A stretch of DNA of 64,000 bases from assembly GCA_032622095.1 (NCBI GenBank), contig CP136065.1, positions 247,503,474 through 247,567,473 on the forward strand, written 5' to 3'. Positions within the stretch are counted from its first letter, which is position 1, and every line of letters begins with the position of its first letter. Made by a program: the position numbers and the translations under genes. Shown piece by piece: positions 1-64,000 of the stretch. The notes beneath the pieces are model-generated. The model was not told where the DNA came from. It saw only the letters and a program-made list of their open reading frames with translations, and did not search any database. The DNA comes from Siphonodentalium dalli (lineage: Eukaryota; Mollusca; Scaphopoda; Gadilida; Siphonodentaliidae).

Positions 1-133
1 CAAGCCACATTCCCTTTTTACATGACGTATGTCGGCTGGTTGGTTTTCCGGCCAGCTGGGTTATAGCCATTTATGCGTTGGCCAGAAAACCGGCCAATTT
101 TCCTGCCAACCGGGTTCAAAGGTTTTAATTCAC
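1..133. other. Left edge, probable BTBD17 intron or upstream sequence
   Basis: No coding exon is visible. Two copies of a ccggcca-containing word in opposite orientation (about 46-55 and 82-100) suggest the remnant of another palindromic repeat. Short open frames here are not coding-like. Confidence 0.3.
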
Positions 134-533
134 TTAACCCTTTACCCAACAGAACGGCCCTGTGCCAATGCATTCTCTTATATATGCGAGTCGACCATAG
201 GTCGCCTTGCATATATAAGAGAATGCATTGGCTTAACACATTAAAAATTATAAAATTGTTAAAGAATGTAAGAAAAAATGGTAAAAAGTGTTAATTTTTT
301 TTTTTTTTTAGGCCAATGCATTCTCTTATATATGCGAGGCGACCTATGGTCGACTCGCATATATAAGAGAATGCATTGGCACAGGGCATAACTGTAACTA
401 TCACAATGTGGTCAAGGAGCCGGTTCCAATGATATCCATATTTGTATGGTTTTATTGAGACAGACCGAAGATATTTTAGGCTGTTGAAGCTTTATTTGGC
501 CGGTTTTGGCCGGTTTGTTGGGTAAAGGGTTAA
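134..533 (-). mobile_element. Family A TTAA element (piggyBac-like MITE), copy A1
   Basis: Flanked by TTAA on both sides, with inverted ends CCCTTTACCCAACA. Two 67-bp hairpins at 165-231 and 313-379 face each other across an A/T-rich spacer. A conserved ~150-bp arm (gacagaccgaagatatttta) lies on one side only. Ends 64 bases before the BTBD17 acceptor. Confidence 0.85.
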
Positions 534-580
534 AACCAAATGAAAATACCTAAATCCAACTGAAATAATCTAAAATCGTT

Positions 581-597
581 GTTTTTTGTATTTGCAG
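581..597 (+). promoter_or_regulatory. 3' splice site before the BTBD17-like exon
   Basis: A T-rich tract followed by tttgcag, with AG at 596-597, places the exon start at 598, three bases before the ATG. A family A element ends only ~64 bases upstream (533), so the branch-point region lies in the short interval between them. Confidence 0.65.
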
Positions 598-600
598 GTA

Positions 601-1884
601 ATGGATGACCAGAAACAGGAGGAACAACAAGTAAGCTCCCCGGTCAGCGCAACATCCTCCGACGGCAACCACATCCTCCGTGACGAAGTCGACTTCATTA
701 GCAACGTCTCACAATTCTTCAACCAAGAATCACTCAGTGACATCCTGCTCAAAGTCGAAGACAGCAAATATTTCGGACACAAGTTCGTTCTCGCCAAATC
801 TAGTGATGTGTTCCGGACTATGTTATATGATAGCCGATTTGAGAAAAGTGAAAACTCCGGTGTTCTTGATTTGAACGAGTCTGCTGAGTGTCAGGCCGTT
901 TTTGATAAATTTTTACGTTTCTTGTACACGGCAGAAATATCCATCAACACGGATACCGCTGTGGGAATTCTGTGTCTCGCTGACAAATACAATGTAATCT
1001 CACTAAAGTCACTGTGTACGCGGTACATGGTGGAACACACGAAATCTCCAAAAGTTCACAATGCCTTGACATGGTATTCATGGGCCAAAATTCTCCACTT
1101 AGCAGACCTCATCGAGCAGTGCGCTAAAACAATAGCATGGAATGCCGAGGAGATACTACATTCGTCAGCGTGGATGTCGATGGAAGTCGACTTTGTCGAT
1201 GATATTCTGAACAATTCCAATCTCGTGATGAATAATGAATATCAGCTTTACTGCTCGGTGGTTGATTGGTTAAAACAGGAAAGTCATGTCGACCACTTAG
1301 CGAAACACGCCAAGAGGCTCCTCCCACTTATACGATTCCCGCAGCTGATGGTGACGCAGCTTTACGAAATCGAATGCAGTGATTTCGCACAAAGGTTGGA
1401 AACGTCTGAAATAATCCATGATTTAATAGGAAAGGCTTATCGATTTCGCTCTCTTTGTCCATCGCAATCAACTGTCAACATTCATTTCAACGAAAAGTTT
1501 TACTTGCCTAGAAATTACACACATCTTGTTGTTGACACAGTTCGTATGCAGAATACTATGAGGTTCGGGATTCAAGTTGACGTTCGGACTTACGTTGGCC
1601 CTGTTCCTTCCGTTACGAAGGAGGGCGACTGGAAAATTACTTACAGGAAAAATATGGAACAATGGGCGTTACAAATATACTGCCATGAATCTGCAATGGT
1701 GAGCGGTGAGGCACAGATCGAAGCGACCGTCGTTATTTATAACGAGAATGAGAAAGCGATTCAGGTTGAGCAGACGGACACGTTTATATGTACTCGCGGG
1801 AACCATCTACCACTTACAGTGAATGTCGCTTACCCGGAGGACTCAAAAACTATGGCTGTTATTATAAAGCCCATTCCAGAATAG
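601..1884 (+). CDS. BTBD17: BTB-BACK domain protein, BTBD17-like, last coding exon
   Basis: An open frame of 427 codons from ATG 601 to TAG 1882-1884. A pyrimidine-rich tract ending in a cag acceptor (AG at 596-597) lies just upstream, so this is a terminal exon starting at 598; the ATG may be the true start or an internal Met. Residues ~45-145 read as a BTB/POZ fold (SLSDILLKVE, FGHKFVLAKSSDVF, CQAVFDKFLRFLYTAEI), residues ~150-255 as a BACK domain, and the C-terminal third is a beta-rich region containing YLPRNYT and ending in AVIIKPIPE. These blocks match vertebrate BTBD17 (CAAVFDKFIRYLY, FLPRNY, LHLIVKPV), from memory of the family. Human BTBD17 is ~478 residues with a signal peptide that is not visible here, so a 5' exon probably exists left of 134. 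BTB-BACK proteins often act as homodimers or Cul3 adaptors; BTBD17 itself is poorly characterised. The family and orthologue call is strong; the molecular role is unknown. Confidence 0.9.
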   Translation: MDDQKQEEQQVSSPVSATSSDGNHILRDEVDFISNVSQFFNQESLSDILLKVEDSKYFGHKFVLAKSSDVFRTMLYDSRFEKSENSGVLDLNESAECQAVFDKFLRFLYTAEISINTDTAVGILCLADKYNVISLKSLCTRYMVEHTKSPKVHNALTWYSWAKILHLADLIEQCAKTIAWNAEEILHSSAWMSMEVDFVDDILNNSNLVMNNEYQLYCSVVDWLKQESHVDHLAKHAKRLLPLIRFPQLMVTQLYEIECSDFAQRLETSEIIHDLIGKAYRFRSLCPSQSTVNIHFNEKFYLPRNYTHLVVDTVRMQNTMRFGIQVDVRTYVGPVPSVTKEGDWKITYRKNMEQWALQIYCHESAMVSGEAQIEATVVIYNENEKAIQVEQTDTFICTRGNHLPLTVNVAYPEDSKTMAVIIKPIPE

Positions 1885-2300
1885 AGCAATAGTACTCAAT
1901 GAACTATACCATAGGTGCACGGCGCCAAAATTCGCAATTCCAGATGGAATTTACATGATCAGTTTTCTGCAGATAGTTATGAGAAAGTATATTTGTTAGA
2001 AAACCTTTTTTAATACAATTTTGGCCCAATATTTAAATAGAAAACTTCTCACCAAAATGTGGCCATTTTCAATTTGAAAATTTAATTTACTTCCTCCTCC
2101 CTATGTGGGATGGGAAATGAACTAATGATTTCATTGTATCACATTTCAGTAGGCTTATTGAAAATTTAAGTTTTTATTTTGGGTTTCTAATGTTATATAG
2201 TCTATTTAGAAAGCACGGTTTCATGGTTTATGGTTAACTATACTCTAATTTCATAAGTTCCTATTTCTGTTGAAGTCTTTAATAACAGAAAATAGTCTTA
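1885..2300 (+). other. 3' flank of the BTBD17-like gene
   Basis: Probably 3' untranslated region, AT-rich. No AATAAA is seen in the first few hundred bases, so the transcript end is not located. Confidence 0.4.
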
Positions 2301-2303
2301 CAA

Positions 2304-2491
2304 TACAGTAATGCTCTAAATAATTGACTCCTTAACCACAGCCGAATTATGGGTAACTTTTCAGGATTTAGTCAGAAATATGGCTTGTTGCATTCGATGA
2401 ATGGCAACAAGCCATATTTCTGACTAAATCCTGAAAAGTTACCCATAATTCGGCTGTGGTTAAGGAGTCGATTATTTAGAGCATTACTGTA
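2304..2491. mobile_element. Family E palindromic MITE, copy E1
   Basis: TACAGTAATGCTCTAA ends with TA borders; a 188-bp near-perfect palindrome around ggcttgttgc. TA borders suggest Tc1/mariner-type mobilisation. Confidence 0.78.
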
Positions 2492-2983
2492 GTTTCATAG
2501 TACCTTTGTTTGAACTTAAATCCACTATCATGGCACTATAATTTTAATACTTAGGGCCAATCTGGTCAGCGCTGATATTTAGAGCTAAAGGCATTAAGAA
2601 CATGAATTATATATTTGAAAATTGATCATGTGTTTCATCTTGGATTCACAGCTTCAGTGCTAATACCCCACACACTGCCTCACGCACATATTAAACTAGC
2701 TGCACCCATTTGTTAAACAATAGACAGACTTCAGTCAGGCTTTTAAATCATTTTCACCTAATTTTAACACAGGCATATTATTGATGTTGTACCCATTCCA
2801 TTAACTCTGGAAAGTTACATAGCTGGATGATTTTTGCATATAATGCTCAATAGCTATAATTTTTCAACTTGAGGGTTTTATTTTTGTAAATTTCCAAGAA
2901 CTGCTGCCAAAACAACAATCATCACCATAAGCTTATTGTGTATTAAAGACCCACTTAATTTTCGAACCACCAGATCACATTAT

Positions 2984-3345
2984 ATATAACAAATTCCATA
3001 TTTATATATACCATTTGAAAGAGGAAGCTCCAAATCATTGTATTATCAACTGATCCGGTCGAATAAACTGGGAACATTGTTTTGGTCGAGGTACTGAGGT
3101 GTGTTCTGTGATTAATTTTGATCCAGATTGTACTATAAAGTCTATAATAATCAATGGAAGGGGAATAACTCTATCTCTTAGTTTGAATTCTGATACATTC
3201 TGGATTAACAAGGGGGGAGTCTTGGAATGAATCTGAGAACCTCTATCACTTGGTGGACACTCCAAGGCCACAGCTGTTCCATATTCTGGTGGAATATATA
3301 TATTTTTGGTTCCTCTTCCAAATGGTATTATATATAATATGGGAT
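2984..3345. repeat. Imperfect inverted repeat
   Basis: atatataccatttgaaagag near 3003 faces ctcttccaaatggtattata near 3313. The ~300 bp between shows no gene. Possibly another MITE; borders unclear. Confidence 0.45.
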
Positions 3346-3475
3346 ATGTTGTGTATAATGTAATCTGGTCATTTGAAAATTATGTGGGCCTTTAATGTCC
3401 TTGCCTCCAGCATTGAACCAAATTTCCTTTCCCTTACCCACCAGTGACATCATCCATACATAGATGTTTGTATTT

Positions 3476-3660
3476 TCTTCACATAATTAACATTTAATTC
3501 CGAATGCTCAAATGTGTTTTATGATATCGCCTTTAAATTAACATTTAATTCTGAATGCCGAAACTTTTTTATGTTCTCCCCTTTAAATTAATATTTAATT
3601 ATGAATTCTGAAATGTTTTTACGATCTCCCCTTTAAATAAATTAACATTAATTCTGAATG
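3476..3660. repeat. ~60-bp imperfect tandem repeat, 3 copies
   Basis: attaacatttaattctgaat plus a ctcccctttaa segment recur three times with substitutions. Confidence 0.6.
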
Positions 3661-4093
3661 TACTGTACTCTAAATCCGTCCTTTTATGGGACCATCTCCT
3701 ATTATACTCAACAGAATATATGCAACAAATTTGAGCCATGGATTAGCCCTTTGAGTGCCAGGTCAATTTTTGTATCAACCCATATACCCTGTGCCAATGC
3801 ATTCTCTTATATATGCGAGTCGACCATAGGTCGCCTCGCATATATAAGAGAATGCATTGGCCTAACATTTTTTTTTTTTTACAATTTTGATAATTTATTC
3901 TTATATTCTTTAACAGACTTATTTTGTAGGTTTAGGGCCGATGAGATCGGCCCCTGGCACTCAAAGGGTTTGTGCAAAATACACTCATGTGCTCTATGAG
4001 TGATGTTAACAATATGGTAATTATAATGAAAATGAGTTTATGACTCGAGTATAATATGAGATGGTCCCATAAATCGCCGGATTTAGTGTACAG
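3659..4093. mobile_element. Palindromic element hosting B1
   Basis: The left arm (tgtactgtactctaaatcc ... gggaccatctcctattatactc) is matched in inverse at 4040-4093 (gagtataatatgagatggtccc ... ggatttagtgtacag). Removing B1 leaves a ~200-bp imperfect palindrome. Confidence 0.6.
3743..3972 (+). mobile_element. Family B element (single hairpin), copy B1
   Basis: Ends CCCTTTGAGTGCCAGG / CCTGGCACTCAAAGGG; target sites decayed to TTAG and TTTG. One 67-bp hairpin at 3794-3860, then a T-run and gggccgatgagatcggccc near the right end. Inserted in the loop of a palindromic element (3659-4093). Confidence 0.8.
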
Positions 4094-4389
4094 TCTCCTT
4101 TTTAAATTTCATACCATTGAAATTATAACGATACTTTGTACCAGATTATTTCTTTCATTTATCTCAAAAACAGCATGAATCACATTACTTTAAATTCTGA
4201 AAAACTGAGAAATTCTGTGTTTCGTATAGATTTTTACTTGGCTGGCTAAATCTAAAGATTGACACGAAAAATTTATGCTTGGAAATTTTGTATATATATA
4301 TTCACTATTTGAAAGGACTTTTGTGTCTGTAACAGACATACAAAATGGACCACCCTAGATGACCATGTATAGGTATAAGTTGATTCAAA

Positions 4390-4560
4390 TGTGTTGTAGA
4401 TGTGGCTTTGGTGCATATCTGATGTACATGTATGAGATAAATAGTATTTGTGGCTTTGGTGCATATCTTATGTATGAGATAAATGGTATTTGTGGCTTTG
4501 GTCTCCACGGGAAGATGCATGTGTGATATATGAAATATATTGTATTTGTGGCTTCAATCT
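4390..4560. repeat. ~53-bp imperfect tandem repeat, 3 copies
   Basis: gtatttgtggctttggtgca + tatct with tatgagataaat recurs three times. Confidence 0.6.
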
Positions 4561-5186
4561 CTGTACGAGCGATATCATGTTGCTTATGTGACAAAACACA
4601 ATAAAAGTGTTGACATATAAATGCCTCCAATTATTCAAGCCAGGTATCATGTTGACAGGCTCGGTCCGCAATTTATTGTAACAAATTCTTTTTATGTAAA
4701 GGTAAGTCAAAGAAATTCCTCAAGCCCAAATATAGATGATAAAGTCTAGAGCTGCATTAAGTTCGATAAACTACACACAAGTATTTATCAAACTATCACA
4801 TACCACTAACATATGAAAATAAGACATTGTTTTGTAAAAATTTTAATTTACAAAATAAATCGCATGTGTCCAAAACCTCTGCATGTCACGAGACCCAATT
4901 AAGTTATATATTTGAATTCAAATCTCCTTAATTAAATTTTTTGAAAGTAGAAATGGATCTCGCTCTGTTGTGTTAGTGCCCATTTCTCCGATTTAGACCA
5001 AATTTGTAAAACATCCTGAAGTGTATCTTAGAATACGACCCTGGATCAGTATAGAAGGCAACTTGGGAGACAGGGACTAGCCTAGAAGGTGACTTGGGAG
5101 ACAAATTGTACCATTTCTCCTTATTTTTGTCCAAGGCGGTGGGGGAGTGATTTCTCTCTCATATATCAGTATGCATATGTTCAAAC

Positions 5187-5510
5187 AGCATAGACTCAGA
5201 TTGAAGTTCCCAAGTGATGAATATTGTGATTTACACCCATTGGAAACCTTGATTATGCAATGTGTCATCTGCCAATTTGGGGATATAGAGAAACTGAACT
5301 GAAAAAGAAATAGAATCTGTGTGAAGAAGTTTCTTTAGAAATTTGATAATAAAGGAACTTTCCTGAGAAGATGATGCCAAAGCAGAATGAGGTCCCCAGA
5401 GGGTGAATTTATTGATGCTAGCCCACTATGCAGGATAGTGTCACTAAATTCACCCTATGTGGACCTCATTCTGCAAATGACAGACACTAAAACTCAGACT
5501 TGGTCGGCAC
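5187..5510 (-). mobile_element. Family F element, partial copy F1
   Basis: The central segment (ttgaagttccc.., cccattggaaacc..) followed by one ~98-bp palindrome at 5385-5482 (gaggtccccagagggtgaat with its inverse). The other palindrome is missing. Confidence 0.65.
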
Positions 5511-5920
5511 GGACTCCTCTTAAAACACCTAAGCTGCTGTTTACACCAGGTTCAGCTGAACTCAATTAAAATGAAGCCATTGAGTTGGAGATTGTGCATT
5601 GTTCCTACCAGGTAACTGCTACATCACTGTCGACGCTTGATACTCTTTCCTAAAGAAATTGACATGAATGGTAGCATTTACATTACAAAGGGGCGGGGTT
5701 GGGTAGAGCCTGTATTGTCATTTTCATGTCAATTTTTTAAAAACTTAGTACATATATCAACAAGCATGGGAACCTGCGCACCAGCGATTTTGAGTTTGGT
5801 CAGACTCATTTTGGCAGAGTTATTGCTCTTTTTCGACATAGAATCTATATCCTGGGACGCATCATTTGTTCGAGCCTGTATTATTTAGTGAATATGCACT
5901 AAATTACAGGCTGAAACGGG

Positions 5921-6760
5921 CTCCTTTTGGGGGCCTTTTTCAGCATCGGACGGGCCCTTTTGGGAGCCTTTATTCAGCGTCGGACGGGCCTTTTGGGAGC
6001 CTTTATTCAGCGTCTGAGGGGCCTTTTGGGAGCCTTTTTTCAGCGTCGGACGGGCCCTTTTGGGGGCCTTTATTCAGCGTCGGAGCGGCCTTTTGGGAGC
6101 CTTTATTCAGCATTGGAGTGGCCTTTTGGGAGCCTTTATTCAGCGTCTGAGGGGCCTTTTGGGAGCCTTTATTCAGCATCGGAGCGGCCTTTTGGGAGCC
6201 TTTTTTCAGCGTCGGACGGGCCCTTTTGGGGGCCTTTATTCAGCGTCGGAGCGGCCTTTTGGGAGCCTTTATTCAGCATTGGAGTGGCCTTTTGGGAGCC
6301 TTTATTCAGCGTCTGAGGGGCCTTTTGGGAGCCTTTATTCAGCATCGGAGCGGCCTTTTGGGAGCCTTTATTCAGCGTCGGAGGGGCCTTTTGGGAGCCT
6401 TTATTCAGCGTCTGAGGGGCCTTTTGGGAGCATTTATTCAGCGTCGGAGGGGCCTTTTGGGAGCCTTTATTCAGCATCGGAGCGGCCTTTTGGGAGCCTT
6501 TATTCAGCGTCTGAGGGGTCTTTTGGGAGCCTTTATTCAGCGTCGGAGGGGCCTTTTGGGAGCCTTTATTCAGCGTCGGACGGGCCTTTTGGGAACCTTT
6601 ATTCAGCGTCTGAGGGGCCTTTTGGGAGCCTTTATTCAGCGTCGGAGGGGCCTTTTGGGAGCCTTTATTCAGCGTCGGACGGGCCTTTTGGGAACCTTTA
6701 TTCAGCGTCTGAGGGGCCTTTTGGGAGCCTTTATTCAGCATCTGAGGGGCCTTTTGGACC
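5921..6760. repeat. 33-bp GC-rich tandem array, ~25 copies
   Basis: Unit ttttgggagcctttattcag + cgtcggacgggcc with variants (tctgagggg, atcggagcg, attggagtg) and blocks that repeat as higher-order groups (compare 6030-6170 with 6195-6340). Open on both strands because the unit is 11 codons. Confidence 0.9.
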
Positions 6761-7030
6761 AAAATATTCACATAGGTTCTTATTCGACTTATTTGATTCT
6801 GAAATAAGCAAAGCCCATAGTGGACTTATACCCATTATTCTGTTGAATGGCGCAGGCCACAGTGAAAACACATATACAAAGAGCATACAACTGGTCTGCA
6901 AATATTCAAATTTATTTGATTCTGAAAACACGGTTATAACCCTGAGTCACCACACCAAATTTGGTTGAAATCGGTCTTGAGGTCTGGGAGAATAATCCGA
7001 ACAAACAGACGGACAGATCCTACTCTTTTA
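6761..7030. repeat. Dispersed repeat tail after the 33-bp array
   Basis: accaaatttggttgaaatcg and gaacaaacagacggacagat are the same type of repeat. It adjoins the GC-rich array, which may have arisen within it. Confidence 0.45.
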
Positions 7031-9239
7031 CATATAGATATTGGTGTAATCAATTTCTCCTAGTTTGTAGTATAGGGATCTGAAACCCATAAATCCTTCG
7101 TTGGGGGGACATTTTGGTCAGCAACATTTTATTTAAATTTTGTTATTAATTGCATATACATGTATATGGTTATAATGGGGCATTATCAACAAAAATGACC
7201 GAAAACGCAAGCGCCCATCAAAAAGTAATAGAGCGTTTATAGACCGGTCATTTTTTTATGGGGAATCTCCTAGTTCAAATATATTTAACAAATCCGAGAA
7301 ATGTGTAGTCTTGTATTCAAATATGCAGTTTATGGCATGAGTTGGGAAGATAATTTAAGAACCCAAAGACTTAAAAGTGTTATGCTTCTGTGATCATAGG
7401 GTCTGAGTGCCATAAATTGTCAGCTAATAACACAAGTGCTGTTCTGTGCTTATTATGCACCTAACCAACATCTCCTATCCGAAGATTTTGTTATCCATAA
7501 AGGGATTTAAAAGTTCCGTCTGCATTTTAGATTGAAATGTCATTTACGCCGCGTATATCCAACATCATTTCCAATCCACATTTAAGTGTGGAATGGCTGA
7601 AAAATTATAGAATGTTATGGTACATAGGATCGGGGAGTGTTCAGGCATATAATAAAAAACAAATCTGAATTTGAACTAATTTTTTTTTAATTTTGACAAA
7701 GCAACTCAGCTAGTAACGATCTACAGTGAAGTAAAATGACAGTGATGTAACGGTGATGAGACGACAATGATAAAATGTGGACGAATTGTGCAGCAGTCTG
7801 GTTTAATGTACAAATCAAAATCACAGAGAATCCAACTCTCAGCTGCAAGTATACTCAAAATGGCTGCATTTTTCCTCGGACACCTCATTTGTTATTATAA
7901 ATTATTGTGGTGGATTTATAATAACATGGGATGACATTGAAGGCGCAGGGTTTATATTCAACTGAGTCTCAGACCATAAAGCCATCAATGTCAAACCATG
8001 CTATCGTCAATCAACCCCAAAAATGTATTTGTTCCAACAGTCTTGGTCACTCGTGACAATTTGACATTTTACTGGAAGTATGATAAAAAAATAGATGTCA
8101 AAATCTCCTATTGTCTCTTCACAACGTGCTTCACTGTGGTCATCATGAAGTAGTCTGGTGAGATATAGTGAGGTCTGTCTGTGTGGCTCAAGACATCAAT
8201 ATAGAATTTATAAAATGCTTCCTCAAAATGCCAATCAGATATTTCATACATAACTATTTCTTTACAGAAAAAGGCAATTCAGTGTAAAAAGGCATTCTCT
8301 TAGAATAATGACCCATTAGAATTCTAGCATATTGGTTTCATGATACATATTGTCAACAAAAATACAGTGTCCGAGGAAAAATCCAAATACTGATCATACA
8401 ATATGGTGGGAATGTAAGAGGAAAATTTGAATATCATAGAAGGAACATGTACTACAATACAAGAACACACAGGAAACTAGATCTTAAAACAACTATATTC
8501 ATAAAGAGGCAGGCCTGGTTTGATTGTCTTAGGGTCAAGGTTTGTATTTAATATACATCGAAAGTTTGATAAAAATATATTTCACATGGGCAAGTTTCAA
8601 CAGTAATAAGTGATATGTTCTATGAAATTTTTTATTTTTTTTTATGTCCAGAGATAGTATATTCGTATACATCTCCATTTTAATTAGAAATAAAGATAAT
8701 TGTTTCAGTTCTTTTCATCTGAAGATTTTTTTTTGGTTGAAAAATTTAGTTTTTTTTCTCATGAAAAATATCTAGAAGCATAAAAAAAGAATATTTTTTT
8801 AACATCAAAATATGAAGTGGAGATTTCAAAGTGCGCTGAACAACTTAACACGCAGCATATCTAATCAAATAATTCCAACGTAAAAATATGGTAATGGTAT
8901 CAAACATCTGGAAGATAGTTTACAATAGATTCCAGGATGATAAGTGAGACATCTGAGTTTATGGAAAAAGAAACAATTGAATGGTATTTGAACTTCTAAA
9001 TATGAGAGAGGGAGATTATGAAGCACACAGAGCCTACCCCTATAACACACACCATGTGTAATTAAATAATTTCAAAGCAATTTATTGTTGTAATATCAAA
9101 CTGTTCCAAGACCTATATAAACATACATACATCCCCCCACTGTCTTTTCCAATTTAAAATGTATCATTTTAGGCCACTTAAATTAATGAATTGGATATCA
9201 GGCAATCAAGCGTTTTGATCAACAGAGAAGGGGGATTTT
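7030..9239. other. AT-rich intergenic DNA, no gene seen
   Basis: No coding-like frame, RNA gene or clear repeat recognised. Short frames lack codon bias and splice context. Confidence 0.5.
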
Positions 9240-9598
9240 TAGTGAATGTTCCGACGACCACGATTCAATCGTAAGTGGAGGAATCGGGCCTGACGAAATC
9301 GTGGATAGTTTATTCACACGATTGCGATGTTGTCATAGATGATGATATTGTATGTTGTTCATTAGCATGCGATTGACTGCCCTACGATCATTCCAGCTAA
9401 GATTATTACGTACACACGACTGCGATTATGTCGCAAGTGGAGGTAGCCAAGGATATGCCACGATTTCGCATACAGTGCTTGATATTTTTTTTTTACTTAC
9501 GATATTGTCGTGAGCATGCGCAATCCAACTACCGGTTACTTCCTATGACGGAAATCTTTCCACTTACAATTGAATCGTGGTCGTCTAACGTTCACTTA
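9240..9598. mobile_element. Inverted-repeat element with ~40-bp ends
   Basis: The left end tagtgaatgttccgacgacc..gattcaatcgtaagtgg has its inverse at 9557-9598. The middle contains more words of the same type (acacgattgcgatgt, tacacacgactgcgatt). One copy, no coding frame. Confidence 0.65.
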
Positions 9599-9689
9599 GT
9601 TTAAAAGGATGGTCAGGGCAAGAATACAGCAACAAGAGCAGATATTGATAAATCAGATCTCTCAACAATACTCCCACCTACTATTATAT

Positions 9690-9950
9690 TTAACCCTTTC
9701 ATGACGGAAAATGCACTGGTGCAGCATTAAAGATACTGTGCCAGTGCATTCTCTTATATATGCGACTCTCCCATAAGGGACCTTGTATATATAAGAGAAT
9801 GCAATGGCTCACAAGGTCAAGGTAAATTTTGTTAGGCCAATGTATTCTAATATATGCAAAGCTCCCTATGGGAGACTGCCATATATAAGAGAATGCATTG
9901 GCACATGGTTTTCACAAAATTTCAGAAAGCTCCAGTCATGGAAGGGTTAA
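9690..9950 (+). mobile_element. Family C TTAA element, copy C1
   Basis: TTAA at both ends, ends CCCTTTCATGAC / GTCATGGAAGGG, two diverged hairpins at about 9740-9806 and 9836-9902. The adjacent ctggtgcagcattaa segment is typical of this family. Confidence 0.8.
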
Positions 9951-12540
9951 TTAATTAGGCCACAGCTACAGAGGGAAAAAACAATTTTAAAAACCCATCC
10001 AGGTCTTGTAATACCAAATGGCAATTATTCCACACAATCACTGGTGACATAAATCTCATATACATTCACTTGAAATAATTGTTTGCGATTAAAAATACAT
10101 AAAACCAACACATTAATTTCTCAATTATTCTCATTTTCCCATGTTATTACATGTATGACTGATAAAACGGTTTGTTGAGAAGTCTTACACAAACTGAGCA
10201 GCGTGGGCAATTTTAATAAAATAGCTGTCGGCGAAATTGGTGTTGCCATATTGGGATAAATTCTTTTAAACTATTTTGCTGTCAGCATGCTTTTTAGAAA
10301 ATATAAATTGTCTGAGAAATGAAACATTGACTTTGAATGGCGTGATGTATATATGGATATAACACAAATTAACCAAAAATATGTTCTTTAACAACAGCCT
10401 TAAAAATATCGGTGCCATTTCATGAGTATCACAGTAATTTTCTAGATGATATATTTATTCTTTCTTATGAATATGTTAGTTAACAATATGACGTCTAATG
10501 AAAAACAAGCATGACATATGATATAATGGTTAATGTCGGGTTCACATGATATATTCCAATATGGACTATCTTCCACCTAACAATGGGCATTTCTTGATTC
10601 TCAGATTTATACGGTAGTGGATATTATTTCAGTAATGGCAAAATAAAAACAAAAACATAGTCTTCCCGAAGAAATGCTCCATCCACATGGATTCAACAAA
10701 CAGACGGAGCACTCAGCTTGCACAAGAATTGGTTTATTTTGTGGGGAAAGATGTTAAGAACAATTTTCACAATTCCAAAATGACATATATCTCAGTTTCC
10801 TAAAGGAAAGCAACATTTGCTACCAAAATATAATGTATTTTAACTACTAAATCAACATGTTTACTGGTTCATAATATCAGCATATCGGCTTCTAATTATT
10901 GTGAATTTTGTATGCACTCAACCAATATATGACTCAGAAAAATGTCGCCTAATTTCAAGTCGTAAATGATCTTTCAATGTTAACAAATATAAGTGTAATT
11001 GTAGTTACCAAGTCTGGGGGAACCTCAAATTTGTCTAATAGATGAATTCATCTATATATTATAGCCAAATATGTCTATCAGATACCAGGATAGAAAACTT
11101 CACAAGTACATTAACCAAAGTTTGACCAGTGGAGTTTACTGATGAAAATAGCTGCCATGGTGTCTTAGACAAATTTGTCTATAAAATACAGCTGCATTCA
11201 TCTTTAGGCACATCTTTAGGCACAAAAAAAGAAGATATTTGATTCTCAGGCAATTTTTTGGGAAAATAATATAGGCGCGAGGGTTTTATTTTTATTCTGC
11301 CCATAGACTGGCATCCCAGGTCCAGAAAATGTAGGGAGAACTTTGTAATGGATATAAACTAATTTAATCTGATATAAAGAATGACAAATTATGACATTGT
11401 ACTACCCGTACATCATATAGGGATTACCTAGAATGAGATATATATTGATACGATTTTAAAATAACACCAGAGCTACATATCCGATTCATATGAAAATACG
11501 GAGCGTAAATACAGTCGAAATGAAAAGATAATGTGATCTTCCAAACTATCATAGAAAGTCTTGGTTCACTTATTCCGCTGACTAATTAGAGACTGAAAAT
11601 GTACCGCAATGGATGATTAATAATAAAACTTCAAAAAACATGGCCAATATACACCGATTGTCAAACTGAGTTTTTATTGCGCTCCGGTTTATCGTTCCCG
11701 AATTTATTTGTTATACCTGACCGCAGATCGAAATATTCAACAAATTGTGACAATATACCTGATAGTTATCATTACATATGGTCTTTTGTTGAATACCCAC
11801 GCATACACCATTGAATTCGATATTTGAAACATAACTAATTTCCATGGTACAGTTTCCTATTTTCGTATTATGCAGTGTACAACTACGGTGAAATCCAAAT
11901 CGTAATAAAATGGTCCAATGCGGGCCATCTTTTTTTATGCGGCAATGCGAGAATCAAAATTCTTTTTTGTTTTGGCCTTTTGTGGTTTTGTCAGACCTGG
12001 TAATAAATGAATTCCAGATTATTTAAAACACCAAATGTGTGATAAGTATAAAGATTCATATATTAGGAAATATTTCAAGATTTCTACAAGGTTAGACAAA
12101 TAATCATGTGAACCCCACCTTCATGGATGATGTAATATAAAGCTCTCATAAATAAATACTTATTATTATGAACATCTTCTGAAATATAGACCTGTCCCAT
12201 GCTTTTATTTACAGTCAAGGCTCAAGAACAGTAGCAGCTGTAAAAATAAATATCTTTGATACATGCTATGAATATGGAAAACTACTATGAAATGTCTTTA
12301 AAAGATGGGGAGGGGGGATGCAGGCCCAGTCTGAACACATCGAACAACTCAAAAAATTAAGCATACACATAATTGATTGGTGATGAAACTAGTCTTCATT
12401 GTTTCTACTATTAATACATTATTAACAGTCATTTGCAGTCGTGGAATTAGCCTTATTTTTTATCTATAATAAGTTGACTTGAGACAAAAAGTCCCTTAAT
12501 CTCAAGACACCAAAAAGTTGATTCTACATTAACCCCAGAC
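9951..12540. other. AT-rich intergenic DNA, no gene seen
   Basis: About 2.6 kb without recognisable genes or repeats. Remote or decayed elements may be present. Confidence 0.5.
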
Positions 12541-13397
12541 GAAGTCTTCTTGGTCCACAACAGCTTGGGATATCGGTTGGGATGATGCTGTTTTTGGATG
12601 GAGAACCGCCCCGTTGCTCTTCCATAACAGAAGTTAATTCAAAAAGATGTTATAGAAGAATAATCAGATGGGACTCGGTCCAAAAACAGCATCATCCCAA
12701 CCGATATCCCAAGCTGTTACAGCATCAACCCAACCGATATCCCAAGCTGTTACAGCATCAACCCAACCGATATCCCAAGCTGTTACAGCATCATCCCAAC
12801 CGATATCCCAAGCTGTTACAGCATCAACCCAACCGATATCCCAAGCTGTTACAGCATCATCCCAACCGATATCCCAAGCTGTTACAGCATCAACCCAACC
12901 GATATCCCAAGCTGTTACAGCATCAACCCAACCGATATCCCAAGCTGTTACAGCATCAACCCAACCGATATCCCAAGCTGTTACAGCATCAACCCAACCG
13001 ATATCCCAAGCTGTTACAGCATCAACCCAACCGATATCCCAAGCTGTTACAGCATCATCCCAACCGATATCCCAAGCTGTTACAGCATCAACCCAACCGA
13101 TATCCCAAGCTGTTACAGCATCAACCCAACCGATATCCCAAGCTGTTACAGCATCATCCCAACCGATATCCCAAGCTGTTACAGCATCATCCCAACCGAT
13201 ATCCCAAGCTGTTACAGCATCATCCCAACCGATATCCCAAGCTGTTACAGCATCATCCCAACCGATATCCCAAGCTGTTACAGCATCATCCCAACCGATA
13301 TCCCAAGCTGTTACAGCATCATCCCAACCGATATCCCAAGCTGTTACAGCATCATCCCAACCGATATCCCAAACTTTTGTGGACCGAGAAGACTTGG
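12541..13397. mobile_element. Palindromic element with a 33-bp array in one arm
   Basis: The left arm 12541-12598 (gaagtcttcttggtccacaa ... gatgctgtttttgga) is the inverse of the right end 13340-13397 (gcatcatcccaaccgatatc ... gtggaccgagaagac). The right arm holds 21 copies of the unit that occurs once in the left arm. Confidence 0.75.
12690..13375 (+). repeat. 33-bp tandem array, 21 copies
   Basis: Unit cagcatcatcccaaccgata + tcccaagctgtta, with a two-variant position (catcatccc / catcaaccc) arranged non-randomly. Because 33 is divisible by three the array is open in several frames; this does not indicate a protein. Confidence 0.92.
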
Positions 13398-13417
13398 TTT
13401 ACATTACCCTTGATAAG

Positions 13418-13633
13418 TACAGTAATGCTCTAATTAATTGACTCCTTAAACACAGCAGAATTATGGGTAATTTTTCAGGATTTTGTCGGAAATATGGCTT
13501 GTTGCATTCATCGGAAAGCTCTCGGGGAGAGCTTTCCAATGAATGGCAACAAGCCATATTTCCGACTAAATCTTGAAAAGTTACCCATAATTCTGCTGTG
13601 TTTAAGGAGTCGATTAATTAGAGCATTACTGTA
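13418..13633. mobile_element. Family E palindromic MITE, copy E2
   Basis: Same ends as E1, with a longer loop containing ggaaagctctcggggagagc. It sits between the 33-bp array element and a family G repeat. Confidence 0.78.
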
Positions 13634-13635
13634 GT

Positions 13636-13853
13636 TCCCATAGGAAATGTTCTGATAATAAGTTCAACAAAACAACCATTATTATCTTATTATTATCTGA
13701 ACATTTCACTCCAATGAATAGGAATCCTTCTACTCTTGTATTATCTGTCGTCTGCTTATTTTTCCTGAAAACCCCTTGAGATGATTAATATACTATTCCA
13801 ATTGATACTTTTATAACTGAGTGGGAGAATCCATAATTTAGTATAGAAAAGTT
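13636..13853 (-). repeat. Family G dispersed repeat, copy 1
   Basis: Contains gggagaatccat, ggaaatgttctgataataag and cctgaaaaccccttgagatg; the same order recurs at 16826, 28872, 41946 and 48952. No coding potential or defined ends. Confidence 0.6.
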
Positions 13854-14003
13854 AATCAGCGACTAAATGTCTTTCTATCTGACCTTTTAAGGAATGCAAG
13901 AATGTATGAATTATTATATGAAAATGAAATCTATTTTGCGACCTATCTAATATAAACTGCATTCCATTACCTTTACCTATCCTATCTTCAACATAAACCA
14001 ACC

Positions 14004-14143
14004 GTAACCCTTTCAGTGCCAAGTCCGATTTTTGTATCAACCCATATTTCCTTGATCATTTTTCAAATTTATTGATTATAATAATGTGATACATTGGTGG
14101 AAAGAGCTCTTTGTAAAATCGGACTTGGCACTGAAAGGGTTAA
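14004..14143 (+). mobile_element. Family B-type element without the hairpin module
   Basis: A 140-bp element with ends CCCTTTCAGTGCCAAG and TTAA on the right (14140-14143; GTAA on the left). Its left 40 bases match B1-B4 up to 'caacccatat', after which the hairpin is absent. This marks one edge of the hairpin module. Confidence 0.75.
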
Positions 14144-14308
14144 TTCCATGATGCCCGTATGTCGCTAGCTGTTCATCAGCCCAGGCTATATTCATTTAAA
14201 GCTACTGCTATCCACAACCCGTTCTTAGCATAATTTGTGATAATGAGATTCTATATTGATGATACGTTTACTGTTAAAATATTAGCTCTTAGCTAGTGTT
14301 TTCTTATT

Positions 14309-14578
14309 TTAACCCTTATATGACTGGAGCTTCCTGAAATTTATTGAAAACCCTGTGGCAATGCATTCTATTATATATGCGAGTCTACCATAGGGAGCCT
14401 CGCATATATAAGAGAATACATTGGCCTAACAATTTTGACAATAACAATACCTTAACCGTGTAAGCAAATGCATTCTCTTATATATGTGAGGCTCCAATGG
14501 GAGACTCGCATATAAAAGAGAATGCACTGGCACAGGATACTTAATGCTGCACAAGCGCTGCTTCCACTAAAGGGTTAA
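14309..14578 (-). mobile_element. Family C TTAA element, copy C2
   Basis: TTAA at both ends. Hairpins at about 14357-14425 and 14463-14532, the first with loop region taccatagggag, the second with ctccaatgggag. Confidence 0.78.
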
Positions 14579-15039
14579 CATTCTACTTTAAATAAAAAAC
14601 TTGACTTGACTTTGACTAAGTTTGTAAATAAAATGCTTTCAGATATTGGGGTACTCAAAATTAACATACTGAAATATCCATAAACTTCTGATGGGTCCTA
14701 CTTTACCAAGAGTGGTGTACAAACTATCAAAAATACTATCATAGAAGGAACACAACAGGTGTGTGTCCCATAAACTGGACTACCAGTTGTTTAGGGCCAC
14801 TATAATATACTATGAATTATACTAGCATAGAACAAAGGAGACAAGTCTCAATATTAACCGTGCTTTGCAAACTGATCTATAAGTGATCACCAGCCATGAC
14901 AAACTTCAGATTTCACTAATCATAAGGAGAGGATAAAAAGATATAACAAGATATTTCATATATGGTGAGATGTGCTCGTGAGACAAAATATATATAGATA
15001 TATGTTTATATATCACAATAACAATAATTTAGGATCTAG

Positions 15040-15826
15040 CCAAGCCTTGAAATAGTGTGTCTATCATAGGCTGCCACCAAGTCTGCAAATAGTGTGTCTG
15101 TCATTTGCAGAAGGAGGTTCCCAGAGGCTGATTAAACCAGTGGAAGTGATTTGAAGGAAATTGATGATAACCAGTCACAAATATGAATAACAGTATTTTC
15201 CCAGGTAAATTTGGAAAGGGAAGGATATTGGAAGAACTTTCTGAATTCAAATTGCTATTGATTCAGCTTTTTGAAATTGGGGAAAGAACTGTGAGGATCA
15301 CTTTCAGATGTATTTATGAAGCACTTTGTGCAGGTAAACCTCCATTCTTCCTTCAAATAATTCATCACAAAATAATGGTATGAAATGCTGTAATCAGAGT
15401 GTGGCATAACAAGAGTGACTGTTTCTGAGTAAATGTTAGCAGGCACGAGTCTGTCTTGCAAATAATCTCTATGTTGGGTAGTTTGGCCATACATGTCAAT
15501 TTCGTGGTATGGGAATCTTGAAAGCACCTATCTCGCATCATGGCTAACATCACCAAATTCACCCTCTGAAAACCTCATTCTGCTGAGGCCTCAACTGCTA
15601 TGGGAGACTTAGGATCAGATTGAAGTTCCCCAGTTGATGTTGGTGATTTTCACCCATTAGTCACCTTGATTATGCATATTATCTTCTGAAAATTAGGGGA
15701 TATAGAAACAGAACAGAAGGGAAAATGTAACTAAAAACAATGTTAATTTGAGACTATAGATACTTCCCAGAAGATGAGGCCTAAGCAGAATTATGTCCCC
15801 AGACACACTATTTCAAAGCTTGGATC
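15040..15826 (-). mobile_element. Family F element, copy F2, interrupted
   Basis: Ends gcaaatagtgtgtctgtcat / acactatttcaaagcttgg. The first palindrome is split by a ~395-bp insertion (15131-15525); the second is reduced. Confidence 0.6.
15131..15525. repeat. ~395-bp dispersed repeat, copy 1 (see 42178)
   Basis: Nearly identical to 42178-42573 in the same orientation (gtcacaaatatgaataacag, caggtaaatttggaaaggga). It interrupts the family F palindrome. No recognisable protein; the 66-codon frame within it is shared but not coding-like. Confidence 0.75.
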
Positions 15827-16039
15827 TAGCACTGCAATGTATAGATATCTAAGGTTAATTATCGACCGGGCTGTTAAGTTAAACCAAGTTTCCTCTGTCT
15901 ACACTCATAGATCATCCACCCCGATGACCCATGCCTCTTCTATCACATAGTTTAGGGGGGTGGAATTAACTTGAATATTATGACCCTGCGATTTGGGCAT
16001 ATGTTTCCAATCCAATTATTCGGTATAGAATCGCAATCA

Positions 16040-16148
16040 GGGAGAGCTTTCCGATGAATGGCAACAAGCCATATTTCCGACTAAATCCTGAAAAGTTACC
16101 CATAATTCTGCTGTGGTTAAGGGGTTGATTACTTAGGACATTACTGTA
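16040..16148. mobile_element. Family E half element, copy E3
   Basis: Only the right arm is present, from the ggagagctttccgatgaatg loop to the gacattactgta end. Confidence 0.65.
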
Positions 16149-16559
16149 TGTTCTTGGCGATATAAATGCAGCATTTGTGTGTGAACAAGCTATGTTATAT
16201 CCAAAATAATTTGAATAAACTGTCAGATATTCAAGCACAATGGATATAAGAGCTCATTTGTCCGAGAGCAACAAGCAGAAGAAGGAAACTTGGTTAACTG
16301 TTGGATAAGCTTGTAAAAATGTAAAAATATTAAATCTGAACTCGAACAATGAAACATGACTCTAGAAATAAATTATCAATGTGCAGCACGCAAACTTGTG
16401 GTTAACTCTGATCTCTCAGGAAGGTATGATATATAGACAAATTCATGGTGAATGCCGACTTCTCTAGATAACACTCATCATTCACTCCGAATTCTCACGA
16501 TGATGTGTATCACTTTGGAAATCATCGGGAAAGTTATCTAAAATATAAAATTTAGTTCA

Positions 16560-16748
16560 ATGTTTAGTTCAATTGTAACAAACGACGAAAGACTGATGAT
16601 TGGGTTGCACATTGGCGGATTGGAGTTGGCCTCTTGGGTGGACAAGAAGTGGGGCGAGATGTGCAAGGAGCGAAAAAGGGAAATAGAAAGTGCGGGAACA
16701 ATCGATCGAGGAAGAATGAACAAGAAAATGACAGGAGCTGTTAAGTAG
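16560..16748 (+). other. Isolated 62-codon frame, unassigned
   Basis: Reads MFSSIVTNDERLMIGLHIGG ... WVDKKWGEMCKERKREIESA and ends before a family G repeat. Locally more GC-rich than its surroundings, with mixed amphipathic composition, but no known domain and no supporting splice sites. It may be a transposon or pseudogene fragment. Confidence 0.2.
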
Positions 16749-16825
16749 AAGAAACAAGTGATTTAGGTGAGTTAAAAGAGCCATTACACAATTATCCCAT
16801 TCTATACTAAACACTCATTGACTAG

Positions 16826-17045
16826 TAGTTATCCCTTAGGAAATGTTTTGATAAAGTTCAACAATCAACCATAGGTCATTCATTCAACTTATAATCTGAA
16901 CATTTCCCACCAATAAATAGGACGCCTTCTGCACTCTCTATTGTCTGTCTGATCATTTCCTGAACATCCCTCCAGATGAACAATAGACCATTCCGATCTA
17001 GACTTTTATAACTGATGGGAGAATCCATTTAATAAAGAAAGGGCT
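16826..17045 (-). repeat. Family G dispersed repeat, copy 2
   Basis: Same segments as copy 1 (aggaaatgttttgataaagt, cctgaacatccctccagatg, gggagaatccatttaa). Confidence 0.6.
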
Positions 17046-17403
17046 ATACAATGAAGAGTTAGATAAAAGTATTATAACTGATATAATCTAATCTTTTAAA
17101 ATAAAACACAACTAGTAACGGAACAAGGACATGCTCTACAAGGACAACTGACATGAATAAAGGTTCACAATTCTGTTGAATAATTTTGAAATAACTTGCT
17201 GGCAAATAAATTCTATGTTTGGACAAAAACAATAAATATTTATGAGAAGTTTTTGATTGATCAATAACATTTTTAAAAAGCTGGGTTATTGAGATAATTA
17301 GGCACTTAAACAATTTTTTTTTACCAAAATGCATCGAATAGTATTTGGTTAATTAATAGTGATGTGAGCAGTGGCTCTATCTAGAAGAATCTAAGATCAA
17401 AGA

Positions 17404-17552
17404 GCAGAAATACAAATTACGACACCAGTGTGTGAATGGGTTTGTCCATAGGGAACGAGGCACAGCATCAAGTTCTATCCTTCCGCAATGACACAAGTGC
17501 AATATCGACAAACCATTCACACACAGTGTGTCGTTCTGTGTTTATTACATAC
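17404..17552. mobile_element. Family H palindromic element, copy H1
   Basis: Inverted ends around gaatgggtttgtcc / gacaaaccattcacacacag, with the ttctatccttccgcaatga core. Confidence 0.6.
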
Positions 17553-17737
17553 TACCTGTCCTTGAATCCCTTAATTGAAAAAATTAGTTTATTCAAAATC
17601 AGTCTTGTCGTGTGTGATGTTTTTATTTTATAGTTCCCATTTCATGGTCGAGGTGAACATCATGTGTGTGAAATCGCTTGAAAAAGAAGACATGACCCAA
17701 GACGATGGAATGTTTTGTTTTTAGCAGTAATAGATGT

Positions 17738-17888
17738 GTAATAAATAGAGGATCTACGAGTCCCCAGTTTATAGCGGAATTTACAAAACGAGTCCAGTAA
17801 ATTAGGTCTGGGCCGTGCCTTTGGCGAGGTTCAGACCTAATTTACTGGACGTGTAAACTGGGGACGAATTGTAGATTCTATTTATTAC
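17738..17888. mobile_element. Palindromic MITE near the PCM1 3' end
   Basis: gtaataaatagaggatctac ... agtccccagttta faces taaactggggacg ... tagattctatttattac, with an inner pair gtccagtaaattaggtctg / cagacctaatttactggac. Confidence 0.7.
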
Positions 17889-18206
17889 ATGATCCAAAAC
17901 CTCGACTAAACTTACTTAAATCAACAAATGGGACGCGAAACTAACATCGGCTTCTAACTATGCGTTGTTTGCCCGCGTAAAGAAATAGTCCCAGATAAAT
18001 AAAGTTTGGTGTATTTAATTGCGTATATTTAATGACACTTTTCAAACTCTTCATTCATTATAGTTTGTTGGAAAAATATTGGAAGCCATAGTATTTTGAT
18101 ACGTAGAATACGATATGTAAACCGACGACAAACCGGGAGTCAAACGTCACCTGGCACTATTTCCTGTTATTAAACAAACGTTTAATATCACAATTTATAG
18201 AATGGG

Positions 18207-18212
18207 TTTATT
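18207..18212 (-). terminator. Candidate polyadenylation signal of PCM1
   Basis: AATAAA on the - strand about 47 bases after the stop codon. It is the first canonical hexamer downstream. The implied 3' untranslated region is short; a longer one cannot be ruled out. Confidence 0.45.
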
Positions 18213-18258
18213 GAATGGAGTAGAGGTAGGATCATGTAATAAATAAGGATACATTTAA

Positions 18259-18384
18259 TCACTTACTGATATTGATAGCTGACCCATCTGTCGCCAGTTC
18301 ATTCTGGTCGGGTATTTCTGATAAAACTGCTTCCACGCCACTGCACTGTCTTTGTTCTTCCTCCATCTTCTCCGCTATGTCAGA
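18259..18384 (-). CDS. PCM1: PCM1 last coding exon and stop
   Basis: Starts after aatgtag and reads SDIAEKMEEEQRQCSGVEAV...DGSAINISK then TGA at 18259-18261. Vertebrate PCM1 ends DLRKKMVEEEQ...VGAQSI, so length and end fit. An atca|gtaagt sequence overlaps the last two codons and could act as a donor, but reading through it gives a stop two codons later at the expected protein end. Confidence 0.88.
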   Translation of the reverse strand, partial: SDIAEKMEEEQRQCSGVEAVLSEIPDQNELATDGSAINISK

Positions 18385-21300
18385 CTACATTTAGAGTAAC
18401 AGCATTGTCAGTCACAGGCAAATTTCTAACATATATTAACAGATATAATTTTTCGACAGGAATTTTCTAATGGTCAACCTGATCAATCAACTACAAGTAT
18501 TTGAGTAAAATTTAAATACGGCTTAGAACAGTTAATTTAAATACGGCTTAGAACAGTTAATTTAAATACGGCTTAGAACAGTTAATTTAAATACGGCTTA
18601 GAACAGTTAATTTTCTCGACTTGAAACATATCAGGAAAAGATATAAGTTAAAACAACACAATTCTCATTAATTGTGATTGTAAATTGAAGGATACTTCCA
18701 TGACGTAGCTATCAAGATGTGATAATCATTTTGGTGACTTATCTGCATATCAAACAAATACATGCAATCTTGTCTCCAGAACTTGAAACATGGGGCAAAC
18801 AAAGACTTGTAGTTGGCACTTAGAGGAAATATCCTCGCATCAATCTAGGTAATGAGCCACCAAAATATTAGCATTATAAGACTCAGGAATCTACCTTCTC
18901 CAAGGGACATTGGCCTGTTAATGACTAACAGCACAACTTTTTATTCTCTGTCATTTTGGACCAGAACGGTAATGCCATATACATCATTTATGGTCAAGAA
19001 AGTGTCAACAATGGAATTTTGAACATACACGATAGCGGATGATAAGTGATATGGAATTGCTTCCCCAAGCTTGTAATGAAAACTATTCATCTGTTAATGA
19101 GAAATGGTAACAGCATACCTGACATTTGATATCCAGCAACGGTGGGAGATCATCCATTGTAACTTCCTCAAAATCTTCCACCTGTAATGCATAAGGTAAA
19201 TAAAACTAATTCATACACATAGATCAATTTCAAGAACACAGTACAAGTTGGAATCAATGTGAGGCAAAACAAAAATAAGTGTCCAAAGGCACTTCCCCCA
19301 AGTACTTATAGAGGGTCTTGTCATTTTTAAAGTGATGTGAAACACTCCGGTATGGTGATCAAATACAAATGGAGAATAATCTTGTTCAAAGAAGTATGTT
19401 TTTTACAAATAGTATAACAACGTTCACAGCACATATCATCGTTCTTATGTATTAATTAAATGCAGTGACTCTTGGTGGCGAAATCATTTTCGTTAGTTTA
19501 TCGCCGACAGATGCATCCCGAATCGAGTAGTAAATATTTACAAATGAGCGTAGTTCTGACGATGTTTTCTATGGAGTGGTCCGGCCGATTTGCTTCAAAT
19601 TTTCGGCGATGTTAGTAGAATGTTATATTCCTTCAGTTGGCATCGCTCCTGAATACTAACTTATTAGTTTCACGCACCCGAACAAGTACATAATATGTCT
19701 TTAACCCTTTACCCAACAAAGCGGCCAAAAACGCCCAAATAAAGCTTCAACAGCCTAAAATATCTTCGGTCTGTCTCATTAACACCATACAATTATGGAT
19801 ATCATTGGAACCGGTTCATTGACCACATTGTGATGGTTACAGTTATGCCCTGTGCCAATGCATTCTCTTATATATGCGAGTCGACCATAGGTCGCCTCGC
19901 ATATATAAGAGAATGCATCGGCCTAAAAAAAAAAAATTTTAACATTTTTTCTTACATTCTTTAACAATTTTATAATTTTTTCTTACATTTTTTTATAATA
20001 TTTTTCTACATTCTTTGACAATTTTATCATTTTTAATATGTGTTAAGCCAATGCATTCTCTTATATATGTGAGGCGACCTATGGTCGACTCGCATATATA
20101 AGAGAATTCATTGGCACAGGGCCGTTCTGTTGGGTAAAGGGTTAAAGTTACCACAAGTTCCCTTATTGTTTTTGATCTTTAAATATTCTAAAAACTTGCT
20201 GCTAACAGGCGAAGTATTATTACAGGCTTATGTATGTAACTGAACCAGCCAAATAACTTTGACATAACAACCAACAGCTTGAGTAGTAAAATTTAAAAGG
20301 CACATGAAAATTTCCTGTCACAAATACCCACCTCTCCATTGACAACGAGATTCTGTTTCTCGTTTGCTTCCACGGCATCTTTCTCATTAATCGAGCATGC
20401 AGAATATGACTCTATATTAACATCCTCGACTTCTAAAAATTGTTCCGAAGGCTGTGATGGCATGATGTCTTTCGGCTCTGTTGCAGAGATGTTGTTACGA
20501 GCATCACGTGACACAGCAGTCTCGGAAGGATCGTCGGCACTTAGTGACTCATCATCTGCTTCATCGTCATCTTCATCACTGCCGATTCTAAAACACAACA
20601 AAAGTTATAGTCATCATATCACTGCCGATTCTAAAACAAATATTATAGTCATCATATCACTACTGATTATAAACATTACAAATGCTCATAGGAAAATGAA
20701 CGGCTCGCATGTAGAATGTCTTTGTGGAAATTAATCATGACAATATCCACCCTCACATGAATAATGATTTTCATACAGTTATCGAGAAAATGCAGCCATG
20801 TTTCTGAATTATAAAAATTGGTATTTGATCCAAGATTGAACAATATTAAATCTGATATCCTAGTATTGAAGTGTAGAAGCCTGCACAGGCACTAGTTTCT
20901 CAGGACAGTGCAGATGGATTTTGTTTTTAATTACACGCTTGTTCCTAGATTACAGTGTTCTTGCTATTTACAAATCTGTAATATAATACAATATAAAAGC
21001 ATCATCAGACAATGACAAAACAAGCCTGTATGTGCCTGAATAATTATTATTTTTTATTTTTTAAATTTACGGATTCTAGGATGGGTGGTTAATTAACACA
21101 GAATGACACGTGTTAACCCTTTGAGTGCCAGGTCCGATTTTTTTATCAACCCATATACCCTGTGCCAATGCATTCTCTTATATATGCGAGTCGACCATAG
21201 GTCGCCTCGCATATATAAGAGAATGCATTGGCCTAACAATTTTTCATCATTTGTTATTATTTTTTACAATTTTAATAATTTTTTAAAAATCTAAAAAAAA

Positions 21301-24300
21301 AAATGTTTTTTATTTTTTTAGGGCCGATTTTACAGACTGTTAATTAGGGCCGATGAGATCGGCCCCTGGCACTGAAAGGGTTAATGGGTTTGTCGGAACA
21401 CCACTTGTGCCATCACGGAAGGATAGAACTTGTGGTGGCACCTCTCATTCTATCCTTCCGTGTTAGCACTCCTGCCTTAAATACACACATGTCGTTCTGT
21501 GTAAATATTTCCTTACCTGGTGAATGGTTTGGTTTCACTGACGGCAAGGCGGATGTTTAGGGATGATGAAGACTGATTTGGTTCAATGTTTTCCTTGTCA
21601 TCCAATTCCTGTGGTAGTATTTCTGCTGCCAAGTCATCATCTCTCGTCTAAAAAGCAATAATTTAAAAGAATTAGTGAGAGTATCACGTTTATAAAGCAA
21701 CAAATTAAGAGAATTATTTTTGTTGTTGGGTAGTTTCCGGCCGCAGGCCGGGTAGGATGGTAGGAACGCATTATGCAATTCCCTTCACCCTTTCTTGTAT
21801 TGTTTTGTTGAGAATGGCAGTTGTCAAAACTCTGGCTGGTGATGAGACTTGTGGCTGTTGATGCGGACGCTGACTGGAGGCAACGTGAGGTGGAGTCGTT
21901 TAGCTTTTGCTGGTTGCTTTTTTCTTTTCTTGTTTTTATTTTTTGGTGGTTCTGTTTCTACGATTGACGCTATTTTTCTTCTATGCTCTTCTGATTTCTT
22001 AATTGATTCGTCTACGCTGGCGAGATATTTAGATGATTCTTTTATGTAGTTTTCTCTCCATAGTCTGGTGGCATCTGTTTCTTGTTCGGTTACCGGTGAT
22101 ATAGGATTGGCAGGCTCCGGCTCGATGTATTCCGGAGTCTTCGGGATGAAGTCGGAGGTGTCCGCGTCTGGCCGTGGAGGCGATGGTGGTGGTGATTCCA
22201 TCTCCTGGACAGACTGGGCCGGGATCTCGACTGCATTGGAGGAGCTGGCTGGTGTAACATCCGTCGCCTTCTTCTCTTTCCACGCGGCTAGTCTCGGCAT
22301 CTCTTTTTTTCCTTGATGGGTGTTTTCTTCTTTTTCTTGTTCATCTTTTGTCGTGGTTTCCGTGCTGATCTGGTATTTTCCGGTCCGGTAGGGAGCCCTG
22401 AAAAGGGCTGTGCCGGGCCGGTTTGGAAATCCAGAACCAGCTGGTATCTGCCTTTATGAGCATGAAGTGACCAGCTCAGACAAGGCGTGACATGCATGGC
22501 GTCCAGCATATTAGTGACACTAATTGGTATTAACGGTGGTGAGTTCATCCTGAGAGGTGGCGATCCAAGCTCAACACGAGTGTGAAAGAGAATTAGTGAT
22601 GATGTCATGTTTATAAAGCAACACATTAAGAGAATTAGTGAAGGTGTCACGTTTATAAAGCAACACATTAAGAGAATTAGTGAAGGTGTCACGTTTATAA
22701 AGCAACAAATTAAGAGAATTAGTGATGGTGTCATGTTTATAAAGCAACACATTAAGAGAATTAGTGATGATGTCAATTGTCAAATCAAATGACAACCTGT
22801 ATCACATATAGTATAATTCAAGACTCAACTAATTTACTCAAAACATATAAATTCTGCTAACTCAACTGAAACAAGTAAAAAGAAAACAAACAAGTCATTC
22901 ATGAGAATAAGACAGGAATAAAATTGAGGCAGATATAAAGACGTTTGCACTATCGCGAAATGGACACCCGGAAACAATCCAGGAGGCATAAATCCTGAAA
23001 TAAATTTGGGCATGACTGGCTTTCGAACTCAACAAAGATATTCATGAGTAGAAGTTACAAACTAAACTCAGAAAAAGTTTGATTCGCTTACGTTATCATC
23101 ATTCATTAAATAATAGGTCGAGTTTGTTATATAAAAATAAAATAATAAATTCAACAGAAACGATGAATATAAAACCTAACCTTGCATAAAATACCAGTAG
23201 CTGTAAGCAGTGGTAACTCCGACTTCATCAACATGGGCGGGTGGGATGGCTCTTAGGAAGACAGCCCAGCAGGGCTATGTTCCCCAGCAATATACTGAAT
23301 TATTCTAGTTATATGTTAATTTATTGTACTATTCATATGTGTATTGTAAATAAAATTATCCTATCCTATCCTATCTCCGTTCAAAAGTGTGCAGATGATA
23401 CGAGTCATCTTCGGCAGATTGCCACCCATCCAGGTACATCTTTTGTATATATGGTTCATCCGTCTACCCATATATTAATTATACACTTGCTCTCTATAAT
23501 ATCATAATGTTATGTTTCATGTATTCTGCTATAGATATCTTCATTTCACAATATGTGACCCGCCATATCTAATCCAGTCGTAAGTCGGGATTTTTTTACC
23601 CTGTGCCAATGCATTCTCTTATATATGCGAGTCGACCAAACGTCGCCTCGCATATATAAGAGAATGCATTGGCCTAACAATTTTTTATCATGTTTTTTAA
23701 ATAAATGTTTCTTAAAAATTTTAGGACATAAAATAAAAAACATCCATTACCCTGCAGGGAGCCCCACACATATATAGAAGAATATAGAAGAGTGTCGTCT
23801 GCTCATGTTTGTCTGGGGCTCTGTATGGGTGAAATTATAAAATTGTTAAAGAATAAAAGAAAAAATTATTAAAATTGTAAAAAATTGTTAGGCCAATGCA
23901 TTCTCTTATATATGCGAGGCGACCTATGGTTGACACAGGGTAAAAAAAATCCCGACTTACGACTGGATTTGATATGGCGGGTCACATATATGGGTAGTCC
24001 AAATCAGAATCAGGTTGTTACGTTACGTTTTGTCTTCCCGGTGGGCACAAATGTTTATAACATTACAATACATAATACACATATTATTAATCTATTAATC
24101 TCACCTTTCCAAGATCCTCCTCTTCACTGGCAGTAAGCCTCATAGCGGTAGTAACACCGACTTCATCATCTGATTTACTGTCCTCTGCTGTAATCCTCAT
24201 AGCAGTAGTAACAACGAATTCATCCTCAGATTTACTGTCCTCTGCCGATGATGATGGCGGTGATGACTCAACCTCTAACATGTACGAGTTTGACGTCTGT

Positions 24301-27300
24301 TGAGGTTTGTCAGATAATCCCTCCGTCGCAAACTGAAGAGGAATATAAACTCATGGAATGGTGAAGATTTAACATAAAAATAGAATGTAAACTCATGGAA
24401 TGGTGAAGATTTAACATCAAAATAGAATATATACTCATGGAATGGTGAAGATTTAAAGATTCATTATCTGAATTAACGCTCCTAAATTACTATTTCTTTG
24501 GCTTCGGGGGTAAAAAATATTTCATCAAGTCGCGGAACCCACACATACTCAAGTGATAATACGGCCATATTTTGTTGAACAAAATGTTGATAAATAACAC
24601 GTTTTGGGAAATTTAATACCATAGTTGACATAGTTAAACATCACAGAATCACAGACTGAATTGTGAGTACGAATACAAGAGAATAATTTTAATTGGAATT
24701 GCTCTTTATCCAACTGTATTACAAACGTTTAATTAAAAAAATGTATTTAGTGGTGGTAACATATTATCAATATAGACAAGAGAAAGGTAGGTGTTATAAG
24801 ATCTATAATGGGCAATCCATTTAATTGAGAATAAATAAGATTGCAGATTGGTAACTCGAAAGTGATGACAAACTTTGCAAAATTAAAAATAAATCTTTTT
24901 CATGTACAGTGAAACCTGCTTTGGGCGACCACCTGGCTTTAACGACCGGATTGGCTTTAACGACCGGATTGGCTTTGTATGGACTGGTTTTACTATATAA
25001 ATGACCTGCCGTGAGCGACCACCTGTCAAACGCGACCAGCGGTCGGTGATTTGTGGCAAAAATGACCAAATTTACCCGTTATGAACGACCACCAGACATG
25101 AAAAATAAGTCTTTTAACTAGTGCTTTTCCAACGTGAGCCCCAGATGCTTCAGCAGGATGCATTTCTTTGATTAAAATTATTTGCAATCACAGACTATGA
25201 TTTGGGGATTCTCCACCGGGACATGTGACAAAGCGGAATTCCCAGCAGGAGGGATATATCATTGGTTCATTTTAATCCACAAGTAGTATTTGGGAATGTG
25301 GATTATAAAAACTTCATTGTCTTATTATTTTTGACGTGAATGTTGAAGATGTTTTTGACCTAACTAATGTATGATGAAATACAAACAAGATCCTATATTC
25401 CATAGTAGCATAAAATTGACTGTACTTGGCTGTACTGTTTTAGCGATAGGCCTATCAATATAATCCAGTCGCTGCCTCATTGTGGCGAAGCATGAAAACG
25501 CTTAGGGCAAAGTGTCAAACTTACTCAACGCGGGGATTTAATGTCTGCACCCCAAGCGTACATCATAAAGGAACCTTTGTTTAATAAATACAGGAGTTTG
25601 TGTCCTCCCGCTATGAAAGAACCATCAACACGCTGACAATTAATGCATGCTTTCCAAGTTTTTTAATGCTCATTCCCGGGCTTCATATTAAATTAAAATA
25701 ATTCCATGTGACATCATCAAGTACTAGTAGAAGTTTGCAGACACTACGCAATTAACTATGTCGCAACATTAAAACATCAAAGAGATATTCCGTAGTCGCG
25801 AAATGGAGGTCAATCATGCACGTGGCCAGAATCATTACAGGTCAGGTCAGGGACACCCACTGTTTATGAATTTACTGCTGTCACGACTCACGTGCCCGAT
25901 GTGTTCTCTGATGGGCTGTTCTACTGCATTATTTAACATGCATTTACCTGCAGGCCTATCAATCTCTTTTGTTTTTTTTTTAACTAATATTAATTTAAAG
26001 TATACTTTATTAAAAAATGATTAAACATATAATCACAATCATTTTCAATCAGTTTGTGTATAAAAATAATTCACTTGCTCAGACATCTAACACTGATGAT
26101 AGATGTCAGTTCAGTCGAAATTGGAACAAGCCTGTCGTCGGCGACCACCTGTCATGAACGACCAACGAACGAACTGTCAAATTATTATTCAATGACCCAA
26201 TAGTCTATTTTGATCAAATTGGACAATCTAAATAACCTTGTATCATATAAGATAAGACACTGCTTCAATATCTAGAACTGTCCATTACCATTTATGTTAC
26301 AAAGAATAATAAATAAACAATTAAATTTGTCCTCCTGCCCCATTTCTCTTAACCCTTTACCCAACAAACCGGCCAAAACCGGCCAAATAAAGCTTCAACA
26401 GCCTAAAATATCTTCGGTCTGTCTCAATAGAACCATACAAATATGGATATCATTGGAATCGGCTCCTTGACCACATTGTGATAGTTACAGTTATGCCCTG
26501 TGCCAATGCATTCTCTTATATATGCGAGTCGACCATAGGTCGCCTCGCATATATAAGAGAATGCATTGGCCTAAAAAAAATCTTTTTTTGACACTTTCTA
26601 CCATTTTTTCTTAGATTCTTTAACAATTTTATAATTTTTAATGTGTTAAACCAATGCATTCTCTTATATATGCGAGGCGACCTATGGTCGACTCGCATAT
26701 ATAAGAGAATGCATTGGCACAGGGCCCTTCTGTTGGGTAAAGGGTTAAAAAGTTTGATGTAAATCTAGTAATTTATTTATACAGTGAAACCTCTCCAAAC
26801 CGGACCCTCTACAATCCGAACCCCTCAATATTCCGAACAAATTGTTCGGTCCCTAATTTACCCATGTTCATTATCACTAATTATTACCTCTGTTATCCGA
26901 AACCTCTACTCCGAATACCGGACTTCTTTATTAGTCCAAAAGTGAACAAACACACTAATGTTTACCTCCAAAATCCGAATGCTTAAAGGTGGAAGAGACC
27001 GAACGCAATCAGTTCAAAGGTAATGATGTGAACATTTCCGCTTTTGAGTTGACCTGTGTGTGACCTCGATCACCGTTAGTGACAACAGTTAGTTGCAAAC
27101 GGACGTAGCGTTCTTGGTACATTAATCAAATTTATTTACAAATTAAAACGAATATAATGCCAGAGTAAAAAAAATAAAACTGCTGTATTTATATTTAATC
27201 TTATTCTAATTCTAAATAAATTCCGAAAGCGATACCAGACGAACACGCGTGCACACAGGTAATGTACTTTCGTACTATTGAATAAGCGTACCAATTTAAT

Positions 27301-30300
27301 TAGCGGTCTTTTGTATCGGCAAAGCTTTGAAACGTATTAAAACACCAGGTGTCTAATTAGATGCGCCTAAACCAGAATTGGTTACTGCACTGCACCACCT
27401 TCAGATACATGCAGATACAGATAGATACATGTTTGCTTATATCACAAACTGATTGAACAATGGTGACTTCACAGGTAATTAGAGCAATGACACATTGTTT
27501 TACATCAGCTATTGTGGTGGAATGGACTCTTTGTTTTTACAATTGTCCAAACTAAACACTAATTCGCTAAAATACAGGATGGTGGTTTATTGTTACCATC
27601 ACAGTTTTATTAAATCAACTTATCACAATTAATGAGCCGTTGGGGAAAACGATAGCTCAGAGTTGAAATCTACTGTCAACAACATTTTCAAAAAACGCAA
27701 ATCACCGTAAAATGTATCATTTCCGTGTTTCCTGGTTTATCTATACATATATTTATTTCTTATTATAGCATGTTTATCTATTGCAATTTATGTTATATTT
27801 TGTAGTTTATCGAATAAAGTTTAAGTAATCAGTAATGAGGTGTTCGGGTCTCGATAACTCTTACTGACGGCGGCAATATATTCCGATGGTTTTGCGATTT
27901 TCTGTAAACCGAACACAGAACAGAAGGGCCGGTCCGAAGGGTGTTCGGTTTAGAGTGGTTTTACTGTATTGGCCTTATGTATACAAACCTTGGACCATGA
28001 CCTATTTCTCATTCTTTCAGCAGTTGCTGGGTCATCTAGGTCTTGCATGAGTCGGAAAAATGCCAGTTCATTGAATAAAACTTCAGACATATCAACAAGA
28101 AGATCTTCCCCACACTCTCTCAACCTGTAATAATATGAATTGAACACAAAATTAAAATGAGAGACATGTTTTATATCTTATCAATCGGGCAATCAATATT
28201 ATAGGGAAGGCAAGCCTGCAAATAGGGTGCCTGTCGTTTGCAGAATGAGGTCCCCAGAGAGTGAATTTAGTGATGCTATCCCGCACAGCAGGCTAGCATC
28301 ACCAAATTCACCCTCCGGATACCTCATTCTGCTTAGGCCTCATCTTCTGGGAAGTATCTTAAGTATCAAATTAACATTGTTTTTAGTTTTTCCTTCTGGG
28401 AAGTTTCTATATCCCCTAATTTGCAGCAGATAAAATGCATAATCGAGGCGCCCAATGGGTGAACATCACCAACTTCAAATGGGGAACTTCAATCCAATCC
28501 TAGGTCTCCCATAGCAGTTGAGGGCCTAAGCAGAATGAGGTTCCCAGAGGGTGAATTTAGTGATGCTAGCCCGCTATGTGGGGTAGCGTCACTAAATTCA
28601 CCCTCTGGGGACCTCATTCTGCAAATGACAGACACGCTAATTGCAGGCTTGAGGGAAGGTCAGCAGTCATCACTGTCAACACAGCAATATGTTGAAAGCG
28701 ATATGAGTTTTGATACTCACCGGTGAACTGGTGACTTTCCTAACAGTGGCTAGGTTTCAAGTTAAGCGGAGTGTGACTGTGGAGGTACATGTATATGCTG
28801 TTCAAATCTCATGGCAAGTTGTGAGCCTTGAGCAAATCCACTCGTACTGTTACTGCTCTGATACCACTCATGTGTTAACCCCTTCTATACTAAATGGATT
28901 CTCCCAGTTAGTTATAAAATTAAATATTGGAATAGTCTATTATTCATTTGGAGGGATGTTCAGGAAAAATGAGCAGACGACAGTACAACGTAAGATACTA
29001 CAAGTTCAGAAAGATTCGTATTCTTTGGTGGAAAATGTTCAGATAATAAGTTCAACAATATGACCACAGTAATACTCTAATTAATCGACTTCTTAACCAC
29101 AGCAGAATTATGGGTAACTTTTCAGGATTTAGTCAGAAATATGGCTTGTTGCCATTCATCGGAAAGCTCTCCCCGAGAGCTTTCCGATGAATGGCAACAA
29201 GCCATATTTCGGACTAAATCATGAAAAGTTACCCATAATTCTGCTGCGGTTAAGAAGTCGATTACTTAAGAGCTTTACTGTATGGTCGTTTGTTGAACTT
29301 ATTATCTTAACAATTCCTAAGGGAACTACTTATCAATGAGTATTTAGTATAGAAAAAAGATAACTTTACAGGACTCAACAGGTGTCGATGGATCTTGTCA
29401 GCGTGATTAATCCTGATGTGCATGCATACGTTGCAGCCCAGATTGCATCCTCCTCAGAGGATGAACCAATGATAATGATGTCATAGTGCCCTGTCATCAG
29501 GGGTGATACTATGTATTGTGAGCATGAGAATGCTCTTTAACCACTCATGTGATAACCCTTTCTATACTAAATGGATTCTCCCACTCCATGCTCGAATGGG
29601 AAGAGTCAACTTTCCAAAACTCACATTTGGTCATGTTCAAATGTCAGAATTCTCTATTAATGTCAGGGAGCGAGCAGTCTTTACAAGAGTGGCTAATGGA
29701 TGTTAATAATGATGACATTATGACATAATGACAGTTTTATATAGCAATTAACCAATTACTTGCTCCAACACGCTTTTAAACATTACAATATGCTAACACT
29801 AAACGATATGGCATTCCTCATCTATTGCAAGAGGATTGATTGATTGATTGATTGGGGTTTAATGTCGCTTTAGCAACTAAGGCCATATCACGACATTGCC
29901 AGTTTTAGTGGTGGAGGAAATCCGCAAACTTGCGACTAATCTAACAGTGATTTCAATTGCTGATAAACTCGTCAACCATGTGCGGCAAACCACTGGCCAT
30001 CGGCGAGTAACTGGTAACTCCACCAGATAACGATTTCGAGTTACAAAGTCCACGATGGTAGAGGTGGGCCGATAATCGGTATCGGTATCTGGCCGATAAC
30101 TTTGTTATCGGTAACATATCGGTATCGGCAAAATATCACAAACTTGCCGATATCATCGCCGATATAGAAGACGTTGCACAGATTACTACAGAACCGTTAC
30201 AAATTCGTATGGATGACGGCAAAACGATGTAACAGTAACTTAAAGGTGTCATATTTGTGTATAAAGTACATCATTTTGGATAAAAATCGCTCAGTGGTAG

Positions 30301-33300
30301 GCCTAAGCATAATTACATGTAATTAATGCAGACATAGTATATCGTTTTATGGATACTTGCAATGGGCTACAGTGTACTGTCAGTGACACAAAAACAAATC
30401 GGGATCGCAAACATCTATTAGCACTGAGCAGTATGAGCAATAGGGTACCCTGATTGACAGAGTGAAAGCTCAAATAAACATGTGTTGAATAGTGTCGGGA
30501 TGAACGGCCTTTGAAATTCAGACTGAGCAACTTCAATGACCGTGTGTAAAAACTTTCTAATTAGGCCTACAAGCATCACACGTCTCATATATTTTGCGTA
30601 TAATGCAACACTCAAGTACAAATGCTCATCGAGTCATCATGTTCACAAACATGTCAATTCCATGCTTTCATCACTCAAATGTTTAGCGGCAACATCAAAC
30701 AGACACGTGCAGTCCATGCCATGAAGTCACACATCCGGTGACTGCATTGTGCTTTGATCATGCACACCGATCATTGGCTTCCAAAAGAGCTCAATTGCGC
30801 GCGCACGAGGTGTGAGATGGTCTGCCAAGTTGAGCACGTACCGAGTCGTACTCAGTAACCCCTGCTGATCCGGTCTTAGACTCTGTCGTAATGATGTACA
30901 TGAATGTACAAATATAGCCCGGAAATAACCGGTATTAATTGTGTTTTGTCTATACTCTATAGAAACCAATTTATGTGGTGTCCCGACATTTAGTGAATTT
31001 GAATGGATGTGAATAAGATGATGAACAAATAATCCCTCTGTACACAGGGTCGGGAAAAATCGTCACGTGACCGTGCAGTCTTAGTAAACCTCGACCAAGT
31101 TTAGTATAAACAATATTTATTCCTCGATTAATAATAATGTGTACATAATATATTGAACAAATATCCTGCCTAGACACTCATGGTAAATTTTATTTCCGTA
31201 TCGGTGGGAATTCCCCGATCTGCGAAAGGTAATTAATATTCATGTTTCCAATATAGCATAGCGTCCCGTGACTACTTATCTATCGATATAATTTGTGGGC
31301 GGGGACCAGGCTAATATAGCCATGTTTACAGTTTGATTGACGTGAACACACCAGCAGTAGGCCAATGTACGATTTCACAGGGCGCCAAGAATGAACAAAG
31401 ACAAAGTTAAACACCTCTGTGATGCCACAAGCTTTGCGACATGAAAAATACTTGATGTATACAACGTTACGTGCTGGCGGCTTAGAACAAAGCGAGCTTT
31501 CACTCAACACTGATTGATATCATTCACGGACAATTTAGCCACGCAAGACTCCGTGTTTTTATTTGTAGCATTTATTTCTGACGACTGAATTGGAATTTAT
31601 TTTCAATGTATATATGACAAAATGTTTGTCCAGATTCCAATGTGTATGCGGAAGTTCTTTGATCGTCAATAAAGACTGCCATTAACTCGAAAGATTTTTA
31701 ATTTATGCGTGCACAATATTCTGACATTGATGCCGCGTGCAGCCCAAACTTTAAACATAATTATTTCCGTGGGCAATCCTGATGTCATGCCATCGTTCCC
31801 CAAATATATACTTACCGTCGGGAATTCACTTACTAGTAATGTCCAGTATACTTACCATGTTCACAATGTATATATACTTGTAGGCTACGTGTCGTCCCCG
31901 ATTTCTATGTCGACATCCGCCGATATATATCCTTACACAGTATACACGGATGTTTCAGTTTACTTAAATTGTTTTCATATTATTGGGATATATACAGGTC
32001 TGTATAATATATCGGTATCGGTATCGGTATCTGCCGATAACAAAACGTAATTTATCGGTATCGGCGTTACCGATAACACCAGTATCGGCCCATCTCTACA
32101 CGATGGAAACATGTGGATTTGAACCCTTATCGCCAGCGCTGGAGGGCGAAACGGCTTGGAGTTTTACCCCTAACCGAATGAGCCACCGAGGCCCCCTATT
32201 GCAAGAGGAATTGGCAGCCTTGTGTCAGTATTGAATCTGGTGTCTACTCATTACAATGAGGGCCCGGTGCCTCCAAATCATGTTGAGATATGGGGTTATA
32301 TGCAGAACTAAGCTATTCTCCATACAAGTCTTTAAATGAGTTTTCTACCTTCATAATGGTGCTCACTGAAGCATGCAAGCACTCAGCAGGTTGACATTAC
32401 ATCACCTAATCAGTCCTAATTTACTGAATGGACGTGTTAAATTTCCCTACAGTCGGCCTCAGGATTCTTGAGATGCAGTGTAATAAGTTAGGGGGAACTT
32501 ACTTATTTTGAGGCGATTATCAGATGCAACAAAGCCATACGTCACCATTCACCTGTTATGCCAACTTGTGGGTAGTAGTTTAGTTTACTAAATTTCTATT
32601 TCTATTGCTATTAACCCTTTACCCAACAAACCGGTCAAATAAAGCTTCAACAGCCTAAAATATCTTCGGTCTGTCTCAATAGAACCATACAAATATGGAT
32701 ATCATTGGAACCGGCTCCTTGACCACATTGTGATAGTTACAGTTATACCCTGTGCCAATGCATTCTCTTATATATGCGAGTCGACCATAGGTCGCCTCGC
32801 ATATATAAGAGAATGCATTGGCCTAAAAAAAAACTTTTTACCACTTTTTACCATTTTTTCTTACATTCTTTAACAATTTTATAATTTTTAATGTGTTAGG
32901 CCAATGCATTCTCTTATATATGCGAGGCGACCTATGGTCGACTCGCATATATAAGAGAATGCATTGGCACAGGGCCCTTCTGTTGGGTAAAGGGTTAAAC
33001 AGATCTGAATAATTTATGACATTCTTTTCATTTTACGGACATCCAGTAGTTTCTTTGCTGAATTTGGCTCTTACAGGACTCAACCATGTGATAGATAATG
33101 TGGAGAATACTACAAATTGAAGCCAATTAATTCAATTTTGTTGTTGAAAATTGAGCCTACGAGAATAAGAAACCAAATGAGATTTGATCAAACTAAAACT
33201 TACTTTCTTCCTTCAAATTTACTCAAGGTGTTTGAGAGAATGTTGCCAAGCTGGCGTTGGAAAAACTTTGCATATTCCTCTCCGGGTCCGAGTTGACGAG

Positions 33301-36300
33301 CGAGAGATACGATGAGCATGCGGATGTACGATAGGAGGTGCTGAGAACAGATGTCGTCCATGTGTTCCTTCAGAACTGGAATGATTTCCTTCATAATTCT
33401 CTTAATCTGTTGGTCAAGGTGCTGTGTGTCGATCCGAGGGTACTGTAAAGCAAATTATGCAGATTGGTTATGTGGCGAGGATCGCTACTTTAACCATTTC
33501 TTTCCCACTGATTCATTTGAAGTAATATTCAGCTCATATGTTCAACAACCAGTCTTATACAATCTGTTGAACTGTTAGCTGAACTTCGAACAAATGAATT
33601 CTTCAAGTGTTTTTATGCTTAAAATCTATTCATAGTATCAAAACATGCAGAGATGGACAATTTTAACGTCATGACTATTTACTTGAAGGGACCCAAGGCC
33701 TTCGAAGTGAGTTTATTCGAAGTAACATAAATTTTATAATAGTCTATGAAACAACTTTTATCAACAAGTACAAGTAAAAATAGATTGACTTTGTTCTTAT
33801 TATTATTATTAATAACTCTCAAATATCGAGATTATTAACCCTTTACCCAACAGAACGGCCCTGTGCCAATGCATTCTCTTATATATGCGAGTCGACCATA
33901 GGTCGCCTCGCATATATAAGAGAATGCATTGGCTTAACACATTAAAAATTATAAAATTGTTAAAGAATGTAAGAAAAAATGGTAAAAAGTGTTAAGCCAA
34001 TGCATTCTCTTATATATGCGAGGCGACCTATGTTCGACTCGCATATATAAGAGAATGCATTGGCACAGGGCATAACTGTAACCATCACAATGTGGTCAAT
34101 GAACCGGTTCCAATGATATCCATATTTGTATGGTGTTATTGAGACAGACCGAAGATATTTTAGGCTGTTGAAGCTTTATTTGGGCGTTTTTGGCCGGTTT
34201 GTTGGGTAAAGGGTCAAACCATTGTTATGTAAACATTACTGTTTCAGTGGAATTACCAATCAAAGTCCAATATTATAGCAAAGTTTAATCAAAACTTGAT
34301 AATAAACATTGGAAAAGGTCAAGGCATTGAAAAATATTCTGAAAATCAAATTCAGACTAAAATATTCAAACTTATTACATGATTATAAATGTTTGTAGGC
34401 AAATCACTGTAACAGTTTTGTTTACATAACAATAGTTTCAACATGTGAATTTTTTTTATTGGAGAGTTATCAATAATGAATACAAGAATAAAGTTTATTT
34501 ATTTCTCCATGTTCTTCTTAGTGGTGATGTTTGTACAGAATTATAAACTTTTTGCACATTTACTCACTGCAAGTCCCTTTGACTAGTTCAGAATGTAGAT
34601 TTTTTTTGCAGACGTGTTTTACATTGAAGGCTTATTTTGTAAAGGTTATAAATTGAGAAAACTCACCACGACATCAGACACAGAGCTCTCGCTGCAAACG
34701 TCAACGGCTGAACTAGATGTGGGATCTCTCGGAGACGTAAACTCAGGCTTATTATAGTCATCACCGGTCGACGTGGCATTTATTGCAGTTTCTGCCTCAA
34801 GAATGTCTTGTTCAAATCCTCTCATTCTTTGCAAGGCCTGTATGAAAACAAAGTGGATAAACGAGAGGCCGGTTATGAACGGCGAATGTGTAACCCATAA
34901 ATAAATACTAAGGCCTGCGTCAAAAACATTAAGCATTTTAGCCTATGAGATTGCAATTGGGGAATTTATCAAATTACAAGTGTCTGATTAAGTTACAAGC
35001 AAAAATTGATAATGAACTGGCATGGCAGCATCTTGGGGAAACCATATTTCCCTTTTTTCATGAATATTCTTTTAAATCTTGGAAATTTCAGACATCATTT
35101 TTGTTATGGAAGAATCTAAATACAAAATGTGGTATGCCTTTTTTTTATAGAAAATGTAGTGATCATTCAAATAGCACCAAAGATGTAGATTCACTGAAAT
35201 ATGACACATGTGGAGAGATGTTTGGTAAGAATCAACTCAGTGGACTCCTCGTATTCTGATTTTAGTGCAGGACTGAAGATATGGTGCCGGACATTTGCAG
35301 AATGAGGTCCCCAAAAGGTGAATTTAGTGATGCTACCCCGCACAGTGGGCTAGCATTACTAAATTCACCCTCTGGGGACCTCATTCTGCTTCGGCTCCAT
35401 CTTCTATGGAAAGTATCTTTATTATCAAAAAAGTTTCTTAGTTTCTTTGCAAAGTATCTTTTTCTTTTTTAGTTTAGTTTCTCTATATCCCCAAATTGGC
35501 AGATGACACAATACATAATCCAGGTGCCCATCAACATCTTCACCGTCTGGGAACTTAAATCTGTCCAGGTAGCAGATGAGACCATGCAGAATAAGATCCC
35601 CGGATGTTGAATTTAGTGATGCTAGCCCACTGTGCAGGGTAGCATCACTAAATTCACCCTCTGGGGACCTCATTCTGCAAATGTCCGAAATCTTATTTTC
35701 AGGCCTGATTTTAGTGGAGACATGGATTACAACTTATGACAGATCCTCACGGCATTCTGATTTTAGTGGAGGCATGGATTACAACTTATGACAGATCCTC
35801 ACGGCATTCTGATTTTAGTGGAGACATGGATTACAACTTATGACAGATCCTCACGGCATTCTGATTTTAGTGGAGGCATGGATTACAACTTATGACAGAT
35901 CCTCACGGCATTCTGATTTTAGTGGAGACATGGATTACAACTTATGACAGATCCTCACGGCATTCTGATTTTAGTGGAGGCATGGATTACAACTTATGAC
36001 AGATCCTCACGGCATTCTGATTTTTAGTGGAGGCATGGATTACAACTTATGACAGATCCTCACGGCATTCTGATTTTAGTGGAGGCATGGATTACAACTT
36101 ATGACAGATCCTCACGGCATTCTGATTTTAGTGGAGACATGGATTACAACTTATGACAGATCCTCACGGCATTCTGATTTTAGTGGAGGCATGGATTACA
36201 ACTTATGACAGATCCTCATGGCATTCTGATTTTAGTGGAGACATGGATTACAACTTATGACAGATCCTCACGGCATTCTGATTTTAGTGGAGGCATGGAT

Positions 36301-39300
36301 TATAACTTATGACAGATCCTCACGGCATTCTGATTTTAGTGGAGGCATGGATTACAACTTATGACAGATCCGCACGTCATTCTGATTTTAGTGGAGGCAT
36401 GGATTACAACTTATGACAGATCCTCACGGCATTCTGATTTTAGTGGAGACATGGATTACAACTTATAACAGATCCTCACGGCATTCTGATTTTAGTGGAG
36501 GCATGGATTACAACTTATGACAGATCCTCACGGCATTCCATTCTGATTTTAGTGGAGACATGGATTACAACTTATGACAGATCCTCACGGCATTCTGATT
36601 TTAGTGGAGGCATGGATTATAACTTATGACAGATCCTCACGGCATTCTGATTTTAGTGGAGGCATGGATTACAACTTATGACAGATCCTCACGGCATTCT
36701 GATTTTAGTGGAGGCATGGATTATAACTTATGACAGATCCTCACGGCATTCTGATTTTAGTGGAGGCATGGATTACAACCTATGACAGATCCTCACGGCA
36801 TTCTGATTTTAGTGGAGACATGGATTACAACTTATGACAGATCCTCACGGCATTCTGATTTTAGTGGAGGCATGGATTACAACTTATGACAGATCCTCAC
36901 GGCATTCTGATTTTAGTGGAGGCATGGATTACAACTTATGACAGATCCTCACGGCATTCTGATTTTAGTGGAGGCATGGATTATAACTTATGACAGATCC
37001 TCACGGCATTCTGATTTTAGTGGAGGCATGGATTACAACTTATGACAGATCCTCACGGCATTCTGATTTTAGTGGAGGCATGGATTATAACTTATGACAG
37101 ATCCTCACGGCATTCTGATTTTAGTGGAGGCATGGATTACAACTTATGACAGATCCTCACGGCATTCTGATTTTAGTGGAGGCATGGATTACAACTTATG
37201 ACAGATCCTCACGGCATTCTGATTTTAGTGGAGGCATGGATTACAACTTATGACAGATCCTCACGGCATTCTGATTTTAGTGGAGACATGGATTATAACT
37301 TATGACAGATCCTCATGGCATTCTGATTTTAGTGGAGGCATGGATTACAACTTATGACAGATCCTCACGGCATTCTGATTTTAGTGGAGACATGGATTAT
37401 AACTTATGACAGATCCTCATGGCATTCTGATTTTAGTGGAGGCATGGATTACAATTTATGACAGATCCTCACGGAATTCTGATTTTAGTGGAGGCATGGA
37501 TTACAACTTATGACAGATCCTCACGGAATTCTGATTTTAGTGGAGGCATGGATTACAACTTATGACAGATCATCACGGCATTCTGATTTTAGTGGAGGCA
37601 TGGATTACAACTTATGACAGATCCTCACGGCATTCTGATTTTAGTGGAGGCATGGATTACAACTTATGACAGATCCTCATGGCATTCTGATTTTAGTGGA
37701 GGCATGGATTACAACTTATGACAGATCCTCACGGCATTCTGATTTTAGTGGAGGCATGGATTACAACTTATGACAGATCCTCACGGCATTCTGATTTTAG
37801 TGGAGGCATGGATTACAACTTATGACAGATCCTCACGGCATTCTGATTTTAGTGGAGACATGGATTACAACTTATGACAGATCCTCACGGCATTCTGATT
37901 TTAGTGGAGGCATGGATTACAACTTATAACAGATCCTCATGGCATTCTGATTTTAGTGGAGACATGGATTACAACTTATGACAGATCCTCACGGCATTCT
38001 GATTTTAGTGGAGGCATGGATTACAACTTATGACAGATCATCACAGCATTCTGATTTTAGTGGAGGCATGGATTACAACTTATGACAGATCCTCACGGCA
38101 TTCTGATTTTAGTGGAGACATGGATTACAACTTATGACAGATCCTCACGGCATTCTGATTTTAGTGGAGGCATGGATTACAACTTATAACAGATCCTCAC
38201 GGCATTCTGATTTTAGTGGAGGCATGGATTACAACTTATGACAAATCCTCACGGCATTCTGATTTTAGGGGAGGCATGGATTACAACTTATGACAGATCC
38301 TCACGGCATTCTGATTTTAGTGGAGACATGGATTACAACTTATGACAGATCCTCACGGCATTCTGATTTTAGTGGAGGCATGGATTACAACTTATGACAG
38401 ATCCTCACGGCATTCTGATTTTAGTGGAGACTTGGATTACAACTTATGACAGATCCTCACGGCATTCTGATTTTAGTGGAGGCATGGATTACAACTTATG
38501 ACAGATCCTCACGGCATTCTGATTTTAGTGGAGGCATGGATTACAACTTATGACAGATCCTCACGGCATTCTGATTTTAGTGGAGGCATGGATTACAACT
38601 TATGACAGATCCTCACGGCATTCTGATTTCAGTGGAGGCATGGATTACAACCTTGGATAATTAAAAAATTTAAACCAACCAAAATCAAATAAAATTGTTA
38701 GTGAATAAAGTAAAGAAGAAAGTTATAAGAAGGCAACAAGAAAGTTATTTGAAATTCAGAAACAGACACCAGTTCATTTCATAAACAAGACACTGCATTG
38801 GGATTTCCTCACTTTGAAGATTTAACTTAATAAGTGGGCATTAACACAATATGTGGGCATTAACTTATCATGTGGGCATTACCAGTAACTTAATATATGG
38901 GAATTAACTTAATGTGAGCTTTAGGGCATTTTGCGGACAGGGATGAGGAAGAGTGTGAGATGCTATATGTGGAATACGGGGAAATTGCTTGCAAAGAAAG
39001 TTTAGAAATGAAAAGATATGTTAAAAATATCAAAATCAAATAATTATAGAAATTCCAAGGAGAAAATAGTAATAATGCTTAAAAAGACATATAAGTAAAC
39101 AACAATAAAGCTTCAATAATACACTGGGTCTGGTGTAACCTGAATTCAGCGTAATGATGTGTGCCTCGAAATCACTTGTTTATGACTGTATCTGTCATTA
39201 CTAGTGAAAAATATTTTTTAACCCTTTGAGTGCCAGCTCCGATTTTTGTATCAACCCATATACCCTGTGCCAATGCATTCTCTTATATATGCGAGTCGAC

Positions 39301-42300
39301 CATAGGTCGCCTCGCATATATAAGAGAATGCATTGGCCTAACAATTTTTTTTTTTTATAAATTTTTTACAATTTTAATATGTTTTATTATATTCTTTAAC
39401 AGACTTATTGTGTAGGTTTAGGGCCGATAATATCGGCCCCTGGCACTCAAAGGGTTAAAGCAAAAGGAATGGGACTATAGACAGCACATATTTAAAGCTG
39501 TTAGAAGAACCTGATCATTTATAAATTGAGATGAGAGTTGAATAATCGCCATATCGCAGAGCACCCTGCTGTAATACTATCTCTGGCCTCAGTGGAGTAT
39601 CTCTCATCATGATATCTTGTTCTATAATACACATGCTCGACATTCAGTCTATTCCACAAGAGAAATTGTTCATGAAAGCAGCACACATCTACAAAGGTTC
39701 GGTCAAATAAATAAACTTCTGAGTTCTCAGGCACCTCCCTTGTCACTGAAATTTAATATTATAGAGACCCATCAAACATTGTTTTTAATATTTTCTGTTA
39801 GAAATAGTGGAATTGAACAACAATTTTTGAGTATGTGTTACAGATTTCTGGAAAAGGTTAAAACTAATTTCCTCTCTCCCCCATCTAAAAATTGAGATCA
39901 AATTTCCTGAGAACACAGATATTTTGTTTTGATGGCCTTACATTTATCTACAGTAGTTACATTGATCTATTCTAACTGAATTGAGGTTCTGCCGAGATTT
40001 AGACAGGTATATAATATGTTGCATGATGGTTTGCAAGCCTGAGTTTAATGTGCCTCTCATTTGCAGAATGAGGTCCCCAGAGGGTGAATTTAGTGACGCT
40101 ATACCACATAGTAGGCTACATCACTAAACTCACCCTCTGGGGACCTCATCCTGCTTAGGCCTCATCTTTTCTGGAAAGTTTCTTTATTATCAAATTTCTT
40201 CACATAGATTCTATTTCTTTTTTAGTTTAGTTTCTCTATATCCCAAATAGGCAGAAGACACATTGCATAATTGAGGTTCCCAATGGGTGTACATCCCAAT
40301 ATTCACCCATTGGGAACTTCAGTCTGAGTCTGTCTCCCATAGCAGATGAGGCCATGCAGAATGAAGTTCCCAGAGGATAAATTTAGCGGGATAGCATCAT
40401 TAAATTCACCCTCTGGGGGCCTCATTCTTCAAATGACAGGCACAATAAACTCAGCTTGTACTCAAGCCTGCAAATAGGGTGCGTGTCATTTGCAGAATGA
40501 GGTCCCCAGAAGGTGAATTTAGTGACGCTATCCCGCATAGCGGGCTAGCATCACCAAATTCACCCTCTGGAGACCTCATTCTGCTTAGGCCTCATCTTCT
40601 GGGAAGTATCTACCGTATCAAATTAACATTTTTTTTAGTTTTCCCTTCTGGGAAGTTTCTATATCCCCTAATTTGCAGAAGATAAAATTCATAATTGAGG
40701 TGCCCAATGGGTGAACATCACCAACTTCAACTGGGGAACTTCAATCTGATCCTAGGTCTGTCATATCAGTTGACGGCCTAAGCAGAATGAGGTCCCCAGA
40801 GGGTGAATTTAGTGATGCTAGCCCGCTATGCGGGATAGCGTCACTAAATTCACCCTCTGGGGACCTCATTCTGCAAATGACAGACACGCTATTTGCAGGC
40901 TTGCTTGTACTAGTAACTGAATTGAGGTTCTGCCCGAGCTTTAGACAGGTATATAATGCTGCGACCGGTACAGAATATGTTACATGATGATTTGACGAAA
41001 CAGTGTGTTGAAAAGTGGGACAACCCAAATAAATCCTCATTTTGTTATAATTTTTCTCCCATTGTAGATGGATAATAGCAAATAATAAAACTAATTTTGG
41101 CCAATACTTCCTTGTTAAAATCACTTTAAATTGTTTGTGAAGTCTATATTCATAACAAATTAATTTCAGTTAAATCAGGTTAAATAAAAAAATTATTTCT
41201 TGGAAATTTAGAAATAATCTTGAGGAAAAAAATTGATATTCTCAAGAAAACTGAACAAAGCTAAATCAGAATAGAGCAGAAGTCAATAAATCAAGCTGCA
41301 GGTAAGAACACATTATAAACAACAAACCAGCAGAGATGAAGGAACCTGCTTGATTCATGTTGGAACAGCTATTGGAGCAACTACAGAACATTTCTCAACG
41401 TCTGATTGTGAGAGAGAGCAAGTCTTGCTGACACACAATGCAAATCATTCATTTTAAAATACAGATGTGAAGAAATATTTATTTTCAGCCCTCTTATTTC
41501 AGACAACCATTTGCCGTGGCCCAGTTTGTTTCAGCAAATGGCTTCGGCATTGCTGATTGCCGTAGCAAATTATGAGGGTTGATTTTACTTGGAACTTTTA
41601 TTGATTGTTAAGATATGAAATGAAATTAGATGTTTTGTTATAAATTCCACAGAAGAGATCAGTAATAAGTCTGTAAGATTCAGACCATTAGTTTATATCT
41701 GTGCTGTTCTAACTTGAATCAAATGATCCCTGATGTTTCCTGTCACTCTGCTGGTGTAACAAAGTAATGCACAAAATTCACCTCCAGTTCAACACAAGCT
41801 GGTTTATTTTTGCCAATTTATGTATTAAACTTCATCAATGTCGGATATTAATTCTAAAATCTGTGAAATAAAACTGAAAATAGTGTTGATCTGATGGTGA
41901 ATGTAAGAAATAAAGAGAGACCGACAATCTGATTTCAGCATTTTTTAACCCTCCTATTCCTGAATGGATTCCCCCATTCTGTTCTAAAAGTATACATATG
42001 AATGCTCCATTTTTCATTTTAGGGATGTCCAGAAAGTAACCAGACAGCAGACAGAGAAACACTCTCAAAATTTGTTGTTCAATTAACAGCCTTATTAGCT
42101 GATCATTAATACAAATGAATCAAAATTTAAACCAAGAAACTATTTATCATTGAGTGTTCAGTAATCACACTTTTGAGGATTAAACAAGTGGGAGTGATTT
42201 GAAGGAAATTGGTGATAACAAGTCACAAATATGAATAACAGTATTTTCCCAGGTAAATTTGGAAAGGGAAGGATATTGGAAGAACCTTCTGAATTCAAAT

Positions 42301-45300
42301 TGCTATTGATTCAGCTTTTTGAAATTGGGGAAAGAACTGTGAGGATCACTTTCAGATGTATTTATGAAGCACTTTGTGCAAGTAAACATCCATTCTTCCT
42401 TCAAATAGTTCATCACAAAATAATGGTATGAAATGCTGTAATCAGAGTGTGGCATAACAAGAGTGACTGTTTCTTAGTAAATGTTAGCAGGCACGAGCCT
42501 GTCTTGCAAATAATCTCTATGTTGGGTAGTTTGGCCATACATGTCAATTTCGTGGTATGGGAATCTTGAAATCACCTAATCAGGTATAAATATGTAAAAT
42601 TATCCTTAACCGTTTGATTGCCAGGTCTGATTTTTGTATCAACCCATATACCCTGTGCCAATGCATTCTCTTATATATGCGAGTCGACCATAGGTCGCCT
42701 CGCATATATAAGAGAATGCATTGGCTTAACAATTGTTTTTTTTTTTTTTTTTTTACAATTTTTTACAATTTTAATATATTAATTTTTTACAATTTTAATA
42801 TATTTTATTATATTCTTTAACAGACTTATTGTGTAGGTTTAGGGCCGATAATATCGGCCCTTGGCACTCAAAGGGTTAAATGACCATTTAATTGTGGGTA
42901 AAACGTAGCTTAGGGTCAGGCTACCAGAAACTTGCTAATTCTTTTATCACCGATATGGTGATAAAGAATTAAGGTTCAGGTTACAAGTCCAAAAAATGAG
43001 GATAGGTTGGTAAGCTTAATATTTTATTGTTTTAATTTATGTTTTTTTATTTTTGACATATTCTTAAGGCTTTCATAGTCTTTTGCAAGATTGAGATGAG
43101 ATTAATTTTGAATATCTTTGTATAAACTATAATAAACACAATGCTTCAACAAAAAACAAGCCCGAGTTTAGTGTGTCTGTCATTTGCAGAATGAGGTCCT
43201 CAAAGGGTGAATTTAGTGATGCTTTCCCGCATAGCGGGCTAGAATCACCAACTTCACCCTCTTGAGACCTCATTCTGCTTAGGCCTCATCTTCTGGGAAG
43301 TAACTGTTGTCTCAAATTAACATTGTTTTTAGTTACTTTTTCCCTTCTGGAAAGTTTCTACATCCCCTAATTTGCAGAAGATAAATTACATAATCGAGGT
43401 GCCCAATGGGTGAACATCACAAACTTCAACTGAGGCCATGCAGAATGAAGTCCCAAGAGGGTGAATTTGGTGATGCTTGCCCACTGTGCAGGATAGCATC
43501 ACTAAATTCACCCTCTGGGGAACTCATTCTGCAAATGACAGAAAACAACCCATTCTGAGACCTTTAGGAAGTGTTTATTATATCAAAAACAAAATTAGAA
43601 AAATTTCTTGACATAAACCACCTAAAAAAAAAAAAATTCAACGTAAGGGGTGCAAAATAGAGTTGGTAGGGAAACCCGAACCCCAAGTATTGTTTTACTT
43701 TGGTGAGGAGAGCCAGTCTAACATTTGTTCACTCAAAATCAGTCTCTCCATGACATAACGAACTAAGTGAAATTAAAATAATAAGAGTACAACACCTGTT
43801 CAAGGTTAATAGCGGTGGCACCAAGAGAGTCCCGCGAGAATGGATTTTCACCCATACTACTACTCGGTGTCGACAACGAGCTAAGATTATCTACCCTTTC
43901 TACGTAATCAAACTGCGATGGCTGCTGTGACTCTTGGTGTGGTGCCTCTGATTTGTGTACCCAGGCCCGTTTCTGCAACAAATGCAAAAGTTAGAACACA
44001 CAGGATAATGTATTGAGTGGATTCCGAAAATTACATCATGAGTGCAGCCCTCATAATTGGCTACGGCAATCAGCAATACCGAAGCCATTTGCTGAAGCAA
44101 ACTGGGCCAAGACAAAGGGTTGCCGTAGCAAATTGCCGGAGCCAAACAATGTGAATTAAGATGGCTGTGAGTGACATGAATTAAGATGGCTGTGAGTGAC
44201 AGAGACCAATGTTTATTAAACTTTAAATAAATATTTGTCTCGGTCAGGAATGAGATAATTTTCTGGATCCACTCAAAAGCACATTTTTTCTTTCTATTTT
44301 ATTACACGCTTGTTCCTAGAAGTACAGTGCTATTGCTGTTCCATATTTACAAATCCATATGGATTGTCTGTATGAAATGTATGTTCTATTTGGAACCTCC
44401 ATATGGAATGTATGTTCCATAACATATGTTCCATACACATCCCGTTGACATCAGACAAAACAAACACTGTATGCGCCTAAATAAATCTTGCAAGTCTGTA
44501 TTATTAATGCATGAATTCTAGGATGGGTGACGTGTAATAAACAAAGAATGACACATGTTAATGGGTTTGTTGTTGTGTTATTGCGGAAGGATAGAACTCC
44601 CTCTTGTTCTATCCTTCCGCGCTAGCACTTGTGTCGTATCAACAAACCCATTAACACACTTGTGTCGTTCTTTGTATATATGCGTAACCAAATAAATTCA
44701 CCACTTACAAAGATTAATTTTCATATGATCACCTCAATGGATGCAGCAAAGCCACCATACAATCTCTGTCCACTTATGCTGTCTTACTTCACTGTTGCCC
44801 ACAGACATATTGTGACATTTGATATAGATGTAAAGTTAGAACACGATCTATCAAAAGCATACTAATTAAAAACTGAGTTTCCATTGTTTCTTGCAGTCAG
44901 TGATATTTGATATCAGAGAAAATTAAATTCTACAGTAAATTTAATTGAAAATATTATCATTCAGTTCTCTCCTTTCTGGAGTGAAAAAAAAAAATACCTG
45001 TTTATTTAAATTGATGATTTTTAGACACTCAGGGATTATAGCATAAATTTGGGTAAAAAATTCTCGTATTATATTTAATACAACAAAATATGTTGTAATT
45101 TAAAATGAAATTTATGTCATAACAGCAGATGAACAGTTATTAATGGACAAAAATTAAAGAGAAATTGATCAAATGACTATCACCAAACTATGAGGCAAGC
45201 TTCCTTGTACCAAGCTGAGATAATATTATGGAAATGAACTCCAGTAAACCAATCCTACCTTTATAGTTTCATCATCTGTCGTCAACAAACTTTCACTGGG

Positions 45301-48300
45301 AGTGAGTTCTGATGCTGCATATGTGTTGGTGGCTTGTGTGGTCTGCCAAGCCTGACGCTCCTGTAACGATGGGCATAGAATCTTAAATGGACATGGCTTG
45401 TTCGAACCCCAAAGTTATGTATACATAATTTGGTAAGAGGTGTCTCAAAACATATATACGGGAAAGATTTCCGAACAAGTTTGTCGATATAGTGCTGAAA
45501 ATAAGTTTTTTTTTTTCTTATATTTTTCGATAAATTTGAGATTGTTTCGTTTATGTCGATTCGACTTTTTAATAAATCGGTGGTCGTCTCAAAATTGCAC
45601 ATCTAGACCATGGGATCAATTTGGATCTTCCTGAAATTTTATGAAAACCCTGTGCCAATGCTTTCTCTTATATGTGCGAGTCTCCCATAGAAAGCCTCGC
45701 ATATAAAAGAGAATACATTGGCCTAACAATATTTACCTTGACCTTGTAAGCTGTGCATTCTCTCATATATGCAAGGCTCCCGAGGGAGGCTTGCATATAT
45801 AAGAGAATGCAATGGCACAGGATCTTTAATGCTGCACCAGCGCAACTCTGGTTATGAATGGGTTAAATGATCTGAAGGACAACCGAATGGACGTGTGGAC
45901 ATTGTATATAACTCACCATTCAGCACATGAGTGGAAACAACCAATAATACTCACATAAACATTGGTTGGCATGTCTGGGGCAGAAGATATGTAATCAGAG
46001 ACGATTTGTCGGATTGCCGAAAGACATCGTGTTCGGAGATAGTCTGTCGATATCAGTTGTAGCTCTTTGAACACTTGAATCAGAAAATGTGGGCGGTTCT
46101 CATTCTGTGAGATGAATGCTGCGACTTCCGAGTATATTGTCTGGCGGAGAGCTTCAAATAAACTTAAATCGTTCTGTGACTCAGAATCCCTGTAAATGAA
46201 ATAAAACTGTAATAATAAAATCGTGGAACAGTGTACTTCAAAGTAGACTAAAATCATCCCATGACTAGAATCCAGTCAATCAAAACTAGAGGTGGGCTGT
46301 CCCAATGGGACTAAGGATACCCCTCGTGTCAGTCGAGAAAAACTGCAAACAAAATTGCCCAATCAGCCTATGTGCCAAGTTTTTTAAAGATTGACCGGAA
46401 AATGTAGGAATTCAAGCTCGGACAAAGTTCTGCATGTTGCAAAAAAAATTTAAGTCGAAAGAGGGGGATAACTCCACAAAAAAGTCAGACAGACCTCATA
46501 ATCGCAGGTACTAAATATCTGTGCCAAATTAAAAAAAAAAAAATTGACAGAAAAATGTAGGAATAAAAGCTCGGACAAAATTGTGACAACGGACGGACGC
46601 CCCGAAGGATGGACAGACAAGCTGATTCCAGTGTACCCCCCTCCCCACATCTCGTTGTGGGAGTATAACAATCCTAAACCTAAAATCATGTTTAGTACAA
46701 TCAGGCACTTCTACAAAGTGAATTAATTGATTTGTCTTCAAGATGTTCAGATGTCATTGAACAAGGTTTGTAGAAGTGTTAGGTTTACAAATAATGTTTT
46801 CATTATGCTCTCAAAGTATGTCAGTACAAAAAAAAATAAAAAATTGGGATAGTTTTAAATATTTAGGCTTTTCAAAACTTGAGATAATTAAGAGGTTTAG
46901 GTATTATAAAATTTACCTATCATCAACATTCTCTGGACCGGGTTCACTCGATGCAACACTCGACACGCTGGCCTGATCCCATGATGCGGTCGCACCCATG
47001 GCTCCGGTTTGTGATGCTAGGTTGCGGAATCTCCCATACTCTACAAGACAAAGTAGCAAATTAACCCCTGATTATTAAATATTAGCTGGTTAGAAGTTAA
47101 TTTAGAAATTTTTAGATAAAAAGTGATTTTTTAGATAAAAAGTGATTATGGAACATTTCCGCCAAATGACAGAATAGAGACATTATAACCTCGGAAAGGA
47201 TGGCTGAAATATGAAACTGGAATCAATGCAAATGATCAAGACAACCGAATACACATTTCAAATCTGACTAAACATTTTAAGTTTCATTTTCACAATCTGC
47301 AAACAAGGTTAACTAGATACAATGCTATTACAGTGTTAATCAAGTACAATGCCAGAATAACATTTAATCAAACAATATGTGAGGAACAAAGATAACAAGA
47401 GAACCACTTGGGCTTGGCTAAATACAAAAGTTTGTTTGCCCATTACGACTAACATAAGCCCATACGCTTGATATTGAACCTGGTCCATAATGTATATACT
47501 ATATTGATGTAATATCTATTGTAAGACTCTTGAGATGTGGCCCTGTGCACTCAGGATCACCTCAGCACAGGACACATCGTTGATGATTCATCTGGCAATC
47601 AATAAACGCCAAATGTTGGGATCGGACAATGGAAATCATATGAGAACCATCTGGAGGGAAGTTTGTGATAATATATCTTGGAGAGAAGTCGTGACGCTTT
47701 CCCGCTCCGCTATACCAACATGCTGGTGTGAATGCGATGATTGTGTGACTTAATTATGAAGAGTTATAAATGTCGTGGTATGTCAGTAAATAAAAATCCT
47801 TATCATCCTAAATCAAAGGAGCCTGATTTTCCCTCCCATATGTTCGCTCGTGGCCAGAGTGGTACACTATTGTTGTATTATTCATGGAATAAATACTGAT
47901 TAACCCTTTACCCAACAAACCGGCCAAAAACGGCCAAATAAAGCTGCAACAGCCTAAATTATCTTGGGTCTGTCTCAATAAAACCATACAGATATGGATA
48001 TCATTGGAACCGGCTCATTGACCACATTGTGATGGTTACAGTTATACCCTGTGCCAATGCATTCTCTTATATATGCGAGTCGACCATAGGTCGCCTCGCA
48101 TATATATAAGAGAATATATTGGCCTAAAAAAAATCTTTTTTTAACACTTTTTACCATTTTTTCTTACATTCTTTAACAATTTTATCATTTTTAATGTGTT
48201 AAGCCAATGCATTCTCTTATATATGCGAGGCGACCTATGGTCGACTTGCATATATAAGAGAATGCATTGGCACAGGGCCGTTCTGTTGGGTAAAGGGTTA

Positions 48301-51300
48301 AACAAGGCGATGCAAAGTCAATTTCTGTTTCTCAGGCCAAACAATTCTGCACTGGCACAGGATCTTTAATGCTGCACCAGTGCAGCTCCCGTCATGAAAG
48401 GGTTATCAAATCAGGTAAATTCTATGTTGATAAAGGGCCGTAACTAATGAAAAAAAATCATTGGATCAAATCTATATATATTCAAACTTATTACCTGTAT
48501 TTTTGTCTGAGGAACACACATACCAATATTTGTTCTGATCAAGTATAAATCCAAACTGAAGTTATCAGTTGGCAACCAAAATATTAACGATCCGTAGTCC
48601 GACTGATTACACAACACAACCGTTTTTTCAAGTGGCATATAAAACTGACCTTGTTGTTCTTCATAGGTTGTTGATGTTGATTTATTCACCTTTCTTGCTC
48701 TGTTTTGTCTGAAGAAATTAAATCTAAATTGAGGGGGCCAGGTTTATGAATACAAAATTTGTCAAAATTATTATTAAACATCTTCGGAAAGCTTAACTAA
48801 AATAAATTCCAAGGTATGTCCAGATAATAGGTTAGATTAGGTTCAAACTGCTAAGATATATATATATATATCGGTATCGGAAATCAGGCCGATTGTGTCG
48901 CTAAATAATTTGTAATCAGGTTTTTTCGTAATTGGCTCATCTCCATATAATAAGCCTTTCTATACTGAATGGATTCTCCCATTCAGTTATAAAAGTCTAA
49001 ATTGGGAGATACAGCGCTGTGGTTGTTTGGGGGCATATTTAGTAAGAACAGCATCACGGTTCACGACCACAGTACCGTATCACTCAATAACACACTACAA
49101 TCATTTACCATTTCTGTTTTTGAGTCAATCTGTTATCCTGAAGATTTTTGTTACCTTTTGAATTGTGCTTTGAGTCGATAAATTACCTTTTCTGCCTTTG
49201 AGTTCGCTCACTGAGCCTGAGAGGAGGAACAGGTCTGTTTCCGGCGGACTCCGGTCGTCTGTTAGCTGCATTATATAATGCTGGGTTTGGAACATTCTCT
49301 CTCACTTGACGATATGCATCAGCAGCTGAATTTACTGGTAATGACGTAATAATATTACTCCGATCGTTCTGACTCTGGGCTGCAGTTCGATTACCCATAA
49401 CTCCTTGCTCTCTGCCTTCCTGGGTATTCCGACCAGGAAACGGCGGAACTGTTGGTCGTAATGCGAAATCACTTCTCTGCACATTAGGACTAATAGTAGG
49501 AGCTGCTGTATTCGGAGCTCCATCGTACGTCGTATTCCGAACTGGGAATAGCGGAACTTTGGGTCTAAGAGTGAAATCGTTTCGTTGAACGTTTGGTACA
49601 TTTGGACTGATGGTTTGTGCGTTAGCCGACGTCGTCCCATCGTAAGGTGTAGACATTACTGGAAACGTAGCATTATTGAGTTGGGCTGGCATTCCCGTGT
49701 CGCTATGGTGATAGGTGAGATTTTGGTTGTCGAAGAGATTGAATAGTTGGTTGATTTGATGTTGAATACTTGTGATCTGAGACTGCTGCACGGACAGCTG
49801 TGGGTGACAGTTATTCATGAGAAGCATCTGTTGCTGCATCATGTCAGGCATCGTGTTACTCCGGCACGTCATACTCGGACTCATGGACACTCCTGTAATA
49901 TCAATAAGAAAATAATAATGAGACAAAATAAGGCCAAATAAAATATATTATTTCAGTCTCAGACATCGCCGCATTGAAATAAATGGCCGGCATTGGACGT
50001 CTTATTTCAATTTTTTATATTATGACCAAAAAAGGTTAAAAATGAAAAATAAATACAATTTTTCAAAATTATTTTGCTATGCTTTTAATATGTCCATATG
50101 TATTGAGTATTAATATTAACATACATGAACTCTTAACATATCTCTGTGATTGATAGATTGACTATCATATATATACATTGTGACATAGAACATTAAGTAG
50201 ATGACTACATGGAAGAAAATGATTAGCTGATCATCATAGTCTGGTGTACTAATTGGAACTCCAGAACAATTGAAAGGTACTGGTACTTCATGTCATGTGA
50301 TTTTATTTGTGTGGGGTATTGAAAGGTACTGGTACTTCGTGTCATGTGATTTTGTTTGTGTGGGGCATTGAAAGGTACTGGTACTTCGTGTCATGTGATT
50401 TTATTTGTGTGGGGTATTGAAAGGTACTGGTACATCATGTCATGTGATTTTATTTGTGTGGGGTATTGAAAGGTACTGGTACTTCATGTCATGTGATTTT
50501 GTTTGTGTGGGGTATTGAAAGGTACTGGTACTTCGTGTCATGTGATTTTGTTTGTGTGGGGTATTGAAAGGTACTGGTACTTCGTGTCATGTGATTTTAT
50601 TTGTGTGGGGTATTGAAAGGTACTGGTACTTCGTGTCATGTGATTTTGTTTGTGTGGGGTATTGAAAGGTACTGGTACTTCGTGTCATGTGATTTTGTTT
50701 GTGTGGGGCATTGAAAGGTACTGGTACTTCGTGTCATGTGATTTTGTTTGTGTGGGGTATTGAAAGGTACTGGTACTTCGTGTCATGTGATTTTGTTTGT
50801 GTGGGGTATTGAAAGGTACTGGTACTTCGTTTCATGTGATTTTGTTTGTGTGGGGTATTGAAAGGTACTGGTACTTCATGTCATGTGATTTTGTTTGTGT
50901 GGGGCATTGAAAGGTACTGGTACTTTGTGTCATGTGATTTTGTTTGTGTGGGGTATCCCATGGGTGAACTTATGGAAGGGAATAATTATTGTGAGGATAA
51001 TTCTAACCTGATGTATTGACAAGGTTTTGACTATAATTCTTACCTGAGGTATTGACATGGTCTTGACTATAATTCTAACCTGATGTATTGACAAGGTTTT
51101 GACTATAATTCTAACCTGAGGTATTGACATGGTCTTGACTATAATTCTAACCTGATGTATTGCTGTGGTTTTGACTATAATTCTAACCTGATGTATTGAC
51201 AAGGTTTTGACTATAATTCTTACCTGAGGTATTGACATGGTCTTGACTATAATTCTAACCTGATGTATTGACAAGGTTTTGACTATAATTCTTACCTGAG

Positions 51301-54300
51301 GTATTGACATGGTCTTGACTATAATTCTAACCTGATGTATTGACGTGGTTATGTATAATTTTAACCTGATGTATTGACGTGGTTATGTATAATTCTAACC
51401 TGATGTATTGATGTGGTTTTGGAAATATTCCTGGATGACCTTTTGCTCATTAAGTATCTTTTCACACATGGCTGCTGTACTCTGTAGCTGTCTCTTCGTC
51501 GACTCAGACTTGGAAACCTGGGTGGAAGTTTCACTCTGTTCGTTATCTCGTACTATCTGCTCCGCTGATCTATAGTTCTACAATGGAATAATTTACTCAT
51601 AAGTTAGGCCTCAGTGAGTGGTTCCAGATCAATTTAATGGCACTATTAATAGGCCTGTAACGATATGCTTGGTCATGATACGATACGTATCGCGATACGG
51701 GGCCAACGATACGATACGTATCGCGATACACAAAATTTGATCCCACGAGTAAATAGCTATTCAAGTTCAACACTCCAAATTTGCACAACTCTCAGATGTT
51801 ATCGTAGAAAGATGAAATATACTAATTTTAGTGAACAGTATATCATTTCACAGTTGGCAGTCAGTTGCTGGAGTTTCTGACTGAAAATGAACTTTTCTGA
51901 CAATATACTCAGATATAACTATTGACAAGTAGTCTAAGCACCCAGCGACAGTTCGCCATGCACCATTAAACTATATGCCTAATAATGGCACATGACGAAA
52001 TGTCGCTGGGCAGCTGGGCTCTTATACACTACTTTTTATTATGCTCATAGTTATATCTGAGTATATTGTCAGAAAAGCTAATTTTCAATCCGAAACTCAT
52101 GATGCAACAGTGATTCAAGTCTTATTTTTTAAATTCATTTTATATTTTAATCAACAGTAATTCAACACAACAATGTGACATTTAATAGTCACAACTCACA
52201 GTCTTAGCCAATTTAGAAAACACATCTTGGAGACGCAGCTGACCTGATGATTTGGGAACGCTAGATGGGCTCGCTGGGGTTGAGTTCGTCAAGTCTATAG
52301 CCTAGTCTAGAATGGACATGTTGGTCGTAACACCAGTCTTGTAACTTATGTAAGAGGTTGCCGTCGAACATAATTTGGATATCGTTTTAGTTCTGTCTGT
52401 CTTAATGCATCCATCCTCTTCAACGGTGTACGTCCCAAAACCTAAATACTGCCAGACTTTCGACCTGTAGGCCGCTGGCGGATTGACAAGTTTTATGCTT
52501 TGAGCAGACATCTGTCCACGGCCCACGTGTTGTTGTTGTTTTGCCACAGACGATATATCCAATATACTAGTATTTGATTGGTTGAAATCACAGCAGTTCA
52601 TCAAATTAAACCAATCGGAGCATGGCTTACAGTCTGTGGCTAGGTTACGGAGGTCAGTAATTTCACTTCCGCCAACGTTTGTGTCAAAGGTCAAAGTGCG
52701 AGCTCACAGAAACAAACGAAATTTACAGATTTACTTCCGATAACACTTCGTAAGCAATCACAGCTTACGGAAACGAACGAGGGGACCCGATTGACTTCGT
52801 AAGGTAACTGCATGATAATAGCGGAACTGTATCGTAGTGTATCGAAATTACAGTCAAATGAATCGCGTATAGAATCGTGAATGACGAATCGCGATGCATC
52901 GAAATCGCGATGAATCGTTACAGGCCTAACTATTAACCAAAATATTATATGATGATTTAGTTTCTCTGTTATGAAAAGTTCAATATGGAGCCATTTAATT
53001 AATAATAATTTTGTATCTGAATTTGGACATAATTATATGCGCTGAATTGACATTCTTAAAGGGGTACTGTACACTAAGATAGGCAATTGTTTTATTTACT
53101 CCCATTGAAATAACTTTCAAGTTAGATTGTGTTCGTGTTATATGAGTTTCGTATAAACCTAATTTAGCGAAGAAAATATTGATCTTGGAAACAAAAATAT
53201 TACGTTTTCAAACTACGCGCCATGTTTTTGACATTCACCGGAGAAGACGCAGGTCGCAGGAAGAACCGGAAGTTCATTACTCACAGCTTCGATTGATGCA
53301 TTCGATCTCTTCCAGCGAACAATCTCACTCCCTATATAATACTTGACGCGTTATGACTCTTGTTTCTTTCTCCTTTTTCCCCGAATCGGTTATAACGGGC
53401 CTTCTTTTGCAGGTAACATGTTTTGTTTGCAACTCAATAATGTTCGCGAATGGCCGTCGATAAAAGACACGCAACATATGCGATTTCAAGAACGGTAACT
53501 CGTAATGGCATAATTCTCCATTTTATGACTCCAGCCATAAATGAATTTATATTAAATAATTCAATTTTACTTTTACGATAGCCTGTTAACCGGAACGTTT
53601 TCAGTAGACATCGTCGACTCAAATTAGTTATTTTATAATATAATATTCATATTAGATCGCTATTGTCACTGGGAATTTATTGAAATTGGGGTACAGTACC
53701 CCTTTAAAACAGCACTGTATAGTTACATAATATATAATACGAACTAAGCTCCTGCAAATATTTCATTTCCGATGTAACTAAATAGACACCAATATTTGCA
53801 AACCGAATCGAATATCGAATGAAACATGTATCAAAGATTGGACAAGGCAAGAAAGTCCATGACTAAGCAGGACTAAGGGTAATTTTCATGCATGAAAGTT
53901 TGTCTTTGTCGCACAGATAACAGTGCAAAATAAGCGCATGACTCCATCGGAAACAGTGACCTTGATAAATATATAACCTCGTTGAAAATGATTTGTTGTT
54001 GCTACTGGCAGGGTGGTTCAATATAAGCTTTCGGATATATATTTTGTACACACTAATTGTGCCGGCATGTAGTAATATAGGTGTGTTAAATAACTTATTA
54101 TATGTCACTGTACTCCAAACAAATTTATTTTTAGATCAACTAGTTTGCAAATTAAGTAATGCCGTTTTATGTGGTTTATTGAGCAAATATATGTTGTTTG
54201 CGCAACACACTAACTTCCTAATCAGACATTATTAATCAGTGTTAGATTCAACCATGAGTGGAGCACATGGTTGTGAGATGATCCTTGCCCGTCTGTATAA

Positions 54301-57300
54301 ATTGTTCATTATTCCAGTTTATTGAAACCTAATGTAGATCATCGTCAGGTTGGCGCCTGAAAGTGTTCCGACTCCTACTTTTCATGGAACCTGCGATAGG
54401 TTTCCATCTACATGGGTAAAATTAATGCGGGATAGTAATGGAGATAGTAATGCTGATGGGGTCATTGTCACAAGGCTCCGGTCACATTCGTAGCCAGCTT
54501 TTTAAATCGATCACAAATGTAGCCAGCTTTTCTACGGCGATCACATTTGTAGCCAGCTTTTCATATTCATGCGAACCTCAAAGAACAAGATTAGGTTAGT
54601 CTCATTTTTCTGAGTTGATGAATGAAATACAACATAAATTTTAATTTGATATTAGTTCATCTAATAACCTGAGGTTTCCGATCCATGTCGTTAGATGCTC
54701 GAATTATATTCCAATATAAGTTGATAAACGAAGTCAGTTTTGGAGCATGACGTCGGCATTTTAGTCACGAACGAGATGACGTCATATTTCGCGCCATATA
54801 AAGCATGGAATTAGAAAAGCTGGCTACGAATGTGATCGCCGGCGAAAAGCTGGCTACATTTGTGATCGATTTAAAAAGCTGGCTACGAATGTGACCGAAG
54901 CCTTGTGACAATGACCCCATCGGTGTTAGTAATACAATAAAACATATTTACATTTGTCATATTCAAAGTTTTCAAACTAAAATTTTAGAACCAAATTCGA
55001 ATTGAATATTGGGACCTTAATTGAATAACGAATCAAACAATTAAATATTTGCAGGACCCTACTGTGAACATTTATCAACCACTAGAACATGTAATAAATG
55101 TTTTTTTTAAACAAACCTCTTGTTTCCTTCTGTTATTTTTCTTTCCTTTTGGTTTCGCGCCAGCATAGTTTCCATCATTCTGGACATTTATTTGTTTTGG
55201 GTTTGCTGAAATAATATGTAATTTATCATTAAACTATCGAATGAACACTGATTCTCTGACAGTACTCTCATCTAATTTAATCTGCTGCATTCAATTGAAA
55301 ACAAATGTTTGCCATCACAATTTTAGGAGTGCAACAGGTCTTCAAGTCCATATTTTATATCAATGTGCACATAATTAAACAATCTTTCCATTCATCCAAA
55401 ATATGTAGGGCTGCAATGAGACCTCGTTTAAAAATGACCATCATCTCGGTTCTAGCATTAAAGCAATACATTACTTCAATACGGATGCAATGTTCCTCAA
55501 CATAGTGGAAATAACTGTCAACTTAACATGACATGGTGGAGGTGACCATTATCGAAACGGAACTATGCCTCAGGTTCCACCAGCGATAAGTTGGGACCCC
55601 TTTGTGTTGGCCTGACATCCCTGTTTTGACTGAAGACATGCCTGTCGACCGGTGTGACGACCAGATAAATTGTCATATAAAAAAGCGATTTTATCTGTCT
55701 TGTTGCTTATAAAAGTATTTAATTAATAAATTGGCCACGCAAACGTTCCTTGCATTAAAATTTATTTTTGAGAACAAACGTCCTCATTAGTAGAGTCCTC
55801 GTTTAGTCAGTCAAGTCACTTATCTCTACATATTGGGTGCTAAAAATTTCTTGGAAAAGCGACCCAATGCTTGAATCTATTTGGCAATTCTGGAGGCTAC
55901 GAATTCGTAAATAAGTCAACTGAATATAAATCAATTAAACAGTGATTTATTTATAACATCATTTTGAATGGAAAACTACACCACGTCCGACAGACACTAG
56001 GAGTGGGAAAATAAAACAAAATTATTCAGATGTGAATGTAAATGAAACAAAATTAAAAGATATACTGCAATATATAGACTAAAGTAATTCAGAGTTGATA
56101 CACTTTTTCGGCGCAGTGATGGGAAATTTCAACGCGGTCCTCATCCATTTACAATGTGGTCACTATGCACCCTCAACATGTTGTAAACACAACAGCTGCA
56201 TTATGTTGACGTTACAACCACATGGCTGATGCCCGCGTTAAAAGGGACAGTTATTTTGAGAATATGTGTATACTATGCTTTTGAATGTACTATCACCAGT
56301 AAAGACATTGCACAGATGCTACGGTTTCTGATTACACTATCAACAAGTACTCTACACATACAGTAATGCTCTAAGTAATCAACCCCTTAACCACAGAAGA
56401 ATTATGGGTAACTTTTCAGGATTTAGTCGGAAATATGGCTTGTTGCCATTCATCGGAAAGCTCTCCCCGAGAGCTTTCCGATGAATGGCAACAAGCCATA
56501 TTTCCGACTAAATCCTGAAAAGTTACCCATAATTCTGCTGTGGTTAAGGGGTCGATTAATTAGGGCATTACACATACTTTGGTTTCGGAGTGAGCGTGGG
56601 AAGCTCTGGTTCTGGTTCCTCTTGCTGAGGAGTGATGTTTGCCTTGAACATCTCGCTCGCTCATGTCTCGCGTTGTCTTCTAAGCTGTAATTATTCCTCT
56701 GACGTGAACTCGCTTCCTCCTCTTCTTCTACTTGAACAATACCATCGCTAGGGAAACCTGTCAAAATATAATAACATTGCTAGGGAAACCAGTCATAGGT
56801 AACATCGCTAGGGAAACCAGTCATAGGTAACAATTGAAAGAAAATCCGGAGTTTGCTGGGTGCCCCTTGAATTTGGGAAAATCAGATCAATATATAAACT
56901 AGTATTTTCAGTTTTATTTCAATATGCCCGGTTTCAGTGATAAACAAATAACCAGACTTTAACCTTTCCATGACTTTAGCTTCCTGAAATTTTGCGAAAA
57001 CCCTGTGACAATGCATTCTCTTATATTTGCGAGTCTCCCATAGGGAGCCTCGCATATATTAAGAGAATACATTGGCCTAACAATATTTACCTGCACCTTG
57101 CAAGTTAGTACGTTCTCTTATATATGCGAGGCTCTCTACGGGAGACTCGCATATATAAGCGAATGTACTGGCACAGGATATTTAATGCTGCACCAGGGCA
57201 GCTCCCGTCATGAAAGATTGAAGATTGGATATTCATAGCGAAGGCCAAACAAAATTAATGTTCTGTTTCTCAGACATTGACCACCAAAGAAATATGGCCT

Positions 57301-60300
57301 GCTGGGTGCTTTTTATGGCCAACCAAAAACTAAAATTATTAATCATCCTGCCGTTCAGCTTCAGAACACACGTGCGCAATCTTTGTCCATTTAAACTTGT
57401 AATAGATATTTCCCTTTGTTATTTCTGATAATATATAAGTTTTCTTTTTGGTTTGTTTAAACTGTATGTATTTGGCTTATACAACAGATTGTTATATTAA
57501 AATTGCAATCACTTAACCCTTTTCTGACAGGAGCTGTACTGGTGCAGCATTAAATACCCTGTCCCAGTGCATTCTCTTATTTATTTGAGTCTCCCATAGG
57601 GAGCCTTGCAAGAGAATGCACTGGCTTACAAGGTCAAGGTAAATATTGTTAGACCAATGCATTCTCTTATATATGCGAGGCTGACTGTGGGAGACTTGCA
57701 TATACAAGAGTATGCATTGGCACAGGTTTTCGCAAAATTTCAAAAAGCTCCAGGCATGAAATGGTTAATCAAGAAAAGTCATTTTTCACACCAATCTGTT
57801 TTTTGTTGATAATTCGGGAATAAACATGAAAACCTGCCTGCTTGGAAATTTTGGTTGTCTGAAAAAGCATGGTTCAAATTGTCTCGACATGGTCTTACCA
57901 CCCACTAGTTAGATTTAAACAATATTTATTTCTTCCCCAAAAAACATTTAATTATGAAACATGTATGTATATAAGACTGGAATGGAGGAAGATTTGACAA
58001 CAAGCATCAGATTCTTATATATAACCATCTCCTCAGAAAATGACAAAGAAAAAAGAAAAGAATAGTGTATAGTGAGAAGTGAGAAGTGGAAGACAAGATT
58101 GAGTAAGAGGAAGAAAAACAGGGCATGATGAGAAGATTAATGAACTGATGAAAAAGAGTTAGGTGAGAAAAAATAAAAAATTAATACATGTATAGAAAAT
58201 TATCACTTCTCTTATGCACACGATATTGTTTAACGTAGGAAATATTAAAACTGCGAGTAGAGTGGAGTCACTAGATAGCCATGTACCACCTTTATATGGC
58301 TTTCAGTGCAGCATCGTGTTAGTGAAATGGTTACCACATTGTTAGCAATATCATTCTTGATTTATCTCTCTGAAAATAATCGAAATCAAGCAGCTCATTA
58401 TGAGTCAGAAACACAAGCGTCCAACAAAATTGGTTGCTAGTTAATTTTAAGGTTTGTGTTGCCTCAAATATAGTCTTGTTAAGTCTTTTGGGGAATGAAG
58501 TAGATCCTTTAAGTAGAAATCATATTTCCACAAATTTTGGGCTAATACAGAGACTATTTAATTTCGTATTGTTGAGTGCTTGGGGCGATAATGTAGCCCA
58601 CTAGTTTTAACCCTTTATCCAACATAACGGCCCTGTGCCAATGCATTCTCTTATATATGCGAGTCGACCATAGGTCGCCTCGCATATATAAGAGAATGCA
58701 TTGGCTTAACACATTAAAAATTATAAAATTGTTAAAGAATGTAAGAAACGAGAGGCCGATCACGATCGGCAGATGTTTAACCCATCCCTTGGCGATAGTA
58801 AATTGTTAAGATCAGAATCATAATCTTTTAATGTTGAATTATAGAGTATACTGTTATGATCTAAAGTAGTATATGACAAATGTACATAATAACCAGTAAT
58901 AACACAAATTATTGGAATGTATGAGTCAATATAGAAGGGTTAATATAACATCTAAACTCTAGAGCCTGTCACCACTATCATAGTGTGCGCAGTTCTATTC
59001 ATGTTGTTGCAAATTGCCATGTGAGATATCAAAATAATATAATTATTTATTTAATGGAAAAGGTTAAAAGACATGGAATGGGTAAAAGGGGTTAAATCAC
59101 CTATCTCTGCCCTGTTTGATCCAATGTAGTCCCATCATCCAAGGACTTAGAGAGCTCCATTGGTCTAGTTAAATCAATTCACCTGGCTAAGTTGTGGTTA
59201 AAAAGATAGCTAAATCAATTTATCCAATAATTCACTGTGTCTCTTATACAGACCTAACATATGAGGGCTATAAATAACTCTCAAAGCAATAAACTATATT
59301 GTCTTTTATCTTGCTCACAGAGAAGCAGGTATTCATTAATTGTAAGTTACTTGGGTTATAATCTGGATAATTCTTAGTTTAAAAAGGGCCATATCTCTGG
59401 TATAACAAATTGGATCTAACCCATATTCAAACTCGTTCTGTATTTTGAGTTGAGAAACTCACATACCAAATTTGGTTCCTATCAGATGAAAAGTGGTTGA
59501 TTTATCGAAGTACATGTATGTGTGAATCATATGTCAAAGGACCATAACACCATTAAAAAAAATCCGATCAAACCCATATTCGAAATCAATCTGTATGTTG
59601 GTCTGAGAAACTCATACACCAAATTTGGTTCCAATCAGATAAAAAATGTTTGAGTTATGGCAGAATTCATGAATTCTAAGTCGAAAAAGGGCCATAACTC
59701 CGTAAAAAAAACTCCGATCAAACCCATATTTGAACTCGATCTGTATTTTGGGTCGAGAAACTCACATACCAAATTTGGTTCCGATCAGATAAAAAATGTT
59801 TGAGTTATGGCAGAATTCATTAATTCTAAGTCGAAAAAGGGCCATAACTCCGTAATAAAAAGTCGGATCAAACCCATATTCGAACTCGATCTGTATTTTA
59901 GGCTGAAAACCCCATATACAAAATTTGGTTTTGATCAGGTAAAAAATGTTTGAGTTATCGCATTACACGTAAAGTGTCTACGGACGGACAGACAGACAGA
60001 CGGACGGACAGACGGACGGACGGACGGACGCACGACGAGTGGTCAATCCGGACAACGACACTATGTTTACCATACATGGTATGGGTAAACATAAAAATGG
60101 TAAAAAGTGTTAAAAAAAGATTTTTTTAGGCCAATGCATTCTCTTATATATGCGAGGCGACCTATGGTCGACTCGCATATATAAGAGAATGCATTGGCAC
60201 AGGGCATAACTGTAACTATCACAATGTGGTCAATGAGACGGTTCCAATGATATCCATATTTGTATGGTTTTATTGAGACAGACCGAAGATATTTTAGGCT

Positions 60301-63300
60301 GTTGAAGCTTTATTTGGCCGGTTTTGGCCGGTTTGTTGGGTAAAGGGTTAACTAACCATCATCCTCGTCTTCTTCGTTGCTATCTTCTCCATCAATGTCA
60401 TCATCCTCCGTTATGCTCTCCAGATTATCGACAGTCGACCCTCCCCAGGTTGCCATGGTAGCATCTACACTAGCTGCAGCTCTGGAAGCAGATTTATCAA
60501 GTATTACATCACAAACAGATACCATGAATACCAATTATGAGTCATGACTGGCCAGATAAGCCCAAAAGTAGTTCATTCAGGAAGCCAGGGCTCAGGAACA
60601 TATGAAGCGTATTTTTCCGCTGAATGTTTGTTGAAGTCAGACATGATAAATGTTAAATTGATGTCCCTGCCTTTTTGACTGCTATTTCACCTACAGATAT
60701 AAAGATCTATTCAGGATTCAAGGTTAACATTTTGCTTTTCATTTACGTTTTAAAATTTAAATGTTGAAAATAACATGTTTTGAGCCAAGAATTTCAATGG
60801 AAGAGACAATTTTCAACCAATTTCAGCCCAGTTACTGAACTACAGCTTAAATTTTGCATTACAGAATAACGTTACAAAGTATTTATAAGGTTATTTTAAA
60901 TGCTAAAATGTGGTTTCTCATAAATTTTAAGCCTGATATATACCCGAATGCTTCAGTAGAGTATGATACTGTGTCACTCTGATTGTCTTGGTTACGGGAG
61001 TACTGTTTTCTGTTTCTATCTTTCCGCATGATCGCCTCCAGTTCTTTCTTCTTTGACCTCAACTCCTCGCGAATTATTCTCTGTTTCCTCATACTGTCAT
61101 AGATCTCATCATTTGATGAAACTGGAACATTATTCAAGGTTTCTAAATTAGTTATTAACTCTTTACCCAACAAACCGGCCAAATAAAGCTTCAACAGCCT
61201 ACAATATCTTCGGTCTGTCTCAATAGAACCATACAAATATGGATATCATTGGAACCGGCTCCTTGACCACATTGTGATAGTTACAGTTATGCCCTGTGCC
61301 AATGCATTCTCTTATATATGCGAGTCGACCATAGGTCGCCTCGCATATATAAGAGAATGCATTGGCCTAAAAAAAATCTTTTTTTAACACTTTTTACCAT
61401 TTTTTCTTACATTCTTTAACAATTTTATAATTTTTAATGTGTTAAGCCAATGCATTCTCTTATATATGCGAGGCGACCTATGGTCGACTCGCATATATAA
61501 GAGAATGCATTGGCACAGGGCCCTTCTGTTGGGTAAAGGGTTAAAGCCATATTTCACAAGGTTCATGAGGTAATTTTAACAACAATCTTTAACCATGAGT
61601 GACCTGTTTCTGATGTGTCTTTCATATATTTTGGCCTTTTTGTTGCCACAATGTCAAGTCATGTCATTGAGAGCTGATTAAAAAAAAAGTCACGAGAAAA
61701 TACATATATGCTGTCCAGAGATACAGAGATCAAAATCTGGAATGAATGCATTTTTCACTCTAAGGCCCATAACTCTGAAAGAATAGACAAAACCCGGATA
61801 TCCTATGAGGACTCAGAGCTCCAAAGTTGTTAGATGGAATAAAGTATGGAATCCATTTCTATATCTCCTGCCAAACTTTGCTTGCATGGGGGTGGGGGAG
61901 CAGGAGTTGGGGCAGAGGGATAATAATGCAACTTACATGTGACACAGGGTGTGTTCTGTGATACACTAGTATTTTCCTCTGGAGGGTTTGTCTTCTTTAC
62001 ATCAGGTTTATTTGATTCTTCTGGTTGCTTTGGAGCGGTCTCTTGGGCCTGTTTGAAAATAACAAATTGTATAGAAATATGTATCCTGAAGTGAAAACCT
62101 GGTAAACATTCTAAGAAACATAATACTGTGAATGGCTTTAAATTCGTTGGTATTAATGTTCGTGGTCCAGCCATTTATGACTTTAACGTGGGTTCGTAAA
62201 TATGTGGGTCCGCCGGTACTTGGGTCCGCCGGTACTAACTATTGCTTCCAAACCCCCAAATAATTACAATCAAGTCCAACGAATAGAAGTGCAGACACAT
62301 AACCTAGGTGAAATTCACTCTCTTTTCATAACATAACTCCCTAGGCGATGAATGTACATCGAGTCAATAGTTACATGTACCTCCCGCTTGACATTCTCAA
62401 AATGGCGCCCGCGATAGTTTTGAAGATAACATTTTTTCGTGGGGTTTTTAATTTGGTTGTCATCAACAACCAAGAAAACCATGAAAATTGAACCACCACG
62501 AATAAATGTACTTTTACAGTAGAATAAAAATCGGGCATGACAGATTTTTTAACTTATGAGTGACAAAGTCTGCCATTTGCAATAACAATTTATTTTATGC
62601 AGGAAATTATTTATGCTATCAGAATAAGCTCCCACAGGATGTGTACAGAGGCAAGGCTTGGTGTTTTGTCTATGATAGCATATATCATGGCCAATGTTGA
62701 CGATGTTGATTATCGTCAGTAACAACAGTTAGTTACAAATGGACAAAGTGTTCTTGGTATATTAATCAAATTTGTTGAAAAATCAAAATGAATATAATGG
62801 CTGATTATGACAAGATGCGGCCGTATTTATATTTTATCTCATTCTAAATAAATTCCGAAAGCGAAACCAGCTGAACGCGCATGCACACAGGTAATGTACC
62901 TTCGTACTATTGAATAAGCGTACCAATTTAATTAGCGGTCTGTTGTCTTGGTGAAATTGATTGAACAATGGCGACTTCACAGATAATTAGAGCAATGACA
63001 CGTTGTTTTTACAGCAGTTATTGTGTTGGTGTGGGCTCTTTGTTTTCACAAAAAATGTCAAAACTAAACACTAATTCGCTAAAAGTTCACGGTGGTGGTT
63101 TATTGTCACCACCAGTTTAAATCAACTTATCACACATAATGAGCCGTCGGGAAAATGACAACTCAGAGTTGAATATAGACCAGAATATTAAACATAAAAT
63201 ATCCCCAGTCTACAGCAAAGCCGACAAGAGCTCAGCGTCAAGTATGTCAAATCTACTGTCAACAACATTTTAAAAAACCGTTAATCACCATAAAATTTAT

Positions 63301-63798
63301 CGTTTCCGTGTTTCCTGGTTTATATATACATATATGTATGTCTTATTGTAACATGTTTTATCTATTGCAATTTATGTTTTATTTGGTAGTTTATTAAATA
63401 AAGTTTAATTAATCAAGGAGGTGTTCGGCTCGCAATAACTCTTACTGACGGTGGCAATATATTCCAATGGTTGTGCGATTTTCTGTAAACCGAACACCTC
63501 TCTAAACCGAACAGAAGGACCGCTGCGAAGGTTGTTCGGTTTAGAGAGGTTTTACTGTATACTGCTTACAAGAAGAGCATTTTCTAGTTCTCTTTTGTTA
63601 AGAGTCATGCTGACAGGAAAAACTTACCGGATGGACATTTAGTTTTCTTTTTACTTAACATACCACTCGGAAATTGAAAGTAATCTTACCGAGGGAGAAT
63701 TTTCTAGTTCTCTCTTCAGTTCCATTAGTCTATGTCTTTCCATCTGCAGACCTGACAGTTGCTTCATGTGTTCCCGCAATTTTGCCTCAAACTGTTCC
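18259..63798 (-). CDS. PCM1: PCM1 orthologue, 21 exons of the C-terminal two thirds; 5' part outside the window
   Basis: Encodes the scaffold of centriolar satellites, the granules that carry proteins to the centrosome and cilium. I joined 21 exons reading leftward: 63690-63798, 61937-62048, 60944-61121, 60357-60481, 56578-56757, 55117-55205, 51400-51577, 49187-49892, 48650-48708, 46917-47040, 45955-46189, 45259-45360, 43796-43972, 34667-34837, 33204-33442, 27989-28124, 24105-24332, 21517-21647, 20332-20587, 19119-19181, 18259-18384. Together they give 3724 bases; after one carried-over base this is exactly 1241 codons including the stop, and donor and acceptor phases match at each junction. 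Conserved PCM1 blocks in order: coiled coil (EAKLREHMKQL), EELRSKKKELEAI, TMATWGGST, SDGIVQVEEEEEASS, FEALRQTIYSEVA, SELTPSESLLTTDDET, PRIDTQHLDQQI, KEHMDDIC, CGEDLLVDMSEVLFNELAFF, and an acidic tail ending EKMEEEQ...INISK. Human PCM1 is ~2024 residues, so ~750 N-terminal residues lie past 64000. Introns are packed with mobile elements. Identification is near certain; small exons could be missed. Confidence 0.95.
18511..18612. repeat. 25-bp tandem repeat, 4 copies
   Basis: Unit tttaaatacggcttagaaca + gttaa, identical copies, in PCM1 intron 20. Confidence 0.9.
19119..19181 (-). CDS. PCM1: PCM1 window exon 20
   Basis: A symmetric 63-bp exon between attacag and gtcag|gtatgc reading VEDFEEVTMDDLPPLLDIKCQ in 21 codons. 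Vertebrate counterpart: EEDFVKVEDLPLKLTIYSEADL. Confidence 0.9.
19701..20145 (+). mobile_element. Family A TTAA element, copy A2
   Basis: TTAA target sites at 19701-19704 and 20142-20145 with CCCTTTACCCAACA ends. Hairpins at about 19856-19922 and 20049-20115. Its spacer is longer than in other copies through duplication of the tttttcttacatt segment. In PCM1 intron 19. Confidence 0.85.
20332..20587 (-). CDS. PCM1: PCM1 window exon 19, acidic tail
   Basis: A 256-bp exon starting IGSDEDDDEADDESLSADDP (vertebrate YGSGEDENEDEEMEEFEE) and continuing through a Ser/Glu-rich disordered region to NLVVNGE. Acceptor gtgttttag, donor gagag|gtgggt. The acceptor with the first 12 exon bases is duplicated just upstream (around 20619-20661). 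Confidence 0.93.
20575..20661 (-). repeat. ~44-bp duplication of the exon 19 acceptor
   Basis: cactgccgattctaaaaca and tatagtcatcatat occur twice, with a third degraded start at 20659. Each full copy contains ttttag|AATCGGCAGTGAT on the - strand; the copy nearest the coding sequence (20587) is the one kept in frame. Confidence 0.8.
21088..21507. mobile_element. Family H palindromic element, copy H2, split by B2
   Basis: Arms ttaacacagaatgacacgtg and acacacatgtcgttctgtgt; the core has ggaaggatagaac facing its inverse. B2 interrupts the left arm at a TTAA. Confidence 0.65.
21113..21384 (+). mobile_element. Family B element, copy B2
   Basis: Perfect TTAA at both ends (21113-21116, 21381-21384), hairpin 21168-21234. 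It sits inside a family H element; the related copy at 44535 shows the same site with a single TTAA. In PCM1 intron 18. Confidence 0.87.
21517..21647 (-). CDS. PCM1: PCM1 window exon 18
   Basis: A 131-bp exon reading TRDDDLAAEILPQELDDKEN...SLNIRLAVSETKPFT, equivalent to vertebrate CPVSINLSKAETQALTNYG. Acceptor ttttag, donor accag|gtaagg, ends in phase 2. Confidence 0.92.
21824..22300 (-). CDS. Unrecognised 158-residue frame in the insertion
   Basis: Starts MPRLAAWKEKKATDVT and is Pro/Ser/Glu-rich in the first half (MESPPPSPPRPDADTSDF, KTPEYIEPEPANPISP), then a helix-like stretch (YIKESSKYLASVDESIKKSE) and a strong basic cluster (KNKNKKRKKQPAKAKR) resembling a nuclear localisation signal. I do not recognise the family. 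The position inside a probable mobile element suggests an element-encoded protein, such as a first open frame; a host gene is less likely. It is also possible that it is not translated. Confidence 0.4.
   Translation of the reverse strand: MPRLAAWKEKKATDVTPASSSNAVEIPAQSVQEMESPPPSPPRPDADTSDFIPKTPEYIEPEPANPISPVTEQETDATRLWRENYIKESSKYLASVDESIKKSEEHRRKIASIVETEPPKNKNKKRKKQPAKAKRLHLTLPPVSVRINSHKSHHQPEF
22394..22409 (-). other. Histone-type stem-loop look-alike
   Basis: On the - strand AGCCCTTTTCAGGGCT: a six-pair stem and TTTC loop, close to the histone mRNA 3' stem-loop pattern GGCYCTTTTCAGRGCC except for the first pair. There is no histone coding frame next to it. Confidence 0.4.
22586..22782. repeat. 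42-bp tandem repeat, ~4.5 copies
   Basis: Unit gaattagtgatgatgtcatg + tttataaagcaacacattaa + ga. One more copy lies at 21667-21716, on the other side of an 869-bp insertion, so the array once was continuous. Confidence 0.85.
23203..23229 (-). pseudogene. Possible relic of a duplicated PCM1 exon 17 unit
   Basis: On the - strand GATGAAGTCGGAGTTACCAC + TGC reads DEVGVTTA, matching 20 of 23 bases of the exon 17 unit (DDEVGVTTAMR) ~900 bases upstream in the gene. A LINE fragment starts 4 bases away, where an acceptor would be, and a gcaag|gttagg donor-like site follows. Confidence 0.35.
23234..23378 (+). mobile_element. 3' end of a non-LTR retrotransposon with (TCCTA)n tail
   Basis: gtattgtaaataaaattatc followed by tcctatcctatcctat is the usual form of a truncated LINE end with a short tandem tail. 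Only ~145 bases remain. Confidence 0.6.
23380..23480 (+). pseudogene. Possible vWA-domain relic
   Basis: The + strand reads KCADDTSHLRQIATHPG then TSFVYMVHPS, similar to the end of von Willebrand factor A domains (VGxADxxELRxIAxxPxxxFVFxV). An acceptor-like gtgtgcag and a gtacat after CATCCAG bracket part of it. Too short and isolated to be a gene; it lies in a PCM1 intron on the opposite strand. Confidence 0.35.
23552..23988 (+). mobile_element. Element D, long inverted ends with the same hairpin module
   Basis: Inverted ends of about 50 bases (TATGTGACCCGCCATATC ... gtaagtcggga then a T-run) unrelated to families A-C. Inside are the usual 67-bp hairpin (23607-23673) and a second copy at ~23902 that lost its distal arm. 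No TTAA duplication. In PCM1 intron 17. Confidence 0.75.
24105..24332 (-). CDS. PCM1: PCM1 window exon 17, acidic with internal duplication
   Basis: A symmetric 228-bp exon between ctcttcag and gaaag|gtgaga. After FATEGLSDKPQQTSNSYMLE it contains two ~18-residue repeats, AEDSKSEDEFVVTTAMRIT and AEDSKSDDEVGVTTAMRLT, then ASEEEDLGK. It occupies the place of the vertebrate acidic linker (GEIDDEDKDKDETE). Confidence 0.86.
24338..24456. repeat. 42-bp tandem repeat, ~3 copies
   Basis: Unit actcatggaatggtgaagat + ttaacataaaaatagaatat. It begins 5 bases upstream of the acceptor of PCM1 exon 17. Confidence 0.75.
24905..25110. mobile_element. Mariner/pogo-type end fragment
   Basis: acagtgaaacctgctttggg starts a series of cgaccacc / taacgaccgg words; the ggattggctttaacgacc unit is repeated in tandem. 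Related words recur at 26130-26175. The intervening DNA has no transposase frame. Confidence 0.5.
26349..26748 (+). mobile_element. Family A TTAA element, copy A3
   Basis: Complete 400-bp copy with TTAA at both ends, same ends and two hairpins (26506-26572, 26651-26717). In PCM1 intron 16. Confidence 0.87.
26780..27968. mobile_element. pogo/Tigger-like non-autonomous element, 1.19 kb
   Basis: TA borders and ends CAGTGAAACCTCTCCAAACC / cggtttagagtggttttact. Inside are ccgaac repeats near both ends and unique AT-rich DNA. Its right end lies ~20 bases from the exon 16 donor. A second copy is at 62690-63560. Confidence 0.72.
27989..28124 (-). CDS. PCM1: PCM1 window exon 16, CGEDLLVDMSEVLFNELAFF
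   Basis: A 136-bp exon with acceptor attacag and donor ccaag|gtttgt. It reads LRECGEDLLVDMSEVLFNEL then AFFRLMQDLDDPATAERMR, very close to vertebrate PCM1. A pogo-like element ends ~20 bases beyond the donor. Confidence 0.97.
28207..28655. mobile_element. Family F element, full copy F3
   Basis: Inverted ends aagcctgcaaat / attgcaggctt; two ~98-bp palindromes at about 28240-28335 and 28525-28625 flank a ~190-bp unique centre. In PCM1 intron 15. Confidence 0.78.
28872..29353 (+). repeat. Family G dispersed repeat, copy 3, with E4 inside
   Basis: Opposite orientation to copies 1 and 2. Starts ccttctatactaaatggatt and is interrupted by E4. Confidence 0.6.
29065..29282. mobile_element. Family E palindromic MITE, copy E4
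   Basis: Full palindrome inserted in a family G repeat, which continues on both sides (28872-29064 and 29283-29353). Confidence 0.77.
29836..32195 (-). mobile_element. tRNA-derived SINE (Meta-domain type), split by a hAT element
   Basis: Removing 30059-32106 leaves a ~310-bp SINE on the - strand. Its head ggcctcggtggctcattcgg and later ggttcaaatcc look like pol III A and B boxes; its core gcggatttcctccaccacta and its tail of ctaaagcgacattaaac plus (atca)n resemble mollusc Meta-domain SINEs, from memory. Target duplication ctattgcaagagga at 29822-29835 and 32196-32209. Confidence 0.8.
30059..32098. mobile_element. Non-autonomous hAT element, 2.04 kb, nested in the SINE
   Basis: Inverted ends tagaggtgggccgat / tcggcccatctcta and a perfect 8-bp target duplication cacgatgg (30051-30058, 32099-32106). 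Subterminal clusters of cggtatcggtatc near both ends are typical transposase-binding arrangements. No transposase frame is seen. Confidence 0.85.
32611..32998 (+). mobile_element. Family A TTAA element, copy A4
   Basis: Complete copy, TTAA flanked, hairpins 32756-32822 and 32901-32967. One ccggccaaaa unit near the left end is missing. In PCM1 intron 15. Confidence 0.87.
33204..33442 (-). CDS. PCM1: PCM1 window exon 15, PRIDTQ and KEHMD blocks
   Basis: A 239-bp exon reading YPRIDTQHLDQQIKRIMKEI then IPVLKEHMDDICSQHLLSYI, AKFFQRQLGNILSNTL and SKFEGRK. All blocks have close vertebrate counterparts (CPRIDTQQLDRQIKAIMKEV, KEHMDEVC, VKFFHKQLGSILQDSLAKFAGRK). Acceptor tttacag, donor agaaa|gtaagt, ends in phase 2. 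Confidence 0.97.
33835..34217 (-). mobile_element. Family A TTAA element, copy A5
   Basis: Opposite orientation to A4. TTAA at 33835-33838; the other target copy has decayed to TCAA at 34214-34217. Hairpins 33867-33933 and 33996-34062. In PCM1 intron 14. Confidence 0.85.
34667..34837 (-). CDS. PCM1: PCM1 window exon 14
   Basis: A symmetric 171-bp exon with acceptor catacag and donor gtg|gtgagt. It begins ALQRMRGFEQDILEAETAIN, like vertebrate ALARMREYERMKTEAESN, and continues with a Ser/Thr/Pro/Asp-rich segment. Confidence 0.92.
34900..35260 (+). other. Unassigned single-copy stretch in PCM1 intron 13
   Basis: A 104-codon + strand frame at 34945-35259 (ELAWQHLGETIFPFFHEYSF) has no recognised domain and AT-driven composition. 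Probably not coding; a decayed mobile gene is possible. Confidence 0.2.
35262..35705. mobile_element. Family F element, full copy F4
   Basis: Palindromes at about 35298-35390 and 35583-35682. Its right end touches the start of the 52-bp tandem array. Confidence 0.75.
35706..38655. repeat. 52-bp tandem array, ~57 copies, in PCM1 intron 13
   Basis: Unit tgattttagtggaggcatgg + attacaacttatgacagatc + ctcacggcattc. Two main variants (gagacatgg and gaggcatgg) plus rarer ones (ctcatggc, ttataactt). Almost no length variation over ~2.95 kb. Confidence 0.95.
39218..39458 (+). mobile_element. Family B element, copy B3
   Basis: TTAA at both ends, hairpin 39268-39334, right end gggccgataatatcggcccc. 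In PCM1 intron 13. Confidence 0.85.
40032..40458. mobile_element. Family F element, copy F5
   Basis: Palindromes at about 40065-40152 and 40357-40436. Lies head to tail with F6. Confidence 0.74.
40463..40907. mobile_element. Family F element, full copy F6
   Basis: Palindromes at about 40492-40587 and 40783-40878, ends gcctgcaaatag / ctatttgcaggc. Very close to F3. Confidence 0.78.
41505..41583 (+). repeat. Dispersed repeat, inverse of 44048-44140
   Basis: ggcccagtttgtttcagcaa and cattgctgattgccgtagca recur in opposite orientation at 44048-44140 within the same gene. A short unclassified repeat. Confidence 0.6.
41946..42075 (+). repeat. Family G fragment, copy 4
   Basis: ccctcctattcctgaatgga and the adjoining gatgtccagaaagtaaccag segment match the family G core. 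Confidence 0.5.
42178..42573. repeat. ~395-bp dispersed repeat, copy 2
   Basis: Same sequence as 15131-15525 with scattered substitutions. In PCM1 intron 13, just left of B4. Confidence 0.75.
42606..42879 (+). mobile_element. Family B element, copy B4
   Basis: TTAA at both ends, hairpin 42658-42724, spacer lengthened by a ~20-base T-run and a repeated ttttttacaattttaatata unit. In PCM1 intron 13. Confidence 0.84.
43156..43550. mobile_element. Family F element, copy F7, shortened centre
   Basis: Palindromes at about 43187-43278 and 43438-43536; part of the unique centre before the second palindrome is deleted. Confidence 0.73.
43796..43972 (-). CDS. PCM1: PCM1 window exon 13
   Basis: A symmetric 177-bp exon reading KRAWVHKSEAPHQESQQPSQ ... 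NPFSRDSLGATAINLEQ, matching vertebrate EPFATDDLGNTVIHLDQA at its end. Acceptor tgttgcag, donor aacag|gtgttg. Followed by the largest intron of the window (~9 kb). Confidence 0.92.
44048..44140 (-). repeat. Dispersed repeat, inverse copy of 41505-41583
   Basis: ttggctacggcaatcagcaa and ttgctgaagcaaactgggcc mirror the copy at 41505. Confidence 0.6.
44535..44686. mobile_element. Family H palindromic element, copy H3, uninterrupted
   Basis: aaagaatgacacatgttaat faces acacttgtgtcgttctttg; core gcggaaggatagaac / gttctatccttccgc. Shows the single TTAA where B2 inserted in H2. Confidence 0.68.
45259..45360 (-). CDS. PCM1: PCM1 window exon 12, ELTPSESLLTTDDET
   Basis: A symmetric 102-bp exon (phase 0 to 0) between gttacag and aaag|gtagga. 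It reads ERQAWQTTQATNTYAASELT then PSESLLTTDDETIK, matching vertebrate SELTPSESLATTDDETFEK. Its length is a multiple of three, so skipping it would keep the frame. Confidence 0.94.
45620..45866 (-). mobile_element. Family C element, copy C3, worn left end
   Basis: The right TTAA is at 45863-45866; the left end has lost its terminal bases. Hairpins at ~45653-45721 and ~45750-45812. In PCM1 intron 11. Confidence 0.7.
45955..46189 (-). CDS. PCM1: PCM1 window exon 11, FEALR..IYSEVA block (PCM1_C core)
   Basis: A 235-bp exon with acceptor tttacag and donor ttat|gtgagt. It reads SLFEALRQTIYSEVAAF then ISQNENRPHFLIQVFKELQ and STDYLRTRCLSAIRQIV, almost residue for residue the vertebrate PCM1 C-terminal domain. 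A second gtgagt further on (near 45915) would break the phase with exon 12 and is rejected. Confidence 0.97.
46285..46672. repeat. Dispersed repeat with gggggataactcc and gacggacgcccc
   Basis: ttgccaagttt, aatgtaggaat.aaagctcgg (twice) and a final ggagtataac are the pattern of the common mollusc dispersed repeat class that also appears inside 58748-60093. In PCM1 intron 10. Confidence 0.5.
46917..47040 (-). CDS. PCM1: PCM1 window exon 10
   Basis: A 124-bp exon with acceptor cttgtag and donor gatag|gtaaat. It reads YGRFRNLASQTGAMGATASWDQASVSS... and aligns with the vertebrate RRRQFDEESLESFSSMPDPVDP position. Phase 1 in, phase 2 out. Confidence 0.85.
47400..47800. other. Unassigned stretch in PCM1 intron 9
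   Basis: A slightly GC-richer block with a 72-codon + strand frame (MWPCALRITSAQDTSLMIHL). No domain recognised and no repeat partner seen in the window. Confidence 0.2.
47900..48301 (+). mobile_element. Family A TTAA element, copy A6
   Basis: TTAA at both ends; hairpins near 48054-48122 (with an extra TA pair) and 48202-48268. In PCM1 intron 9. Confidence 0.86.
48346..48405 (-). mobile_element. Family C right-end fragment
   Basis: Only the ggcacaggatctttaatgct ... gtcatgaaagggtta end is present, without a hairpin, ~45 bases from A6. Confidence 0.6.
48650..48708 (-). CDS. PCM1: PCM1 window exon 9, small basic exon
   Basis: A 59-bp exon with acceptor tcttcag and donor caag|gtcagt reading QNRARKVNKSTSTTYEEQQ, comparable to the vertebrate VEKSTSSNRKNQ region. 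A second donor-like site at the gtaata near 48491 would extend it with a hydrophobic, un-PCM1-like peptide and put exon 10 out of frame, so the short form is preferred. Confidence 0.75.
48952..49085 (+). repeat. Family G fragment, copy 5
   Basis: ctttctatactgaatggatt and gttataaaagtctaaattgg match the family G start. In PCM1 intron 8. Confidence 0.5.
49187..49892 (-). CDS. PCM1: PCM1 window exon 8, long disordered exon
   Basis: A 706-bp exon, the largest here. It opens with a Met/Gln-rich helix (DMMQQQMLLMNN..QLSVQQSQ..IQHQINQLFNLFD), the position of vertebrate LTWQQNNVQRLKQMLNEL, followed by a disordered Pro/Asn/Thr-rich region containing two related blocks, TISPNV..VQRNDFTLRPKV and TISPNVQRSDFALRPTV, which look like an internal duplication. 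Acceptor tattacag, donor aaaag|gtaatt; phase 1 in, phase 2 out. Confidence 0.93.
50265..50955. repeat. 49-bp tandem array, 14 copies, in PCM1 intron 7
   Basis: Unit attgaaaggtactggtactt + cgtgtcatgtgattttgttt + gtgtggggt. Units differ at few positions. Ends ~40 bases from the 36-bp array. Confidence 0.92.
50996..51420 (-). repeat. 36-bp tandem array repeating the exon 7 splice donor
   Basis: Eleven further copies of a unit that on the - strand reads aatacatcag|gttagaatta then tagtcaaaaccttgtc. The copy nearest the exon is the real exon end and donor (51399/51400). Alternating atgtattgacaagg and aggtattgacatgg units form a two-unit (72-bp) pattern. Confidence 0.9.
51400..51577 (-). CDS. PCM1: PCM1 window exon 7, helical segment
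   Basis: A 178-bp exon reading NYRSAEQIVRDNEQSE..KRQLQSTAAMCEKILNEQKVIQEYF, the counterpart of the vertebrate helix QLKKQLDFSVNICQTLMQDQQ. Acceptor ttgtag; donor atcag|gttaga. The last bases of this exon and its donor are repeated in tandem in the intron that follows. Confidence 0.88.
51885..52090. repeat. Palindrome inside the hAT element
   Basis: ttttctgacaatatactcag and its inverse near 52050-52075 enclose a second inverted pair (cccagcgacagttcg / cgaaatgtcgctggg). Looks like a MITE that landed in the hAT element. Confidence 0.6.
52302..52694 (-). pseudogene. hAT transposase N-terminal (BED zinc finger) fragment
   Basis: A 130-codon frame ending AAYRSKVWQYLGFGTYTVEE then TKTISKLCSTATSYISYKTG and VTTNMSILD. 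The order SKVW..GF..K.C.LC...TTNM is that of a BED finger at the start of hAT transposases, but the first Cys of the CxxC pair reads Ser and the His-x-His end is replaced by SILD and a stop. The catalytic domain is absent, so it is a non-functional remnant. Confidence 0.65.
53056..53707. mobile_element. TTAA-flanked element with AGGGGTACTGTAC ends
   Basis: TTAA at 53056-53059 and 53704-53707, inverted ends aggggtactgtac / gtacagtacccct. A 652-bp single copy without the hairpin module. In PCM1 intron 6. Confidence 0.68.
54455..54921. mobile_element. Palindromic element with repeated arms
   Basis: The left arm gatggggtcattgtcacaag.. and its inverse at 54868-54921. Each arm holds three spaced copies of a gtagccagctttt word separated by cgatcaca. 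About 467 bp. In PCM1 intron 6. Confidence 0.72.
55117..55205 (-). CDS. PCM1: PCM1 window exon 6, Lys-rich linker
   Basis: An 89-bp exon with acceptor atttcag and donor gag|gtttgt reading NPKQINVQNDGNYAGA followed by a Lys/Arg cluster (KPKGKKNNRRKQE). The phases fit both neighbours. Low conservation; the basic cluster could be a nuclear or RNA-binding signal, but that is only inference. Confidence 0.8.
56359..56573. mobile_element. Family E palindromic MITE, copy E5, at a PCM1 donor
   Basis: Same palindrome; the right end reads gggcattac and then runs straight into acatac, the complement of the exon 5 donor. The usual TGTA terminus is missing here. Confidence 0.77.
56578..56757 (-). CDS. PCM1: PCM1 window exon 5, SDGIVQVEEEEE
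   Basis: A 180-bp exon with acceptor tttgacag and donor caaa|gtatgt. It begins FPSDGIVQVEEEEEASS, like vertebrate LSEGIVRTDEEEEEEQDASS, then a basic Ser/Arg/Asn-rich stretch. It runs phase 1 to phase 1. A family E element ends four or so bases into the following intron. Confidence 0.93.
56959..57219 (-). mobile_element. Family C element, copy C4
   Basis: Left TTAA at 56959-56962; the right end is decayed (gtcatgaaagattgaag). The hairpin at ~57007-57076 carries the inner stem ctcccatagggag. In PCM1 intron 4. Confidence 0.74.
57513..57768 (+). mobile_element. Family C element, copy C5
   Basis: TTAA at both ends. The first hairpin (~57563-57618) has lost part of one arm, the second (57654-57720) is nearly intact. 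Same intron as C4. Confidence 0.75.
58607..60351 (-). mobile_element. Family A TTAA element, copy A7, split by a 1.35-kb insertion
   Basis: Left part 58607-58747 with hairpin 58636-58702; right part 60094-60351 with hairpin 60132-60198. The two halves join exactly as in A1 if 58748-60093 is removed. The right TTAA (60348-60351) starts at position +6 of the donor of PCM1 exon 4. Confidence 0.85.
58748..60093. mobile_element. Insertion inside A7 containing 'gggccataactcc' repeats
   Basis: Starts acgagaggccgatc.., with near-terminal inverted words atgtttaacccat / atgggtaaacat. It contains three to four imperfect ~165-bp units (about 59370-59960) with aagggccataactccg and accaaatttggttcc, then a (gacg)n tail near 59990-60030. 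This unit type is a widely dispersed mollusc repeat, from memory. A fragment with the same acgagaggccg start lies at 34860-34902. Confidence 0.6.
60357..60481 (-). CDS. PCM1: PCM1 window exon 4, MATWGGST motif
   Basis: A 125-bp exon with acceptor tccag and donor gatg|gttagt. It reads AAASVDATMATWGGSTVDNLES followed by an acidic run (ITEDDDIDGEDSNEEDEDD). MATWGGST is a nearly invariant PCM1 block. The intron's TTAA from a family A insertion begins at donor position +6. Confidence 0.95.
60944..61121 (-). CDS. PCM1: PCM1 window exon 3, basic coiled coil
   Basis: Reads SSNDEIYDSMRKQRIIREEL..KKKELEAIMRKDRNRKQ..., matching vertebrate DNELWSEMRRHEMLREELRQRRKQLEALM. The donor is ttcgg|gtatat. The acceptor is uncertain: tttag at 61143-61144 has better context, but joining it to exon 2 creates TAA; ttccag at 61122-61124 keeps the frame and is used here. 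Ends in phase 2. Confidence 0.82.
61155..61544 (+). mobile_element. Family A TTAA element, copy A8
   Basis: TTAA flanked, hairpins 61298-61364 and 61446-61512. The left end has one changed base (CTCTTTACCC). It lies only ~31 bases upstream of the acceptor used for PCM1 exon 3, so the branch point must sit at its border. Confidence 0.85.
61937..62048 (-). CDS. PCM1: PCM1 window exon 2, Pro/Lys/Glu-rich linker
   Basis: A 112-bp exon between tttcaaacag and gtaagt reading AQETAPKQPEESNKPD...SVSQNTPCVT. It is a low-complexity linker with little conservation; support comes from good splice sites, the open frame and phase 0 entry after exon 1. It ends with one extra base (T). Confidence 0.75.
62124..62521. 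mobile_element. Mariner-type MITE with TACTGT ends
   Basis: TA-bordered ends tactgtgaatggctttaaat and acgaataaatgtacttttac + agta, each followed by ttcgtgg words. Starts ~75 bases upstream of PCM1 exon 2. Confidence 0.5.
62690..63560. mobile_element. Second copy of the pogo-like element, left end missing
   Basis: Matches 27060-27968 (acaacagttagttacaaa, gtaatgtaccttcgtactat, agcgtaccaatttaattagc, gttcggtttagagaggtttt) and ends at ttttactgta. In PCM1 intron 1. Confidence 0.68.
63690..63798 (-). CDS. PCM1: PCM1 window exon 1, coiled coil
   Basis: A 109-bp exon between ttttcag and gtaaga. It reads EQFEAKLREHMKQLSG..LMELKRELENSPS, a basic-acidic heptad-like coiled coil equivalent to the vertebrate KFYEAKLQQQQRELKQL segment. 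It enters with one carried-over base and ends in phase 0. Upstream exons lie beyond the right edge. Confidence 0.9.
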
Positions 63799-64000
63799 CT
63801 GAAAACGTAATTTTTTAAATTAATCTATAGTGTTACTATAACTACAACTCCAATTTTGTCTTGATTTTCATTTCAATACAAACTGTGATAGTCAATGAAT
63901 ATCATTTTATGTAATGCATTAAATTCTGTTCCAGTTCAGAATACAATAGTACTTTTTATTTTAGCTCATCCCATGCAGCATATCTGCAATTCTGAAAATG

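What the first reader, a model, noticed from the sequence alone, without database searches (positions are those of the whole stretch)
134..61544. One 67-bp hairpin module shared by mobile elements with four unrelated terminal sequences
I count about 32 hairpins with outer arms ccaatgcattctcttatata + tgcgag and their inverse. They occur in families A (two, facing), B (one), C (two) and element D (two, one broken). The ends of A, B, C and D differ completely, yet in all of them the module starts at CCCTGTGCC and its far side at ggccta. The B-type element at 14004-14143 matches B up to the module edge and lacks it. This suggests a cassette passed between elements (by nested insertion, recombination or template switching), or a functional part that several families acquired. 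I know of no described system of this form.
Basis: partly seen in the sequence, partly recalled or inferred. Interest (0 to 1): 0.88.

Follow-up and report, generated by a model that had tools for sequence, protein, structure and literature searches.

The report
Hairpin cassette shared by transposon families
In one stretch of animal DNA, four kinds of small mobile element with unrelated outer sequences carry the same hairpin-forming cassette, which stayed nearly unchanged in the lineages that kept multiplying, as if it helps them spread.

Summary
The window carries 32 copies of a 67-nt hairpin (one lacks an arm) in 18 non-autonomous elements: A 8, B 4, C 5, D 1. None of the 32 module starts found is outside such an element or a C fragment. 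Outer parts align only within a family. A–C look piggyBac-type (TTAA, CCCTTT-like ends); D does not.

Two corrections. A–C ends are not wholly different. And the shared unit is larger than the hairpin: in A, B and D about 60 bp inside it is homologous too, and A, C and D carry two facing hairpins with tips CCCTGTG…CACAGGG, i.e. an inverted-repeat cassette ("E").

New result: private changes are equally common in hairpins and outer DNA (2.8% v 3.0%), but changes shared by several copies of a family lie almost all outside (2 of 368 columns v 18 of 331; p=1e-4). Multiplying lineages kept the hairpin; dead copies do not.

I read E as a cassette transferred among families and kept for a cis role, most likely a subterminal palindrome used by piggyBac-like transposases. 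Transfer route and binding protein are unproven. The host genome is not held, so nothing beyond 64 kb was compared.

The parts
134..533 (-). A1: TTAA-flanked element, two facing hairpins (165-231, 313-379)
3743..3972 (+). B1: CCCTTTGAGTGCCAG ends, one hairpin 3794-3860 plus spacer homologous to A and D
9690..9951 (+). C1: CCCTTTCATGACGG-type ends, two diverged hairpins 9741-9807, 9837-9901
14004..14143 (+). B0: B-type element without the cassette; interior unrelated to B
14309..14578 (-). C2: hairpins 14358-14424, 14465-14530
19701..20145 (+). A2: hairpins 19855-19921, 20048-20114; expanded spacer
21113..21384 (+). B2: hairpin 21165-21231
23551..23989 (+). D: ~47-bp outer inverted repeats (46 of 47 alike) ATATGTGACCCGCC..., hairpin 23606-23672, and a right hairpin lacking its outer arm (about 23893-23938); longest spacer
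26349..26748 (+). A3: hairpins 26503-26569, 26651-26717
32611..32998 (+). A4: hairpins 32755-32821, 32901-32967
33835..34217 (-). A5: hairpins 33866-33932, 33997-34063
39218..39458 (+). B3: hairpin 39270-39336
42606..42879 (+). B4: hairpin 42658-42724
45605..45871 (-). C3: hairpins 45655-45721, 45750-45815; low end decayed
47900..48301 (+). A6: hairpins 48054-48122, 48204-48270
48340..48409 (-). C6: end fragment of a C element, no complete hairpin
56956..57222 (-). C4: hairpins 57008-57075, 57105-57171
57513..57769 (+). C5: hairpins 57564-57624 (6-nt deletion), 57654-57720
58607..58748 (-). A7, first piece: hairpin 58638-58704; the element is interrupted by other repeat DNA
60087..60351 (-). 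A7, second piece: hairpin 60131-60197
61155..61544 (+). A8: hairpins 61299-61365, 61447-61513

Best explanation
The shared thing is a small inverted-repeat cassette, E: tip CCCTGTG, a 67-nt palindrome (31-bp stem, one T·C mismatch, ATA loop), an AT-rich spacer, then the same palindrome and tip in reverse. Shown: four non-autonomous families with outer parts that do not align carry it; it has defined tips on both sides in A, C and D; B keeps one palindrome plus spacer. Shown, with caveats: changes shared by several copies of a family almost all lie outside the palindrome, while private changes do not spare it. Inferred: E passed between families a few times (swap of interior DNA during gap repair, or nested insertion), and each composite was then copied by the transposase that recognises its outer ends. 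Inferred: the palindrome was kept because it acts in cis on mobility, most likely as a subterminal palindromic binding site for a piggyBac-like transposase. My odds: transfer rather than simple descent 0.85; constraint 0.65; transposase site as its reason 0.35.
For: Outer parts match only within families (9 of 110 comparisons). A and B consensus hairpins identical over 74 bases. Spacer homology of about 60 bp in A, B and D. Shared changes, outer columns v hairpin columns: A 9/163 v 0/148, p=0.004; B 2/78 v 0/74, p=0.5; A+B p=0.0009; C 7/90 v 2/146, p=0.03; pooled 18/331 v 2/368, p=1.1e-4 (which mends C coordinates used). Private changes per letter, pooled: outer 62/2036, hairpin 61/2198, p=0.65. 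Palindrome -33.2 kcal/mol, z -14.2. Two neighbouring stem pairs differ on both sides between C and A/B/D and stay paired. [quoted passage not shown] In A, E likewise begins at unequal distances (143 bp, 133 in two copies, and 20 bp).
Against: No transposase found: 16 scans of 14 distinct reading frames gave two confident genes (BTB-BACK, PCM1_C) and no transposase; most of the 49 frames were not scanned. D is not TTAA-type yet carries E. B keeps only one palindrome. The palindrome (67 nt) is far longer than piggyBac's 19 bp, and piggyBat has its palindromes at one end only. One C hairpin has a pair-breaking G-to-A in 4 of 5 copies. B departs from the pattern: private changes also spare its hairpin (0/296 v 8/311, p=0.008). 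The test was chosen after seeing the alignments; shared columns in C may be parallel changes; the number of stem pairs with double changes is not unusual (85 of 500 shuffles).
Confidence: 0.42

Rival explanations
1. E is simply another MITE that inserted into A, B, C and D progenitors (nested insertion); the composites then spread and E is a passenger.
For: Defined inverted tips CCCTGTG/CACAGGG in A, C and D; TA on both sides of E in D; TA just before the tip in B (4 of 4), 2 of 8 A copies and C5.
Against: No duplication of flanking bases in A (TTAT[G/A] v CC) or C; no bare E among 32 module starts; a passenger should gain shared changes as fast as its host element, but did not; B against B0 looks like replaced interior.
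Confidence: 0.25
2. All four families descend from one E-bearing ancestor; the outer ends diverged or were rebuilt, and only the palindrome stayed recognisable.
For: A, B and C share TTAA and CCCTTT-like tips; D's inverted repeat is symmetrical right up to the cassette tip.
Against: Outer parts show no match between families, while A and B hairpins are identical; a B-type element without E exists.
Confidence: 0.12
3. Hairpins are kept alike by ectopic gene conversion or hairpin-provoked breakage, not by selection.
For: B hairpins have 0 changes in 296 letters against 8 private changes in 311 outer letters; long palindromes can provoke breaks (recalled).
Against: In A and C private changes are about as common in hairpins as outside (8/1184 v 14/1284; 53/718 v 40/441), so old copies are not being corrected; C has kept a different inner stem from A/B/D.
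Confidence: 0.13
4. The palindrome works as RNA (a MITE-derived small-RNA precursor) and is kept for that.
For: As RNA it folds at -50.9 kcal/mol with a 31-bp stem.
Against: No Rfam family matches the window at gathering score; no expression data.
Confidence: 0.08

Closest known systems
piggyBac-superfamily non-autonomous elements (MITEs)
   Same: A, B and C: TTAA on both sides, CCCTTT-like 5' ends, no coding capacity seen, palindromes inside the ends
   Different: Palindrome is 67 nt and shared by families with different outer sequence; no transposase identified; D is not of this type
MER6, a mariner-type MITE carrying the V domain of a fish SINE (PMC6887750; abstract and section 2.4 read)
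   Same: A conserved module of one kind of element is carried and multiplied by an unrelated DNA transposon
   Different: One capture across element classes; here one cassette sits in four families within 64 kb and is a palindrome
SINE families that share a conserved central domain under different heads and tails (recalled; the V domain is named in the PMC6887750 abstract)
   Same: Shared middle, unrelated ends
   Different: SINEs are copied through RNA, where template switching is natural; these are DNA elements
KolobokP composite-like transposons (PMC9587614; abstract and passages read)
   Same: TTAA target; repeat units with their own short inverted ends inside a larger element; rich in bivalves
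   Different: Kolobok ends are 5'-RR, these are CCC-like; the nested units there are long direct repeats
ATon elements of Aedes aegypti (PMC3422177; passages read)
   Same: Stem-loops in both subterminal regions of one family (ATon-I)
   Different: ATon-I and II share their terminal sequence and not the interior, the reverse of the case here

Membership tests
piggyBac-type MITE (families A, B, C) | TTAA target site at both ends | tested here: met
   Intact on both sides in 7 of 8 A, 3 of 4 B, 3 of 5 C; the rest altered on one or both sides
piggyBac-type MITE (families A, B, C) | 5'-CCC-type ends (Kolobok has 5'-RR) | tested here: met
   Exact CCCTTT at 15 of 16 A and 7 of 8 B ends; only 4 of 11 C ends, the rest decayed. 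Kolobok rule from a passage of PMC9587614; the piggyBac CCC rule is recalled
piggyBac-type MITE (families A, B, C) | Mobilised by a piggyBac-family transposase | not testable with these tools
   Genome not held; no transposase among the 14 frames scanned
piggyBac-type MITE (family D) | TTAA target site | tested here: not met
   Flanks read ATAT or TA; ends ATATGTGACCC
Nested MITE (cassette E as an inserted element) | Inverted ends with target-site duplication at each insertion | tested here: not met
   No duplication in A or C; TA on both sides in D; B has one end only
Nested MITE (cassette E as an inserted element) | Also found alone outside other elements | tested here: inconclusive
   0 of 32 module starts are bare, but only this 64-kb window could be searched
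Kolobok | 5'-RR / YY-3' ends | tested here: not met
   Ends are CCCTTT-like
Known structured RNA | Match to an Rfam family | tested here: not met
   0 matches at gathering score over the window

The most novel reading that the evidence does not exclude
The palindrome cassette is a mobile cis-acting mobility signal: a transposase- or host-factor-binding hairpin that moves between DNA-transposon families, even of different superfamilies, and makes whatever element captures it multiply, so that selection among elements maintains it apart from the ends that carry it.
Probability: 0.22. Interest if true: 0.8.

Novelty: new variant of a known kind. Interest (0 to 1): 0.52.

Why it matters
Why some MITEs multiply far beyond others is an old question (recalled). 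A cassette carried by several families, and kept intact mainly in lineages that went on multiplying, would be a natural test case for a cis-acting amplification signal that can be swapped between elements. It also shows, for DNA elements, the 'same middle, different ends' pattern known from SINEs.

Tried and rejected
External relatives: the 26-base arm in genome contigs (prokaryotes) gave 0 matches. An 18-base core gave 3, none showing the other arm in the 50 bases that follow. A 17-base core in viral contigs gave 32 single matches; a scan of those 32 loci for a 26-base arm with up to 5 mismatches gave one arm-like stretch in 3 of them (L002, L007, L024) and no pair of arms. A-end, B-end and D-end patterns in viral contigs gave 0 each. 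These are the wrong collections for an animal element, so the absences say little.

Rfam: nothing at gathering score. Paper library: the arm sequence is in 0 papers. Searches on shared interiors, nested or composite MITEs, template switching, palindromes and mollusc piggyBac MITEs showed no description of this arrangement in their listings (one search listed none); the library holds open-licence papers only, and most listed papers were not opened.

Covariation: cells with a change on both sides 19 v 9.2 expected, 0 of 500 shuffles; but the number of such pairs is 5 v 3.7 (85 of 500), and 15 of the 19 cells come from two neighbouring pairs that separate C from A/B/D. Weak support (one search was the same count with one hairpin cut 5 bases short).

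E as a TTAA insertion: rejected, no TTAA directly at any E boundary. Hairpin tree against end tree: dropped, no informative sites in A and B hairpins.

My own error, mended: the C5-left hairpin was cut 5 bases short. One search recounted with it whole (and one base fewer at the inner edge of C3-left): shared hairpin changes rose from 1 to 2 of 368 and pooled p from 1.6e-5 to 1.1e-4. Odds left as they were.
Full report
WHAT IS THERE. The window is animal-type DNA: a BTB-BACK gene at 586-1884 and a PCM1 C-terminal match at 45913-46275. Its genome is not held. Within it lie 32 copies of a 67-nt palindrome, carried by 18 elements of four families: A (8 copies, one interrupted by other repeat DNA), B (4), C (5, plus an end fragment) and D (1). 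All 32 module starts found with up to 3 mismatches lie in such elements or in the C fragment. The palindrome folds almost perfectly: 31-bp stem, one T·C mismatch, ATA loop, -33.2 kcal/mol as DNA, z -14.2, 0 of 200 shuffles.

THE ELEMENTS. TTAA stands on both sides in 7 of 8 A, 3 of 4 B and 3 of 5 C. CCCTTT is exact at 15 of 16 A, 7 of 8 B and 4 of 11 C ends; C is older and decayed. By ends and target, A–C look like piggyBac-type non-autonomous elements; Kolobok, the other TTAA group, has 5'-RR ends (passage of PMC9587614). D has about 47-bp inverted repeats (46 of 47 alike) beginning ATATGTGACCC, with no TTAA. Taking one representative of each outer part of A, B, C, D and the module-less B0, in both orientations, 9 of 110 comparisons stood out (at most 8 of 400 shuffles) and all were within a family, B0 counted with B. 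'Differ completely' is thus right for the outer sequence but overlooks the shared TTAA and CCCTTT-like tips of A–C.

THE SHARED UNIT IS LARGER THAN THE HAIRPIN. Read inward from A-left, B and D-right, homology continues for about 60 bp past the palindrome (A4–D score 71, B1–D 67, A4–B1 45; 0 of 300 shuffles each). D-left and C spacers do not clearly match A (34 and 22 of 300), nor does the spacer read inward from A-right match B or D (153, 96 and 164 of 300). A, C and D carry two facing palindromes with tips CCCTGTG and CACAGGG (worn in C). So the unit is an inverted-repeat cassette, E, of which B keeps one half. C carries a version with a different inner stem.

HOW IT GOT THERE. Consensus hairpins of A-left, A-right and B are identical over 74 bases; D-left differs at 2; C differs more. 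Identical middles and unmatched outer parts argue for transfer. Nested insertion predicts a target duplication: there is none in A or C; D has TA on both sides; B has one end only. The module-less element B0 matches B3 at 37 of 40 bases up to the cassette, but its interior is not found beside the cassette in B (no match beyond chance, 65 or more of 500 shuffles). That fits exchange of interior DNA, as in gap repair with template switching, better than insertion. One element is thin evidence; I leave the route open.

CONSTRAINT. I split changes within each family into private (one copy) and shared (two or more copies). Private changes per letter are alike: outer 62/2036 (3.0%), hairpin 61/2198 (2.8%), p=0.65 (with outer counts). 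Shared changes are not: outer 18 of 331 columns, hairpin 2 of 368, p=1.1e-4. Family A alone gives 9/163 v 0/148 (p=0.004), and its shared columns mostly define consistent subfamilies (A2+A5; A3+A4+A8), though one column groups A4 with A6. C alone gives 7/90 v 2/146 (p=0.03). So dead copies decay evenly while lineages that went on multiplying kept the palindrome. Caveats: the split was chosen after seeing the alignments; some shared columns in C may be parallel changes; B gives no signal in shared changes (2/78 v 0/74), and its private changes also spare the hairpin (0/296 v 8/311, p=0.008), which would fit conversion or a recent shared source.

STRUCTURE. Two neighbouring inner-stem pairs differ on both sides between C and A/B/D and stay paired. 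Across 18 distinct hairpins (31 of 32 used; broken D-right left out), cells with changes on both sides are 19 v 9.2 in shuffles (0 of 500), but the number of such pairs is not unusual (5 v 3.7, 85 of 500). One C hairpin carries a pair-breaking change in 4 of 5 copies. Support for keeping the fold itself is weak; support for keeping the sequence is better.

MOST LIKELY WORKING. piggyBac transposase binds a subterminal palindrome with two cysteine-rich domains, and its ends carry identical 19-bp palindromes at unequal distances from the tips; piggyBat has palindromes at one end only (passages of PMC11707139). A has identical palindromes at unequal distances (E tips 143 or 133 bp and 20 bp from the element tips), B has one. 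I therefore think E's palindrome serves as such a site, or for another factor needed for mobility, in A–C. In D, whose single copy has one broken hairpin, it may be idle. This is inference: no transposase was found in the 14 frames scanned.

NOVELTY. Modules carried by unrelated elements are known: MER6 carries a SINE domain (PMC6887750, abstract and section 2.4), and SINEs share central domains (recalled). I saw no description of one palindrome cassette shared by several DNA-transposon families in the listings. I file it as a new variant of a known kind.

Noticed in passing
58750-60093: About 1.34 kb of other repeat DNA interrupts element A7: imperfect ~150-bp repeats, an ACGG run, and small palindromes near both ends.
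   Followed up: partly
2304-2491, 13411-13643, 29036-29315, 56346-56571: A separate foldback family with arms of roughly 95-140 bp (97% complementary at 2304-2491).
   Followed up: no
35705-38651: Tandem array of a 52-bp unit, about 57 copies.
   Followed up: no
12582-13433: A 33-bp tandem repeat that stays open as a reading frame; Mucin-like match below its cut-off.
   Followed up: no
3935-3953, 21347-21365, 39421-39439, 42842-42860: The right end of all four B copies carries its own small palindrome GGGCCGAT...ATCGGCCC, not seen at the left end.
   Followed up: no
23893-23942: In D the right hairpin lacks just its outer 26-nt arm: the tip CCCTGTG joins directly to the loop side.
   Followed up: partly
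5192-5502, 28210-28653, 40034-40904, 43156-43544: Another dispersed repeat family (pieces about 75-94% alike), distinct from A-D.
   Followed up: no
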